Of a DNA stretch of 49,202 nucleotides, positions 1-49,202 are shown one piece after another. Under the pieces are notes generated by a model. That model saw nothing but the letters and a program-made list of their open reading frames with translations. It did no database searches and was not told the DNA's origin. The position numbers were made by a program, and so were the translations under genes. Numbering within the stretch: the first letter of the stretch is position 1; every line of letters begins with the position of its first letter. Source of the DNA: an uncultured Lachnospiraceae bacterium. Its GTDB lineage: Bacteria > Bacillota > Clostridia > Lachnospirales > Lachnospiraceae. The stretch spans positions 1-49,202 of the forward strand of contig CACYBK010000079.1 in assembly GCA_902772635.1 (NCBI GenBank). Reading direction: 5' to 3'.

Positions 1-111
1 CACAAGATCAAGCTGCCGCCGAGAGGAAAGGGCTGCGCCGTATGTTCGGACACACCCACGATCACGACACTCATCGATTATGAGCAGGCGGCGTGCGACC
101 TGAAGATGTAG
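1..111 (+). CDS. C-terminal end of an E1-like ThiF/MoeB/HesA-family protein (partial)
   Basis: Only the last 36 residues are in the window; the gene enters from the left edge and stops at TAG 109-111. The visible tail has a C-A-V-C pair followed by T-I-T-T-L-I-D-Y-E, which resembles the C-terminal zinc-binding Cys pair and tail of MoeB/ThiF/HesA adenylyltransferases. These enzymes adenylate the C-terminal Gly-Gly of small sulfur carrier proteins. The next two genes encode a JAMM protease and a TusA-like protein, so a sulfur-carrier role fits the neighbourhood. The catalytic core is outside the window, so family membership rests on a short tail and on context. Confidence 0.6.
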   Translation, partial: HKIKLPPRGKGCAVCSDTPTITTLIDYEQAACDLKM

Positions 112-131
112 GATATGAGCGGAGTTTTTTG

Positions 132-569
132 ATGAAGATAACGATCGGAAGAAAAGACTATGACAGGATAGTTGAATATGCCCTGAAGGAAAGACCAAAC
201 GAAGCCTGCGGGCTGATCGCGGGCACGGACAGGGACGACGGCATCCGGGAGATAAAGAAGGTCTATCTCCTTACCAATATCGATCACACAAATGAGCATT
301 TTTCTATCGACCCGAGGGAGCAACTCAGATCCATAAAGGATATGAGGGCAAACGGCCTGACGCCTCTTGGCAACTGGCATTCGCATCCCGAGAGCCCCTC
401 AAGGCCGTCGGAGGAGGATAAGCGCCTTGCAAACGACAGCAGCGCAAGCTACCTCATCCTCTCACTTGAAAATGAGGATGAGCCGGTTTTGAACGCCTTT
501 CATGTGGAAGGAGAGCAGGGGCAAAGGAGCGTCAGGAAAGAAGAGCTTATCATTAAGGAGGAAGAGTAG
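132..569 (+). CDS. JAMM/MPN (Mov34/PAD-1) zinc metallopeptidase
   Basis: A 145-residue protein with the full JAMM zinc motif: E24 in N-E-A-C-G, then H83-S-H85-P, S93 and D96. In bacteria, such stand-alone JAMM proteins process sulfur carrier proteins, for example by trimming the C-terminus of ThiS/CysO-like carriers to expose Gly-Gly or by releasing cysteine from the carrier. The start at 132 is preferred over the upstream ATG at 93, because GGAG at 121-124 sits 7 nt before it and because the longer form would overlap the preceding gene. It lies 20 nt after the E1-like gene and abuts the TusA-like gene, so the three are probably one operon. Its substrate is not identifiable from the window, since no carrier protein with a Gly-Gly tail is visible. 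Confidence 0.85.
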   Translation: MKITIGRKDYDRIVEYALKERPNEACGLIAGTDRDDGIREIKKVYLLTNIDHTNEHFSIDPREQLRSIKDMRANGLTPLGNWHSHPESPSRPSEEDKRLANDSSASYLILSLENEDEPVLNAFHVEGEQGQRSVRKEELIIKEEE

Positions 570-821
570 ATGGCAGAACTTGATTTCACGGTAGATGAGA
601 AGGTTGACGTGACGGATGTGGTCTGCCCCGTCACCTTTGTAAAGACCAAGGTGGCTCTTGAAGAAATGGACGAGGGACAGATATTGCAGGTACATATCAA
701 CGGAGGTGAGCCCCTTCAAAACGTGCCACGGAGCGTAGCCGAAGAAGGACACACGGTGCTTCGGACCGACGACAACGGCGACGGCACATACGAGCTTTAC
801 ATAAAACGCGGCCCGGATTGA
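570..821 (+). CDS. TusA/SirA/YedF-like sulfur carrier protein
   Basis: A small protein (83 residues) with the C-P sulfur-acceptor motif at Cys19-Pro20 (V-V-C-P-V-T-F-V-K-T-K) and the helix-sheet pattern of the TusA family, including the late D-D-N-G-D-G-T-Y turn. TusA-type proteins carry persulfide sulfur from a cysteine desulfurase or other donor to acceptors. The ATG directly follows the stop of the JAMM gene and has AAGGAGG inside the preceding coding sequence, which suggests translational coupling. Together with the E1-like and JAMM neighbours it forms a sulfur-mobilisation cassette of the kind found in anaerobic Firmicutes. The pathway (cysteine, thiamine, methionine or selenium) cannot be decided from what is visible. 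Confidence 0.82.
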   Translation: MAELDFTVDEKVDVTDVVCPVTFVKTKVALEEMDEGQILQVHINGGEPLQNVPRSVAEEGHTVLRTDDNGDGTYELYIKRGPD

Positions 822-848
822 GCCCTGCTGAGTCTTGGTGAGCCCCGG

Positions 849-937
849 TGAGCCAAATGAGCCCTGGGGACGGAGTCAAGGGACCATTTTTCCAAAAAAT
901 GGTCCCTTGACTCCGTCCCCAGGGCTCATTTGGCTCA
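849..937. repeat. Perfect 43-bp inverted repeat with GGGGACGG core
   Basis: The arms 849-891 and 895-937 are perfect reverse complements around a 3-nt loop. The arm carries in order T-G-A-G-C-C, a CTGGGGACGGAGTCAAGGG core and GGACCATTTTT. It is preceded by short direct copies of GAGCC (822-856). It sits just after the TusA gene and before the recombinase promoter, so as RNA it would be an extremely stable hairpin that could terminate transcription from either side. Related palindromes recur at 4016-4118, 6457-6556, 9387-9454, 22562-22581 and 23701-23983. Such GGGGACGG palindromes resemble REP elements mobilised by RAYT (Y1) transposases, but no such transposase is in the window. Confidence 0.9.
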
Positions 938-941
938 TTAT

Positions 942-972
942 TTGACATTGCCCCGTGAGGGTTTGTTATTAT
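942..972 (+). promoter_or_regulatory. Possible promoter for the recombinase pair
   Basis: TTGACA at 942-947 begins 5 nt after the palindrome. An AT-rich TTATTATAT stretch follows at 966-974, giving a TATTAT -10 candidate at 967-972 with a long 19-nt spacer. The -35 is perfect but the spacing is off consensus, so this is tentative. About 90 nt of leader would precede the ATG at 1061. Confidence 0.3.
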
Positions 973-1060
973 ATCTCTATTCCTTTAGAAAAACAGTTCT
1001 CATAAGCGGTTCCACAAAGTTACGGAAAAATGAAAAAGGGGTTAGAAAAGGAGGGTAACT

Positions 1061-2497
1061 ATGGCTACTATCACTGTAATTCCGGCTCATGAGATCAGAA
1101 AGGGGAAAAAGGAGTCACTGCGCGTGGCCGCTTACTGCAGGGTGTCAACGGACCGTGACGCGCAGGAAAGCTCCTATGAGATCCAAAAGGAGCACTACGA
1201 GGAGCTTATCGAAAAGACTCCGGGCTGGTACCTGGCCGGGATATACGCGGACGAAGGGATCTCAGGTACATCGGTGAAACGGCGTGAGGCCTTCAAGAAG
1301 ATGATGCGAGACTCTGAAAAGGGGCTCATCGATCTTATCGTTACGAAGTCCATTTCGCGTTTTGCAAGAAACACGGTGGACTGCCTCGGTTATGCGAGAA
1401 TGTTGAAGGCTATCAATGTCCCTGTTTATTTTGAAAAGGAAAACATCAATACAATGGACTCCGGCGGGGAATTTCTGCTGACAGTAATGGCATCCCTTGC
1501 CCAGCAGGAGTCCATAAGCCTTTCCCAGAACGTGAAGCTCGGCCTTCAGTACCGCTATCAGCAGGGCAAGGTCGTCATGGGCTTTTCCCGCTTCCTTGGA
1601 TTTGGGAAGGATGAAAAAGGCGATATGGTGGTGATCGAGGAGGAGGCAAAGATAGTAAGGATGATCTATGAAATGGTGATAGACAGGTTTTCCTTCGGCG
1701 AGATCTGCGCCTTCCTTACGGAAAAAGGGATCCCTTCCCCCGGCAAAAAGGAGTGGTACAAGGGGACCATCGTAAGGATGCTGAAAAATGAAAAATACGC
1801 AGGCGATGTCCTTCTCCAAAAGACCTATACGACAGATGTCCTGAACAAGGTGCGGGAGAGAAACGACGGGATCGTGCCCAAGTACTATGTAAGGGATCAC
1901 CACGAGCCCATTGTCTCTCACGAGATCTGGCTGAAAACCCAGGCAGAGCTTCGCAGACGCACTATGGATATCTCACCCTTCAAGCTTTATTGCAAAAAAT
2001 GCGGCGCCGCCTACAGATTCTGCAGGGACGGAAAGCTGATGTGCAATACCAGGATCAAGAAGGGACCGAGGAAATGCAGCAATGACATTATTTCCATAAA
2101 GGAATTTGAGGAAGTCGTTGTAAAGGCGATCAATTGCTTTATGGAAAAGGGACTTGCCGCAGAACCCACAGCTATAGATTATGAAGAAGAATACGGGAAT
2201 TATATGAACCTCATAATCACCCAGACCAGCCTCAACCGGAAGGAAACAGAGGAGCAAAAAGGAGAGCTCCTTGAGAGGATAAGCCGGAACGAAAACGACC
2301 GGATCGAAAAGCTTATGGCGCTTGATTACAAAATAGGCTTTTACCGGAAAAGCCTTCTCGATCTTCTTCGGAAGGTCACATACAAAAAGAGGACCTTTTT
2401 TGTGGAATTCGTCGGCGGCGCGGTCCTTGAGATCAAAAAGGACGTAAGAGCCTATCCTGTCAGAAAGATCAGGAAGAGGCGAACTCAAAAGCAGTAA
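1061..2497 (+). CDS. Serine recombinase (resolvase domain, recombinase domain, zinc ribbon)
   Basis: A 478-residue site-specific recombinase of the large serine family. The N-terminal resolvase domain (about 20-170) has Y-C-R-V-S-T with the nucleophile at Ser29, plus the catalytic K-S-I-S-R-F-A-R region. A recombinase domain spans about 190-300, with G-I-P-S-P-G and the L-N-K-V-R segment. The zinc ribbon follows (C-K-K-C near 309, then C-N-T and K-C-S-N), and then a short coiled coil and a basic tail. It has a good ribosome binding site (AAGGAGGGT) before ATG 1061. It is followed 147 nt later by a second recombinase with the same architecture, an arrangement reminiscent of CcrA/CcrB of SCC elements. 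No cargo, excisionase or integrase target is visible nearby. Confidence 0.93.
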   Translation: MATITVIPAHEIRKGKKESLRVAAYCRVSTDRDAQESSYEIQKEHYEELIEKTPGWYLAGIYADEGISGTSVKRREAFKKMMRDSEKGLIDLIVTKSISRFARNTVDCLGYARMLKAINVPVYFEKENINTMDSGGEFLLTVMASLAQQESISLSQNVKLGLQYRYQQGKVVMGFSRFLGFGKDEKGDMVVIEEEAKIVRMIYEMVIDRFSFGEICAFLTEKGIPSPGKKEWYKGTIVRMLKNEKYAGDVLLQKTYTTDVLNKVRERNDGIVPKYYVRDHHEPIVSHEIWLKTQAELRRRTMDISPFKLYCKKCGAAYRFCRDGKLMCNTRIKKGPRKCSNDIISIKEFEEVVVKAINCFMEKGLAAEPTAIDYEEEYGNYMNLIITQTSLNRKETEEQKGELLERISRNENDRIEKLMALDYKIGFYRKSLLDLLRKVTYKKRTFFVEFVGGAVLEIKKDVRAYPVRKIRKRRTQKQ

Positions 2498-2644
2498 GCT
2501 TTTCTCCTTCCCGGTCATCGTAAGTGCGGGATGATAAGGCAGCGTTGCGTTTTTATTATTTGTGTAATACTTCTGTAGCAGGGGTAACCCGATCTGTAAA
2601 CTTTGCGCCCCGGTCATATCCGGGATAGAAAGGAAGAAAACGCT

Positions 2645-4006
2645 ATGGAAGAAAAAATGGTAACCTTGATCCCCGCAAAGAAGAAAACAGCCGATCGTAA
2701 ATCGAACCTTGTTCGTGTCGCTGCCTATGCGCGCGTCAGCTCACTGCCCCAGGAGGAATCTTATGATTCGCAGGTTAAACATTTTACTTCCCTGATATCC
2801 GGTCATCCGAATTGGAAGCTGATCCATGTGTATGGAGATGAAGGGATTTCGGGCCTCAACACCAAGAAACGTGATGGTTTCAAACTGATGATCAAGGACG
2901 GAAAGCGCAGGAAGTACGATCTGCTGCTCGTTAAGTCGATTTCCCGTATGGGGAGAAACACAGTCGATCTGCTCAACGCTCTCCGGGAGCTTAAGGCCGC
3001 AGGCGTAAGTATCTTCTTTGAAAAGGAGAACATCAACACCGGCGAGACCACAGGCGAGATGCTGATCACACTTCTGTCTGCTTTTGCACAATCGGAATCG
3101 GAATCGATCTCGGCGAACGTCCGCATAGGATTGCAGTACAAGATGGCGAGAGGGGAACACAGTCTTGCCTATAGCAATTTCCTGGGATACGACAAGGGCG
3201 AGAACGGAAAACTTGTGATCAATCCAAAGCAGGCAAAGACAGTGCGTTTTATTTTTGACAGCTTCCTCTCAGGTATGACCTTGATCGATCTTACCAAGGC
3301 GCTGGAGGAAGGAGGTCACCTCACCGGTGCAGGAAATCTTCATTGGACCAAAATGGGTATCCGGCGCATCCTTTGTAATGAAAAGATGTGCGGTTGTGCG
3401 CTGCTTGGAAAAACTACAGTGGTTGATGTTTTAAACAAGGTCCGTGAGGAAAACACGGGACAGGCTCCGAAGTACTTTGTAGAGAACGATCATGAGCCGA
3501 TAGTGGATATGCAGACTTATCTTCTTGCAAAGGGAGAACTGATCAGAAGGTCTCATAAATGTGTTGAAGGCCCAAGCCTGGTACCTCGCATTAATGATTA
3601 TAGCGGGAAGATCCGCTGCCCTCTGTGCGGGCGCAATTACAATCACAAAAGGACAAAAAGCGGATACAGGTGGATCTGCAACGGGAGGATCAATAGCGAT
3701 TGCAATGCTCCGATCATTAAGGAAGAGAGGTTGAATGAGGCTACGCTTGAAGCACTTCAAAAGCTCTGGGATTCAAAGCCGGTCGTGGATCTTTTGGAGG
3801 TACCCATCCTCAAAATGCACGAAGAGGATAATGTCCTTGAGCAGGCAGCAATAGCATATATGAAGAACCTGTTTGCAAAACGGGTCTCAGATTTTTGCGC
3901 CGGTGAAAGACCTACCTGCTATGATCCGGAAACAACGCGGAATCTGATCGAAAGAATCTCGATTGAAAAAGATGAAATTACTTATCATTTCTACGGAGTA
4001 AGGTGA
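2645..4006 (+). CDS. Second serine recombinase, paralogous to its upstream neighbour
   Basis: A 453-residue large-type serine recombinase. The nucleophile is Ser32 in A-Y-A-R-V-S-S, followed by the K-S-I-S-R-M-G-R-N-T-V-D catalytic region, a recombinase domain, and a zinc ribbon C-P-L-C (about 320) with C-N-G and D-C-N. The stretch V-L-N-K-V-R-E-E-N and the D-H-E-P-I-V motif are shared with the first recombinase, so the two are paralogs. The ATG at 2645 is preferred over 2603 because AAAGGAAG lies about 8 nt upstream. Both frames look intact. The pair may work as a heteromeric recombinase for a small mobile element, but ends and attachment sites are not identifiable here. Confidence 0.93.
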   Translation: MEEKMVTLIPAKKKTADRKSNLVRVAAYARVSSLPQEESYDSQVKHFTSLISGHPNWKLIHVYGDEGISGLNTKKRDGFKLMIKDGKRRKYDLLLVKSISRMGRNTVDLLNALRELKAAGVSIFFEKENINTGETTGEMLITLLSAFAQSESESISANVRIGLQYKMARGEHSLAYSNFLGYDKGENGKLVINPKQAKTVRFIFDSFLSGMTLIDLTKALEEGGHLTGAGNLHWTKMGIRRILCNEKMCGCALLGKTTVVDVLNKVREENTGQAPKYFVENDHEPIVDMQTYLLAKGELIRRSHKCVEGPSLVPRINDYSGKIRCPLCGRNYNHKRTKSGYRWICNGRINSDCNAPIIKEERLNEATLEALQKLWDSKPVVDLLEVPILKMHEEDNVLEQAAIAYMKNLFAKRVSDFCAGERPTCYDPETTRNLIERISIEKDEITYHFYGVR

Positions 4007-4015
4007 CACAGATGC

Positions 4016-4118
4016 CACGGGGACGGTCCTTCCGGCACTTTTAAAATATTTTCGAAAAATTTTCTATTCTTTTTTCGTATAATAAATTCGAAGAGTAACA
4101 AAAGAACCGTCCCCGCGG
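4016..4118. repeat. Split GGGGACGG palindrome arms downstream of the recombinases
   Basis: The left arm 4016-4032 (CCACGGGGACGGTCCTT) and right arm 4102-4118 (AAGAACCGTCCCCGCGG) are reverse complements at 15 of 17 positions. They are separated by 69 nt of AT-rich DNA that includes TATAAT at 4078-4083. This belongs to the same repeat family as 849-937 and 6457-6556, with the GGTTCTT flavour of the latter. It begins 10 nt after the second recombinase stop. Confidence 0.75.
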
Positions 4119-4132
4119 CTCTTTCCTCTCGC

Positions 4133-4161
4133 TTGACAAAAAAAGCGTTCTGTAAGACTAT
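4133..4161 (+). promoter_or_regulatory. Promoter candidate for the UDP-sugar pyrophosphorylase gene
   Basis: A perfect TTGACA at 4133-4138 is followed after 17 nt by GACTAT at 4156-4161. Transcription would start near 4168, leaving a very short leader containing the ribosome binding site AAGGGGG at 4173-4179 ahead of ATG 4185. The -10 is weak. Confidence 0.45.
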
Positions 4162-4184
4162 AGGAGGATAGCAAGGGGGATATC

Positions 4185-5408
4185 ATGACTTACGATGAAG
4201 CAAGAGCAAAGATGTCCGCGATCGGACAGGAGCACGTTTTTAAATATTATGACGGGCTTTCAGAGGAGGGGAAGACTGCTCTCATCAGACAGGTGGAGGA
4301 GACGGATTTTTCGGTCCTGAAGAGGCTGGGAAACCCGTCCGGAGAAAAAAGAGGCGTATTCTCTCCCCTTGGGGCTTTGAAGACAAGTGAGATCGAGGCG
4401 CGTGCGAAGGAGTTTCATGACATTGGAGTAAAGACCATAAAGGAGGGGAAGACGGCCGCGCTTCTCCTTGCCGGCGGCATGGGAACACGCCTTGGCTCCG
4501 ATGAACCGAAGGGAATGTATGATATAGGAATTACAAAGCCTTTGTACATCTTTGAGCGCATTATAGGAAATCTCCTTGATGTTGTGAAGGAGACCGGCAC
4601 ATGGATCAGGCTCTTTATCATGACGAGCGAGAAGAACCATGACGCGACAGTCAGGTTCCTTAAGGAAAAGGATTTTTTTGGTTACAGGGAGGATCGGGTA
4701 CTATTCTTTAAGCAGGATATGGCGCCCGCCTGTGACTTTGAAGGCAGGCTCTTTCTGGAGGCAAAGGACCGCATCTCCACATCCCCGAACGGAAACGGCG
4801 GCTGGTATTCCTCGATGTGCAGGGCCGGGCTTGACAGACTGCTTTCAGACGAAGGCGTTGAGTGGATCAATGTCTTCGCAGTTGACAATGTGCTGCAGCG
4901 TATATTAGACCCCTGTTTTGTGGGCGCAACAGTACTTGAAAACGTGTCCGTCGGCGCAAAGGTTGTGAAAAAGGCAACGCCCGATGAAAAGGTTGGCGTA
5001 CTCTGCCTTGAGGATGGGAGACCTTCTATCGTTGAATATTATGAGCTTTCCGATGAGATGATGAATGAAAAGGATGAGAGCGGTGAGAGGGCATACAATT
5101 ACGGTGTCATTTTGAATTATCTTTTCCGGTTGAGTGAGCTTCCTTCGGTAGCAGATGACAGGCTCCCCCTCCACATCGTAAAGAAGCAGATACCCTGCAT
5201 TGATGAAAACGGAAGGGAAGTAAAGCCGGAAGCACCAAACGGTTACAAGTTCGAACAGCTTGTCGTAGATATGATACATCAGCTTTCCTCCTGCCTTCCC
5301 TACGAGGTCGTCAGAGAGAAGGAGTTTGCACCGATCAAGAACCTTACAGGCATTGATTCCGTTGAGAGCGCAAGAGAACTTCTGAAAAAGAACAATATTG
5401 AACTGTAA
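4185..5408 (+). CDS. UTP-dependent sugar-1-phosphate uridylyltransferase (UDPGP family)
   Basis: A 407-residue nucleotidyltransferase of the eukaryote-like UDPGP family, which includes UDP-GlcNAc and UDP-glucose pyrophosphorylases. The nucleotide-binding loop L-A-G-G-M-G-T-R-L-G is at about residue 98, followed by K-G-M-Y-D-I, the M-T-S-E-K-N-H segment, F-F-K-Q-D-M, G-N-G-G-W-Y and the V-D-N-V-L metal/sugar region. It would make UDP-GlcNAc, UDP-GalNAc or UDP-glucose from UTP and the sugar phosphate for cell envelope polymers; the sugar is not decided by sequence alone. It has its own promoter candidate and sits 6 nt before mnmA, so the two are probably co-transcribed. Confidence 0.88.
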   Translation: MTYDEARAKMSAIGQEHVFKYYDGLSEEGKTALIRQVEETDFSVLKRLGNPSGEKRGVFSPLGALKTSEIEARAKEFHDIGVKTIKEGKTAALLLAGGMGTRLGSDEPKGMYDIGITKPLYIFERIIGNLLDVVKETGTWIRLFIMTSEKNHDATVRFLKEKDFFGYREDRVLFFKQDMAPACDFEGRLFLEAKDRISTSPNGNGGWYSSMCRAGLDRLLSDEGVEWINVFAVDNVLQRILDPCFVGATVLENVSVGAKVVKKATPDEKVGVLCLEDGRPSIVEYYELSDEMMNEKDESGERAYNYGVILNYLFRLSELPSVADDRLPLHIVKKQIPCIDENGREVKPEAPNGYKFEQLVVDMIHQLSSCLPYEVVREKEFAPIKNLTGIDSVESARELLKKNNIEL

Positions 5409-5414
5409 CAGACC

Positions 5415-6458
5415 ATGGAAAAAAGAGTAGTTGTCGGTATGTCAGGCGGAGTGGATTCCGCAGTGGCGGCATGCCTCTTAAAGGAACAGGGCTATGATGT
5501 CATCGGTGTGACACTTGAGATGTGGCGGGATGAACCGGAGATCTGCGAAGACGGTCTTGAAGCAAGGGAAATCTGTGAGCAGCTTGGGATTCCCCACCAC
5601 ATTATTTTTTTTAAGAAAGAGTTTGAGAAATACGTGGTAGAGCCTTTCATCAATGAATATCTCTGCGGGCGCACGCCAAACCCCTGTGTTCTTTGCAATA
5701 GAAATATCAAATGGGAAGCCCTTTTGAAAAAGGCGGATGAGCTTCATGCGGGATTTGTTGCGACCGGGCATTATGCGAGAGTGATAAAGCTCAAAAACGG
5801 AAGATATACTGTTTTTGCATCCGAGTCAAAGGCGAAGGATCAGACCTATGTGCTCTGCCAACTGACACAGGAGCAACTTTCACGTACCCTGATGCCGGTG
5901 GGAGACTATGAAAAGGGAGAGATACGCGCGATCGCTGCTTCAAAGGGACTTAAAGCCGCGACCAAAAAGGACAGCCAGGATATCTGCTTTATCGATGATG
6001 ATTATCATAGTTTTCTGGAAAGAAGGCTTGGGGGAAACCTCCCGCCCGAAGGAAATTTTGTATTAAAGGACGGCACTGTGGTCGGGCGGCACAAGGGCAT
6101 TGCGGATTATACGATAGGGCAGCGGAAGGGACTTAATATCGCGCTCGGAAAACCTGTATTTGTGACCGCTATCGATGTTGAAAAAAACGAGATAGTGCTG
6201 GGGGATGATGATGACGTATTCTCCGACTCTCTTCTTGCGGAGCATTGGAATATGATAGCACAGGAGTCTCTTGATGAAGAGAAGGTCTATTTGGGGAAGA
6301 TCCGTTATTCACACAAAGGAAGCCCCTGCAAAGTGAGGAAGCTTTCCGGTTCAGTGTATCAGGTCGATTTTCTCGAGCCGGTCAGGGCCGTGACGCCCGG
6401 ACAGACAGTAGCGCTGTATGAAGGTGACTACCTGGCTGCGGGGGGTGTGATCAAATGA
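5415..6458 (+). CDS. mnmA: tRNA-specific 2-thiouridylase MnmA
   Basis: A 347-residue protein, usual length for MnmA, which thiolates U34 of tRNA-Lys, -Glu and -Gln. Visible are the PP-loop S-G-G-V-D-S at residues 10-15, the N-P-C-V-L-C-N catalytic Cys region, G-H-Y-A-R, and the second catalytic Cys in Q-D-I-C-F-I. The C-terminal beta domain is complete. It follows the pyrophosphorylase by 6 nt and has a weak ribosome binding site, which fits coupling. The stop codon TGA 6456-6458 overlaps the first bases of the repeat that fills the gap to the convergent gene. Confidence 0.95.
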   Translation: MEKRVVVGMSGGVDSAVAACLLKEQGYDVIGVTLEMWRDEPEICEDGLEAREICEQLGIPHHIIFFKKEFEKYVVEPFINEYLCGRTPNPCVLCNRNIKWEALLKKADELHAGFVATGHYARVIKLKNGRYTVFASESKAKDQTYVLCQLTQEQLSRTLMPVGDYEKGEIRAIAASKGLKAATKKDSQDICFIDDDYHSFLERRLGGNLPPEGNFVLKDGTVVGRHKGIADYTIGQRKGLNIALGKPVFVTAIDVEKNEIVLGDDDDVFSDSLLAEHWNMIAQESLDEEKVYLGKIRYSHKGSPCKVRKLSGSVYQVDFLEPVRAVTPGQTVALYEGDYLAAGGVIK

Positions 6459-6556
6459 GTGACACGGGGACGGTTCTTTTGAGTGACACGGGGAATGACA
6501 CGGGGACGGTTCTTTTGTCACCATTAGGTGACAAAAGAACCGTCCCCGTGTCACTC
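6457..6556. repeat. GGGGACGGTTCTTTTGTCACC palindrome with partial tandem copies; likely bidirectional terminator
   Basis: Arms 6493-6522 and 6527-6556 match at 29 of 30 positions with a 4-nt loop. The arm reads GTGACACGGGGACGGTTC and continues TTTTGTCACC. Two partial copies in the same orientation precede it (6457-6480 and 6481-6494). The element occupies almost the whole convergent gap between mnmA (stop 6458) and the phosphatase gene (stop 6568), a position where it would terminate both genes. Confidence 0.9.
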
Positions 6557-6567
6557 CCGGCTGCGTT

Positions 6568-8145
6568 TCACTTCTTCCCGTGCCAGCACAGCGCCAGCAT
6601 TGTAATATCATCAAACTGAGGCGCTTCTTTTACGAAAGCGTCTATATCAGCCTTCACATTTGAAAGGATCTTCTCCGGGTCTTCCTCTATCCTGCTGTTA
6701 AGCGCTTCAACGAGTCTCTCCGGTCCGTACAGCTCATTTTCAGCATCGGTGGCTTCTGTCACACCGTCCGTATGGACAAAGAGTATGTCCCCGGGATGAA
6801 GCTCAAATTCGTGCTGCTCAAAGGGAAGACCCTCCATTATCGCAACAGCAACTGAATGAGGATAGACTACAGGTTCATATTCTTCACCGACTCGCTTGAG
6901 CACCGGATTCTCATGTCCCGCGTTTGCGGCAATTCCTTTTCCCGTTGAAATCTCTATTATCGCCATCCAGACTGTGACAAACAGCTGGGATTCATTACCC
7001 TCGCAAAGCTGATCGTTTGCGTATGAAAGGACTTCCGAAGGTGAGCCCCCAAGCTGTGCGCGGTTTTTGATAAGGGTCTTTGCGATGACCATGAAGAGCG
7101 CCGCAGGCACTCCCTTTCCGGACACGTCCGCGATGACAAGTGCGAGATGATCGTCGTCCACCATGAAAAAGTCATAGAAGTCGCCGCCCACTTCTTTTGC
7201 AGGCGTCATTGTGGCATAAATATCAAATTCCTTTCGCTCAGGGAAGGGCGGGAATATACGGGGGAGCATGTCTGCCTGTATCTGTGTCGCGACATTGAGC
7301 TCCGACTCGATACGTCCCTTCTCGGCAGAGATCGCGGCATTTTCCTGGATGTAATGCCTGATGTCGCCGTACATTTTCGTGAAGGAATCGGCGAGTGCTT
7401 CAAGCTCATCGCCTGTATGTATATCGATAGCCGGCAGGTCATCCTTTTCAAGAGAGTCTGCCATCTTTCCGGCTGCATCATTCAGCCGGTGTATCGGAGT
7501 CACGATCTTCTTGCGAAGCGAAAAGTAGAAGACTATTCCTGCAAGCACCGTTGCGACAAGTATCGTGAGGCAAAGGGTACCGATGAAAGCAAGGAAGCTC
7601 CGCTCGATGTCATTGGCGGAAAGATCAAGACCGACAAGCGCCACAGGCTCTCCCGAACTGTCAAAGATCGGATAAAAGCCGCAGGCGATATGGCCGTAGG
7701 TCGGATCTCTGTAGAAACTTATCTCCTGGATGGGGTCCTTTCTGAAGGATTTTTCACGGGCTTCCTTGCCGCCGTCCATGTAGGCCTCGCGCTTCCCGAG
7801 CCACGAATAAGGATCGTCATCCGTCTGCCATACATAGACGAGGTCGTTTTTGTAAGGCACGAAGACATAGAAGAGCTGCATTGCAGTCTCATTCCTGGTC
7901 ACAGTCAGATAGCGGAGCACCTCGTCATAATATTCATCGGGCTCCAGTGTCTCAACATAGCCCTTTATGCGGTCTCCGTCTATATAGTTCGACGCTGAAC
8001 GAAGATAACCGTATACAAGAGAATTGTAATCATTGATGCTGTCCTTGTAATACCAGGCTCCCGTAAATATCCCGGCAAACATGACTATCATCGCCGCAAA
8101 CAGGTACAGACGAGTCTGTACTTTTCTTTGGATCCCACTTTTCAT
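6568..8145 (-). CDS. Membrane-anchored SpoIIE/RsbU-type PP2C serine phosphatase with HAMP domain
   Basis: A 525-residue sensor phosphatase. It has TM1 at about 13-32, an extracytoplasmic sensor of about 150 residues (Cache-like, Y-R-D-P-T-Y-G region), TM2 at about 185-208, HAMP to about 262, a short coiled coil, and a SpoIIE-type PP2C domain at about 300-525. Metal-binding Asp motifs are visible: G-G-D-F-Y-D-F-F, I-A-D-V-S-G-K-G, H-T-D-G-V-T-E and D-D-I-T-M-L. Proteins of this type dephosphorylate STAS anti-anti-sigma factors. A STAS partner is encoded at 20263-20553. Its ATG overlaps the stop of the upstream acyltransferase gene (ATGA, 8142-8145), so the two are translationally coupled. Confidence 0.92.
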   Translation of the reverse strand: MKSGIQRKVQTRLYLFAAMIVMFAGIFTGAWYYKDSINDYNSLVYGYLRSASNYIDGDRIKGYVETLEPDEYYDEVLRYLTVTRNETAMQLFYVFVPYKNDLVYVWQTDDDPYSWLGKREAYMDGGKEAREKSFRKDPIQEISFYRDPTYGHIACGFYPIFDSSGEPVALVGLDLSANDIERSFLAFIGTLCLTILVATVLAGIVFYFSLRKKIVTPIHRLNDAAGKMADSLEKDDLPAIDIHTGDELEALADSFTKMYGDIRHYIQENAAISAEKGRIESELNVATQIQADMLPRIFPPFPERKEFDIYATMTPAKEVGGDFYDFFMVDDDHLALVIADVSGKGVPAALFMVIAKTLIKNRAQLGGSPSEVLSYANDQLCEGNESQLFVTVWMAIIEISTGKGIAANAGHENPVLKRVGEEYEPVVYPHSVAVAIMEGLPFEQHEFELHPGDILFVHTDGVTEATDAENELYGPERLVEALNSRIEEDPEKILSNVKADIDAFVKEAPQFDDITMLALCWHGKK

Positions 8146-9287
8146 GAAGCCTTGACCTCTCTACGTTTCATAGACAATCTTTCCCAGAGGAGTGAAAGCG
8201 GATACGTTATCAGGAAGATAATGAGCGACAGCAGAAGTGTCGGTCCGATCGGAAGATCCTGCGTGCCTCTGATGCTGTAAAGCACAACATTTGTAAGCAT
8301 TACAACAAAGAACCAGTGGATCACGTAAACACGCGTGATATTACGGCTCAGGCTTACGACAAATTTCTTCAAAAAGCCCGGCATTATCTTCATTGCAAAA
8401 TAATATGCTCCGAGAATGCCGATGGCGAAGGCCACGTAGCCGATCGCATCATACCAGAGCGCGTGATAATAGCAGTTTTCACTGAAAAGAAGCGTCTCGC
8501 CGCTTGCCATCTGCCCGAATTCGAATTTGTATTCGATCACGAAGAAAGCGACCGAAGCGATCAGCGGGATAGGAAAGAGGCGAAGATAAAAGCTCTTCTT
8601 GTCATTGATATACAAAAGCAGCTTTCCGAAAAGATAACCGCACAGCGGGACTATGAACCAGTTGAGCAGCGGGAAATCCGACATGACATAAAGCCCTGCG
8701 CTATCCTCCGTTCCGATGAAGTGACCGAGCGCGATATTTGCTGCATTATTTCCGGTATCAAAATGGCGTATGAAGGAACCTGCAACAGACATCAAAACGG
8801 CGACAAGAAGCATCCATCTGTCCTTCAGTTTGAGATACTGAAGGAAGCCGAACAAAAGGAAGAAGAGCCCTGCGAACTGAAGCACGTCGTTTCCGAACAC
8901 GCGGTAGGGCAGTGGAGTGATGAATTTGTCTGCATCCTGTGTGATCGCATATCCGGTGAGATAAGGAATCAGGAAGCGAAGTACATTCAGGAGGAAGCCC
9001 GCGATAAAGAGAAAGAGCCCTCGTCTCATATTTTCGGCGGGGGTGTGTTTTCTCGAGAAATTGATGCAGGCGCCCATCGCAAAAAGAAACATCGGCGCTC
9101 CGAGCGGCTGACCTATTATGATATTGAAAAAGAACGGGATCGGCTCGTAAATGCGGTCGACCGGCGTACACTCTATTACAGTATGGACAAACGGGAGAAA
9201 GAACACAGGGACCGCCCTCGCAAGGTCGAACTCGTACTGCCTCCCATTGTTGACCGGAGAATCCGAAACAAAATCTCGTAATGACAA
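8142..9287 (-). CDS. Multi-pass membrane acyltransferase-like protein
   Basis: A 381-residue integral membrane protein with about ten hydrophobic helices. The opening Y-E-F-D-L-A-R-A followed by F-F-L-P-F-V-H and a later F-L-F-A-M-G resembles the acyltransferase-3 / heparan-alpha-glucosaminide N-acetyltransferase-like (DUF1624) superfamily, which moves acyl groups across or onto membrane-exposed substrates. The start is a TTG at 9285-9287 with AGAAGG 7 nt upstream. It forms a coupled pair with the RsbU-like phosphatase and diverges from the MATE-NRPS run. It could acylate a cell-surface glycan or the peptide product; neither is shown. Family assignment is moderate and substrate unknown. Confidence 0.7.
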   Translation of the reverse strand: MSLRDFVSDSPVNNGRQYEFDLARAVPVFFLPFVHTVIECTPVDRIYEPIPFFFNIIIGQPLGAPMFLFAMGACINFSRKHTPAENMRRGLFLFIAGFLLNVLRFLIPYLTGYAITQDADKFITPLPYRVFGNDVLQFAGLFFLLFGFLQYLKLKDRWMLLVAVLMSVAGSFIRHFDTGNNAANIALGHFIGTEDSAGLYVMSDFPLLNWFIVPLCGYLFGKLLLYINDKKSFYLRLFPIPLIASVAFFVIEYKFEFGQMASGETLLFSENCYYHALWYDAIGYVAFAIGILGAYYFAMKIMPGFLKKFVVSLSRNITRVYVIHWFFVVMLTNVVLYSIRGTQDLPIGPTLLLSLIIFLITYPLSLLWERLSMKRREVKAS

Positions 9288-9386
9288 AATAATACCTTCT
9301 TTTCAGTATCCAAATTTGAACGTATCATTTCCCATTTTACTCTTATCTTTTCTTTTTTTCCACCTACTATTAAAAATGGTCCCGGA

Positions 9387-9454
9387 AATGGTCCCAGGGG
9401 ACGGAGTCGAGGGACCATTAAAATGACCCCTCGACTCCGTCCCCTGGGACCATT
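9387..9454. repeat. GGGGACGG palindrome immediately upstream of the MATE-kinase gene
   Basis: Arms 9387-9413 and 9428-9454 (27 nt) are perfect reverse complements with core CCAGGGGACGGAGTCGAGGG. The 14-nt loop is ACCATTAAAATGAC. A broken extra copy (AATGGTCCCGG) precedes it at 9375-9385. The right arm ends 14 nt before ATG 9469, where no ribosome binding site is visible. It differs from 23701-23983 by one base of the core (TCGAGGG versus TCAAGGG). Confidence 0.9.
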
Positions 9455-9468
9455 ATAATAAAAGCACT

Positions 9469-11226
9469 ATGGAAAGAAACGACAGACTCATCAGAAAAAA
9501 GATCAAAAGATATATGCTGACGGGGGTCATGACGACAGTTGCGCTGCAGCTGGGGAATGTGGTTGACGCGATGATCGTCGGAAATCTTCTTGGGAGCATG
9601 GGAAACGGCGCCATCAATGCGTCCACGCCGTTTCTTTATATCCTGCAGGCCGCAGCTATTTTGATGGGGTCGGGAGGCGCCGTCAGTATAGCCATACTTC
9701 TTGGAAAGCGCGAGATCGATTCCGCAGGAAGGGTAATGGGACTTTGCATAGTCACAAGCCTTGTCTACCCTTTGATATTCACCTGTCTGTCTCCTTTGAT
9801 CGTGCCGCTCTACACGGGGCATTTTTCGGCCGCACCACAGCTTTTTGAAATGGTCAGGAGCATAACAACTGTTTATTCCCTTGGCATGCCGATAATATCC
9901 TTCGTTCTCGTGATGGCCTATCTAATAAATGTGGATAATAATCCCGGTATGGCGACAAAGCTGCATATTACTTCAAATGCCGTAAATCTCGTCCTTGACT
10001 TCATCCTGGTAAAATTCACGCCCCTTGGCATAACAGGGGCCGCGTTGTCAACTGTCATCGGGTATCTCGTGGCGGGGCTCATCTTTATCCCGCGTTATTT
10101 CAAAAGCAGCGGCCGGATGGTCACTCCGGTGTTCAAGGGACTTTTCAAAAGCAAAGACCTTGGCCTCTCGACTGTAAAGAACGGCTTCCCGAATCTTGCC
10201 TACCTTGTAATGACAGTGATCAGCGTCTCGATCCTCAATTCAAATATCATAAGAGTTCTCGGCGATTCATATTTTTCCGCCTATTCAGTCACGGCAAATA
10301 CCCAGCTCATAGTCCAGATGTTTTTGAACGGTGTTTCATCCACTATTGCCTCAGTAGCCGGCGTGCTCTTCGGAGAAAAGGATTACTTTGGAATGCGGCG
10401 GGTATTTTCGCGCGTGATGAAGATCGCCCTGCTCATCAGCCTGATCATAATGGCGGTCTTCCTGATAGTCCCGCAGGGCGTTGCGGCGCTTTACGGTTTT
10501 GACAATGATAATGTAAGAGGGGAGCTTATGACCGGTATCCGCCTGTTCTCAATGAGCTTTGTCTTTTTCTCGCTTAATGCCCTGACGCAGAACTACTACA
10601 GGACGATCGGTCAGACCTTCCTTTCAACCATAAGCAGCGTATTTCAGCTTCTTTTGCTGAAGATACCTTTGATGCTTGCATTCATGCATATCTTCGGCTT
10701 TACGGGGCTTTTTGCCGCTATAATAATGAGCGAGCTTTTGGCCTTTATCATCGTAAATATTTTGAGGCTTATCATGCAGCATGCAAAAAAGGTCCCGCAA
10801 AAGGGCTTTCTCGCGATACCGGAAAAGAACGAAGGAGCGATCTTAGATATTTCGATTTCCGGCAGCGACAAGGAGGCGGTCCGGGTTTCGGAAAGGATAA
10901 TAGACTACTGCCGAAATGACGGGATATCGGAGAGTAATGCGCAGACTCTCGGAATAGCCGCAGAGGAGCTCATTGACAATATTGCAAGACACGGCTACAG
11001 GGAATCAGAGGATAAGGATATAGATGTCTGTCTTTCCAAAACAGAAGGGAAGTATTATCTTCGGCTTCGTGACGACGGGATGCCCTTTGACCCTGCCGCC
11101 TATGTGCCTGAGGAAGGCGAAGAAACTGAGTTTGGGGGGCTTAAGATGTTAAAGAGTATGGGGGTAAGGATGAATTACGTCAGAACGCTGAATCTGAACA
11201 ATACAGTGATTGAGGTAAAAATATAG
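9469..11226 (+). CDS. MATE-family efflux transporter fused to an RsbW-like ATPase/kinase domain
   Basis: A 585-residue protein, about 130 longer than a normal MATE transporter. Residues 1-435 carry about 12 TM helices with MATE features (V-V-D-A-M-I-V-G-N-L-L-G near the N-terminus). Residues about 465-585 form a GHKL/HATPase_c_2 domain of the anti-sigma kinase type: the N-box A-E-E-L-I-D-N-I, then D-D-G-M-P-F-D-P, then G-G-L-K-M-L. RsbW-type domains phosphorylate STAS proteins and bind partner proteins. The gene sits 39 nt upstream of the NRPS gene and presumably exports its product, while the tail may sense or set phosphorylation of the STAS protein at 20263. There is no clear ribosome binding site before ATG 9469, because the palindrome lies there; a later in-frame Met16 is the alternative start. 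Confidence 0.9.
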   Translation: MERNDRLIRKKIKRYMLTGVMTTVALQLGNVVDAMIVGNLLGSMGNGAINASTPFLYILQAAAILMGSGGAVSIAILLGKREIDSAGRVMGLCIVTSLVYPLIFTCLSPLIVPLYTGHFSAAPQLFEMVRSITTVYSLGMPIISFVLVMAYLINVDNNPGMATKLHITSNAVNLVLDFILVKFTPLGITGAALSTVIGYLVAGLIFIPRYFKSSGRMVTPVFKGLFKSKDLGLSTVKNGFPNLAYLVMTVISVSILNSNIIRVLGDSYFSAYSVTANTQLIVQMFLNGVSSTIASVAGVLFGEKDYFGMRRVFSRVMKIALLISLIIMAVFLIVPQGVAALYGFDNDNVRGELMTGIRLFSMSFVFFSLNALTQNYYRTIGQTFLSTISSVFQLLLLKIPLMLAFMHIFGFTGLFAAIIMSELLAFIIVNILRLIMQHAKKVPQKGFLAIPEKNEGAILDISISGSDKEAVRVSERIIDYCRNDGISESNAQTLGIAAEELIDNIARHGYRESEDKDIDVCLSKTEGKYYLRLRDDGMPFDPAAYVPEEGEETEFGGLKMLKSMGVRMNYVRTLNLNNTVIEVKI

Positions 11227-11265
11227 GACAGTAATATTAATAGCAGGAAACGACAGGAGGGGAAA

Positions 11266-14200
11266 ATGCAGGAATATGTAAGGCTTCTTTTGGAAGCAGG
11301 GGAAAACTTTTCAAAGAATCCCGCTCTCATAGACCGCAGGGGTGAGAGAGTCACGGATTACAAAACCTTTTCATTATTCATGAAAAAGGCCGCCTCGTGG
11401 ATATACAAAAAAGGACTCACGGAGAGGTCCTTCATCCCGGTGAGGCTTGAGTCCTCGATGGAGTATGCGGCGTGCGTCTGCGGGATCTGGCTTTCCGGGC
11501 ATATCGCGGTCCCGATGGGGGCTTCATTTCCGGCTGAGCGCGTCAAATATATATGCTTAAACTGCGAGGCTCCCTTCATAATCGATGAGGATGCCGTTAA
11601 AGAGATAATGGAGCAGGAGCCTCTTGATATATCCGTATTCCCTGAATCAAAGGACAGTGACACCGCGCTGTTACTCTATACCTCAGGCTCGACCGGAATG
11701 CCGAAGGGCATACTTCATACCTTTGAGGGACTTCTTAACAACCAGCGCATGGGGAACCGGCCCGTATACGAGACGGGGCAGGCCTGGGCCATGGGCGCTC
11801 CCTTTTATTTTGTCGCATCAGTGGCAGTCTACAAGGTGCTTACCATGGGAGGCGCCGTGCATCTTCTTGATGAAGAGACGATGCGCGATGTCGGAAAGCT
11901 TGAAGAATATTATGCCGCCCACCATATCACTGTCGGCTTCATAAGCCCGTCAGTCCTTTCAAATTTCCACAGCCGGGACGAGTCACTGAAGATTGTCATG
12001 ACAGGAAGCGAGAGGCTTACGGGACAGTGCAGCAGAGAGGGCTACAAGCTCTTCAACAATTACGGGATGAGTGAGACCATGGGCACGGTCTGCTCCTTCC
12101 TTGTGGACAAGCCCTATGATACAACTCCGGTCGGGATACCGCCGGAAACCTCTGTCTGGGCGCTTCTTGATGATAATATGGATCCGGTCAAAGACGGCGA
12201 AGAGGGAGAATACTGTACAAAGGGGCCTTACACAAAAGGCTATTTCAAGGATCCAGAGGCTACCGAAAAGCTCTTCAGAGGCGGCTGGCTTCATACAGGC
12301 GATATCTTAAAAAAGCTTCCCGACGGAAACCTCGTCTATATCAACCGAAAGGACTGGATGGTCAAGATCAACGGACAGCGTGTTGAGCCCGGTGAGATCG
12401 AAAACGTCCTTCGGGCACTTCCCGGAATTTCAGGAGCTGTTGTGAAGGCAGTCAAGGGAGCGGGAGGACAGGTGGTTCTCTGCGCTTATTACACCGGAGA
12501 GAGTTTTTCTGATGATGAACTTTCTGAAAAGCTTTCAGAAAAACTTGCGCCCTACATGGTGCCCGGATTTTTCACCCATCTTGACAAATTCCCCATCAAT
12601 CAAAACGGAAAGATAGACAGAAAGAATCTTCCGGAGCCTGATATCATGAGCAGGAGAGCAGAATATGCGCCTCCAAAGAACGACACGGAGTCCATGCTCT
12701 GCCGGGCTTTTGAGGACGCACTTTCGGCGAGCCAGGTCGGAAGAGATGATGATTTCTTTTCGATGGGCGGCGACAGCATAAGGGTAATGAAGCTTATCAC
12801 AGCCTGCCCTGAGCTTGACCTTACAAGTAAACAGGTCTACGCATTAAGGACTCCCGCGAAGATAGCGGAGGAATGCATCAAAAAAGGCTCTTCGAAGGTA
12901 AGGGAAAAGAAGGACAGATACCCTCTTTCATCCTCACAGCTTGGTATCTATATCGAATCCATGAACCGGGACGGGGAGGCGGTTTACAACAATCCTATCC
13001 TCCTTCGGCTTTCCGATTCGATCGATATGGAAAAGCTGGCACGCGCCTGTGAGGCAGTAGTGGCGGCCCATCCCTTTATCAAGCTTTCCCTTGAAACCGA
13101 CGAAAACGGGGATCCGATCCAGGTCAGACGGGACGACGAACCCTATAGCCAGGCGATAGAGCACCTTTCAAAAAAGGAATTTGAAGAAATAATGCCGACT
13201 CTTCAAAAGCCCTTCAGACTCCTTTCTGACAAGCTTTTCAGGATCCGCCTATTTGAAGTTGGGGAAAAGAAATATCTCTTTACGGATCTTCATCATATTA
13301 TCTTTGACGGTTCATCAATGCTTGTAATGATAAAGGATCTTGAAAGAGCCTACCTCGGCGGAGAGCTTGAACGCGAGACCTATAGCGGCTTTGAAGTCGC
13401 AGAGGACGAGAAGGAGAAGCGTGATGAGCTCTATGAGGATGCGAGAAAGTGGTATCTTGACACCTTCTCAGGAGTGGAGGCTGACAGTCTTCCGATCCCT
13501 GACAAAAACGAAAAAGAAATGTCATTTGGGGTAAGAACTCTTGATCTTGCACTTGAAGCGTCGGAGGTTGAAGCACTTTGCCAGAGGTGCGCTGTCACTG
13601 AGAATATCTACGCGACTGCTGCCTTCGGACTTTTGATGGGGCTTTACTCAGGCATGAACGAAGCCCTGTTTTCAACGATATACAACGGTCGCGATTCCCT
13701 TCGCACAAGGCGAACGATCGGAATGCTCGTAAAGACATTACCTGTATACAGCCGCTTTGAAAAGGATGAAGAGGTAAGGGATTATCTTCAAAAGGCAAGG
13801 GAGCAGATGCTTTCCTGTATGAACAATGACATCTATCCCTTCTCTGAGCTTTCGGCGGAGACCGGGATCACAAGCCGGCTCCTCTTTGTATATCAGGGCG
13901 ATGTGCTCAGTGTCGGCGGCTTTGCGGGAGAGCCGGTGGAGAGGATACCGTTGATGGACAATGCCACCGGAGAGTTTCTCGCGATCCAGATGTATCGGCA
14001 GGACGGCACATACAATGTCCGTGCCGAATACAGGAGCGATATGTATTCGGAGGAATTTGTCGATATCATCCTCCGGAGCTTTGAGACTGTCCTTAAGAAG
14101 ATGCTTTCAGCAGAGACGGTTGGAGAGATATCGGTCTCAAGCTACATTGAACTTGAAAGGCTGCACGAGCTGAACAGGACTGAGAGCGACTACGACAGGT

Positions 14201-17200
14201 CAAAGTCCGTGGTCGATCTCTTCAGGGAGGCAGCAGGAAAGTATAAAGATAATATCGCTGTCATCTATGAGGACGAGGAATGCACATACGAAGATGTTGA
14301 CAGGATTTCGGACAACATAGCTTTCTTTATTGAAAAGCAGGGACTTTCGAGGGGAGATGTTGTATCGATCCTGATCCCGAGAGGTGTATATCAGGCAATC
14401 GCCTCTCTTGGAGCGCTAAAGGCAGGCTGCGCTTATCAGCCGCTTGATGCCACCTATCCGCCTGAGAGGCTCAACTTCATGATAGAGGATGCGGCGGCAA
14501 AGCTTCTTATCACAACAGATGAGCTTTCCGGCCTCGCAAACAAATATGACGGAAAGAGGCTGACACTTAATGAGATCGATAGTCTTTTGGATGGAAAGCC
14601 CAAAAACGATCCGGCGCCCGAAGACACCTTTATCCTTCTTTATACCTCCGGCAGCACCGGAGTTCCGAAGGGCGTGAGGCTTACTCACAGAAACCTTGTC
14701 TGCTTCATAAACTGGTATATAAAATTTTACGAGCTTTCGGAAAAGGACAGGGTCGGGCAATATGCCTCATACGGCTTTGACGCCTGCATGATGGATATGT
14801 ATCCGGCGCTCTCGGCGGGGGCTGCGGTCTGCATCGTTCCGGAGGAGATGAGGCTCGATCTCAATGCCATGAACGATTATTTCATAAGGCACCGGGTCAG
14901 CCTTTCCTTCATGACGACACAGGTGGGGCGGCAGTTTGCATCTGAGATGGAAAATCCTTTTCTTCGCGCGATCTCAGTCGGCGGAGAAAAGCTCGCGTCG
15001 ATGGAGCCGCCGAAGGGAGTCAATTTCTATAATCTCTACGGACCTACGGAATGTACCATCCTTGCCACGATCTATCCCGTAACGAAAAGGGAGGATAATA
15101 TCGCGATCGGGCATCCTCTTTCGGATGTTAAATGCTATGTGGTCGATCCTTTCGGACATCTGCTTCCGCCCGGTGCTCTGGGCGAGCTTGTTATCGCGGG
15201 GCCTCATGTGGGAGCGGGTTATCTCAACAGGCCTGAAAAGACGGCTGAGGTATTTATCAAAAATCCGTATGATACAGGTGAATATGAGAATGCCTACAAG
15301 ACCGGCGATATTGTACGTTTCAGGACAGACGGTGAGATAGAATTCATCGGACGAAGGGACGGACAGGTGAAGATCCACGGCTTCCGTATCGAGCTTTCAG
15401 AAGTCGAGGCTGTGATCCGCGATTTCCCCGGAATAAAGGATGCAGCAGTTGTCGCAAAAGATCTTGGAGCGGACGGAAAGGCAGTAGCTGCATACTTTGT
15501 CGCGGATGAGACCATTTCACCCAAAGATATCTCAGAGTTCATAAGGGAAAGAAAACCGCCCTACATGGTGCCTGCTTCCATCATGCAGCTTGACAAGATT
15601 CCCTTGAACCAGAACGGAAAGGTGAACAAAAAGGCGCTTCCGGAGCCTGTGATCGAGGCCGCTGAGGAAGAGAGCGCTCATGTCGACAATGTCCTTGAGA
15701 AGGAACTGAAGAAAATGATTGGCGAAGCTCTCAATATGGAAGAGCCGCCTCTTAATACCGCGCTTGAATATCTCGGCTTTACGAGCCTTTCCATGATCAG
15801 GCTCTCAACAAGGCTGTTCAAGGGCTTTGGCGTCAATATTCCCGTAAAGGAGATGAAGGACAAGACCATTACCGATATTGAAAATCTCATCCTTTCAGAG
15901 TGGATCAAAGGACAGGGCGCAGGAGCGAAAGAGCAGAAAGAGACAGATATAAAGAATTCGCCGCTTTCCGCTTCACAGAGCGGGATCTATGTGGACTGCA
16001 TGAGAAATCCCGATCTTACTACCTACAATATCCCGTCAGTTCTCACTTTCGTATCTTCCACAGAGCCTGAAGACCTCATAAAGGCACTTGGCAGCATATT
16101 GAAAGCCCACCCTTCGTTGTTTGTGCATTTTGATATCATCGACAATCAGGTCATGGCTATACGGGATGAGGTCAGCCTTCCTGATATTCCTGTGCTTTCC
16201 TTGAGTGAGGAGGAATGTAAAGCGTTCAAAGACAGCTTTGTAAAGCCCTTCCATCTGAACAGGGGACCGCTGTTTGATCTCGCGGTTGTAAAGACTCCTG
16301 AAAATGTGAAGCTTTTTACCGATTTCCATCATCTCGTATTTGACGGCTTTTCAATGAGCGTGTTTTTGAAGGAGCTTTCAAAGACACTTAAAAAGGGCGG
16401 TGAGATTGAAACTGAGGGAGCCTCATATTTCACCTATGTCAGGAATCAGAAGGAAATGCTGTCTTCCGACGCAGGGGCTTCTTATGAAAAATATTTTGAA
16501 GAGCTACTGTCAGATTTTGAATCGACTACAGAGCTTCCCGCGGATCTGAGAAACGAAAGCGCGGATGGAAACAAGCGCTTCTTGTATAAGGACATCGATG
16601 AGTCCCTGACCGGGGCATTCTGTAAGACACCGGGGATAGATGAGCCGGGGCTCTTCCTTGCGGCGCTTGACTATACTCTGGCAAGGCTCACAGGCTCTGA
16701 TAATGTTTATATCACGACGATCTCAAGCGGAAGAAGTGATGTCCGTTTTTCAGAGACATTTGGAATGTTTGTAAATACGCTTCCCCTTGCCGCAAAGCTT
16801 TCGGATGGAAGCGTTTTGGACTTTGTAAGGGAGGTCAGTGCAGGACTTTCAAATGCCATAGCGCATGAGAATTATCCATTCGCAGATATAGCCGCAAAAT
16901 GGGGCTTTAACGCAAATGTGATGTATGAATATCAAAGGGGTGTGGTTGAAAAGCCCGATATCCCGGGGCTTTCATCGGTAGAGGGGATAGAGTCCGGAAA
17001 GAGCAAATTCGGTATTACTGTAAGGATAATCGACAGAGATCAAAAAGCAGCAATAGAAGTTGAATACAATGACGCCCTGTATTCTGAAAATGCGATAGAG
17101 GAATTCCTGAAATCCTATTCTATTGTGATCGAAAAATTTGAGACTCAGGGCCGTGACAGGCTTCGCAGCATCACGCTTCTTGACAGTGAAAGAGAAGAAG

Positions 17201-20200
17201 AGCTTTCGGGCTTCCGTGAGAGGCCTGAAAAAGCGGATATTCCGGAGGATATTCTTTTTCATTCAGGAATAGAGCGCTTTGCAGGCATTATGCCGGAGAA
17301 GCTTGCTATCACTGCCTGTGACGGGGATTATACCTACAAAGAGCTTGATGAAAACGCGAACCGCGTTGCAAACGCTCTTATCAAGAGGGGCGTAAATAGA
17401 GGCAGCAGGGTGGTGCTCCTTCTTCCGAGGACAGCAAGAGTATTCTTCGCGCTCTACGGCGTATTAAAGGCGGGAGGCGCCTATATTCCCTGCGATCCGA
17501 CCTATCCCACGGAGAGGATCAAGCATATCATCGATGACTCAAATGCCGCTCTTGTAATAACGGATTCTGAGAGGCTTTTACGTTTTTCCGAGAGACCGGT
17601 GGTCGACATAGAGGAACTTCTCAAGGAGGAAAACAAAGAGAAACCGGATGTAAAGATAACGCCCGATGACCTTGCCTATCTCATCTACACCTCGGGCTCC
17701 ACCGGAAAGCCGAAGGGCGTTATGCTGAGGCACAGAGGGATAGTGAATTATGTCACCGATCACAAAGAAAATATCCTCGTGCATGGAATGGTTGAAAGAG
17801 GCCATGTCATTACGGCAGTGACTACATTATCTTTTGACTTTTCAATAAAGGAGTGGGGAGCGCCTCTCTTTAACGGCCTCACCCTTTCCTTCGCGGCAGA
17901 TGATGAGACAAATGATGCGCTGCGTCTTGCGGCGAGGATGAAGAAGACCGGGACCGATATTTTCAGCTCGACTCCTTCAAGGCTCCTTACATTGATGGAG
18001 TCTGGTGAATTCAGAGAGGCGCTTTCAAACTGCGTAGTGGTAATAAACGGCGGCGAGAAATATCCGGAGCAGCTTCTTAAACTCCTGAAGGAGAAGAAGG
18101 ACAGGCTCATATTCAATACCTACGGGCCTACTGAGACGACTGTATCATCAAACACCCAGGAGCTTTCAAACTATGATACTGTAAATGTCGGACGCCCGCT
18201 TCCGGGCGTTAAGGAGTTCATAGTAGACTCTGACGGAAACGAATTGCCCTGCAATGTGACAGGAGAGCTCTATATAGGCGGGATCGGCGTTGCGGCAGGC
18301 TATAATGATCTGCCGGAGATGACAGCCGAGAAATTCGTGGATTACAATGGCATTCGGATCTATAAGTCCGGCGATTTCGCGCGCTGGACGAAGAAGGGCG
18401 ATGTCGAGATCCTCGGGCGAAAGGACAATCAGATCAAGCTCCGCGGCCTTCGTATAGAACTTGATGAAGTCGATGCGGTCCTTTCGTCGCAGCCGGGAAT
18501 TGAGCGTTCTGCGATAAAGATCGAAAAGATCAACGGCATAGAGCATCTCTGCGCCTGGTTTACAGCGGATCACCCTGTCAATATCGGAGAGCTGAAAAAA
18601 GAGCTTTCAAAGACGCTTACGAATTACATGGTGCCTACTGCCTATATGCAGCTTGATGAAATGCCCTATACTCCAAACGGCAAGCTTGACTTAAAGAACC
18701 TGCCGATCCCTGAGCTTTATCGATCAGGTAACAGCGAGGCCGCCGAAAATGAGACAGAGAAGGTCTTTTGCGACATCTTCGGAAGGCTCCTTCATGTGGA
18801 AAATGTAGGCGCGACCGAAAACTTCTTTGAGCTTGGCGGTACATCGCTTCTTGTAACAAATGTGGTCATCGAGGCGGGAAACGCAGGCTATACGATCGCA
18901 TTCGCCGATGTATTTGACAATCCTACTCCAAGAGCCCTCGCATTGATCGCAGGCGGTACTTCAGAAGGCAAAGGCGCGGGCGCTTCCGTATCTTCGGACA
19001 GCGGGATCACAGATTATGACTACGGAAAGATCGATGAACTCCTTCAGAAAAATACGCTTTCAAGCTTTAAGGAAGGCAGCCTCCGGGAGCTTGGAAACGT
19101 GCTTCTGACCGGGGCTACGGGGTATCTCGGGATCCATATCCTGCATGAGCTGATCGAGAATGAAAGCAAGGAAAACAAGATATATTGCCTCCTTCGCTCA
19201 CAAAAGGATCTGACTGCGGCGGACAAGCTCCTTCGGCTTTATTTCTATTATTTTGATAAAAACCTTGAAGAGCTTGTCGGGAAGCGGATCTTTGTTGTGG
19301 AAGGGGATGTTACGGACGCTTCAGTTCTCGATGGCATTATCGATAAGGAGATAGACACAGTAATAAATTGTGCGGCCGTTGTAAGGCACTTCGCGAGCGG
19401 TACCCAGATCGAGGACGTAAATGTTGGAGGGGCTGTAAATCTCATAGATTTCTGCCTTAAGAAAAATGCGGCCCTCATCCAGACCTCTACCATGAGTGTT
19501 GTAAGCTCGGCTTATAAGGACAGCATTCCGGAAGGATTTTTGCCTGACGAGAAGAGCCTTTACTTTGATCAGCTTCTCGAAAACAAATATATTCATTCGA
19601 AGTTCCTTGCGGAGCGCGCAGTGCTTGAGGCAGTGGCTGAAAAGGGCCTTCGGGGAAAGATAATGCGCTACGGAAATCTTGCGGCAAGGCACTCGGACGG
19701 GGAATTTCAGATCAATTTCTCAACAAATTCCGCGATGGGGAGGCTGAAAGCCTTTGTAATGCTCGGCTGCGCTGCCTTTGAACAGCTTGATACGACAATG
19801 GAGTTTTCACCGATAGACGCGGTGGCAAGGGCTACGGTCGCGCTTTCAAAGACTCCGGAGACTTGCACGCTTTTCCATGTTTTCAACAACCAGAATATCT
19901 CAATGGAGGGCATCTTCAGCGAGCTCAACAATCTCGGGTATGAAATTGACTACGTTGAAAGAGAGGAATATGCAAAAGCCTTTCAAGCGGCCCAGAATGA
20001 TCCCAAGAGGGCGGCATCACTTACAAGCATCATGGCTTATATGCACTCACCCGGCGGACGGGAGACGGTAAGGCTTACGCGGCAGTGCGAATACACGATG
20101 CAGGTGCTCTATCGGCTGAAGTTTGCATGGCCCGTCACAACCTGGGATTATATTGAACGCTTTGTATCGACACTTAGCGGGCTTGGATTTTTTGAGGAAG

Positions 20201-20220
20201 AGGAGCCGGCTGGCGAGTGA
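11266..20220 (+). CDS. Three-module nonribosomal peptide synthetase, A-T-C-A-T-C-A-T-reductase
   Basis: A 2984-residue megasynthetase in one frame. A1 covers about 1-460 (Y-T-S-G-S-T-G near 139, N-G-K-I-D-R-K at 447). T1 has Ser504 in M-G-G-D-S. C1 spans about 550-980, with intact H676-H677-I-I-F-D681-G. A2 spans about 985-1460 with Asp1172, then T2 with Ser1507 in L-G-F-T-S. C2 spans about 1560-1990 with H1688-H1689-L-V-F-D1693. A3 spans about 2005-2480 with Asp2191, then T3 with Ser2527 in L-G-G-T-S. A C-terminal NAD(P)-binding thioester reductase runs from about 2600 (T-G-A-T-G-Y-L-G at 2615-2622; Y2775-xxx-K2779). There is no epimerisation domain and no starter C domain. In A1, Val183 replaces the Asp that binds the amino group (Asp235 in GrsA), whereas A2 and A3 keep it. 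By manual alignment the specificity residues read VAAFVTNGT (A1), DAMTSGLIL (A2) and DFKSIGTVS (A3); I do not assign substrates. Reductive release predicts an acyl-dipeptide aldehyde or alcohol. Good ribosome binding site (AGGAGGGG). Confidence 0.95.
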   Translation: MQEYVRLLLEAGENFSKNPALIDRRGERVTDYKTFSLFMKKAASWIYKKGLTERSFIPVRLESSMEYAACVCGIWLSGHIAVPMGASFPAERVKYICLNCEAPFIIDEDAVKEIMEQEPLDISVFPESKDSDTALLLYTSGSTGMPKGILHTFEGLLNNQRMGNRPVYETGQAWAMGAPFYFVASVAVYKVLTMGGAVHLLDEETMRDVGKLEEYYAAHHITVGFISPSVLSNFHSRDESLKIVMTGSERLTGQCSREGYKLFNNYGMSETMGTVCSFLVDKPYDTTPVGIPPETSVWALLDDNMDPVKDGEEGEYCTKGPYTKGYFKDPEATEKLFRGGWLHTGDILKKLPDGNLVYINRKDWMVKINGQRVEPGEIENVLRALPGISGAVVKAVKGAGGQVVLCAYYTGESFSDDELSEKLSEKLAPYMVPGFFTHLDKFPINQNGKIDRKNLPEPDIMSRRAEYAPPKNDTESMLCRAFEDALSASQVGRDDDFFSMGGDSIRVMKLITACPELDLTSKQVYALRTPAKIAEECIKKGSSKVREKKDRYPLSSSQLGIYIESMNRDGEAVYNNPILLRLSDSIDMEKLARACEAVVAAHPFIKLSLETDENGDPIQVRRDDEPYSQAIEHLSKKEFEEIMPTLQKPFRLLSDKLFRIRLFEVGEKKYLFTDLHHIIFDGSSMLVMIKDLERAYLGGELERETYSGFEVAEDEKEKRDELYEDARKWYLDTFSGVEADSLPIPDKNEKEMSFGVRTLDLALEASEVEALCQRCAVTENIYATAAFGLLMGLYSGMNEALFSTIYNGRDSLRTRRTIGMLVKTLPVYSRFEKDEEVRDYLQKAREQMLSCMNNDIYPFSELSAETGITSRLLFVYQGDVLSVGGFAGEPVERIPLMDNATGEFLAIQMYRQDGTYNVRAEYRSDMYSEEFVDIILRSFETVLKKMLSAETVGEISVSSYIELERLHELNRTESDYDRSKSVVDLFREAAGKYKDNIAVIYEDEECTYEDVDRISDNIAFFIEKQGLSRGDVVSILIPRGVYQAIASLGALKAGCAYQPLDATYPPERLNFMIEDAAAKLLITTDELSGLANKYDGKRLTLNEIDSLLDGKPKNDPAPEDTFILLYTSGSTGVPKGVRLTHRNLVCFINWYIKFYELSEKDRVGQYASYGFDACMMDMYPALSAGAAVCIVPEEMRLDLNAMNDYFIRHRVSLSFMTTQVGRQFASEMENPFLRAISVGGEKLASMEPPKGVNFYNLYGPTECTILATIYPVTKREDNIAIGHPLSDVKCYVVDPFGHLLPPGALGELVIAGPHVGAGYLNRPEKTAEVFIKNPYDTGEYENAYKTGDIVRFRTDGEIEFIGRRDGQVKIHGFRIELSEVEAVIRDFPGIKDAAVVAKDLGADGKAVAAYFVADETISPKDISEFIRERKPPYMVPASIMQLDKIPLNQNGKVNKKALPEPVIEAAEEESAHVDNVLEKELKKMIGEALNMEEPPLNTALEYLGFTSLSMIRLSTRLFKGFGVNIPVKEMKDKTITDIENLILSEWIKGQGAGAKEQKETDIKNSPLSASQSGIYVDCMRNPDLTTYNIPSVLTFVSSTEPEDLIKALGSILKAHPSLFVHFDIIDNQVMAIRDEVSLPDIPVLSLSEEECKAFKDSFVKPFHLNRGPLFDLAVVKTPENVKLFTDFHHLVFDGFSMSVFLKELSKTLKKGGEIETEGASYFTYVRNQKEMLSSDAGASYEKYFEELLSDFESTTELPADLRNESADGNKRFLYKDIDESLTGAFCKTPGIDEPGLFLAALDYTLARLTGSDNVYITTISSGRSDVRFSETFGMFVNTLPLAAKLSDGSVLDFVREVSAGLSNAIAHENYPFADIAAKWGFNANVMYEYQRGVVEKPDIPGLSSVEGIESGKSKFGITVRIIDRDQKAAIEVEYNDALYSENAIEEFLKSYSIVIEKFETQGRDRLRSITLLDSEREEELSGFRERPEKADIPEDILFHSGIERFAGIMPEKLAITACDGDYTYKELDENANRVANALIKRGVNRGSRVVLLLPRTARVFFALYGVLKAGGAYIPCDPTYPTERIKHIIDDSNAALVITDSERLLRFSERPVVDIEELLKEENKEKPDVKITPDDLAYLIYTSGSTGKPKGVMLRHRGIVNYVTDHKENILVHGMVERGHVITAVTTLSFDFSIKEWGAPLFNGLTLSFAADDETNDALRLAARMKKTGTDIFSSTPSRLLTLMESGEFREALSNCVVVINGGEKYPEQLLKLLKEKKDRLIFNTYGPTETTVSSNTQELSNYDTVNVGRPLPGVKEFIVDSDGNELPCNVTGELYIGGIGVAAGYNDLPEMTAEKFVDYNGIRIYKSGDFARWTKKGDVEILGRKDNQIKLRGLRIELDEVDAVLSSQPGIERSAIKIEKINGIEHLCAWFTADHPVNIGELKKELSKTLTNYMVPTAYMQLDEMPYTPNGKLDLKNLPIPELYRSGNSEAAENETEKVFCDIFGRLLHVENVGATENFFELGGTSLLVTNVVIEAGNAGYTIAFADVFDNPTPRALALIAGGTSEGKGAGASVSSDSGITDYDYGKIDELLQKNTLSSFKEGSLRELGNVLLTGATGYLGIHILHELIENESKENKIYCLLRSQKDLTAADKLLRLYFYYFDKNLEELVGKRIFVVEGDVTDASVLDGIIDKEIDTVINCAAVVRHFASGTQIEDVNVGGAVNLIDFCLKKNAALIQTSTMSVVSSAYKDSIPEGFLPDEKSLYFDQLLENKYIHSKFLAERAVLEAVAEKGLRGKIMRYGNLAARHSDGEFQINFSTNSAMGRLKAFVMLGCAAFEQLDTTMEFSPIDAVARATVALSKTPETCTLFHVFNNQNISMEGIFSELNNLGYEIDYVEREEYAKAFQAAQNDPKRAASLTSIMAYMHSPGGRETVRLTRQCEYTMQVLYRLKFAWPVTTWDYIERFVSTLSGLGFFEEEEPAGE

Positions 20221-20262
20221 GTTACATAATGAACTGTCGTTATTAGAGGAGGATATTTAAAC

Positions 20263-20553
20263 ATGACTATCGAAAAGACAATTGATGGAACAGAAGCTAC
20301 GCTTGCAATAGAAGGATGGCTTGACACGAATGCGGCGCCGGAGCTTCTTAAAGCGCTTGATGAGCTTGAATCTGACACGGAGAGTCTGGTACTTGATCTC
20401 AAAAAACTTGAATATATCTCATCATCCGGAGTAAGAGGGATAGTTTCCGCATACAAGAAGATGAACGGGGCGATCAAAGTAAGAGGGGCTGCTCCCGGCA
20501 TCATGAGCATATTCAAGGCCACCGGCATCGACAAAAAGCTGAGCTTTGAATAA
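20263..20553 (+). CDS. STAS-domain anti-anti-sigma factor (SpoIIAA/RsbV-like)
   Basis: A 96-residue single STAS domain: beta-strand start, L-V-L-D-L-K-K-L-E-Y-I, then S53-S54-S55-G56. In SpoIIAA/RsbV the matching stretch is D-S-S-G with the first Ser phosphorylated, which is S54 here; the usual Asp is replaced by S53. Phosphorylation by an RsbW-like kinase and dephosphorylation by a SpoIIE/RsbU phosphatase would switch partner binding. Both activities are encoded beside it: the kinase domain on the MATE gene and on 20572-22563, the phosphatases at 20572-22563 and 6568-8145. It is 42 nt after the NRPS and has a strong GAGGAGG site, so it is probably in the same operon. No sigma factor is visible as final target. 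Confidence 0.92.
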   Translation: MTIEKTIDGTEATLAIEGWLDTNAAPELLKALDELESDTESLVLDLKKLEYISSSGVRGIVSAYKKMNGAIKVRGAAPGIMSIFKATGIDKKLSFE

Positions 20554-20571
20554 AAAGGAGGTTTTACTGCC

Positions 20572-22563
20572 ATGGGGGGAAAGAAGAAGCCGAGAATATC
20601 ATTGTTGGCGCGCACAGCGCTCTTTTTCCTGCTGACACTTTTTCTCTCCCTCCTGGTAGTACTGCTTTTTGCAAGAAAGTATGTATTCGAAGATGCCATT
20701 TCGCGGAGCTACGCGATCTCCGCGGGAGCGGCAACCGCGGCAATGACCTCCCTTGGTTCAGCGGATGGCCTTTATGAGCTCTTTTTCGATGAGGAATACA
20801 GGGACAGTGTACACAAAACCTTTCAGTTCATATGCAAAAAAACCGCGACGGATATTATTTATCTTTATACCGTCGACGAGGACCAAAGAAGACATTATAT
20901 AGTCACTGCCGCAAAAGATGATGAAATAGATGCGATAATTCAGGATACGATAAGCTTCGACATGGTGGATGACGAAGAGCTTTATCCCGCTGAAGTCCGC
21001 GTTCTGGAAGGAAGATCGGACGGTGAGCATGAATTTTATCATACTGACAGTGGCTATATGTGCATGTTCGTGCGTCCCGTCATTTCAGATGGGAAGGTCA
21101 TTGCCTTAATAGGCGCTTCTTATGACGCGGACGATATCATTGATGAGTCAAAGAAAAACCTCTATTTCATCGCGGGGCTTGTGATCCTTGTTTTCTCGAT
21201 CGCCCTGATAAGCTCGCTCATCCTTATGCGAAAGTCCATCTTTGTCCCGGTGAGATCGCTGTCCAAAAGTATGCGAAGCTTTACAAAGAATATTGACAGC
21301 CCGGTTCCAAAGAGGAAGACCAACTTTTCGGATGAGATCACCGATATGGAAAGCTCATTTTACGAGATGACCGAGAATATGCGTGAGTACGTTGATGAGA
21401 TCAAGACTCTTACTTCTGACAAGGTGCAGGTGGAGACGCAGCTTGATGTGGCAAGGAGGATACAGAGCGGCCTTATTCCAATGGAGCACTTTGTACTTGG
21501 GGACGGCTGCGAGATCTATGGCATAGAGAAGCCTGCGAGGGCGGTAGGCGGAGACTTTTACGATATCTTCCGGCTGGATTCGGATCGTATCTGTGTCGTC
21601 GTCGGAGATATTTCCGGCAAGGGCGTATCGGCGGCCATGTTCATGGTCATGGTAAAAACCGGGATCAGGGAGAATATAAAGGGTGGACGGTCACTCGCTG
21701 AGACATTCTCCTCCCTTAATCGGGAGATCTGTTTTTCGAACCCCGAGACTATGTTCGCGACAGTGGCTGCCATTATCCTTGATACAAAAACAGGGGTAAT
21801 AAAGTATTTGAACGGAGGACACGAACTGCCGCTATTACTCTCGAAGGATACGGAGTATCTTGAACTTGACGCAGGCTGCGCTCTCGGACTCTTTGATGAC
21901 GCGAATGCCGGGGAAAAAGAGATAAGGCTTTCTGACGGAGAGGGACTTCTCATTTTCACGGATGGTGTGACTGAAGCCAACGACGCTGAAAAAAACCAAT
22001 TTGGAAAGGATCGCTTAAGGGAGCGTGTAAGAGATTATTATTCGGGATACGGGAACCGGTATGAAAGCGAAGGTCTCATAAAGGATCTGATGTCGGGCGT
22101 AAGCGGCTTTTGCAAGGATGCGGAGCAGTTTGATGACATTACCTGTGTTGCGCTCATCTACCGCGACAATGAAAAGGAGAGAAGAAGACTTACAATGGAT
22201 CTTGCTTCTTCGCTTCCGGTGCTCAGGGACACGATCTTTGGTGGTATCGATGACGAGGAGCGGGCAAAGACTATCATTCTCGTATGCGAGGAGATATTTA
22301 CAAATATTGTGAATTATTCCGGGGCAAAGAATGTAAGCTTCTACTTTGAGCGGACAGAGAAGCTCTGCGCCGTAACATTCTTTGACGACGGAGTTCCCTT
22401 CGACCCTGTAACCGTAAACCTCCGTGACAAGGCCTTTGAGGAGCTCGATACGGGCGGCATGGGCATCAGGCTCGCCCGGATGAACACAAAGGAGATGGTC
22501 TACAACCGCATAGACAACACAAACCAGCTGGTCCTTCGGTTCGAAACGGAAACGCAGCCCTAA
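20572..22563 (+). CDS. SpoIIE-type phosphatase fused to an RsbW-like ATPase domain
   Basis: A 663-residue membrane protein. It has TM1 at about 9-33, an extracytoplasmic sensor of about 160 residues, TM2 at about 199-222, HAMP at about 222-275, and a PP2C/SpoIIE domain at about 300-535 (G-G-D-F-Y-D-I-F, V-G-D-I-S-G-K-G, F-T-D-G-V-T-E, D-D-I-T-C-V). A C-terminal HATPase_c_2 domain spans about 540-663 (C-E-E-I-F-T-N-I, D-D-G-V-P-F-D-P, G-G-M-G-I). It therefore combines a predicted STAS phosphatase with a predicted STAS kinase. It follows the STAS gene by 18 nt with an AAGGAGG site. The TAA stop is the first part of a terminator palindrome. It has the same sensor-HAMP-PP2C layout as the phosphatase at 6568-8145 but adds the kinase tail. 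Confidence 0.92.
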   Translation: MGGKKKPRISLLARTALFFLLTLFLSLLVVLLFARKYVFEDAISRSYAISAGAATAAMTSLGSADGLYELFFDEEYRDSVHKTFQFICKKTATDIIYLYTVDEDQRRHYIVTAAKDDEIDAIIQDTISFDMVDDEELYPAEVRVLEGRSDGEHEFYHTDSGYMCMFVRPVISDGKVIALIGASYDADDIIDESKKNLYFIAGLVILVFSIALISSLILMRKSIFVPVRSLSKSMRSFTKNIDSPVPKRKTNFSDEITDMESSFYEMTENMREYVDEIKTLTSDKVQVETQLDVARRIQSGLIPMEHFVLGDGCEIYGIEKPARAVGGDFYDIFRLDSDRICVVVGDISGKGVSAAMFMVMVKTGIRENIKGGRSLAETFSSLNREICFSNPETMFATVAAIILDTKTGVIKYLNGGHELPLLLSKDTEYLELDAGCALGLFDDANAGEKEIRLSDGEGLLIFTDGVTEANDAEKNQFGKDRLRERVRDYYSGYGNRYESEGLIKDLMSGVSGFCKDAEQFDDITCVALIYRDNEKERRRLTMDLASSLPVLRDTIFGGIDDEERAKTIILVCEEIFTNIVNYSGAKNVSFYFERTEKLCAVTFFDDGVPFDPVTVNLRDKAFEELDTGGMGIRLARMNTKEMVYNRIDNTNQLVLRFETETQP

Positions 22564-22592
22564 TGGTCCCCCGGGACCATTTTATTTTTTTG
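22562..22592 (+). terminator. Intrinsic terminator built from a short member of the GGTCCC palindrome family
   Basis: AATGGTCCC (22562-22570) and GGGACCATT (22573-22581) pair around CC and run straight into a T-rich tract (to 22592). It overlaps the stop codon of the phosphatase gene and probably ends the MATE-NRPS-STAS-phosphatase transcript. The same AATGGTCCC start is used by the long palindromes at 9387 and 23701. Confidence 0.8.
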
Positions 22593-22701
22593 GGGGTAAA
22601 TTATTATATTCCCATCTCCGATATACTATACAAGATAACCATCATTATCTTTTTTTGCATTGAAACGGATGTCATTTTTTTCTACAAGGAGGTAGAGCGC
22701 T

Positions 22702-23586
22702 ATGTCAGGTATTGGCAGTATTTCTGCGTATCAGCAGTCAAGTCAGATCTCTAAAGGGGCGGATCGCACAACCGGCGCGGCTTCGTCGAAGGCTTCGTCA
22801 GGCAGTTCTTTAGAGAGCCGGACTTCCATAGTTGAAACCAAAGACTTTTCTCCCATCGAAACAGGCAGTTCCCTTGTACCCAAAAAAACAGAATACGGGA
22901 ATACTATCGGTAATGTGCAGCTTTCCGAAAAAGCTGCTAATTATCTTGATAAGCTGAAATCAAAGTTTGGCAATATGGAATTTATCACTGTCAGCAAGGA
23001 CATGAAGGCGCAGGTCCATAAGAATGCGGCAGCATATGGCAATTCCGGCAAAATGGTCGTTCTGATTGACGAGGAAAAGCTTGAACGAATGGCTACTGAT
23101 GAGTCCTACAGGAAGAAGTATGAAGGGATCATCGCCACATCGCAGCTGAAGATGGCTGAGGCAAAGAACAGCTTAAAGAGCAGCGGCGCGAGTGTCAAGA
23201 ATTTTGGCATGTCAGTGGATTCCAATGGCAATGAAAGCTTCTTTGCTACGGTAGGAAAATCCCAGGATCTTCAAAAGGAGCGGATCGAAAAGAAGGCGGC
23301 ACAGAAGAAGGAGCAGAAGGCCAAAGAAAAGAAGAGGGCTGAAAAGGAAGCGCGTGAAGAGCGTCTTCAAAAGGCGAAGGACAAAAAGGCCGAGGGCAAA
23401 GAAAAAACGGAAGACGAGGAAGAGGTTTCCGATATTGATGATACAAAGGAATATTTGAACATAGAAGCGCAGTCTCTCGATGAACTGCTTTCTAAAGTAC
23501 AGACTTATTCCTATAACGGCGCCAGCCAGCGTGTCATGACCCCTTCCGAGCGCATGCTCGGCAGCCATGTCGATTTCAGCGGCTGA
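22702..23586 (+). CDS. Conserved hypothetical protein with K/E-rich coiled coil (DUF6033-like)
   Basis: A 294-residue protein without signal peptide or membrane helix. Residues 1-70 are Ser/Thr-rich and low complexity. Residues about 72-190 form a compact region with L-S-E-K-A-A-N-Y-L-D-K-L, F-I-T-V-S-K-D-M-K and M-V-V-L-I-D-E-E-K-L. Residues about 195-240 are a strongly charged Lys/Glu coiled coil, followed by an acidic stretch and a C-terminal segment. I recognise the middle part as a Lachnospiraceae family that I would name DUF6033, with moderate certainty; function unknown. The ribosome binding site is AAGGAGG before ATG 22702. It is monocistronic between two repeat-rich gaps. Its Ser/Thr-rich, Gly-poor start recalls that of the small protein at 25831. 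Confidence 0.75.
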   Translation: MSGIGSISAYQQSSQISKGADRTTGAASSKASSGSSLESRTSIVETKDFSPIETGSSLVPKKTEYGNTIGNVQLSEKAANYLDKLKSKFGNMEFITVSKDMKAQVHKNAAAYGNSGKMVVLIDEEKLERMATDESYRKKYEGIIATSQLKMAEAKNSLKSSGASVKNFGMSVDSNGNESFFATVGKSQDLQKERIEKKAAQKKEQKAKEKKRAEKEAREERLQKAKDKKAEGKEKTEDEEEVSDIDDTKEYLNIEAQSLDELLSKVQTYSYNGASQRVMTPSERMLGSHVDFSG

Positions 23587-23700
23587 CGGAAATATGAGGG
23601 TATTGTTTGGGAAAAGCGAGTATTTCCCTGAAGATGATGAGGATTGAGAAATGGTCCCCCGGGACCAGTAGAAGTCAAGTGATCAATTTCACTGTTAAGG
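23587..23700. repeat. Repeat-containing gap, including a short GGTCCC palindrome
   Basis: No gene is seen in this stretch. It holds AATGGTCCC-CC-GGGACCA at 23650-23668, a near copy of the terminator at 22562, without a T tract. It leads directly into the long nested palindrome at 23701. Confidence 0.6.
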
Positions 23701-23983
23701 AATGGTCCCAGGGGACGGAGTCAAGGGACCAAAAAAAGGTAGTTCTGTTCGTTAAGCTCGAGCTTCGCCTTCGGCTCGCTCAGGCCTAGTATAGCTGTTC
23801 TTAAATACCTCGACTGAATGCTTGCCTGCTTACCCGACAGCACGCACCTGAAAGCCTCGGTGTAGCCCGCTACGCCTGCGTTTTCAGGCGCGCACTCTCG
23901 GGCAAGCATTCGGCGCCTCAGTCGAGTTATTTTATGTCTACGTTTCAAAAAATGCCCCCTTGACTCCGTCCCCTGGGACCATT
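23701..23983. repeat. Split GGGGACGG palindrome enclosing a 220-nt structured insert
   Basis: Outer arms 23701-23727 and 23957-23983 are perfect 27-nt reverse complements (core CCAGGGGACGGAGTCAAGGG). They match the hairpin at 849-937, but here the arms are 229 nt apart. The remains of the A-rich loop lie on both sides (ACCAAAAAAAGG and CAAAAAATG). The insert contains its own foldback at 23809-23926. No reading frame in it looks real. It lies between the 22702 gene and ychF. Confidence 0.85.
23809..23926. other. 118-nt foldback with nested helices (structured DNA or RNA element)
   Basis: The outer helix pairs CTCGACTGA (23809-23817) with TCAGTCGAG (23918-23926). Moving inward, ATGCTTGCC pairs with GGCAAGCAT, CCCGA with TCGGG, and CCTGAAA with TTTTCAGG, then GGTGTAGC with GCTACGCC around a CCGC-centred loop. 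The series of coaxial helices with small internal loops is typical of a folded RNA or a cruciform-forming repeat. I do not recognise a known RNA family. Confidence 0.65.
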
Positions 23984-24029
23984 ATCGTATGTGATGTTGT
24001 GTATCATTATATGAATCGAGGTTTATAAA

Positions 24030-25130
24030 ATGAAGCTGGGAATCGTAGGGCTTCCGAATGTAGGGAAGTCGACACTTTTCAATTCACTTACAAAGGCCGG
24101 GGCGCTTGCGGCGAATTATCCGTTTGCGACCATCGACCCGAATATAGGCGTTGTGGCAGTTCCGGACAAGAGACTCAAGGTCCTCGGCGATATGTATCAC
24201 TCGAAGAAGGTGACGCCCGCGACCATTGAATTCGTCGACATTGCGGGACTTGTGAAGGGAGCGTCAAAGGGTGAGGGGCTTGGAAACCAGTTCCTCGCGA
24301 ACATCAGGGAATGCGATGCAATAGTCCATGTTGTGCGCTGCTTTGAGGATGATAATATCGTCCATGTCGACGGTTCGATCGATCCCGCCAGGGACATTGA
24401 GACCATCAATCTCGAGCTTCTCTTCGCGGACATGGAAGTGCTCGAGAGAAGATGGGGCAAGGTTGGCAAGCAGGCAAAGATGGTGAAGGAATATGCCCGC
24501 GAGGGCGCGCTCCTCGAGCGGCTCCGCCCTTTCCTTGAAGAAGGTAATATGGCAAAGGCCTTCGAATGTGAGGACGAGGAGGAGCAGAAGCTCTTCGACG
24601 GCTACAACCTTCTTACCGCAAAGCCTGTGATCTATGCTGCAAATGTTTCGGAGGATGATTATTCATCCGACGGAGAAAATAATGAAGCCGTAAAGAAGGT
24701 CCGCGAAATGGCAAAATCAGACGGGAGTGAGGTTTATGTCGTCTGCGCCGAGATCGAGGCGGAGATCTCAGAGCTTGAGAGCGAGGAGGAGAGGCAGATG
24801 TTCCTTGAAGACCTCGGCCTTTCCGAGAGCGGCCTCGACAAGCTGATAAAGGCAAGCTATGAGCTTCTCGGTCTTATCTCGTTCTTGACCTGCGGGGAGG
24901 ATGAATCCCGCGCCTGGACGATCAAAAAAGGAACCCTCGCGCCTCAAGCAGCGGGAAAGATCCATACGGATTTTGAGCGGGGCTTCATCTGCGCCGAGAC
25001 CGTGCCCTTTGAAAAGCTCGTGGAGTCGGGCGGGATGGCTCAGGCCAAGGAAAAGGGTCTCGTCGCTACGAACGGCAAGGAATACGAGGTGAAGGACGGC
25101 GACGTGATGCTCTTCAGGTTCAACGTGTAA
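24030..25130 (+). CDS. ychF: Ribosome-associated P-loop ATPase YchF/OLA1
   Basis: A 366-residue protein, normal length. The P-loop G-L-P-N-V-G-K-S-T lies at 7-15, switch region P-F-A-T-I-D-P-N follows, then D-I-A-G-L-V-K-G. The G4 position reads A-N-V-S-E instead of NKxD, the known signature of YchF that favours ATP over GTP. A C-terminal TGS-like domain ends with F-R-F-N-V. YchF binds ribosomes and takes part in stress and translation control. A GAGG site precedes ATG 24030; the leader begins right after the repeat at 23983. Confidence 0.97.
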   Translation: MKLGIVGLPNVGKSTLFNSLTKAGALAANYPFATIDPNIGVVAVPDKRLKVLGDMYHSKKVTPATIEFVDIAGLVKGASKGEGLGNQFLANIRECDAIVHVVRCFEDDNIVHVDGSIDPARDIETINLELLFADMEVLERRWGKVGKQAKMVKEYAREGALLERLRPFLEEGNMAKAFECEDEEEQKLFDGYNLLTAKPVIYAANVSEDDYSSDGENNEAVKKVREMAKSDGSEVYVVCAEIEAEISELESEEERQMFLEDLGLSESGLDKLIKASYELLGLISFLTCGEDESRAWTIKKGTLAPQAAGKIHTDFERGFICAETVPFEKLVESGGMAQAKEKGLVATNGKEYEVKDGDVMLFRFNV

Positions 25131-25162
25131 TACGCTACGCATAACCGGTTTCCGAAAAAGCC

Positions 25163-25191
25163 TTGACCTTAACATTATCTTTTCGTATACT
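25163..25191 (+). promoter_or_regulatory. Promoter for nrdR
   Basis: TTGACC at 25163-25168, a spacer of exactly 17 nt, then TATACT at 25186-25191. Transcription would start near 25198, 64 nt before ATG 25262. The leader has GGGAGAGAAG before the start. Confidence 0.6.
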
Positions 25192-25261
25192 ATATCTGCG
25201 CGTCTTTTTTTCGCGTTAAACTATATATTGGCGTGTATTTTTTTCGGGAGAGAAGATAATT

Positions 25262-25741
25262 ATGAAATGTCCTTTCTGCGGAAGCGACAACAACCGTGTC
25301 ATAGATTCACGTCCGGCTGATGATGACAATTCCATCAGACGCCGCCGCCTCTGCGATGACTGCGGAAAACGGTTCACTACTTATGAGAAGATCGAGACCA
25401 TACCGCTCATAGTCATCAAGAAGGACAATACCAGAGAACAGTTCGATCGCGCGAAGATCGAAAGCGGTGTCCTGCGTGCCTGCCACAAGAGGCCGGTTTC
25501 TGCAGCTCAGATAGCCGGGATCGTTGATGAGGTTGAGACACAGGTCTTCAACAGTGAGGACAAGGAGGTTCCCTCGGCCGAGATCGGTGAGCTTGTTATG
25601 GAAAAGCTCAAGGATGTAGATGCCGTAGCCTATGTACGTTTCGCCTCAGTCTACCGCGAGTTCAAGGATGTGAACACTTTCATGAACGAGCTGAAGAGGA
25701 TGCTGGACAAGGAAGAGGCGTCCAAAAAATCGAGGACATGA
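25262..25741 (+). CDS. nrdR: Transcriptional repressor NrdR
   Basis: A 159-residue protein, standard length. The N-terminal zinc ribbon has C-P-F-C (residues 3-6) and C-D-D-C, with the R-R-R-R-L linker between. An ATP-cone domain follows (about 46-136: V-I-K-K-D-N-T-R-E-Q-F-D, then Y-V-R-F-A-S-V-Y-R-E-F). NrdR senses dATP/ATP and represses ribonucleotide reductase genes, none of which lie in this window. It has its own promoter. Confidence 0.97.
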   Translation: MKCPFCGSDNNRVIDSRPADDDNSIRRRRLCDDCGKRFTTYEKIETIPLIVIKKDNTREQFDRAKIESGVLRACHKRPVSAAQIAGIVDEVETQVFNSEDKEVPSAEIGELVMEKLKDVDAVAYVRFASVYREFKDVNTFMNELKRMLDKEEASKKSRT

Positions 25742-25830
25742 GTTTTTTCAAATCGACTCTAATATTTTTTGTCTTTGATCCGATATTATACTTGTAGCGA
25801 TTTATTTCATTCTGATTTTGAGGGAATGCA

Positions 25831-26238
25831 ATGAATATATCAGGTATCAGACCTATAGGCGGTTATGCAAGCATCGGCAGTCTTTCCTCTGTTTCAAGGC
25901 CGCATCCTGCCGCAGAGAGCAGCTCTTCATCAGGCGATTCCTTAAGCGCGAGATCGAATACCAAGGAAGAACTTCAGAAGATAGCGGAAAAGAGGGCGAG
26001 ACAGAACTTTACTGTCAATGATTTTGACGCCCAGTACAAGCCGGAGACGCCTTCCTTTGAGAACAACAAGCTCCGGACGGCTGAAGTTGAGAAGGCTGTT
26101 TCAGATATGAGGCGTGACGAGGCTATTCAGCAGTATCAATATTTCGTTGGTGCTCCGGAGAACAATCCTTCGCAGACCGCTGCTGAGGGCGGCCAGACTC
26201 AAAGAGCAATACGGGGGGCTGAGAATTTCGACTTTTGA
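25831..26238 (+). CDS. Small conserved hypothetical protein
   Basis: A 135-residue soluble protein. It begins M-N-I-S-G-I-R-P and has a Ser-rich stretch (about 20-50), then a conserved-looking C-terminal helix E-V-E-K-A-V-S-D-M-R followed by Q-Q-Y-Q-Y-F-V-G. I recall similar short proteins from Lachnospiraceae that share the start and the Q-Q-Y-Q-x-F-V segment, but know no function. A GAGGG site lies about 5 nt before ATG 25831, and the yqeG gene follows after 10 nt, so they are probably co-transcribed. Confidence 0.7.
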   Translation: MNISGIRPIGGYASIGSLSSVSRPHPAAESSSSSGDSLSARSNTKEELQKIAEKRARQNFTVNDFDAQYKPETPSFENNKLRTAEVEKAVSDMRRDEAIQQYQYFVGAPENNPSQTAAEGGQTQRAIRGAENFDF

Positions 26239-26248
26239 AAGGTAGGAC

Positions 26249-26800
26249 ATGCCGAAGCTTTTTCCCGATGATGATGTGAAAAGTACATATGACGTGGATT
26301 TCAGGGCTCTGTACCGGGAAGGATACAGAGCTCTTCTTTTTGATGTTGATAATACGCTGGTTCCTCATGACGCGCCGGCGGATGAGAGGGCGAAAGCGCT
26401 CTTTTCAATGCTGAATGAAATCGGCTTCAAGTGCATGTTCATCTCAAACAACAGCGAGCCCCGCGTAAAGACCTTTTGTGAGGCGGTTGGCGCCTTCGGC
26501 TACATCTACAAGGCAAAAAAACCTATGCCGGGCGCTTATGAAGAGGGAATGCGGCGTATGTTGAGTGACAGGTCAACTACTTTGTTCTTTGGTGACCAGC
26601 TTTTTACGGACATATGGGGAGCAAATAATGCGTGTGTCCGCTCGATCCTCGTAAAGCCCATACACAAATTCAGGGAGCCCGGTCAGATCATATTAAAGAG
26701 GCTTCTGGAGGCTCCGATACTGCTTTCATACAGGCTGCTTTGCTCGAACAAAAGAAAAAAATGGAGAGTTCCTCTTCAAGACGGAAGAGTTGTATTTTGA
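26249..26800 (+). CDS. yqeG: YqeG-family HAD phosphatase
   Basis: A 183-residue HAD-superfamily (subclass IIIA) phosphatase. Motif I is D-V-D-N-T-L-V (residues 32-38), motif II is I-S-N-N-S-E, the motif III Lys lies in K-A-K-K-P-M-P, and motif IV reads F-F-G-D-Q-L-F-T-D. YqeG is conserved in Firmicutes, often near translation and shikimate genes; its relatives include phosphatidylglycerophosphate phosphatases. The physiological substrate here is unknown. It is 10 nt after the small conserved gene and 20 nt before rpiB. Confidence 0.93.
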   Translation: MPKLFPDDDVKSTYDVDFRALYREGYRALLFDVDNTLVPHDAPADERAKALFSMLNEIGFKCMFISNNSEPRVKTFCEAVGAFGYIYKAKKPMPGAYEEGMRRMLSDRSTTLFFGDQLFTDIWGANNACVRSILVKPIHKFREPGQIILKRLLEAPILLSYRLLCSNKRKKWRVPLQDGRVVF

Positions 26801-26820
26801 TTCAATGAAAGGAAAAGATC

Positions 26821-27270
26821 ATGAAAATTGCGCTTGCCTGCGATCATGCCGGCTTTGAACTGAAGGAAAAGGTGAAAAAGTACCTCACGGGAAAGTCCTT
26901 TGAGGTGAGGGATCTCGGATGCTATTCGGCAGATCGGGTGGATTATCCTCTGTATGGGGAAAAGGCCGCAAATGCCGTTGCTTCGGGGGAGTGTGATGCG
27001 GGAGTCCTTATCTGCGGGACCGGCATAGGGATTTCCCTTGCTGCAAACAAAGTGAGGGGGATAAGAGCAGCGGTATGCTCGGAGCCTGTTTCCGCGCGGC
27101 TTGCAAAAGAACACAATAATGCAAACATCATCGCCTTCGGTGCCCGGATAGTCGGAGAAGAGACGGCATATGCTATACTTGATGCTTATTTTGCTGCGTC
27201 CTTCCAGGGGGGCAGGCACGCAGAGCGTGTTGGCATTATCTCCGAGATCGAGGAGAAAAACTTCAAGTAA
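26821..27270 (+). CDS. rpiB: Ribose-5-phosphate isomerase B
   Basis: A 149-residue RpiB/LacA/LacB-family sugar phosphate isomerase that interconverts ribose 5-phosphate and ribulose 5-phosphate. Visible are C-D-H-A-G-F (7-12), V-D-Y-P-L-Y, the catalytic Cys in L-I-C-G-T-G-I-G, and the N-N-A-N-I-I-A-F-G-A-R segment near the C-terminus. The length and the C-G-T-G-I-G motif fit RpiB better than LacA. It follows yqeG closely and has GGAAAAG before the ATG. Confidence 0.95.
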   Translation: MKIALACDHAGFELKEKVKKYLTGKSFEVRDLGCYSADRVDYPLYGEKAANAVASGECDAGVLICGTGIGISLAANKVRGIRAAVCSEPVSARLAKEHNNANIIAFGARIVGEETAYAILDAYFAASFQGGRHAERVGIISEIEEKNFK

Positions 27271-27273
27271 TCC

Positions 27274-27302
27274 TTGCAAGACGTTATCAAAACGAGTAAA
27301 AT
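27274..27302 (+). promoter_or_regulatory. Promoter candidate for efp
   Basis: TTGCAA at 27274-27279, a 17-nt spacer, and TAAAAT at 27297-27302, just after the rpiB stop and 37 nt before ATG 27339. AGGAGG follows at about 27328. Read-through from rpiB is equally possible. Confidence 0.4.
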
Positions 27303-27338
27303 GTCTTGAGTTGTCACTGTCCAATTTAGGAGGTTTTT

Positions 27339-27896
27339 ATGATTTCAGCAGGTGATTTCAGAAACGGCATTACTATTGAATATGAAGGAAATATCTATCA
27401 GATAATGGAATTCCAGCATGTCAAGCCCGGCAAGGGCGCGGCTTTTGTCCGCACGAAGCTGAAGGATATCCAGAACGGCGGCGTCATCGAGCGTACGTTC
27501 CGTCCTACCGAGAAGCTTCCCCAGGCGCGTATTGACAGGAAGGACATGCAGTACCTTTATAATGACGGAGATATGTATTATTTCATGGATACGGAAAGCT
27601 ATGAGCAGATCCAGCTTTCATCCGCTGATGTGGGCGATTCCATGAAGTTCGTAAAAGACAATGAGATGGTAAAGATGATGTCCCATGACGGCAAGATCTT
27701 TGCGGTTGAGCCGCCGCTCTTTGTAGAGCTTCAGGTTACAGCTACAGAGCCCGGTGTGAAGGGGAACACCGCGACCGGTGCTACGAAGCCCGCTACTGTT
27801 GAGACAGGCGCAGAGGTAATGGTGCCCCTGTTCGTTAACCTTGATGATGTGATAAAGATCGATACACGTACAGGTCAGTACCTTTCAAGAGTTTGA
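27339..27896 (+). CDS. efp: Translation elongation factor P
   Basis: A 185-residue EF-P with three beta-barrel domains. The domain I loop tip reads K-P-G-K32-G-A-A-F, with Lys32 at the position that contacts the peptidyl-tRNA. The ending T-R-T-G-x-Y-L-S-R-V is the usual signature. EF-P rescues ribosomes stalled on polyproline. Strong AGGAGG site. A 79-residue hypothetical gene follows after 24 nt. Confidence 0.98.
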
Positions 27897-27920
27897 TCCA
27901 GGGGTTATCGGGGGGAGAAT

Positions 27921-28160
27921 ATGGATATTCTTGATCGGCCGCTTGCAGAAATACTTGCGGACAGAAAGATATTCAATATTTTTGATGAGGAATTCAGAAA
28001 TGCAGGGTGGCTTGATGTTACCGCCCTGCTTAAATCCGAGAGCAGCTTTAATGATCTTTACAAGGACGGGACGGTTCCCGAGGCTGTTCTCGATCGCATA
28101 AAGGAGAAGATCGGAGGCTCTTTGGAGCCTGAAGATAATGGAGATGATTTCGCTTCTTGA
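27921..28160 (+). CDS. Small hypothetical protein
   Basis: A 79-residue acidic, soluble protein (M-D-I-L-D-R-P-L start, E-P-E-D-N-G-D-D end) with helical character. No motif is recognised. The coding call rests on a GGGGGGAG site before the ATG, on spacing from efp, and on the codon pattern. Its TGA stop (28158-28160) lies inside the TTGACA -35 of the tRNA promoter. Confidence 0.6.
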   Translation: MDILDRPLAEILADRKIFNIFDEEFRNAGWLDVTALLKSESSFNDLYKDGTVPEAVLDRIKEKIGGSLEPEDNGDDFAS

Positions 28161-28185
28161 CACGAACGCAACTCTATAGTATATT
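28157..28185 (+). promoter_or_regulatory. Promoter of tRNA-Thr
   Basis: Perfect TTGACA at 28157-28162, 17-nt spacer, TATATT at 28180-28185, with the mature tRNA beginning at 28209. This is the strongest promoter match in the window and it overlaps the stop of the preceding gene. Confidence 0.75.
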
Positions 28186-28208
28186 CTATGCCGTTGCGTT
28201 TTTCATAT

Positions 28209-28281
28209 GCTGGCGTGGCACAGTCGGTAGCGCACCTCATTGGTAGTGAGGAGGTCACGGGTCCGATTCCCGTCGCCAGCT
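28209..28281 (+). tRNA. tRNA-Thr (anticodon GGU)
   Basis: A 73-nt cloverleaf. The acceptor stem GCTGGCG pairs with CGCCAGC, with T as discriminator (28281). The anticodon stem CCTCA/TGAGG holds loop TTGGTAG, so the anticodon is GGT (GGU), decoding ACC/ACU. The T arm is ACGGG-TCCGATT-CCCGT. The D stem (GCAC with GCGC) has one A-C mismatch. CCA is not encoded. Confidence 0.93.
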
Positions 28282-28290
28282 TTCGCGTAA

Positions 28291-28431
28291 GCAACGAGAA
28301 GCAACAAAGAAAAGGAGCCCTGTATCCGAGGCGAATTTATTCGCCACAGGATGCAGGGCTCCTTTTCTTTAGTCGCGGCGACTGCCGCGACTGAGCGCGC
28401 CAAAGGCGCGCGAAGTTGCTTCTCGAGTTGC
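28291..28431. repeat. Large foldback after the tRNA (outer arms around a terminator-like hairpin)
   Basis: GCAACGAGAAGCAAC at 28291-28305 is the reverse complement of GTTGCTTCTCG-AG-TTGC at 28415-28431, with a 2-nt bulge. Between them lie the long hairpin at 28306-28370 and the first GC-rich repeat unit. The whole block begins 10 nt after the tRNA. Confidence 0.65.
28306..28370 (+). terminator. Long terminator-like hairpin after tRNA-Thr
   Basis: Arms 28306-28327 and 28349-28370 pair over 22 bp (one G-U pair), beginning AAAGAAAAGGAGCCCTG and ending in CCTTTTCTTT. An inner stem GGCGAA/TTCGCC (28330-28335, 28340-28345) holds loop TTTA. The A-rich and T-rich ends make it a plausible terminator on either strand. 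Confidence 0.75.
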
Positions 28432-28491
28432 ATAAGCAAAGAGCGGCGACTGCCGCGACTGAGCGCGCCCAAGGCGCGCGAGGTTGCTTCT
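28375..28491. repeat. Two direct copies of a 49-nt GC-rich palindromic unit, 68-nt period
   Basis: Copies 28375-28423 and 28443-28491 match at 47 of 49 positions. Each unit contains two small palindromes, GCGGC-GACT-GCCGC and GCGCGCC-AAA-GGCGCGC, and ends GTTGCTTCT. With only two units and no spacer diversity it is not a CRISPR. It fills the gap before the ECF gene. Confidence 0.85.
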
Positions 28492-28549
28492 TCGTTTCCC
28501 TCCGAACCCTTCTTGAAAGCGCTTTCATTTAGTGCTAAAATTACCCATC

Positions 28550-29260
28550 ATGAAAACCAAAGAAGTTGACCCTCATGAAGAGAATACTACTATCGCCTAT
28601 CTCGTGAAGCTTGCGCTTCTTTCGGCGGTTATAGTGCTGATGGCCTTCACGCCGCTTGGCTACCTCAGGGTAGGGGCTCTGTCCATTACCTTTCTTGTGG
28701 TACCTGTTACCGTTGGCGCCATCGTCCTCGGTCCTTTCGGTGGGATGATCCTCGGCGCGATCTTCGGGATCACCTCCTTTGTCCAGTGCTTCGGAATCGA
28801 CACCTTCGGAACCACCCTTTTTGCGATAAATCCCATCTTTACCTTCCTTTTTTGCATACCTACACGGATGCTCATGGGACTTTTCGCGGGTCTTACCTTC
28901 AAGGCTATGTCATCCTCGAAAAAGAAGGGTGTCCGTATATTCTCTGTCTTTGTGACATCGGCTCTCGGTCCGCTCTTCAATACTGTCCTGTTCATGACAA
29001 CGCTTTGCCTTTGCTTCTACAATACAGATTATATTCAGGGCTTCGTCACCGAACTTCACGCGGCGAATCCCTTTACCTTTGTAGTGCTCTTTGTGGGACT
29101 TAACGGAGCGATCGAGATCGCGGTGGATTTCATAGTCTGTTCCATAGCCTCAACGGCCATACTCTCGGCAGAATCGAGAAAACCATCAAACGGTTATGTG
29201 AAGACCGAAGTAAAAATAGTTAGCAACGGATCCAAAGAAAAGGAAGACAAAAAGCAATGA
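28550..29260 (+). CDS. ECF transporter S component (substrate-binding membrane subunit)
   Basis: A 236-residue protein with about six TM helices: A-L-L-S-A-V-I-V-L-M-A-F-T-P-L near the start, then G-P-F-G-G-M-I-L-G-A-I-F-G, P-T-R-M-L-M-G-L-F-A-G, and L-N-G-A-I-E-I. The helix pattern and the G-A-I-F-G segment are typical of ECF-type vitamin S components (pantothenate- or riboflavin-like). The vitamin cannot be fixed from sequence. The EcfA/EcfT energising module is not in the window and is probably shared. ATG 28550 is preferred over GTG 28532, though neither has a clear ribosome binding site. The stop overlaps purD by 4 nt (ATGA). Confidence 0.85.
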   Translation: MKTKEVDPHEENTTIAYLVKLALLSAVIVLMAFTPLGYLRVGALSITFLVVPVTVGAIVLGPFGGMILGAIFGITSFVQCFGIDTFGTTLFAINPIFTFLFCIPTRMLMGLFAGLTFKAMSSSKKKGVRIFSVFVTSALGPLFNTVLFMTTLCLCFYNTDYIQGFVTELHAANPFTFVVLFVGLNGAIEIAVDFIVCSIASTAILSAESRKPSNGYVKTEVKIVSNGSKEKEDKKQ

Positions 29261-30534
29261 AGGTACTTGTAGTAGGAAGCGGCGGAAGAGAGCATGCCCT
29301 CTGCTGCTCGATCAAAAGCTCAAAAAAAGTTGAAAAACTCTATTGTGCGCCCGGAAATGCCGGTATTTCAGGTGTTGCGGAGTGCGTCCCGATCAAGCCC
29401 ATGGATTTTGAAGCCATGGCTTCTTTTGCGCTTAAGGAAAAGATAGACCTCACCGTGATAGGCATGGACGACCCCCTTGTAGGCGGCATCGTTGATGTGT
29501 TTGAGGAAAAGGGACTTCGCGTTTTCGGCCCCCGGAAGAATGCTGCGATCCTTGAGGGCAGCAAGGCCTTTTCAAAAGAACTTATGAAGAAATACGGCAT
29601 TCCGACAGCCGATTATTTTGTCGCAAAGAGCCCTGATGAGGCGCGCGAATATCTCAAGGCCTCGAAATACCCGATAGTCCTGAAGGCTGACGGCCTTGCG
29701 CTCGGAAAAGGGGTCCTCATCTGCAACGACAGTGCCGAAGCCGACGCTGCCGTCAAAGAACTCATGGAGGACAAAAAATTCGGTTCCTCAGGCGATGAGA
29801 TAGTGATAGAGGAATTTCTTGAGGGACCTGAGGTTTCCGTCCTTTCCTTTGTTGACGGTGATACCGTAAAGATAATGGCCTCAGCCATGGATCACAAGAG
29901 AGCCGGAGACAATGACACGGGTCTTAATACAGGCGGAATGGGAAATATCTCGCCGTCTCCCTATTATACAAAAGAGGTAGACGATTTCTGCCAAAAGAAT
30001 ATATATCAAAAGACCGTGGATGCTATGAAGGCAGAGGGGCGCCCCTTCAAGGGAGTGATATTCTTCGGTCTCATGATCACAAAAGACGGTCCGAAGGTCC
30101 TCGAATACAACTGCCGCTTCGGTGATCCCGAAGCCCAGGTGGTGCTTCCGAGGATGGAGACTGATATCATAGACGTAATGGAGGCCTGCATTGACGGGCG
30201 GCTTTCCGATATCGATCTTTCCTTTACAAAAAGGGCATCGGTCTGTGTAGTCCTTGCAAGTCGCGGCTATCCGCTGTCATATGAGAAAGGCTTCAAAATA
30301 AAGGGTCTTGACGATCCGCTCTTTGAAAAGTCTGATTATTTTGTCTTCCACGCCGGCACCGCAAAGAATGAAAATAATGAGATAGTGACCTCCGGCGGCC
30401 GCGTCCTTGGAGTAACTGCCCTCGGCGATGACCTTAAAGACGCCAGGAAAAAGGCTTACGAAGCAATAGAGCACATAGATTTTGACAACAGATATTTCAG
30501 GCATGATATTGGACACGCAATAGATGAGGTTTAG
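29257..30534 (+). CDS. purD: Phosphoribosylamine-glycine ligase PurD
   Basis: A 425-residue GAR synthetase, normal length. It joins phosphoribosylamine and glycine with ATP in purine biosynthesis. The N-domain starts V-L-V-V-G-S-G-G-R-E-H-A, and the ATP-grasp centre includes K-A-D-G-L-A-L-G-K-G, the E-E-F-L-E-G-P-E-V-S segment, N-T-G-G-M-G, and E-Y-N-C-R-F-G-D-P-E. It is translationally coupled to the ECF S gene (ATGA overlap at 29257-29260) and stands apart from other pur genes. Confidence 0.97.
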   Translation: MKVLVVGSGGREHALCCSIKSSKKVEKLYCAPGNAGISGVAECVPIKPMDFEAMASFALKEKIDLTVIGMDDPLVGGIVDVFEEKGLRVFGPRKNAAILEGSKAFSKELMKKYGIPTADYFVAKSPDEAREYLKASKYPIVLKADGLALGKGVLICNDSAEADAAVKELMEDKKFGSSGDEIVIEEFLEGPEVSVLSFVDGDTVKIMASAMDHKRAGDNDTGLNTGGMGNISPSPYYTKEVDDFCQKNIYQKTVDAMKAEGRPFKGVIFFGLMITKDGPKVLEYNCRFGDPEAQVVLPRMETDIIDVMEACIDGRLSDIDLSFTKRASVCVVLASRGYPLSYEKGFKIKGLDDPLFEKSDYFVFHAGTAKNENNEIVTSGGRVLGVTALGDDLKDARKKAYEAIEHIDFDNRYFRHDIGHAIDEV

Positions 30535-30570
30535 TTTTCAGTAATTGTTTTTTTGATCAGGAGGTAAAAA

Positions 30571-31566
30571 ATGTCAGAGTATGGTTTTGGCGGAATGATC
30601 CAGAAGCTCAAGGCTTCACCCAAGAAGATCGTTTTCACGGAAGGAACGGACCCGAGGATCCTCGAAGCTGCGTCCCGTCTGCTTGCAGGTAATTTCCTTC
30701 ACCCCATCCTTCTCGGGAAGGAGCAGGAGGTATTTGACGCGGCTGAAGAGGCCGGCTTCAATATCAAGGGCGGAACTATCATCGATCCTTCGAACTACGA
30801 CAGGTTCGACGAGATGGTGGAGTTGTTCTGTGAGCTTCGTAAATCAAAGGGTGTGACTCCCGAACAGGCAAAGGGGATTCTTTCGGGATCGAATTATTTT
30901 GGAACGATGCTTGTAAAGATGGGAGTCGCTGATGCGCTTCTCGGCGGCGCTACCTATACTACGGCTGATACCGTACGTCCCGCACTTCAGCTGATCAAGA
31001 CAAAGCCCGGAAATTCCATCGTTTCATCCTGCTTCATCCTTGTAAGAAACGCTGCTACCGGTGACAGAGAGCTCCTTGCAATGGCTGACTGCGCGATCAA
31101 TATCAATCCCACAGAGGATGAACTTGTTGAGATCGCCGGCGAGACAGCAGAGTGCGCAAAGGTCTTCGGTATCGATCCGAAGGTCGCCTTCCTTTCATAT
31201 TCCACTTTGGGCTCCGGAAAGGGCGATGATGTTGACAAGATGAGGAATGCCACTGCAAAGGCGAAGGCAAAGTTCCCCGACCTTCCTATCGAGGGCGAGC
31301 TCCAGTTCGATGCTGCAGTTTCTCCCCGTGTTGCAAGGACGAAGTGCCCGGGATCTGAGGTGGCAGGTCATGCGAATACCTTCATCTTCCCCGACATCAA
31401 TGCCGGAAACATCGGCTACAAGGTCGCTCAGCGTCTCGGAAACTTTGAGGCCTATGGCCCCATCCTTCTCGGCCTGAACGCTCCCATCAACGACCTTTCA
31501 AGAGGCTGCAATCCTTCGGAGGTCTATTCGATGGCTATCATTACTGCAGTTCTTGCCTGCAAATAA
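30571..31566 (+). CDS. pta: Phosphate acetyltransferase
   Basis: A 331-residue Pta of the short, single-domain type. It converts acetyl-CoA and phosphate to acetyl phosphate. Seen are the F-T-E-G-T-D-P-R-I start, N-Y-F-G-T-M-L-V, A-D-C-A-I-N-I-N-P, Y-S-T-L-G-S-G-K-G and N-D-L-S-R-G-C at the end. AGGAGG site before ATG 30571. The usual partner ackA is not next to it; recJ follows after 14 nt. Confidence 0.96.
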   Translation: MSEYGFGGMIQKLKASPKKIVFTEGTDPRILEAASRLLAGNFLHPILLGKEQEVFDAAEEAGFNIKGGTIIDPSNYDRFDEMVELFCELRKSKGVTPEQAKGILSGSNYFGTMLVKMGVADALLGGATYTTADTVRPALQLIKTKPGNSIVSSCFILVRNAATGDRELLAMADCAININPTEDELVEIAGETAECAKVFGIDPKVAFLSYSTLGSGKGDDVDKMRNATAKAKAKFPDLPIEGELQFDAAVSPRVARTKCPGSEVAGHANTFIFPDINAGNIGYKVAQRLGNFEAYGPILLGLNAPINDLSRGCNPSEVYSMAIITAVLACK

Positions 31567-31580
31567 GAAAAGGAAGCGAC

Positions 31581-33347
31581 ATGGCTGGTGAAAGCTGGGC
31601 CCTTCTCAGAAAAGGCGCTGACTTTGAAAAAATAGCAAAAGAAAACAATATCGACCCCGTTACTGCGAGGCTGATAATAAATAGAGGCGTGCCGGCGAGT
31701 GAGGTCGGCACGTTTCTTTCTGCCGGGACAAAAAACTTCATAGATCCGCATCAGATGAAGGACATTGAAAAGGCCGCGGATGTCATCATTTCCTCTATCA
31801 AAGCCGGTGAGCCGATCCGCGTCATCGGCGACTATGATGTGGACGGGATCAATTCGACATACATCCTTCTCATGGGAATTCGCCGTGCCGGTGGAAAGAT
31901 CGATTATGCGATACCAAACCGTGTCGAGGACGGCTACGGCGTCAATGTCAAAATGATAGATAAGGCGAAAGATGACGGGGTAAAGTGCATCATCACCTGC
32001 GACAACGGGATCGCTGCCTTTGATGCCATAAAACATGCAAAGGAGCTTTCCATGAAGGCTGTGGTGACCGATCATCACACGGTGCCTTACGAGGAAAATG
32101 GCGGGGAAAGGAATGACATCCTTCCACCCGCGGACGCTGTCGTCGATCCGCACAGATCTGACTGCCCCTATCCCTTCAAGGATATCTGCGGAGCAGTCGT
32201 AGCATGGAAGTTCATTATCGTTCTCTATGAAAAGCTCGTGATTCCTGTATCAGAGGCTGATATATTTATTCCAAATGCAGCATTTGCAACGGTTTGCGAT
32301 GTGATGCCGCTAACCCTTGAAAACAGGGCAATCGTGAAGACGGGCCTCTTACGAATGAAGAAAGACAGCCCTCTTGGGATGAGGGCTCTGATCACACGCT
32401 GCGGTCTTGATGAAGGACCGATAATGGCCTGGCACCTCGGCTTCATCCTCGGCCCCTGCTTCAACGCCACGGGGCGCATAGACTCAGCTGACATAGCAAT
32501 GAACCTTCTTCTTTCAAAAAACATGGAAGAGGCCTCATCCCGTGCCCTTTCGATAGTCACTATGAATGAAGAACGAAAGGCCATGACGGAGAAGGGTGTC
32601 AATGAAGGCCTTTCTATGCTTGAAGAATACGATCTTCAAAAGTATCCTGTAATCGTCCTCTTCATCCCCGACATCCACGAATCGATATGCGGGCTTGTGG
32701 CAGGGCGCATCAAGGAAGCGACAAATCACCCGGTCTTCGTCCTTACGAGTGGAGAGAGCTGCGCCAAGGGGAGCGGAAGATCGATAGAGGCTTATCCCAT
32801 GTACGACAGGATGAAGGCCTGCGAAGACCTTTACATAAAGTGGGGCGGACATCCAATGGCTGCAGGGCTTTCCATGAAAGAGGAGGACATCGATAGCTTC
32901 CGCGAAAGGATAAATGAGGCACCGCAGTTATCGGAAAACGACTTTCAAAAAAAGATAATGATAGACTGCGACATGCCGCTTTCCTATCTCTCTGCCCACA
33001 CACGGCTTATCGATGAGATGGAATATCTTGAGCCCTGCGGGGTGAAAAATGAAAAGCCCCTTTTCGCGGAAAAACAAATAAAGCCGCTCTCAGCCAAAAT
33101 TCTCGGGCGTGACAGGCATTTCATCAAATTCATCCTTCCCGCGGGAAATTCTTCGATAGAAGCTATTTATTTCGGTGACTTTGAAAGAATGCGGGATTAT
33201 TATGAAAAGAAATATTCATCCTCTTCATGGGAAAAACTCCTTATCGGGAGAGAAAATGATATTATGATCACAATAGCATACGAGGTCTCATGGAATGAGT
33301 ATAATGGCATAAAGAAACCACAGGTCAGGATCAGGCATTATATGTAA
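31581..33347 (+). CDS. recJ: Single-stranded-DNA-specific exonuclease RecJ
   Basis: A 588-residue DHH/DHHA1 nuclease, near the usual length. Motif I is G-D-Y-D-V-D-G (D84, D86, D88), followed by C-D-N-G-I and T-D-H-H. The DHHA1 part has G-S-G-R-S and W-G-G-H-P-M-A-A-G-L-S. It degrades ssDNA 5' to 3' in recombination and mismatch repair. It follows pta closely and precedes the alpha/beta hydrolase by 12 nt, so a three-gene transcript is likely. Confidence 0.95.
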   Translation: MAGESWALLRKGADFEKIAKENNIDPVTARLIINRGVPASEVGTFLSAGTKNFIDPHQMKDIEKAADVIISSIKAGEPIRVIGDYDVDGINSTYILLMGIRRAGGKIDYAIPNRVEDGYGVNVKMIDKAKDDGVKCIITCDNGIAAFDAIKHAKELSMKAVVTDHHTVPYEENGGERNDILPPADAVVDPHRSDCPYPFKDICGAVVAWKFIIVLYEKLVIPVSEADIFIPNAAFATVCDVMPLTLENRAIVKTGLLRMKKDSPLGMRALITRCGLDEGPIMAWHLGFILGPCFNATGRIDSADIAMNLLLSKNMEEASSRALSIVTMNEERKAMTEKGVNEGLSMLEEYDLQKYPVIVLFIPDIHESICGLVAGRIKEATNHPVFVLTSGESCAKGSGRSIEAYPMYDRMKACEDLYIKWGGHPMAAGLSMKEEDIDSFRERINEAPQLSENDFQKKIMIDCDMPLSYLSAHTRLIDEMEYLEPCGVKNEKPLFAEKQIKPLSAKILGRDRHFIKFILPAGNSSIEAIYFGDFERMRDYYEKKYSSSSWEKLLIGRENDIMITIAYEVSWNEYNGIKKPQVRIRHYM

Positions 33348-33359
33348 GGGGGAAATGAA

Positions 33360-34316
33360 ATGGCAAAGATTGAAAACTATACTTTTGATTCCTGCGATGA
33401 TGAGGGGACAAAGATCCACGCAGTAAAGTGGACGCCCGACGACGGGAAGGTGAAAGCGGCGATCGAGCTCTGTCACGGCATGATAGAGTATATCGAGCGC
33501 TACGGCGAGTTTGCGGAGTTTCTTGCAGACAGAGGCTTTGCGGTATTCGGACATGACCACATCGGGCACGGCGAGTCCGTTAAAGACCAATCCGATCTCG
33601 GAAACCTCCACACGGATACGCCCTCAAAGACAGTGATAGAGGACATGTTCACACAGTACAAGCTTATGAGAGAGCAATACCCGTCATTGCCCTGCTTCAT
33701 CCTCGGTCATTCCATGGGCTCCTATCTTCTTCGAAAAATGCTCTCAGTCCATGCAAACGGCCTTTCAAAGCTTTCCGGCGCGATAATAATGGGAACCGGC
33801 ACCGAGAATGATCTTGCGATATCGATAGGCACCATGATAGTGAAGAAGAGCATCAAAAAGAACGGCAGGGACTTTAAGAGCCCCTCTGTCGCAAAGCTCA
33901 TGTTCGGCCCCGCCTACAAGAACTTTGATATAACGGGAGCGGATCCTGCGAAAAGCTGGCTTTCAAAGAATGTGGAATCGGTGAAGAAATATTATTCTGA
34001 TCCGAAGGATACCTTCATGTTCTCGGTGAACGGCTATCTTTTGCTCCTTGAGTGCACGAAGTTTGACAACAATATAGAAAATATCAAAAAAATAAGGAAA
34101 GACCTTCCCATTCTCTTTGTCTCCGGATCGGACGATCCTGTCGGCGGTCTTTCAAAGGGCGTGTCAGCGGCTTATCAGAAATTCGTCAATGCGGGGATAG
34201 AGGATGTCACATTAAAGCTCTATGAAAACGACAGGCACGAGCTTCTTCAGGAGACAGACAGGCAGCAGGTCTTTTCGGATATTTATGACTGGATGGAAAA
34301 ACGTATGAAATTGTAA
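33360..34316 (+). CDS. Alpha/beta hydrolase, lysophospholipase/monoacylglycerol lipase type
   Basis: A 318-residue Hydrolase_4 (serine aminopeptidase S33-like) protein. The oxyanion region is C-H-G-M, then G-H-D-H-I-G-H-G-E-S, the nucleophile elbow is G-H-S118-M-G-S, the acid lies in S-G-S-D-D-P-V-G, and the catalytic His in D-R-H-E-L-L. No signal peptide, so it is cytoplasmic. Substrate is likely a lipid ester. It converges on azlD with only 4 nt between the stop codons and no clear hairpin. Confidence 0.9.
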   Translation: MAKIENYTFDSCDDEGTKIHAVKWTPDDGKVKAAIELCHGMIEYIERYGEFAEFLADRGFAVFGHDHIGHGESVKDQSDLGNLHTDTPSKTVIEDMFTQYKLMREQYPSLPCFILGHSMGSYLLRKMLSVHANGLSKLSGAIIMGTGTENDLAISIGTMIVKKSIKKNGRDFKSPSVAKLMFGPAYKNFDITGADPAKSWLSKNVESVKKYYSDPKDTFMFSVNGYLLLLECTKFDNNIENIKKIRKDLPILFVSGSDDPVGGLSKGVSAAYQKFVNAGIEDVTLKLYENDRHELLQETDRQQVFSDIYDWMEKRMKL

Positions 34317-34320
34317 AAGA

Positions 34321-34641
34321 TCAATAACCTGCGAGATCCATTATCCTGTCCGTGACATAGACAGCGACGCAGGCGAGGGTCGCGGTAAGTGGAAGGTTTG
34401 CCCTGAAAAGCCCGAGGAGCATGGCTGTCGCAAAACCAATGACAGCACTCATTATATTCTCCGTCGAGTAAAAGACGGCAGGCACCGTCATCGCTGTAAG
34501 GCAGGCGAAGGGCACATAATAAAGAAAGCGCTTCACATATCTGTTTTTGATCTCGCGGCGCAGAAGAACAAGAGGTATGGCGCGTATCGCATATGTAGTC
34601 AGCGCCATTATGAGGAGGTAGATCATTATGTTTTCAGGCAT
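34321..34641 (-). CDS. azlD: AzlD-family branched-chain amino acid exporter subunit
   Basis: A 106-residue membrane protein with about four TM helices (T-T-Y-A-I-R-A-I-P-L near the start, A-V-Y-V-T-D-R-I-M at the end). It pairs with AzlC to form a branched-chain amino acid exporter. The start at 34641 is chosen because the ATG overlaps the azlC stop by 8 nt (ATGCCTGA), a sign of coupled translation; a longer form from 34695 would run far into azlC. It is the last gene of the seven-gene minus-strand run. Confidence 0.9.
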   Translation of the reverse strand: MPENIMIYLLIMALTTYAIRAIPLVLLRREIKNRYVKRFLYYVPFACLTAMTVPAVFYSTENIMSAVIGFATAMLLGLFRANLPLTATLACVAVYVTDRIMDLAGY

Positions 34642-35377
34642 TTTGATCGGCCTCCTTTTTTTCTTCGGGAGTGGGGAAGAAAAGCGCTCCGACAAAGGCA
34701 GCCGAAAGAGTACATATTATCACGCGGAAGCCGCTTGATATATGGTCTGAAAGGAAGGGCACAAAGTACATAAGAAGTGAAAGTCCCATTGAGATAAGCG
34801 CGACAACGGCAGTGGGGCGGTGCTTTGTAGCCGGGGGCACGACGATCGAGACAAACATGCCGAAGAGAGCTATCCCGAGAGCGGAGAGGAGCCTTTCAGA
34901 GAGTATGTTTCCGGCAACAGAGCCGATGAAGGTTCCTGCCGTCCAGGAAAGGATCGGAAAGATCTCAAGCCCCGCCATGAAGGAGCCTGTAATCGGCTCG
35001 TTTCGGGTGGAAGAGACACCGAAGATCTCGTCCGTGTTCCCGTATGCGATCAGGAGACGTTTTACGGTGCCCGTCCCCGGAGCGAGCTTTTGCGTAAGTG
35101 TAAGGCTCATAAGGCCGTATCTCATATTGATAACGAGTATCGTGAGGAAGGTCTCAAAAAACGCAGCCTGTGACGCGATGAGCGTGATCCCGGCAAACTG
35201 CCCCGCACTCGCAAGATTTGTAAAGCTCATAAGCGCCGCAAGAGGGGCATTGATCCCTGCCTCCCGCGCTGTGATGCCGAGCGCGAAGGAAACGGCAAAA
35301 TAACCGGCGCAAATCGGAAGTGAAAGTAATGCGCCGGCTTTGAATTCTTTGAAATTGATAAAGTGTTTTTGTGGCAT
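34634..35377 (-). CDS. azlC: AzlC-family branched-chain amino acid permease
   Basis: A 247-residue multi-pass protein with AzlC features: P-I-C-A-G-Y-F-A-V-S-F-A-L-G, the A-G-Q-F-A-G stretch and N-M-R-Y-G-L-M-S. AzlC carries most of the export activity for leucine, valine and isoleucine with AzlD. It begins 3 nt after the two-receiver gene, so it belongs to the same transcript, linking amino acid export to the regulatory genes upstream. Confidence 0.93.
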   Translation of the reverse strand: MPQKHFINFKEFKAGALLSLPICAGYFAVSFALGITAREAGINAPLAALMSFTNLASAGQFAGITLIASQAAFFETFLTILVINMRYGLMSLTLTQKLAPGTGTVKRLLIAYGNTDEIFGVSSTRNEPITGSFMAGLEIFPILSWTAGTFIGSVAGNILSERLLSALGIALFGMFVSIVVPPATKHRPTAVVALISMGLSLLMYFVPFLSDHISSGFRVIICTLSAAFVGALFFPTPEEKKEADQNA

Positions 35378-35380
35378 TTT

Positions 35381-36157
35381 TTATTTTTCCGATGAAGCGA
35401 AGAACTCATCTATCTGTTTGATGATCTCAAAGGAGGACTGCGTCTTTAAAAGATAGCCCGCAGGATTCAGGCTCATCACGGCCATCACGGATTCCCTGTC
35501 GCTCTTTCCTGTAAGGAATATGACCGGAATGTCCTTGTACTCCTCCTCTGCGCGCATCATTGAAAGGACCTGCCGCCCGTCGACTATCGGCATTTCATAG
35601 TCAAGGAGGACGAGGTCCGGTATCTCAAGAGCGAGAGCCTTCATAGCACGTGCTCCTGAATTTGCGAGAGTGATCTTGTATTTGTCATCAAGCCATTCCT
35701 TGATCTTTCGAAGCATTGTCCCTGAGTCATCGACCACGAGGATCTTTTTCCTGTGGCGTACGCCGACATTTGAGAGAAGGTCGATGCTTATCTTCAACGA
35801 GACTTCTTCAACATTTATGGGACGAAGGAAATCAAGCCGCCTCTGCGCCGCAGGGAGAGACTTCTTGAGGGTCTCAAGCTCCTCCGAATCCCCTATGAGA
35901 TAATAAGGCGTTTGGCGCTCATCTATCCTGTCCGAGATATAGGTGAGCAATTTCAGATCTTCGGCGATCTCCTGGCTTGAATAGATGACGACGGCATTGT
36001 GTCCGCTTTCGCGGCTCAGAGAATCTATATTCGCACTTGCTATCTTTACGATATTCCCGCCCGCTTCAAGCTTTTGGACAAGCGATGTGATGATATAGCT
36101 TTTTCCTTTTTCTATAACGAGGATGGAATTTCTTCCCCGGTCCGTCATATCAGACAT
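35381..36157 (-). CDS. Two-receiver response regulator without output domain
   Basis: A 258-residue protein. The C-terminal half (about 138-255) is a complete receiver: K-I-L-V-V-D-D-S-G, phosphoacceptor D186 in L-V-L-L-D-Y-E-M-P, and the F-L-T-G-K switch Thr and Lys. The N-terminal half (about 10-130) keeps the fold pattern (S-I-L-V-I-E at the start, D-F-L-R-P-I-N at the end), but the phosphoacceptor position reads V-V-I-Y-S-S, so it looks like a degenerate receiver. No DNA-binding or enzymatic domain is present. It starts 1 nt after the stop of the HPt-containing hybrid kinase, the likely phosphodonor. Confidence 0.85.
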   Translation of the reverse strand: MSDMTDRGRNSILVIEKGKSYIITSLVQKLEAGGNIVKIASANIDSLSRESGHNAVVIYSSQEIAEDLKLLTYISDRIDERQTPYYLIGDSEELETLKKSLPAAQRRLDFLRPINVEEVSLKISIDLLSNVGVRHRKKILVVDDSGTMLRKIKEWLDDKYKITLANSGARAMKALALEIPDLVLLDYEMPIVDGRQVLSMMRAEEEYKDIPVIFLTGKSDRESVMAVMSLNPAGYLLKTQSSFEIIKQIDEFFASSEK

Positions 36158-36158
36158 T

Positions 36159-39100
36159 TTACTGCTCCTTCTTAAGCAGACCGATGATAATATCAGCCTC
36201 TTCGATTATCTCATCTGTCGCAACATCCGCGACAAGCGCTGTAAGTCTTGTCATATGGTCAGTCGTTTCTTCCGGAAGCCTTATTTCCTTAAGAGATGAT
36301 AATGCGCTATCGACCCCGTCAAGGTCAAAGGCATCCGCGCACTCCTTTATGGCAGAAAGGATGTCAATGATCTCGTCATAAGAAGCCTCTCTTTTGTCGG
36401 AGTCGTCGCCGTCGTCTGCGAACGGTCGAAGGACCTCCTTTAAGGCATTATACTCGGAAAGAACCTTTTCTGTCTCACTGTTTATTGTTTCAAGGTCGTT
36501 TTTGTCTCCGGCTTTTTCAAGCATGAAGAACTTATCCGAAAGCTCCATCGCGCCTATCGTCCTTGCTGTGGATTTCAAGGCATGAACTTCTATAGTGTAA
36601 TCCTTGATGAATCCGTTTTCAAGGCAGTCGCGCACTTTGGCGGTCTTCATGTCAATGAGGCGGTAGAAGTCGCCGAGGAAGGAGAAAAACAGTTCTTTGC
36701 TTCCCGAATTCTTTATGCCCTCCTTTGAGTCGATCCCGGGAAGAGAAGGCAGATCATTGCTCTCAGCGGGCGAATCGATCGTGACCTTGTGGCTCTTGAC
36801 CTTTTCCCTTGGCAGGTACTGCCTTATCTTTGAGCAGATGGTGCTCATCTCGATCGGCTTTGGAACAAAATCATTCATCCCGGCCGAAAGGAACTCCTCC
36901 TTCGCGCCTGCAAGGGCATTTGCGGTGAGAGCGATGACAGGCACATTTTTCATGTAGTCGCTGTTGCGCGAGCGGATTTCCTTCGTGCATTCCACCCCGT
37001 CCATCTCAGGCATCATATGATCCATGAAGATAATGTCATAGGAGTCATCTACGATTTTCTCAAGCGCGGCCTTCCCTGACTGCGCGGTATCGATAGACAT
37101 CTGAAGCGGTGAAAGGAGCCCGCGAGCCACCTTCAGGTTCATCTCATTATCGTCGACGATAAGTATCTTTGCCTCCGGCGCGATGAAATTCACTTGCTGC
37201 GCGTGGGACTCAAAGGCAGTGATAGTATCGCGGTTTATAGCCTGGCAGAAATTCAGGGAATAAAGGGGTTTGTTTACAGAATACTCCGAGGAGTCGGGAT
37301 CCTCAGTCATCGGGTTTTTGATTATGATATGGCGCGTCTTTTTGAAGATCGCCGGATCCTCAACAAAGTCCTCATATTTCTCATGGGTCTTTGAATCAAG
37401 AAAGATAATGCCGGCATCTTCTTTTCCGTCAAGCACATCCAAAAATGGGACATATCTTACCCCATGGTCCCCGCAGAGTTTGATCAATGCTTCTTCAAGA
37501 AGGTCTGACGAGAATGCGCCCGTCACGACGGAGTCTTTGTTTTCAGGCCTTATTTCGGCAGCAGGAGTTTGGTCTTGTATCTTCTGATAAATATCAAAAG
37601 AGAATACTGAACCCTTTCCGTACTCAGAACTTACCGATATGGTTCCGCCCATGGCAGAAACGAGGTTCTTTGAGATCGCAAGTCCAAGGCCTGTGCCTTC
37701 CTTCTTCCTGTTCTTTTTCGTATCGACCTGGGAGAAGGAGCCGAATAGCTTCGAAATATCCTCTTCCTTTATTCCCTGTCCGGAATCCTCCACCTCGAAC
37801 AATAAATGGATATCTTCACCCTCGACACTTTCTGTTTTGAGAGTAAGCTTTACGAAACCCTCCTCCGTGAACTTTACGGCATTGTTCAATATATTCGTAA
37901 GCACCTGCCTTATCCTTATATTGTCGCCATACAGGAGGTGCGGGAGGTTTTTGTCTATATCAAAGAGGAGTTCTATCGGCTTTTCTCCGATCCGGTTCAA
38001 GATGATCATGGAAAGGTCAGAGAACATTGACATCGGCTCATAGTCGTCATTTATGATCTCAAGCTTTCCGGATTCTATCTTTGAAAAATCAAGGATGTCA
38101 TTGATGATGGAAAGGAGGGAATCACCGGAATTCTTGATATTCAGAAGGTAGCCCTTCGCCTCGGGCGGCAGGTCTTCTCTCATCAAAATCTCTGTCATTC
38201 CGACTATGGCATTCATGGGAGTCCTAATCTCATGCGACATATTTGAAAGAAAATCGCTCTTTGATTTTGCAGCGGAGATCGCCTTTTCCCTTTCTTCATT
38301 TGCCTTTTTGAAAAGCTCAAACTGCTCTGTAGTATCAAAGAACATGAGGCAGTAGCCTGACGCTTTGTCCTTCCCCTTTGAAAAGAATCTTTTCCTTCCC
38401 TCAAGTGGTGTCAGGAAAGCGCGGTAGTAGCGCCCGTTGAACCGGTATTCGTCAAAGAAGTGGGAGGAAGGACCGTCTTCATTTTTTTCTCCGCCCACCG
38501 GACAGGTGGTGAAATAGTTCATAAGTTCAGAAGGCAGGGGTGTCCCCGTTGTAAGGCCGTTTACTTCGGGGAAAAGCTCATGCGCCTTTTCATTCGCATC
38601 GAGGTATTCATAATTGTTGTTCACTGTGATCGAAGCGCCGCCCCACTTGTCATAGACTCTTTTTTTCGCCCACTCGACCACGCCGAAAAAGTCTCCGCTC
38701 ATCACTCCTATCATGAGATAGAGCACAGAGACGGAAGCGGCGAGCGGCATGAAATCGTAATCAGGTTTTACGAAGGTCATCAAAGCTATCACGGCAACTA
38801 TTATGATCTGGGCTATCGAGAGCCTTTTCAGATTTTTTTTCTCGTAGGATGAGTGTGTTTTTCTCAACCTCAAAACCGTAGATACGAAAAGGACTATAAG
38901 AAGCAGGGCGATGTAGGCATTATTGATGTAATAGAGGATGCCCTTGTCAAAGCGCAGATAGGAGATCGTTGAGCCGCCGAGCGTTTCTGTAATGAATTTC
39001 GGGTTGTTGTAAATGAGAGTTGAGAAGGTGTTGTCCCAGAGTACAAAGAGGACGAAGGCCGAAAGGATGGCATAGCCAATGAACAGGAACCTCTTTCGAA

Positions 39101-39662
39101 CACCGAGATAATGCTGCATAAAGAGGATATAAAAGAGGTAAAAGAGCATATTCGTAAGGAAGTTCATCTTCATCGCAAGGACAGCTTCATCAAGCCCCGT
39201 GGTATTTAGGGAGAGGAAGTAGGTGGCGTTGTAGATGAGGCATATAAGGTCAGAAACCAGGAGCATTGAAGCAGCGCGGTTTGGCTCGCAGCGAAAGATC
39301 ACAAAGATGCCGACCACCGGGATGATGACTCCGATGAGGCAGATAAGGATCATATGGGGAGGAAGGGTGGTCCGTGAACGAAGGCTCATATCAAAGAAAG
39401 GGTTGTATCTATGGCCGCCTGGAACCTCATTAGTTTCCTCCGTCTCAACCCCGTCAGGCTTTAATGGCTGTCCGTTCGCGTCAAGAACAACATTTTCAAT
39501 ATCTCCCGGTTCATCCGGCAAAGGCTTTTTTTCAGACAGACTTTCAGAAAATGAGGACGGTCCTTCGTTTTCGACTTCACCTGCGGCAGAAGACACAAAG
39601 CCAAAAAATGGTGAAAGCAGCAGTACCAAAAGCAGCAATAATACAAAAATCTTTTTTTTCAT
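36159..39662 (-). CDS. Hybrid sensor histidine kinase, 7TM-PAS-HisKA-HATPase-REC-HPt
   Basis: A 1167-residue hybrid kinase. A signal-like N-terminus (1-26) and a short external region precede about seven TM helices (about 100-330). A PAS-like domain (about 340-450) and coiled coil come next. HisKA follows with H477 in M-S-H-E-I-R-T-P-M-N, then an HATPase (G-T-G-L-G-L-A-I-S). A receiver near 825-950 has I-V-D-D-N-E and D881 in F-M-D-H-M-M-P. A C-terminal HPt has H1027 in V-H-A-L-K-S-T. A complete His-Asp-His relay is thus in one chain, ready to phosphorylate the receiver protein encoded directly downstream. The start overlaps the preceding kinase gene by 4 nt (39659-39662). Confidence 0.93.
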   Translation of the reverse strand: MKKKIFVLLLLLVLLLSPFFGFVSSAAGEVENEGPSSFSESLSEKKPLPDEPGDIENVVLDANGQPLKPDGVETEETNEVPGGHRYNPFFDMSLRSRTTLPPHMILICLIGVIIPVVGIFVIFRCEPNRAASMLLVSDLICLIYNATYFLSLNTTGLDEAVLAMKMNFLTNMLFYLFYILFMQHYLGVRKRFLFIGYAILSAFVLFVLWDNTFSTLIYNNPKFITETLGGSTISYLRFDKGILYYINNAYIALLLIVLFVSTVLRLRKTHSSYEKKNLKRLSIAQIIIVAVIALMTFVKPDYDFMPLAASVSVLYLMIGVMSGDFFGVVEWAKKRVYDKWGGASITVNNNYEYLDANEKAHELFPEVNGLTTGTPLPSELMNYFTTCPVGGEKNEDGPSSHFFDEYRFNGRYYRAFLTPLEGRKRFFSKGKDKASGYCLMFFDTTEQFELFKKANEEREKAISAAKSKSDFLSNMSHEIRTPMNAIVGMTEILMREDLPPEAKGYLLNIKNSGDSLLSIINDILDFSKIESGKLEIINDDYEPMSMFSDLSMIILNRIGEKPIELLFDIDKNLPHLLYGDNIRIRQVLTNILNNAVKFTEEGFVKLTLKTESVEGEDIHLLFEVEDSGQGIKEEDISKLFGSFSQVDTKKNRKKEGTGLGLAISKNLVSAMGGTISVSSEYGKGSVFSFDIYQKIQDQTPAAEIRPENKDSVVTGAFSSDLLEEALIKLCGDHGVRYVPFLDVLDGKEDAGIIFLDSKTHEKYEDFVEDPAIFKKTRHIIIKNPMTEDPDSSEYSVNKPLYSLNFCQAINRDTITAFESHAQQVNFIAPEAKILIVDDNEMNLKVARGLLSPLQMSIDTAQSGKAALEKIVDDSYDIIFMDHMMPEMDGVECTKEIRSRNSDYMKNVPVIALTANALAGAKEEFLSAGMNDFVPKPIEMSTICSKIRQYLPREKVKSHKVTIDSPAESNDLPSLPGIDSKEGIKNSGSKELFFSFLGDFYRLIDMKTAKVRDCLENGFIKDYTIEVHALKSTARTIGAMELSDKFFMLEKAGDKNDLETINSETEKVLSEYNALKEVLRPFADDGDDSDKREASYDEIIDILSAIKECADAFDLDGVDSALSSLKEIRLPEETTDHMTRLTALVADVATDEIIEEADIIIGLLKKEQ

Positions 39663-41002
39663 AATGATTTCTTTCCAATGAGATTTACTGTAAAGGTAAT
39701 GAATCCGTCCTTGAAGGAGGCATCAATAGAGCCGGAATGCCTTTGAGCTATTGATTCCGCGACAGAGAGCCCGATCCCGTAGCCTGACTGCTTTTCGCTC
39801 TGGCTGTGTGATTCATCGCTTCGGTAGAAGCGGTCAAAGAAGCGCCTGTAATCAACCTTTTCACCATCCTTAAAGGTGTTTGAGACAAAAAGGAGAGCAG
39901 AGTTTTTCTTCTTTCCGGGACTTAATCTTACAGCGACCTCCCCGCCTTCGTCACAGTATTTGATGGCATTGTCTATGAGGACGGAAACGAGCATCCTCAC
40001 GGCGCTTGAGTCAAATATTATTTTTGTATCCGGAGTGATCGTTCCTGAAAGAGTCAGGCCTTTCTGCTTCGCCAGGGCTTCAAAGGAGCCCAGGGTCTCT
40101 GTGATGATCGAGCTCAGGTCACACTCCGACTCAACCTCTGTTTCCTGCTCGCTGTCACGGGATATCATCACGAGATTTCGAATGAGACCGTCCATCCTAT
40201 CCACCTGTTCAAGGGTGGACTTCGTCCATTCGCTCTCCTTGTCGGTCATCTCTATGAATTCGGTATTTGCCTTGATCACGGCAAGAGGGGTCTTCAGCTC
40301 GTGGGAAGCGTTCGTTATGAATTCTTTCTGGCGCTTTGAATTTTCTATGGCAGGCTGGATAGCCCTCCAGGAGAGTAGTCTGACAAGAAGGAAAGTGATG
40401 AGAAAGCCCAGGATGAAGACGAGCACTGCGAATGAGAATGCCGTGAGCATCAGATAGATGACATCCTGATTGTTGATGCAGACAGTCAGGGTATTTCCGT
40501 TTGATAACTCTGCGTTACGGTAAAAATAGATGCCGAAATGCCCCCGCGCGTTTCCTGTGGAATTTGCGTTTCTTGCAAGGGCAAGAGCCTCATCATCAGA
40601 GAGGCTGTCGAGATTCATGATGTGAACTCTTACTGCCTCATTATCCTGGTTGAATTCTACTGTAAAGACCCTGGTGCCCTGCAAAAGACCGCTCCTCAAA
40701 AGCGAAAAGCCGTAGAAGGGGCGCCCCTCAAAGCTTTCCGAGGGGTCAAAGTTTTTGTCATCCGCTGTAAAGAGATCGCTGAAATTGGCGGGCAGAGGAG
40801 TTGTACCTGACTCATTCGCCTTCTCTATAGCGTTGTCATAGTTTCGCACAACTATGTCAAGTGACCTGTTCACCTGGCTTCTTGAATAGGCGACCATAAG
40901 GACACACGCAGTTACCGCGATGAAGACCATCACGAGGACGATAGAAGTCATTGCGATCGCAATGAAGCGCTTTCTTAATTTTTTGATCTCACGTGCTTCC
41001 AA
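39659..41002 (-). CDS. Transmembrane sensor histidine kinase
   Basis: A 447-residue classical kinase. TM1 lies at about 13-37, an extracytoplasmic loop of about 140 residues follows, and TM2 lies at about 187-210. HisKA has H234 in N-A-S-H-E-L-K-T-P-L, and the HATPase has N-A-I-K-Y-C, with G-Y-G-I-G-L-S near the C-terminus. It begins 5 nt after the OmpR-type regulator gene, its cognate partner. Stimulus unknown; the extracytoplasmic loop has no domain I recognise. Confidence 0.94.
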   Translation of the reverse strand: MEAREIKKLRKRFIAIAMTSIVLVMVFIAVTACVLMVAYSRSQVNRSLDIVVRNYDNAIEKANESGTTPLPANFSDLFTADDKNFDPSESFEGRPFYGFSLLRSGLLQGTRVFTVEFNQDNEAVRVHIMNLDSLSDDEALALARNANSTGNARGHFGIYFYRNAELSNGNTLTVCINNQDVIYLMLTAFSFAVLVFILGFLITFLLVRLLSWRAIQPAIENSKRQKEFITNASHELKTPLAVIKANTEFIEMTDKESEWTKSTLEQVDRMDGLIRNLVMISRDSEQETEVESECDLSSIITETLGSFEALAKQKGLTLSGTITPDTKIIFDSSAVRMLVSVLIDNAIKYCDEGGEVAVRLSPGKKKNSALLFVSNTFKDGEKVDYRRFFDRFYRSDESHSQSEKQSGYGIGLSVAESIAQRHSGSIDASFKDGFITFTVNLIGKKSL

Positions 41003-41007
41003 TCAGG

Positions 41008-41736
41008 TCACTCCTCCTCTGATGCCTTCAGAATAAAGTGGGTGCCCTCCTCACCTTCTATGACGAGAGAGGAGGATACTGCGGAAAGCTTGGCACGCAG
41101 GTATGAGACATAGAGGAACACTGCTTCATCGCGCTCCTCCTTTGTATCCGGGATCCCGTTGTGGTCAGCATCCCCCTCCTGCCAGAGAGCTTCATAGATA
41201 CTGTCGGAATCCAGTCCGTCCTTGCCGGATCGGATAAGCTCACGCATGAGGAGAAATTCCTTGGGCGAGAGCCGGACCGTATTTGTGGAAGTCATTGAAA
41301 AGTCGTCAGCCCGAAGAGAGATATCAAAGAAGGAAAGGTCTTCCGGCACCGGAGCCGCTGCCTTTACCCGAATCAAAGCCCTTACCCTCGCCATCAGTTC
41401 CTTCATTGCAAAGGGCTTTGAGAGATAATCATTTGCTCCAAGATCAAGTCCCGCAACGCGGTCGTCAATCTCAGCCTTTGCGGTCAGCATCATGACGGGA
41501 GTCGAGTCTCCCCGCCCCCTTATTTCTGAAAGAACGGCGAGGCCGTCCTTCTTCGGCATCATAATGTCGAGTATGATGGCGTCGTAGTTATTGATATTAT
41601 TTTCTGCAAATTGAGAGGCTTCCTCCCCGTCAAAGGCAGAGTCGACTTCGTAGCCCTCGTGCAAAAGCATCGCAGTCACGACTTTGTTAAGGTCCTTTGT
41701 GTCCTCTGCGAACAGTATTCTTTTCTTTGAGTCCAT
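41008..41736 (-). CDS. OmpR/PhoB-type response regulator with a calcium-loop-like insertion
   Basis: A 242-residue regulator. The receiver has acidic pair E11-D12, phosphoacceptor D57 (I-I-L-D-I-M-M-P-K-K-D-G), the M-L-T-A switch and Y-L-S-K-P-F. The winged helix follows at about 130-240 (R-L-S-P-K-E-F-L-L-M, Y-V-S-Y-L-R-A-K-L). Between the recognition-helix region and the wing lies an unusual acidic insertion, D-A-D-H-N-G-I-P-D (codons at 41146-41172), which has the DxDxNGxxD pattern of a calcium-binding loop. The start codon shares one base with the upstream alarmone gene's stop (TAATG). Confidence 0.92.
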   Translation of the reverse strand: MDSKKRILFAEDTKDLNKVVTAMLLHEGYEVDSAFDGEEASQFAENNINNYDAIILDIMMPKKDGLAVLSEIRGRGDSTPVMMLTAKAEIDDRVAGLDLGANDYLSKPFAMKELMARVRALIRVKAAAPVPEDLSFFDISLRADDFSMTSTNTVRLSPKEFLLMRELIRSGKDGLDSDSIYEALWQEGDADHNGIPDTKEERDEAVFLYVSYLRAKLSAVSSSLVIEGEEGTHFILKASEEE

Positions 41737-42335
41737 TATTTTTCATCCTCCATATTCCTTATCATGTCACGGATCGTCTGCATGGAGATATCGGTTGAGG
41801 CGAGCTCGTCTGCGCAGCGCTTGAGTTCACTTGTAATGAGAGAGAGCGATTTCCCGACATTTTTCTTGTATTTGATCTGGTGCTCGAGAGCCGCCCAGGT
41901 GTCCATCGATATGGTCCGAAGCTGGATCTCAATGAAGTAGCCCTCACTCTTCAATATCATATGGTAGCTTCGATAACCATTTGGCTTCGCGTGCTTGATA
42001 TAGTCCTTTTCCTCTATGATCTCAAAGGCTTCGTTCTCTACTATGTGGTCGCGGATGAGATAGACATCGCTTCGGAATGCGCAGACTATCCTGATCCCGA
42101 TGGCATCGCAAAGGACATTGAGAGCAGATTCCCGTGTTTCGGGAAGTCCTCTTCTTTTGCACTTTTCACGCATGGATTCATCAGATTTGATCCTGTATGA
42201 AAGATGCTCCACCGGGTCGTCGTCAAAGAGAGGGGTGAGACCTTGGCGAAGACCGTTGATGAAGGCTACCGTGTTTTTCATGACGCGCTCCATTTCAGGA
42301 TAGGCGTCGCCGTAGATGGTATCGTTCTTTATCAT
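41736..42335 (-). CDS. RelA/SpoT-domain small alarmone (p)ppGpp synthetase
   Basis: A 199-residue single-domain protein of the small alarmone synthetase kind. The R-I-K-S-D-E-S-M-R-E-K loop, D-A-I-G-I-R-I-V-C, K-P-N-G-Y-R-S-Y-H and E-I-Q-L-R-T motifs are all present. There is no HD hydrolase, TGS or ACT domain. It would transfer pyrophosphate from ATP to GDP/GTP, although some such proteins make other products. It is the first gene of the minus-strand run and shares a TAATG junction with the response regulator gene. No good ribosome binding site is seen before ATG 42335. Confidence 0.9.
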   Translation of the reverse strand: MIKNDTIYGDAYPEMERVMKNTVAFINGLRQGLTPLFDDDPVEHLSYRIKSDESMREKCKRRGLPETRESALNVLCDAIGIRIVCAFRSDVYLIRDHIVENEAFEIIEEKDYIKHAKPNGYRSYHMILKSEGYFIEIQLRTISMDTWAALEHQIKYKKNVGKSLSLITSELKRCADELASTDISMQTIRDMIRNMEDEK

Positions 42336-42376
42336 GGCATTTTTTTAACATAAAAGAGTGAACAAATTGTGAAGAG

Positions 42377-42382
42377 ATTATA
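42377..42382 (-). promoter_or_regulatory. Possible -10 element of the minus-strand operon
   Basis: On the minus strand this reads TATAAT, 42 nt before the alarmone synthetase start. No convincing -35 lies 16-18 nt further upstream, so a weak or activated promoter is possible. Confidence 0.35.
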
Positions 42383-42418
42383 GCACATCACTTTAATTGA
42401 ATTTTAAAAACAGTTTAA

Positions 42419-42447
42419 TTGATTTTTTGGGGCGGCTGGGCTATGAT
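42419..42447 (+). promoter_or_regulatory. Promoter candidate for gpmA
   Basis: TTGATT at 42419-42424, 17-nt spacer, TATGAT at 42442-42447. The ribosome binding site TAGGAGG follows at 42488-42494. Confidence 0.5.
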
Positions 42448-42500
42448 TGAACAGCATGATTTTATGACCATAGGACAATTGATCAAGTAGGAGGTTTGTG

Positions 42501-43250
42501 ATGACAAGAAAACTGGTTCTCATCAGACACGGTGAATCCGTATGGAACAAGGAAAATCTCTTCACCGGCTGGACTGATGTCGATCTTTCGGAAAACGGGG
42601 AAAAGGAGGCAGACAACGGAGGTGCGCTCTTAAAGGCTGAGGGCTATACCTTTGATATCGCGTTCACTTCCTATCTGAAGCGTGCGATACATACCTGCAA
42701 CCGCGTGCTTGCAGCTCTTGACGAGGAATACATTCCCGTCATCAAGTCCTGGAGATTGAACGAAAGACATTACGGCGATCTTCAGGGAAAGAACAAGTCA
42801 GATGCCGCAGCAAAGTGGGGCGATGATCAGGTGAAGATCTGGAGAAGATCCTACGATACACCGCCGAAGGCGCTTGATCCCTCTGACGAAAGGGCTCCGA
42901 AGAACCAGAAGGTTTACGCAGGCGTGAGCCCCCGCGAGCTTCCTCTTACAGAGTGCCTGAAGGATACAGTAGCGCGGGTGGTGCCTTATTATAATGACAG
43001 GATAGTTCCCCACATCATCAAGGGAGAAAACGTCCTCATAGCAGCTCACGGAAATTCTCTTCGCGCCCTCGTGAAATATCTCGACAATATCTCTGACGAA
43101 GAGATCACGGAGCTCAATATCCCGACCGCAGTTCCGCTTGTATATGAACTTGACGAGAACATGAACGCAGTGAAGCATTATTATCTGGGCGACCAGGAGG
43201 CCATCAAGGCAAAGATGCAGGCGGTCGCAAACCAGGGCAAGGCAAAATAA
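42501..43250 (+). CDS. gpmA: 2,3-bisphosphoglycerate-dependent phosphoglycerate mutase
   Basis: A 249-residue dPGM of glycolysis that interconverts 3- and 2-phosphoglycerate. The R-H10-G-E-S-x-W-N active site is at the N-terminus, with L-N-E-R-H-Y-G and the second His in A-A-H-G-N-S. ATG 42501 is chosen over GTG 42498 because AGGAGG ends 6 nt before it. Enolase, the next enzyme of the pathway, follows 54 nt downstream. Confidence 0.96.
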
Positions 43251-43280
43251 GTTTTCAAAACTTTTTTGGAGTTATATTAA

Positions 43281-44615
<1,335 letters not shown>

Positions 44616-44630
44616 TGTTTTAAAGTCATG

Positions 44631-44668
44631 AACGGCGGGGGGGATGCGAAAGCGTTCCCCCCGTTTTG
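44631..44668 (+). terminator. Intrinsic terminator after eno
   Basis: A very GC-rich stem (AACGG-C-GGGGGG against CCCCCCGTT, with inner ATGC-GAAA-GCGT) is followed by TTTT. It begins 15 nt after the eno stop. It lies within a possible longer reading frame of the next gene, which supports the later start at 44697. Confidence 0.85.
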
Positions 44669-44696
44669 GTTAAAGGGATATTTCGTTTTCGAAATT

Positions 44697-45602
44697 ATGG
44701 TATTTAAGGATGATTTTTTCAAAACCGAAACGCGGCTTGATTTCGTCATAGAAGAGGAGATGAAGAGGGCCTGGGCAGCGGAGCTTGAGGTTCTTTATGT
44801 TTTTGACGATATCTGTCACAGAAACGGGATAAGATATTTCCTTGATTTCGGGACACTTCTCGGGGCAGTGCGGCACCACGGCTTTATTCCATGGGATGAT
44901 GATTTGGATATCTGTATGCTCAGGAAGGATTACATGCGGTTCAATTCTATAGCAAAAGAAACCCTGCCGAAGCCCTATGAGATCATAAGTTTTTATTCTG
45001 AAGAACTCAATGATCAGCCTACCACAACTATCTTGAACCGGCATCAGCCTGCTGATGATGACAAACTTACAGAGCGCTTTCACGGCTGTCCTTACATGGT
45101 GGGAATGGATATCTTTCCGCTGGATTATCTCCCGTCCGATCCCGAGTCATATTCGCTTTTGAAGTCGCTTTATTCCGCAGCCTATGACCTTGCGCAGAAT
45201 TTTGAGAAATATGAAAGCGAAGGTACGGCATCCTCCTATCTCTCGCAGCTTCATGAGCTCACCGCTGTTCCCTTTGATTTTTCAAAAGATATCAAAAGGC
45301 AGGTATGGAATCTGAGCGAGAGGATCGCGATGATGTTTGATGAAGAGGAATGTGACAAAGTCGGCTGGCTTTCAGATATTGTCTGCCGCGGTGAGCATGC
45401 TGCAAGGAATAAGGAATGGTACAAGGATTCCATCAGGGTCCCTTTTGAAAACATCTATGCCGATATCCCCCGTGACTATGAAAACGTCCTTCGTGCCCGC
45501 TTCGGTCCAAATTATTTTGAATGCAGAAACGAGGGCGGAGCGCATGATTATCCCTTCTACAAGGTGCAGAAGGAGTTTTTGAGGAGCCGGGGAAAGCTTT
45601 GA
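44697..45602 (+). CDS. LicD-family phosphotransferase
   Basis: A 301-residue protein of the LicD nucleotidyltransferase-fold family, which adds phosphocholine or similar groups to cell-surface glycans. The hallmark is F-L-D-F-G-T-L-L-G-A-V-R followed by G-F-I-P-W-D-D-D-L-D-I. The start at 44697 avoids the terminator hairpin; an upstream ATG at 44628 is unlikely. It overlaps the following small gene by 4 nt. No choline-uptake genes are seen, so the donor group is unknown. Confidence 0.88.
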   Translation: MVFKDDFFKTETRLDFVIEEEMKRAWAAELEVLYVFDDICHRNGIRYFLDFGTLLGAVRHHGFIPWDDDLDICMLRKDYMRFNSIAKETLPKPYEIISFYSEELNDQPTTTILNRHQPADDDKLTERFHGCPYMVGMDIFPLDYLPSDPESYSLLKSLYSAAYDLAQNFEKYESEGTASSYLSQLHELTAVPFDFSKDIKRQVWNLSERIAMMFDEEECDKVGWLSDIVCRGEHAARNKEWYKDSIRVPFENIYADIPRDYENVLRARFGPNYFECRNEGGAHDYPFYKVQKEFLRSRGKL

Positions 45603-45958
45603 AAAGATTATTTTACTATACCGATATATGCATGCTCCTCTCGAAGGAGGAGAAGGGCTTTGAAAAGATAAGGCGCTGTCTTGATATCTTTGAGGAAAAC
45701 AGGGACAGCCTCACGATCGTCTGGGGGCTTCCTGCAAGCCAGAGAAAGGATCTTGCCCTTTTGAATCCGAATGTGGCGGAAGGTTTTGATACTCTTTTGG
45801 ATGATTTCAGAAAAAGAGGGCTTGGAGAGATCATTGAGACAGAAGATCTTCTGACAGTGCTTACAGGGTGTGACGCCTATTACGGTGATGCGAGCGAGCT
45901 TACCTATTATGCAAAAAAGGATCACATCCCGGTGATGATAGCTGATGTTGAACTTTGA
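45599..45958 (+). CDS. Small protein coupled to LicD, glycopolymer-module-like
   Basis: A 119-residue protein that starts with TTG 45599, overlapping the licD stop (TTGA). It has L-F-Y-Y-T-D near the start and ends C-D-A-Y-Y-G-D-A-S-E-L with H-I-P-V-M-I-A. The pattern resembles a module that recurs in Lachnospiraceae CDP-glycerol-transferase-like and LicD-linked proteins (D-A-Y-Y-G-D then P-V-M-I). That would fit a role with LicD in envelope glycopolymer decoration, but is from memory of the pattern and function is unproven. Confidence 0.6.
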   Translation: MKRLFYYTDICMLLSKEEKGFEKIRRCLDIFEENRDSLTIVWGLPASQRKDLALLNPNVAEGFDTLLDDFRKRGLGEIIETEDLLTVLTGCDAYYGDASELTYYAKKDHIPVMIADVEL

Positions 45959-45990
45959 TGATTTATTTAAAAATGAAAGGAGAGTATGTT

Positions 45991-46617
45991 ATGGCAAATT
46001 TTGAACAGATCAAACTCAAATACGGCGCAAAGGATTATGCTCCGGTGATTAATCAGGAGACGATCGAGACCCACTACGGGAAGCATCACAAGACCTATAC
46101 CGATACATTGAACAAGCTCCTTAATGACAACAATATTGATTGCTCATCGATCACAGAGCTTCTCTCAAACCTTGACAGGATAGAAGACGAAAACGTCCGG
46201 ACTGCGATCAAAAACAATGGCGGCGGCTACTTCAATCACAATCTCTATTTCGAGACTCTGGCTCCGAAAGACACAGCAAAGCACGAGCCCGAAGGTGAGT
46301 TTCTTTCAAAGATCAATGAAGCCTTTGGTTCATTTGATGAACTGAAGGCAAAGCTCAAGGCGCTTGCCCTTTCGCAGTTTGGCTCGGGCTGGGCCTTTCT
46401 CTCGGTGACGCCTGACGGCTCTCTTGTCGCAACAAAGTCTTTGAATCAGGACAACCCTTATTCAGAGAAGAGCGGCAATACACCCATAGCCTGCATTGAT
46501 GTCTGGGAGCATGCTTATTATCTTGATTACAAAAATCTTCGCGCCGCATACGTGGATGCGCTCTTTGATATCATCGACTGGAGCGTTGTTGAAAAGAAGT
46601 ATGAGGAAGCAAAGTGA
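45991..46617 (+). CDS. sodA: Superoxide dismutase (Mn/Fe family)
   Basis: A 208-residue SOD with all four metal ligands: H28 (I-E-T-H-Y-G-K-H-H), H83 (Y-F-N-H-N), D170 and H174 (D-V-W-E-H-A-Y-Y). The N-Q-D-N-P segment carries the active-site Gln in the position typical of Mn-type enzymes, so Mn or cambialistic use is likely. The start at 45991 is chosen over 45955 for its AAAGGAGAG site. It gives a probably anaerobic host protection against oxygen exposure. Confidence 0.93.
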   Translation: MANFEQIKLKYGAKDYAPVINQETIETHYGKHHKTYTDTLNKLLNDNNIDCSSITELLSNLDRIEDENVRTAIKNNGGGYFNHNLYFETLAPKDTAKHEPEGEFLSKINEAFGSFDELKAKLKALALSQFGSGWAFLSVTPDGSLVATKSLNQDNPYSEKSGNTPIACIDVWEHAYYLDYKNLRAAYVDALFDIIDWSVVEKKYEEAK

Positions 46618-46648
46618 ACTTCTGAACAAAAAGAACAGTGAAGAAGAA

Positions 46649-46678
46649 AGGTAAGGTCCTTCACGACCTTACCTTTTC
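46649..46678. terminator. Convergent terminator hairpin between sod and hybrid kinase
   Basis: AAGGTAAGGTC and GACCTTACCTT form a stem with loop CTTCAC, with an A-rich left flank and TTTTC on the right. The loop contains the stop codon of the minus-strand kinase (46661-46663), so the stem is partly coding for that gene. It would work for sod on the plus strand. Confidence 0.7.
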
Positions 46679-48919
46679 TTTTGGAAGATTTTCCATCACC
46701 ATATTTTCAAGCTTCTTTGATTCGACCGGCTTTGTCAGATAGCCCTGGAAGCCCTCCTTCATATACATCCGCTCAGCGCCAGATATGGCATTTGCGGTGA
46801 GGGCGATGAAGGGAGTATCAATGTTCGGATTTCCTTCATCCTCCCTTATCATATGCATCGTCGCTATACCGTCAGGAGCTGGCATCATATGATCCATGAA
46901 GATAATGTCATATTTTTTCTCACGGCTCATTGCAAAGGCCTCATTTCCGCCGGCGGCCGTATCTATCTTGATCCCGGTCTTCTTCAAGAGACCTTTGAAT
47001 ACGGAGAGGTTCATCTCATTGTCATCAACGGCGAGGACTATAGCGTCAGAAGCCGTGAATACGGCATTGTAGGCGGCTCTGCTCTTTACGGCAGCCTGAC
47101 CGACCTTGTAATCAGTGAGAGGACCCATAGCGGAGCGGTCGACTATCCTCTGCGGGATCGTCACTGTAAATGTAGAACCCTCACCGTAAACCGAGGAGAC
47201 TTCAATATTTCCACCCATCTCGTTTACGAGGCTCTTTGTGATCGCAAGCCCAAGGCCGGTTCCTTCTATCTTTCTCGTCTTTTCCTCGTCGAGTCTTTCA
47301 AAGCCCTCAAAGATAAGCTTCAGATCCTCTGACCTGATCCCGATCCCCGTATCCTTTACGCAGATAATGAGATCCACCTTTCCTATCCCGTGCCTGATGC
47401 CGCCCGCGGTAAAGGTGATGGTTCCCTCATTTGTATATTTGACGGCATTTGTAAGGAGGTTCACGATGATCTGCTTGATGCGGACATCATCACCGAAAAG
47501 AACCTTCGGTATATTTTCGTCAATGTCTGTTTCAAGTGCGAGATTCTTTTCTCCCGTCCGCTCGGTAAGCAGGGAAAGTGATTCGTTCAAGAGCTTCGCG
47601 GATTCGTAATTTACGAGGTGAAGAGAGAATTTTCCCGATCTGATCTTTGAAAAATCGAGGATGTCGTTGACGAGTGAAAGGAGCATCTTTCCTGCTGTAT
47701 CGATATCCTTTGAGTAGGTGAGCGTGGAGGTCTCGTTTGATTCACGGCCGATGAGCTCGTTCATCCCGAGGATGGTATTGATGGGGGTTCTGATCTCGTG
47801 ACTCATTGCGGCAAGGAAGGAATCCTTCGCGTGATTTGCTTTGACGGCATCTTCCTCCGCAAGTCGAAGTCTTTCGTTCTGATCCTGGATAGAGTGCAGG
47901 AAATTCCTTTCCGCAGTAATGTCAAAAAGCTCAAGTATGTAGCCGCCCGAGAGGAAATTCCCTTCGAGGAAATTGAGCTCGGCACGAAAGACCCGCTCCT
48001 CTACCTCTACCGAGGCGACCTTGATCTTTGGATTGTCGCGGTTTATTTCTTCCGCGCGTTTCAGGAGGCCAAGGAGGGTGGGGTGCGTGTCCGAAGCAAA
48101 AGGTGCATCTATCCTCTGGGAAAGAAGCTCCGGGAAGATCTGTTTCGCAAGGGCGTTCGCGCCAATGAAATTAAGCTTCTTGTCAACGACGATATAGGCG
48201 TATTCCTTCATCCGATCCCAGGCGTGAAGGACATTTGCGGTCATATCGTACATATCTATCCGTTGATATATGATGAGGAATAATGTCTCCGTGATGAGGT
48301 AGGTGATGGGAACGAGCTCGATCTGAAGGTGAAGACTTCTCTCAAGGATGTAGCTTAATGCATTCAAAAGCAGTATCACTGAAAGCAGCGTCATTGTCTT
48401 CCACGAGGTCTTTGTCTTCCGGAAGAAGGAGATGATAAGGAGCGCCATAAGTGCCATTACATAGATTATCAGCATGGCGATATAGACATTGTGACCGGGA
48501 CCGTAGACCTTCACGAGGTGGGAGATATTGTCTGAATCCTTCATCATCGTAATGCTCTTATAATAAAAGTCCGTATAGCCCGATGTAAAAGCAAGCGCCA
48601 CGGTAACGCTCGAAAGCAGCGCCATAGGAAGCTTCACATACATAGGGATCGTCAGGCCGGAAAGATCCGCGCAGATCATGAAGCAGGCGAAGGGGAAGAA
48701 GCAGCCCCCGACATAGGTCACATTGTTTGCGAATATGGCAGAACCATTGTCAAACGAAATAGCAAGCGCAAGGTAGCCGAGGTTTGCGACCGCGGTCAGA
48801 GCGTAGACCGTGACAAGGTAGCCGTTGCTCCGCTTCTTTTGATTGAGAAAAAAACCGAATATGACGAAGGCCAGAACGGCACTGACAAAATAATATAATA
48901 TGATCGCAGTATGAACCAT
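46661..48919 (-). CDS. Hybrid sensor histidine kinase, 7TM-PAS-HisKA-HATPase-REC
   Basis: A 752-residue kinase. About seven TM helices fill residues 1-225, then a PAS-like region to about 350. HisKA has H374 in M-S-H-E-I-R-T-P-I-N, the HATPase has G-T-G-L-G-L-A-I-T, and the receiver has V-D-D-N-E-M-N and D676 in F-M-D-H-M-M-P. It is a close architectural relative of the kinase at 36159-39662 but lacks the HPt domain. The start at 48919 has GGGAG 8 nt upstream and opens directly into TM1. Partner genes are not visible. Confidence 0.92.
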   Translation of the reverse strand: MVHTAIILYYFVSAVLAFVIFGFFLNQKKRSNGYLVTVYALTAVANLGYLALAISFDNGSAIFANNVTYVGGCFFPFACFMICADLSGLTIPMYVKLPMALLSSVTVALAFTSGYTDFYYKSITMMKDSDNISHLVKVYGPGHNVYIAMLIIYVMALMALLIISFFRKTKTSWKTMTLLSVILLLNALSYILERSLHLQIELVPITYLITETLFLIIYQRIDMYDMTANVLHAWDRMKEYAYIVVDKKLNFIGANALAKQIFPELLSQRIDAPFASDTHPTLLGLLKRAEEINRDNPKIKVASVEVEERVFRAELNFLEGNFLSGGYILELFDITAERNFLHSIQDQNERLRLAEEDAVKANHAKDSFLAAMSHEIRTPINTILGMNELIGRESNETSTLTYSKDIDTAGKMLLSLVNDILDFSKIRSGKFSLHLVNYESAKLLNESLSLLTERTGEKNLALETDIDENIPKVLFGDDVRIKQIIVNLLTNAVKYTNEGTITFTAGGIRHGIGKVDLIICVKDTGIGIRSEDLKLIFEGFERLDEEKTRKIEGTGLGLAITKSLVNEMGGNIEVSSVYGEGSTFTVTIPQRIVDRSAMGPLTDYKVGQAAVKSRAAYNAVFTASDAIVLAVDDNEMNLSVFKGLLKKTGIKIDTAAGGNEAFAMSREKKYDIIFMDHMMPAPDGIATMHMIREDEGNPNIDTPFIALTANAISGAERMYMKEGFQGYLTKPVESKKLENMVMENLPKEKVRS

Positions 48920-48955
48920 TTGATGATCTCCCACCGAAACACAAAAATTCAAGTT

Positions 48956-48984
48956 ATTATAACATACAAAAAGTTGCTTGCGAA
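48956..48984 (-). promoter_or_regulatory. Promoter candidate for the hybrid kinase
   Basis: On the minus strand: TTCGCA (48979-48984), 17-nt spacer, TATAAT (48956-48961). The -35 overlaps that of the divergent symporter promoter. Confidence 0.45.
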
Positions 48985-49006
48985 CCAAAAGTTAAAGGAC
49001 TATAAT
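48978..49006 (+). promoter_or_regulatory. Promoter candidate for the symporter gene
   Basis: TTGCGA at 48978-48983, exactly 17 nt, then TATAAT at 49001-49006. A small palindrome CGCTTTAAAGCG lies in the leader near 49020. Confidence 0.55.
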
Positions 49007-49061
49007 ACCCACGGTTCGTCGCTTTAAAGCGATAAAGCAAATTTTCGGGAGGAATGAAAAA

Positions 49062-49202
49062 ATGGCTATCAAGATCGTATTTCTGATCATCTTCTTTTTT
49101 GTGATGATAATGATTGGCGTCGCGACGAGGAAGAAGGCAAATTCCGTTGAGGGCTTCGTGCTCGGAGGCCGTAGTGCCGGCCCCTGGCTTACTGCCTTCG
49201 GC
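49062..49202 (+). CDS. Sodium:solute symporter family protein (partial, N-terminus)
   Basis: The first 47 residues before the right edge: a hydrophobic TM1 (I-V-F-L-I-I-F-F-F-V-M-I), then S-V-E-G-F-V-L-G-G-R and W-L-T-A-F-G. The G-F-x-L-G-G-R segment is typical of the SSS family (PutP/PanF-like). GGGAGG site before ATG 49062. Substrate cannot be told. Confidence 0.8.
   Translation, partial: MAIKIVFLIIFFFVMIMIGVATRKKANSVEGFVLGGRSAGPWLTAFG

Follow-up and report, generated by a model that had tools for sequence, protein, structure and literature searches.

A MATE exporter with a predicted built-in switch-docking domain, encoded beside a nonribosomal peptide synthetase and a partner-switching gene set in a Lachnospiraceae bacterium

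The locus examined here lies within a stretch of 49,202 nucleotides (hereafter, the window) from an uncultured Lachnospiraceae bacterium (assembly GCA_902772635.1, contig CACYBK010000079.1). Six genes are found in two divergent groups. On the forward strand, an operon-like run at 9469-22563 encodes a MATE exporter with a C-terminal SpoIIAB/RsbW-fold tail, a three-module, reductase-ending NRPS, a STAS protein and a membrane SpoIIE phosphatase fused to an RsbW-like kinase, the gaps between these genes being 39, 42 and 18 bases; on the reverse strand, an RsbU-like phosphatase gene is located next to an acyltransferase gene. An earlier note on this sequence had described the same genes, and its observation holds, since all six are located where it placed them; two points require correction, i.e. 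the word "kinase" for the MATE tail, and the treatment of the divergent pair as part of one unit.

Table 1. Features of the locus; positions are those of the window.
Position	Strand	Feature	Supporting data
6446..22583		16 kb block absent from the matching site of a congeneric species (G004), where the left and right flanks of the window lie about 150 bp apart	both flanks on G004 contig C27; boundaries by blastn; the two halves of the block on G004 contigs C21 and C17
6568..8145	-	Membrane HAMP-SpoIIE (RsbU-like) phosphatase; separable neighbour, not clearly part of the circuit	Pfam HAMP 6.3e-07, SpoIIE 1.3e-46; PP2C motifs present; 97% identical copy on another contig of G004
8142..9287	-	Membrane acyltransferase (Acyl_transf_3); stays with the RsbU-like gene in G004	Pfam 1.7e-09; same pair on G004 contig C21
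9387..9454		Inverted repeat with 33-nt arms between the two divergent units	repeat search
9469..11226	+	MATE exporter with C-terminal SpoIIAB/RsbW-fold tail	Pfam MatE 6.7e-18, HATPase_c_2 1.9e-11; AlphaFold pLDDT 83.7; MATE structures best in PDB
10831..11223	+	The tail (residues 455-585): predicted RsbW fold; N-box Asn and DxG kept, GxG of the G2 box lost	model pLDDT 86.7; best PDB matches SpoIIAB 1l0o, 1til, 1th8, 1tid, then RsbW 6m37; motif counts; dN/dS 0.13 against G004
11266..20220	+	NRPS, A-T-C-A-T-C-A-T-reductase	Pfam: 3 AMP-binding, 2 Condensation, 3 PP-binding stretches, terminal NAD_binding_4; nearest NCBIfam model AusA, below its cut-off
20263..20553	+	STAS protein, phosphorylatable Ser54 kept	Pfam STAS 2.9e-11; aligned with SpoIIAA 1auz and others
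20572..22563	+	Membrane SpoIIE phosphatase fused to RsbW-like kinase (phosphatase about residues 281-530, kinase 531-663)	Pfam SpoIIE, HATPase_c_2; PP2C motifs; N-box, G1 and G2 boxes intact

The exporter belongs with the MATE proteins by domain content and by predicted fold (TM to target 0.85 for the first-ranked PDB structure). A PDB sequence search with the tail alone was weak (RsbW, E 0.12), and it was the fold search with the tail model that placed it: the six best matches are SpoIIAB and RsbW chains (1l0o_A, E 9.7e-07, TM 0.76; RsbW 6m37 at rank 6), followed by a histidine kinase (4r39) at ranks 7, 9 and 11. A PDB sequence search with the SpoIIE-fused kinase returned only SenB at E 0.025. 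A search of a plasmid collection gave 58 records, at least 20 of which are ordinary MATE relatives under 30% identity.

The set of genes that a partner switch requires, i.e. kinase, phosphatase and STAS protein, is encoded together on the forward strand. The RsbW-like domain of the SpoIIE-RsbW protein carries intact N, G1 and G2 boxes (EEIFTN, DDGVPF, GMGI), and the PP2C metal-site motifs (GGDFYD, [GA]D[IV]SGKG, TDGVTEA, FDDIT) are present in both phosphatases of the locus. The STAS protein keeps the serine that is phosphorylated in SpoIIAA, as do 50 of 50 STAS proteins encoded near tailed MATEs; however, it scores below the NCBIfam cut-offs for anti-sigma antagonists (46.7 against 53.45 bits for TIGR00377; 30.4 against 114.75 bits for SpoIIAA, TIGR02886). 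The NRPS reaches 1319 bits against the AusA model NF047350, whose cut-off is 2500 bits.

In order to explore whether this arrangement is more than chance, we have compared the neighbourhoods of 73 tailed MATE genes with those of 45 untailed ones. The 73 are MATE genes of 540 aa or more, drawn with a profile of the tail and with the exporter of the window, and they include near-copies (the window and locus L041; loci L126 and L128); the 45 controls are among the best untailed matches of the same exporter and come from partly other genomes, and the domain profiles used for both sets were trained on the tailed loci. Of the 73, 30 have STAS, SpoIIE or solo RsbW genes within four genes, and 29 have an NRPS, GH3 or aminoacyltransferase-like gene, while 0 of the 45 untailed MATEs have either. 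Around the tailed genes, switch genes (STAS, SpoIIE, solo HATPase) are 17 of 142 genes at distance 1, 20 of 126 at distance 2, 15 of 216 at distances 3-4, 2 of 277 at distances 5-8 and 0 of 81 beyond; around the untailed genes they are 0 of 618. In a second set, from a contig scan that kept 80 of at least 561 relatives, 70 of the 80 loci having a MATE gene of 540 aa or more, the fall with distance is weaker (13 of 132 at distance 1, 11 of 327 at distances 5-8, 2 of 90 beyond). Among the 80 loci, L180 is from Sarcina sp. DSM 11001, a named record not marked as a MAG. In a tree built without the tails, the tailed MATEs are one side of one branch of the sampled MATEs (SH-aLRT 96), although this was a quick method and two long rows (L032, L037) met in it.

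The earlier note had proposed that a failure of the four genes to be conserved together would count against it; this test does not refute the forward-strand four. The four forward-strand genes stay together in G004 at 90-92% DNA identity, and a tailed MATE, an NRPS and a STAS gene occur together in the window, in G004 and in four other genera (loci L040, L096, L109 and L116). Outside the genus, the full four are seen once, in L116, which has the gene order of the window with SpoIIE cut by the contig end, and otherwise in parts. The divergent pair behaves differently: in G004 the RsbU/acyltransferase block is located on contig C21 (at 18.3-21.1 kb of 36.3 kb), the NRPS block on contig C17 (at 9.6-22.7 kb of 39.8 kb), and the flanks of the window adjoin on contig C27 without either block. 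The suggestion of two membrane sensors in one circuit is not supported, and we have rejected it as a linked unit, the two blocks having been either joined in the lineage of the window or split in G004; both genomes are fragmented assemblies (159 and about 130 contigs), and thus misassembly is a residual risk.

The comparison of the ATP-binding motifs indicates that the tail is probably not a kinase. None of the 73 MATE tails has all three ATP-binding boxes, while 29 of 30 separate RsbW-like domains do, the exception (locus L218) being itself a split MATE tail; the 30 separate domains come from the loci fetched and are not all located beside a tailed MATE. The GxG of the G2 box is absent in all of 143 tails, 73 by alignment (L032 and L044, whose tails the HATPase profiles did not reach, could not be aligned there) and 70 by pattern in the last 75 residues; RsbW itself aligns its GGLGL with the G2 box of a solo kinase. 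In contrast, the N-box Glu is kept in 72 of 73 tails, and the dN/dS of the tail against G004 indicates purifying selection. In a published model of the SypA-SypE pair, Glu48 of the kinase contacts the STAS phospho-serine (PMC10120452); the equation of that residue with the N-box Glu is our inference.

An alternative reading, close to that of the earlier note but turned into flux sensing, is that the tail is an active RsbW-type kinase of the STAS protein and that the pump is the sensor, with substrate load or transport state setting STAS phosphorylation, which then controls the NRPS or transcription. The window tail keeps the N-box Asn and DDG and is scored by Pfam as HATPase_c_2, and L040 and L109 have a STAS gene beside a tailed MATE but no other RsbW-like gene in the stretch fetched. 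In 18 of 73 tails, including that of the window, both the N-box Asn and DxG are kept, and ATP binding and weak kinase activity are not excluded; nevertheless, the missing GxG, the fact that only these 18 tails keep both motifs, and the full motif set of the separate domains make this reading unlikely. Loss of the N-box Asn of the tail seemed to accompany a solo kinase nearby (9 of 13 against 13 of 60, Fisher p 0.0016), but this rests mainly on two clades, and an independent-pairs test on the tree found no support; that test was run with an earlier labelling (14 of 60, p 0.0025) that differs in L108, a protein that runs on past the tail. We do not use this association as proof.

A second alternative is ordinary partner switching for a sigma factor encoded elsewhere, the MATE tail being one more RsbW-like binder that titrates the STAS protein while export is not regulated. 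No sigma-factor-like ORF of 60 aa or more was found in the window with five phmmer queries at E 1e-4, which may miss divergent ones, and the same scan found 3 sigma-like ORFs in 152 loci against 2 in 40 control loci, i.e. no enrichment around tailed MATEs. Six sigma-70 region-2 matches lie outside the window; five of them, which were scanned (the sixth, on contig C137, was left out), are RpoD, two FliA/WhiG-like, one SigI-like and one SigM-like ECF, and no SigB, SigF or SigG model reached its cut-off in these five. None of the six is located near a STAS, SpoIIE or solo RsbW gene in the stretches fetched. Two further RsbW-like genes with intact motifs occur in the genome (contigs C54 and C123). 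The assembly is 81% complete, and so this alternative cannot be closed; it does not explain why the domain is fused to a pump, and we consider it the least likely of the readings.

It is also possible, though doubtful, that the tail is a general nucleotide- or ligand-sensing or stability domain of one MATE branch, and that its closeness to STAS/SpoIIE genes reflects gene-cluster building and not contact. Of the 73 tailed MATEs, 43 have no switch gene within four genes (one of them, L041, only because the fetched stretch was cut, its STAS and SpoIIE-HATPase genes being in L042), as do 47 of 70 in the contig scan; those tails must use partners encoded elsewhere or do something else. Moreover, the tails carry conserved marks that are not seen in the separate kinases aligned with them, such as Cys at alignment position 61 (59 of 73) after Phe (62 of 73). 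Against this reading, the best fold matches are the STAS-binding kinases, and the switch genes decay with distance and are absent around the 45 untailed MATEs.

The explanation that we favour, although we hold it to be only about as likely as not, is partner switching whose output is an exporter, in which the STAS protein would shuttle between the SpoIIE-RsbW protein and the pseudokinase tail of the exporter. In this view, the locus makes a short peptide with a reduced C-terminus, probably a tripeptide aldehyde, and exports it through the MATE pump. The SpoIIE-RsbW membrane protein would sense a signal through its N-terminal part, its RsbW-like domain would phosphorylate the STAS protein on Ser54, and its SpoIIE domain would remove the phosphate; unphosphorylated STAS would bind the tail, a pseudokinase that kept the fold and the N-box Glu but lost the G2 glycines, and would thus change the activity of the pump, more likely on than off, the sign being a guess. 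The genes, predicted folds, motif states, neighbourhood conservation and purifying selection are what our analysis shows, while the phosphorylation, the binding, the gating and the product are inferred. The interpretation of the earlier note is partly supported: a switch without a sigma factor in the locus, probably aimed at export and conserved together elsewhere, stands, but the MATE tail as the kinase and two membrane sensors in one circuit do not find support.

Comparison with described systems places these features as follows. The RsbV/RsbW/RsbU and SpoIIAA/SpoIIAB/SpoIIE sigma-factor switches of Bacillus share the STAS protein with a conserved serine, the RsbW-like kinase and the SpoIIE/RsbU phosphatase, and the tail has the predicted SpoIIAB fold; here, however, no sigma factor was found in the locus, one RsbW-fold copy is fused to an exporter and lacks the G2 glycines, and kinase and phosphatase are one membrane protein. 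In SypA/SypE of Vibrio fischeri, a STAS protein is likewise set by one protein carrying both kinase and phosphatase, and STAS is the downstream part, its target being called unknown (PMC8256260; PMC10120452), but there is no exporter fusion, and SypE has a receiver domain and the opposite domain order. Precedent for STAS or STAS-like proteins that act directly on an enzyme and not on a sigma factor is given by SiaC-SiaD, HsbA-HsbD and BgrV-BgrR (PMC8457831), where the effector is a diguanylate cyclase, not a pump, and is not known to carry an RsbW-fold docking domain. The AusA (aureusimine) NRPS and the NRPSs of gut dipeptide aldehydes also end in a reductase, and dipeptide aldehydes of gut Lachnospiraceae are mentioned in PMC10794557; the NRPS of the window has three modules instead of two, two being the number in AusA. 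TciR of Vogesella indigofera has an RsbW-like domain in a two-domain regulator that affects indigoidine production, with its target unknown (PMC12826045); indigoidine is an NRPS product. TciR is a receiver-RsbW response regulator without exporter fusion, and that genome is said to lack an RsbV homolog. In our literature searches, confined to open-licence PMC papers, no paper describing a MATE-RsbW fusion was seen.

A broader reading, which remains tentative and rather less likely than not, is that a whole branch of MATE exporters in this phylum carries an RsbW-fold pseudokinase as a docking port for STAS proteins, so that partner switching gates export itself after translation; the cargo would be a nonribosomal peptide in the sub-branch of the window, and in others probably GH3- or aminoacyltransferase-made conjugates. 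This would be a new output class for partner switching and a named target for "orphan" STAS proteins. Several STAS-only proteins (SypA, RbaV, HmpV) act when unphosphorylated on targets that a 2021 review leaves open or calls unknown (PMC8256260); here, the genome itself suggests a target by fusing the partner domain to a pump, and such pumps, which turn up in many related bacteria, could be a missing target of this kind of switch. It would mean that the export of small peptides in gut and rumen bacteria can be turned up or down by an outside signal without new transcription, and it gives a motif rule, i.e. an RsbW fold without GxG, for finding docking targets among HATPase_c_2 proteins.

In order to verify the composition of the locus, we first compared the gene calls and the domain assignments with those of the earlier note; the observation reported there holds, as the six genes are located where the note had placed them and carry the domains that it had named. 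The coordinates of the genes, as well as those of the other features that are mentioned below, are listed in the table. On the forward strand, four genes run in the order MATE exporter with a C-terminal tail, NRPS, STAS and SpoIIE-HATPase, separated by gaps of 39, 42 and 18 bases, while the HAMP-SpoIIE and the acyltransferase genes are located divergently, on the reverse strand. The NRPS has the domain order A-T-C-A-T-C-A-T-reductase, and its nearest NCBIfam model is the aureusimine synthetase AusA, below the cut-off of that model; that the product is a tripeptide aldehyde is an inference from the domain order. The window is one contig (C79) of a 2.06 Mb assembly in 159 contigs, which is 81% complete.

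Coordinates of the genes, repeats and blocks of the window (C79), and of two further genes from other loci (L, locus; C, contig; G000, the genome of the window; G004, a congeneric species)
Feature	Location	Coordinates	Strand
HAMP-SpoIIE protein	C79	6568-8145	-
Membrane acyltransferase	C79	8142-9287	-
MATE exporter with tail	C79	9469-11226	+
NRPS	C79	11266-20220	+
STAS protein	C79	20263-20553	+
SpoIIE-HATPase membrane protein	C79	20572-22563	+
RsbU/acyltransferase block matched on G004:C21	C79	6568-9304	
Forward-strand block matched on G004:C17	C79	9469-22542	+
Left flank matched on G004:C27	C79	to 6445	
Right flank matched on G004:C27	C79	from 22584	
Palindromic repeat	C79	855-931	
Palindromic repeat	C79	6488-6558	
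Palindromic repeat	C79	9387-9454	
Palindromic repeat	C79	about 23700-23985	
MATE gene (754 aa) with an extra N-terminal part	L032 (G000:C71)	2230-4494	
GGDEF-EAL gene	L042 (G004)	2674-4152	

The structure of the exporter was predicted with AlphaFold, giving a pLDDT of 83.7 for the whole protein, with MATE structures as its best PDB matches. The tail alone (pLDDT 86.7) has SpoIIAB and RsbW chains at ranks 1-6 (TM to query 0.69-0.77), UsfX (8ih8) at rank 8 and a histidine kinase (4r39) at ranks 7, 9 and 11. The earlier note had described the tail as an RsbW-like kinase domain; in order to examine this, we aligned the tails of 73 long MATE genes with 30 separate HATPases (stand-alone, SpoIIE-fused or STAS-fused) from the retrieved loci. 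The N-box Asn is present in 51 of 73 tails and in 30 of 30 separate HATPases; the DxG of the G1 box is present in 21 of 73 against 29 of 30; the GxG of the G2 box is present in 0 of 73 (with the tails of loci L032 and L044 not aligned at this place) against 29 of 30. All three boxes occur in 0 of 73 tails against 29 of 30 separate HATPases, and the exception, from locus L218, is itself a split MATE tail. In the 70 tails of a second set, obtained from a contig scan, no GxG pattern was found in the last 75 residues; over the whole domain ten of them show the pattern, always in the linker, the first helix or the N-box region and not at G2. RsbW from the PDB shows GGLGL at the G2 place. The tail of the window is thus best called a pseudokinase, with the reserve that it keeps the Asn and DDG and may still bind ATP.

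The tail is under constraint: dN/dS between the window and G004 is 0.13 for the tail, 0.085 for the MATE part, 0.092 for STAS, 0.085 for the NRPS and 0.23 for the SpoIIE-HATPase protein, the sensor part of which is the loosest, at 0.41. The N-box Glu is kept in 72 of 73 tails; in a model of the SypA-SypE pair, Glu48 of the kinase contacts the phospho-serine of the STAS protein (PMC10120452), and we take the two residues to be equivalent. A very common tail type, seen in the contig-scan tails (L145-L223) and in many tails of the family set, has Cys in place of the G1 glycine (DDC or DNC) together with the signature EEMAGN; in the 46-row alignments this Cys is at least 90% conserved, while the tail of the window has Gly there.

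Next, we searched for the distribution of the tail. In 250 genomes of the family (249 genera), 54 match the tail profile at E 1e-12 or better, stand-alone HATPases included; in 295 genomes of the order 31 match, and in 398 of the phylum 12, at 1e-15. A scan of named genomes with a close subset found at least 561 relatives, of which the 80 that were kept are mostly MAGs from ruminant guts, called Lachnospiraceae, Erysipelotrichaceae, Solobacterium, Oscillospiraceae and others. In a tree of the MATE parts alone, which was built by a quick method, 73 tailed and 45 untailed MATEs separate at one branch (SH-aLRT 96); the clade of 16 that includes the window (SH-aLRT 99) has 13 members with an NRPS or GH3-type gene nearby. 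The genome of the window also encodes, at L032, a 754 aa MATE with an extra N-terminal part, located next to an NRPS fragment.

The comparison of the gene neighbourhoods was conducted by clustering all neighbouring proteins without prior choice, with the identities of unlabelled groups assigned separately. At the top of the list are SpoIIE proteins (33 loci), an ABC-ATPase group (27), STAS (25), a mixed STAS-APH and APH group (20), NRPS (18), solo HATPase (13) and GH3 (9). Counted within four genes, the 73 tailed MATE genes, located in 67 loci, have STAS in 20 cases, SpoIIE in 22 and a solo kinase in 13, with any of these in 30; NRPS occurs in 16, GH3 in 10 and LPG_synthase-like genes in 3, with any of these or a reductase-ending adenylation gene in 29; both kinds occur in 15. 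These counts list L041 as lacking a switch gene, because the stretch retrieved was cut, its STAS and SpoIIE-HATPase genes being in L042. Within the tailed set, switch and ligase genes are not significantly tied to each other (p 0.15). Of the 70 tailed genes of the contig scan, 23 have a switch gene and 2 a ligase gene, whereas of 45 untailed MATE genes in 40 control loci, none has either. The rates fall with distance, clearly in the family set and less so in the contig scan.

NRPS, STAS and a tailed MATE occur in one run in the window, G004 and loci L040, L096, L109 and L116, the last of which has the gene order of the window, with SpoIIE at the contig end. Locus L084, in a genome of the same genus as the window, has a reductase-ending NRPS between a solo kinase and a SpoIIE gene, on a 5.6 kb contig. 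Bacterial GH3-type acyl-amide synthetase genes are found near tailed MATEs in L035, L045, L107, L112, L122, L123, L126, L128, L135 and L136, in several of these with STAS, SpoIIE and solo kinase (Pfam domains checked in L035 and L045). A STAS domain fused to an APH-type kinase domain (about 395 aa), or a STAS-APH-HATPase protein (about 525 aa), recurs beside tailed MATEs in L148, L150, L163, L168, L195, L221 and others (Pfam domains checked in L148 and L163 only), while in L109 a separate APH gene sits between STAS and the pump. All 50 STAS proteins near tailed MATEs keep the phosphorylatable serine, which is Ser54 in the window, and both SpoIIE-type proteins of the window keep the PP2C motifs.

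G004 holds the forward-strand block at 90-92% DNA identity on contig C17 and the RsbU/acyltransferase block at 94% on contig C21, while the flanks of the window lie about 150 bp apart on contig C27. The coordinates of the earlier note, 6568-22563, therefore mark, almost exactly, a 16 kb block that is made of two separable units, of which the four-gene unit is what holds together. The interpretation of the note, i.e. a partner switch without a sigma factor in the locus that may control export or synthesis, with a kinase on the exporter and two membrane sensors, is supported in part. Several of the palindromic repeats have many copies in G004 on both strands, and one of them ends just before the left unit of the block. 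In G004, a GGDEF-EAL gene follows the SpoIIE-HATPase gene with overlapping ends, while in the window a DUF6033 gene follows instead.

An alternative target of the switch would be a sigma factor that is encoded elsewhere. The assembly, 81% complete, has six sigma-70 region-2 matches; the five that were scanned with NCBIfam are RpoD, two FliA/WhiG-like, one SigI-like and one SigM-like ECF, and none of these reached a SigB, SigF or SigG cut-off. In the stretches retrieved, none of the six lies near a STAS, SpoIIE or solo RsbW gene, although one divergent FliA/WhiG-like gene is located about 11 kb from a tailed MATE on the same contig (L296/L034, G000:C14). Two more RsbW-like genes with intact motifs exist, on contigs C54 and C123, and could act in trans. 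A distant sigma target is therefore unlikely, but it is not excluded.

All parts of the locus are members of known families or close to them; the arrangement itself, i.e. an RsbW-fold pseudokinase fused to an exporter as the output of a switch, was not seen in our literature searches, which covered open-licence PMC papers only. While the genes, their motifs, the predicted folds and the conservation of the neighbourhood are results of our comparison, the phosphorylation and binding of the STAS protein, the gating of the pump, its sign and the cargo are inferred. Direct action of a STAS or STAS-like protein on an effector has precedent in diguanylate cyclases (PMC8457831). In the mechanism that we consider probable, the SpoIIE-HATPase membrane protein would be both the writer and the eraser of the STAS phosphate, as SypE is for SypA (PMC8256260, PMC10120452); the STAS protein, when unphosphorylated, would bind either that kinase domain or the look-alike on the pump, so that export would follow the outside signal.
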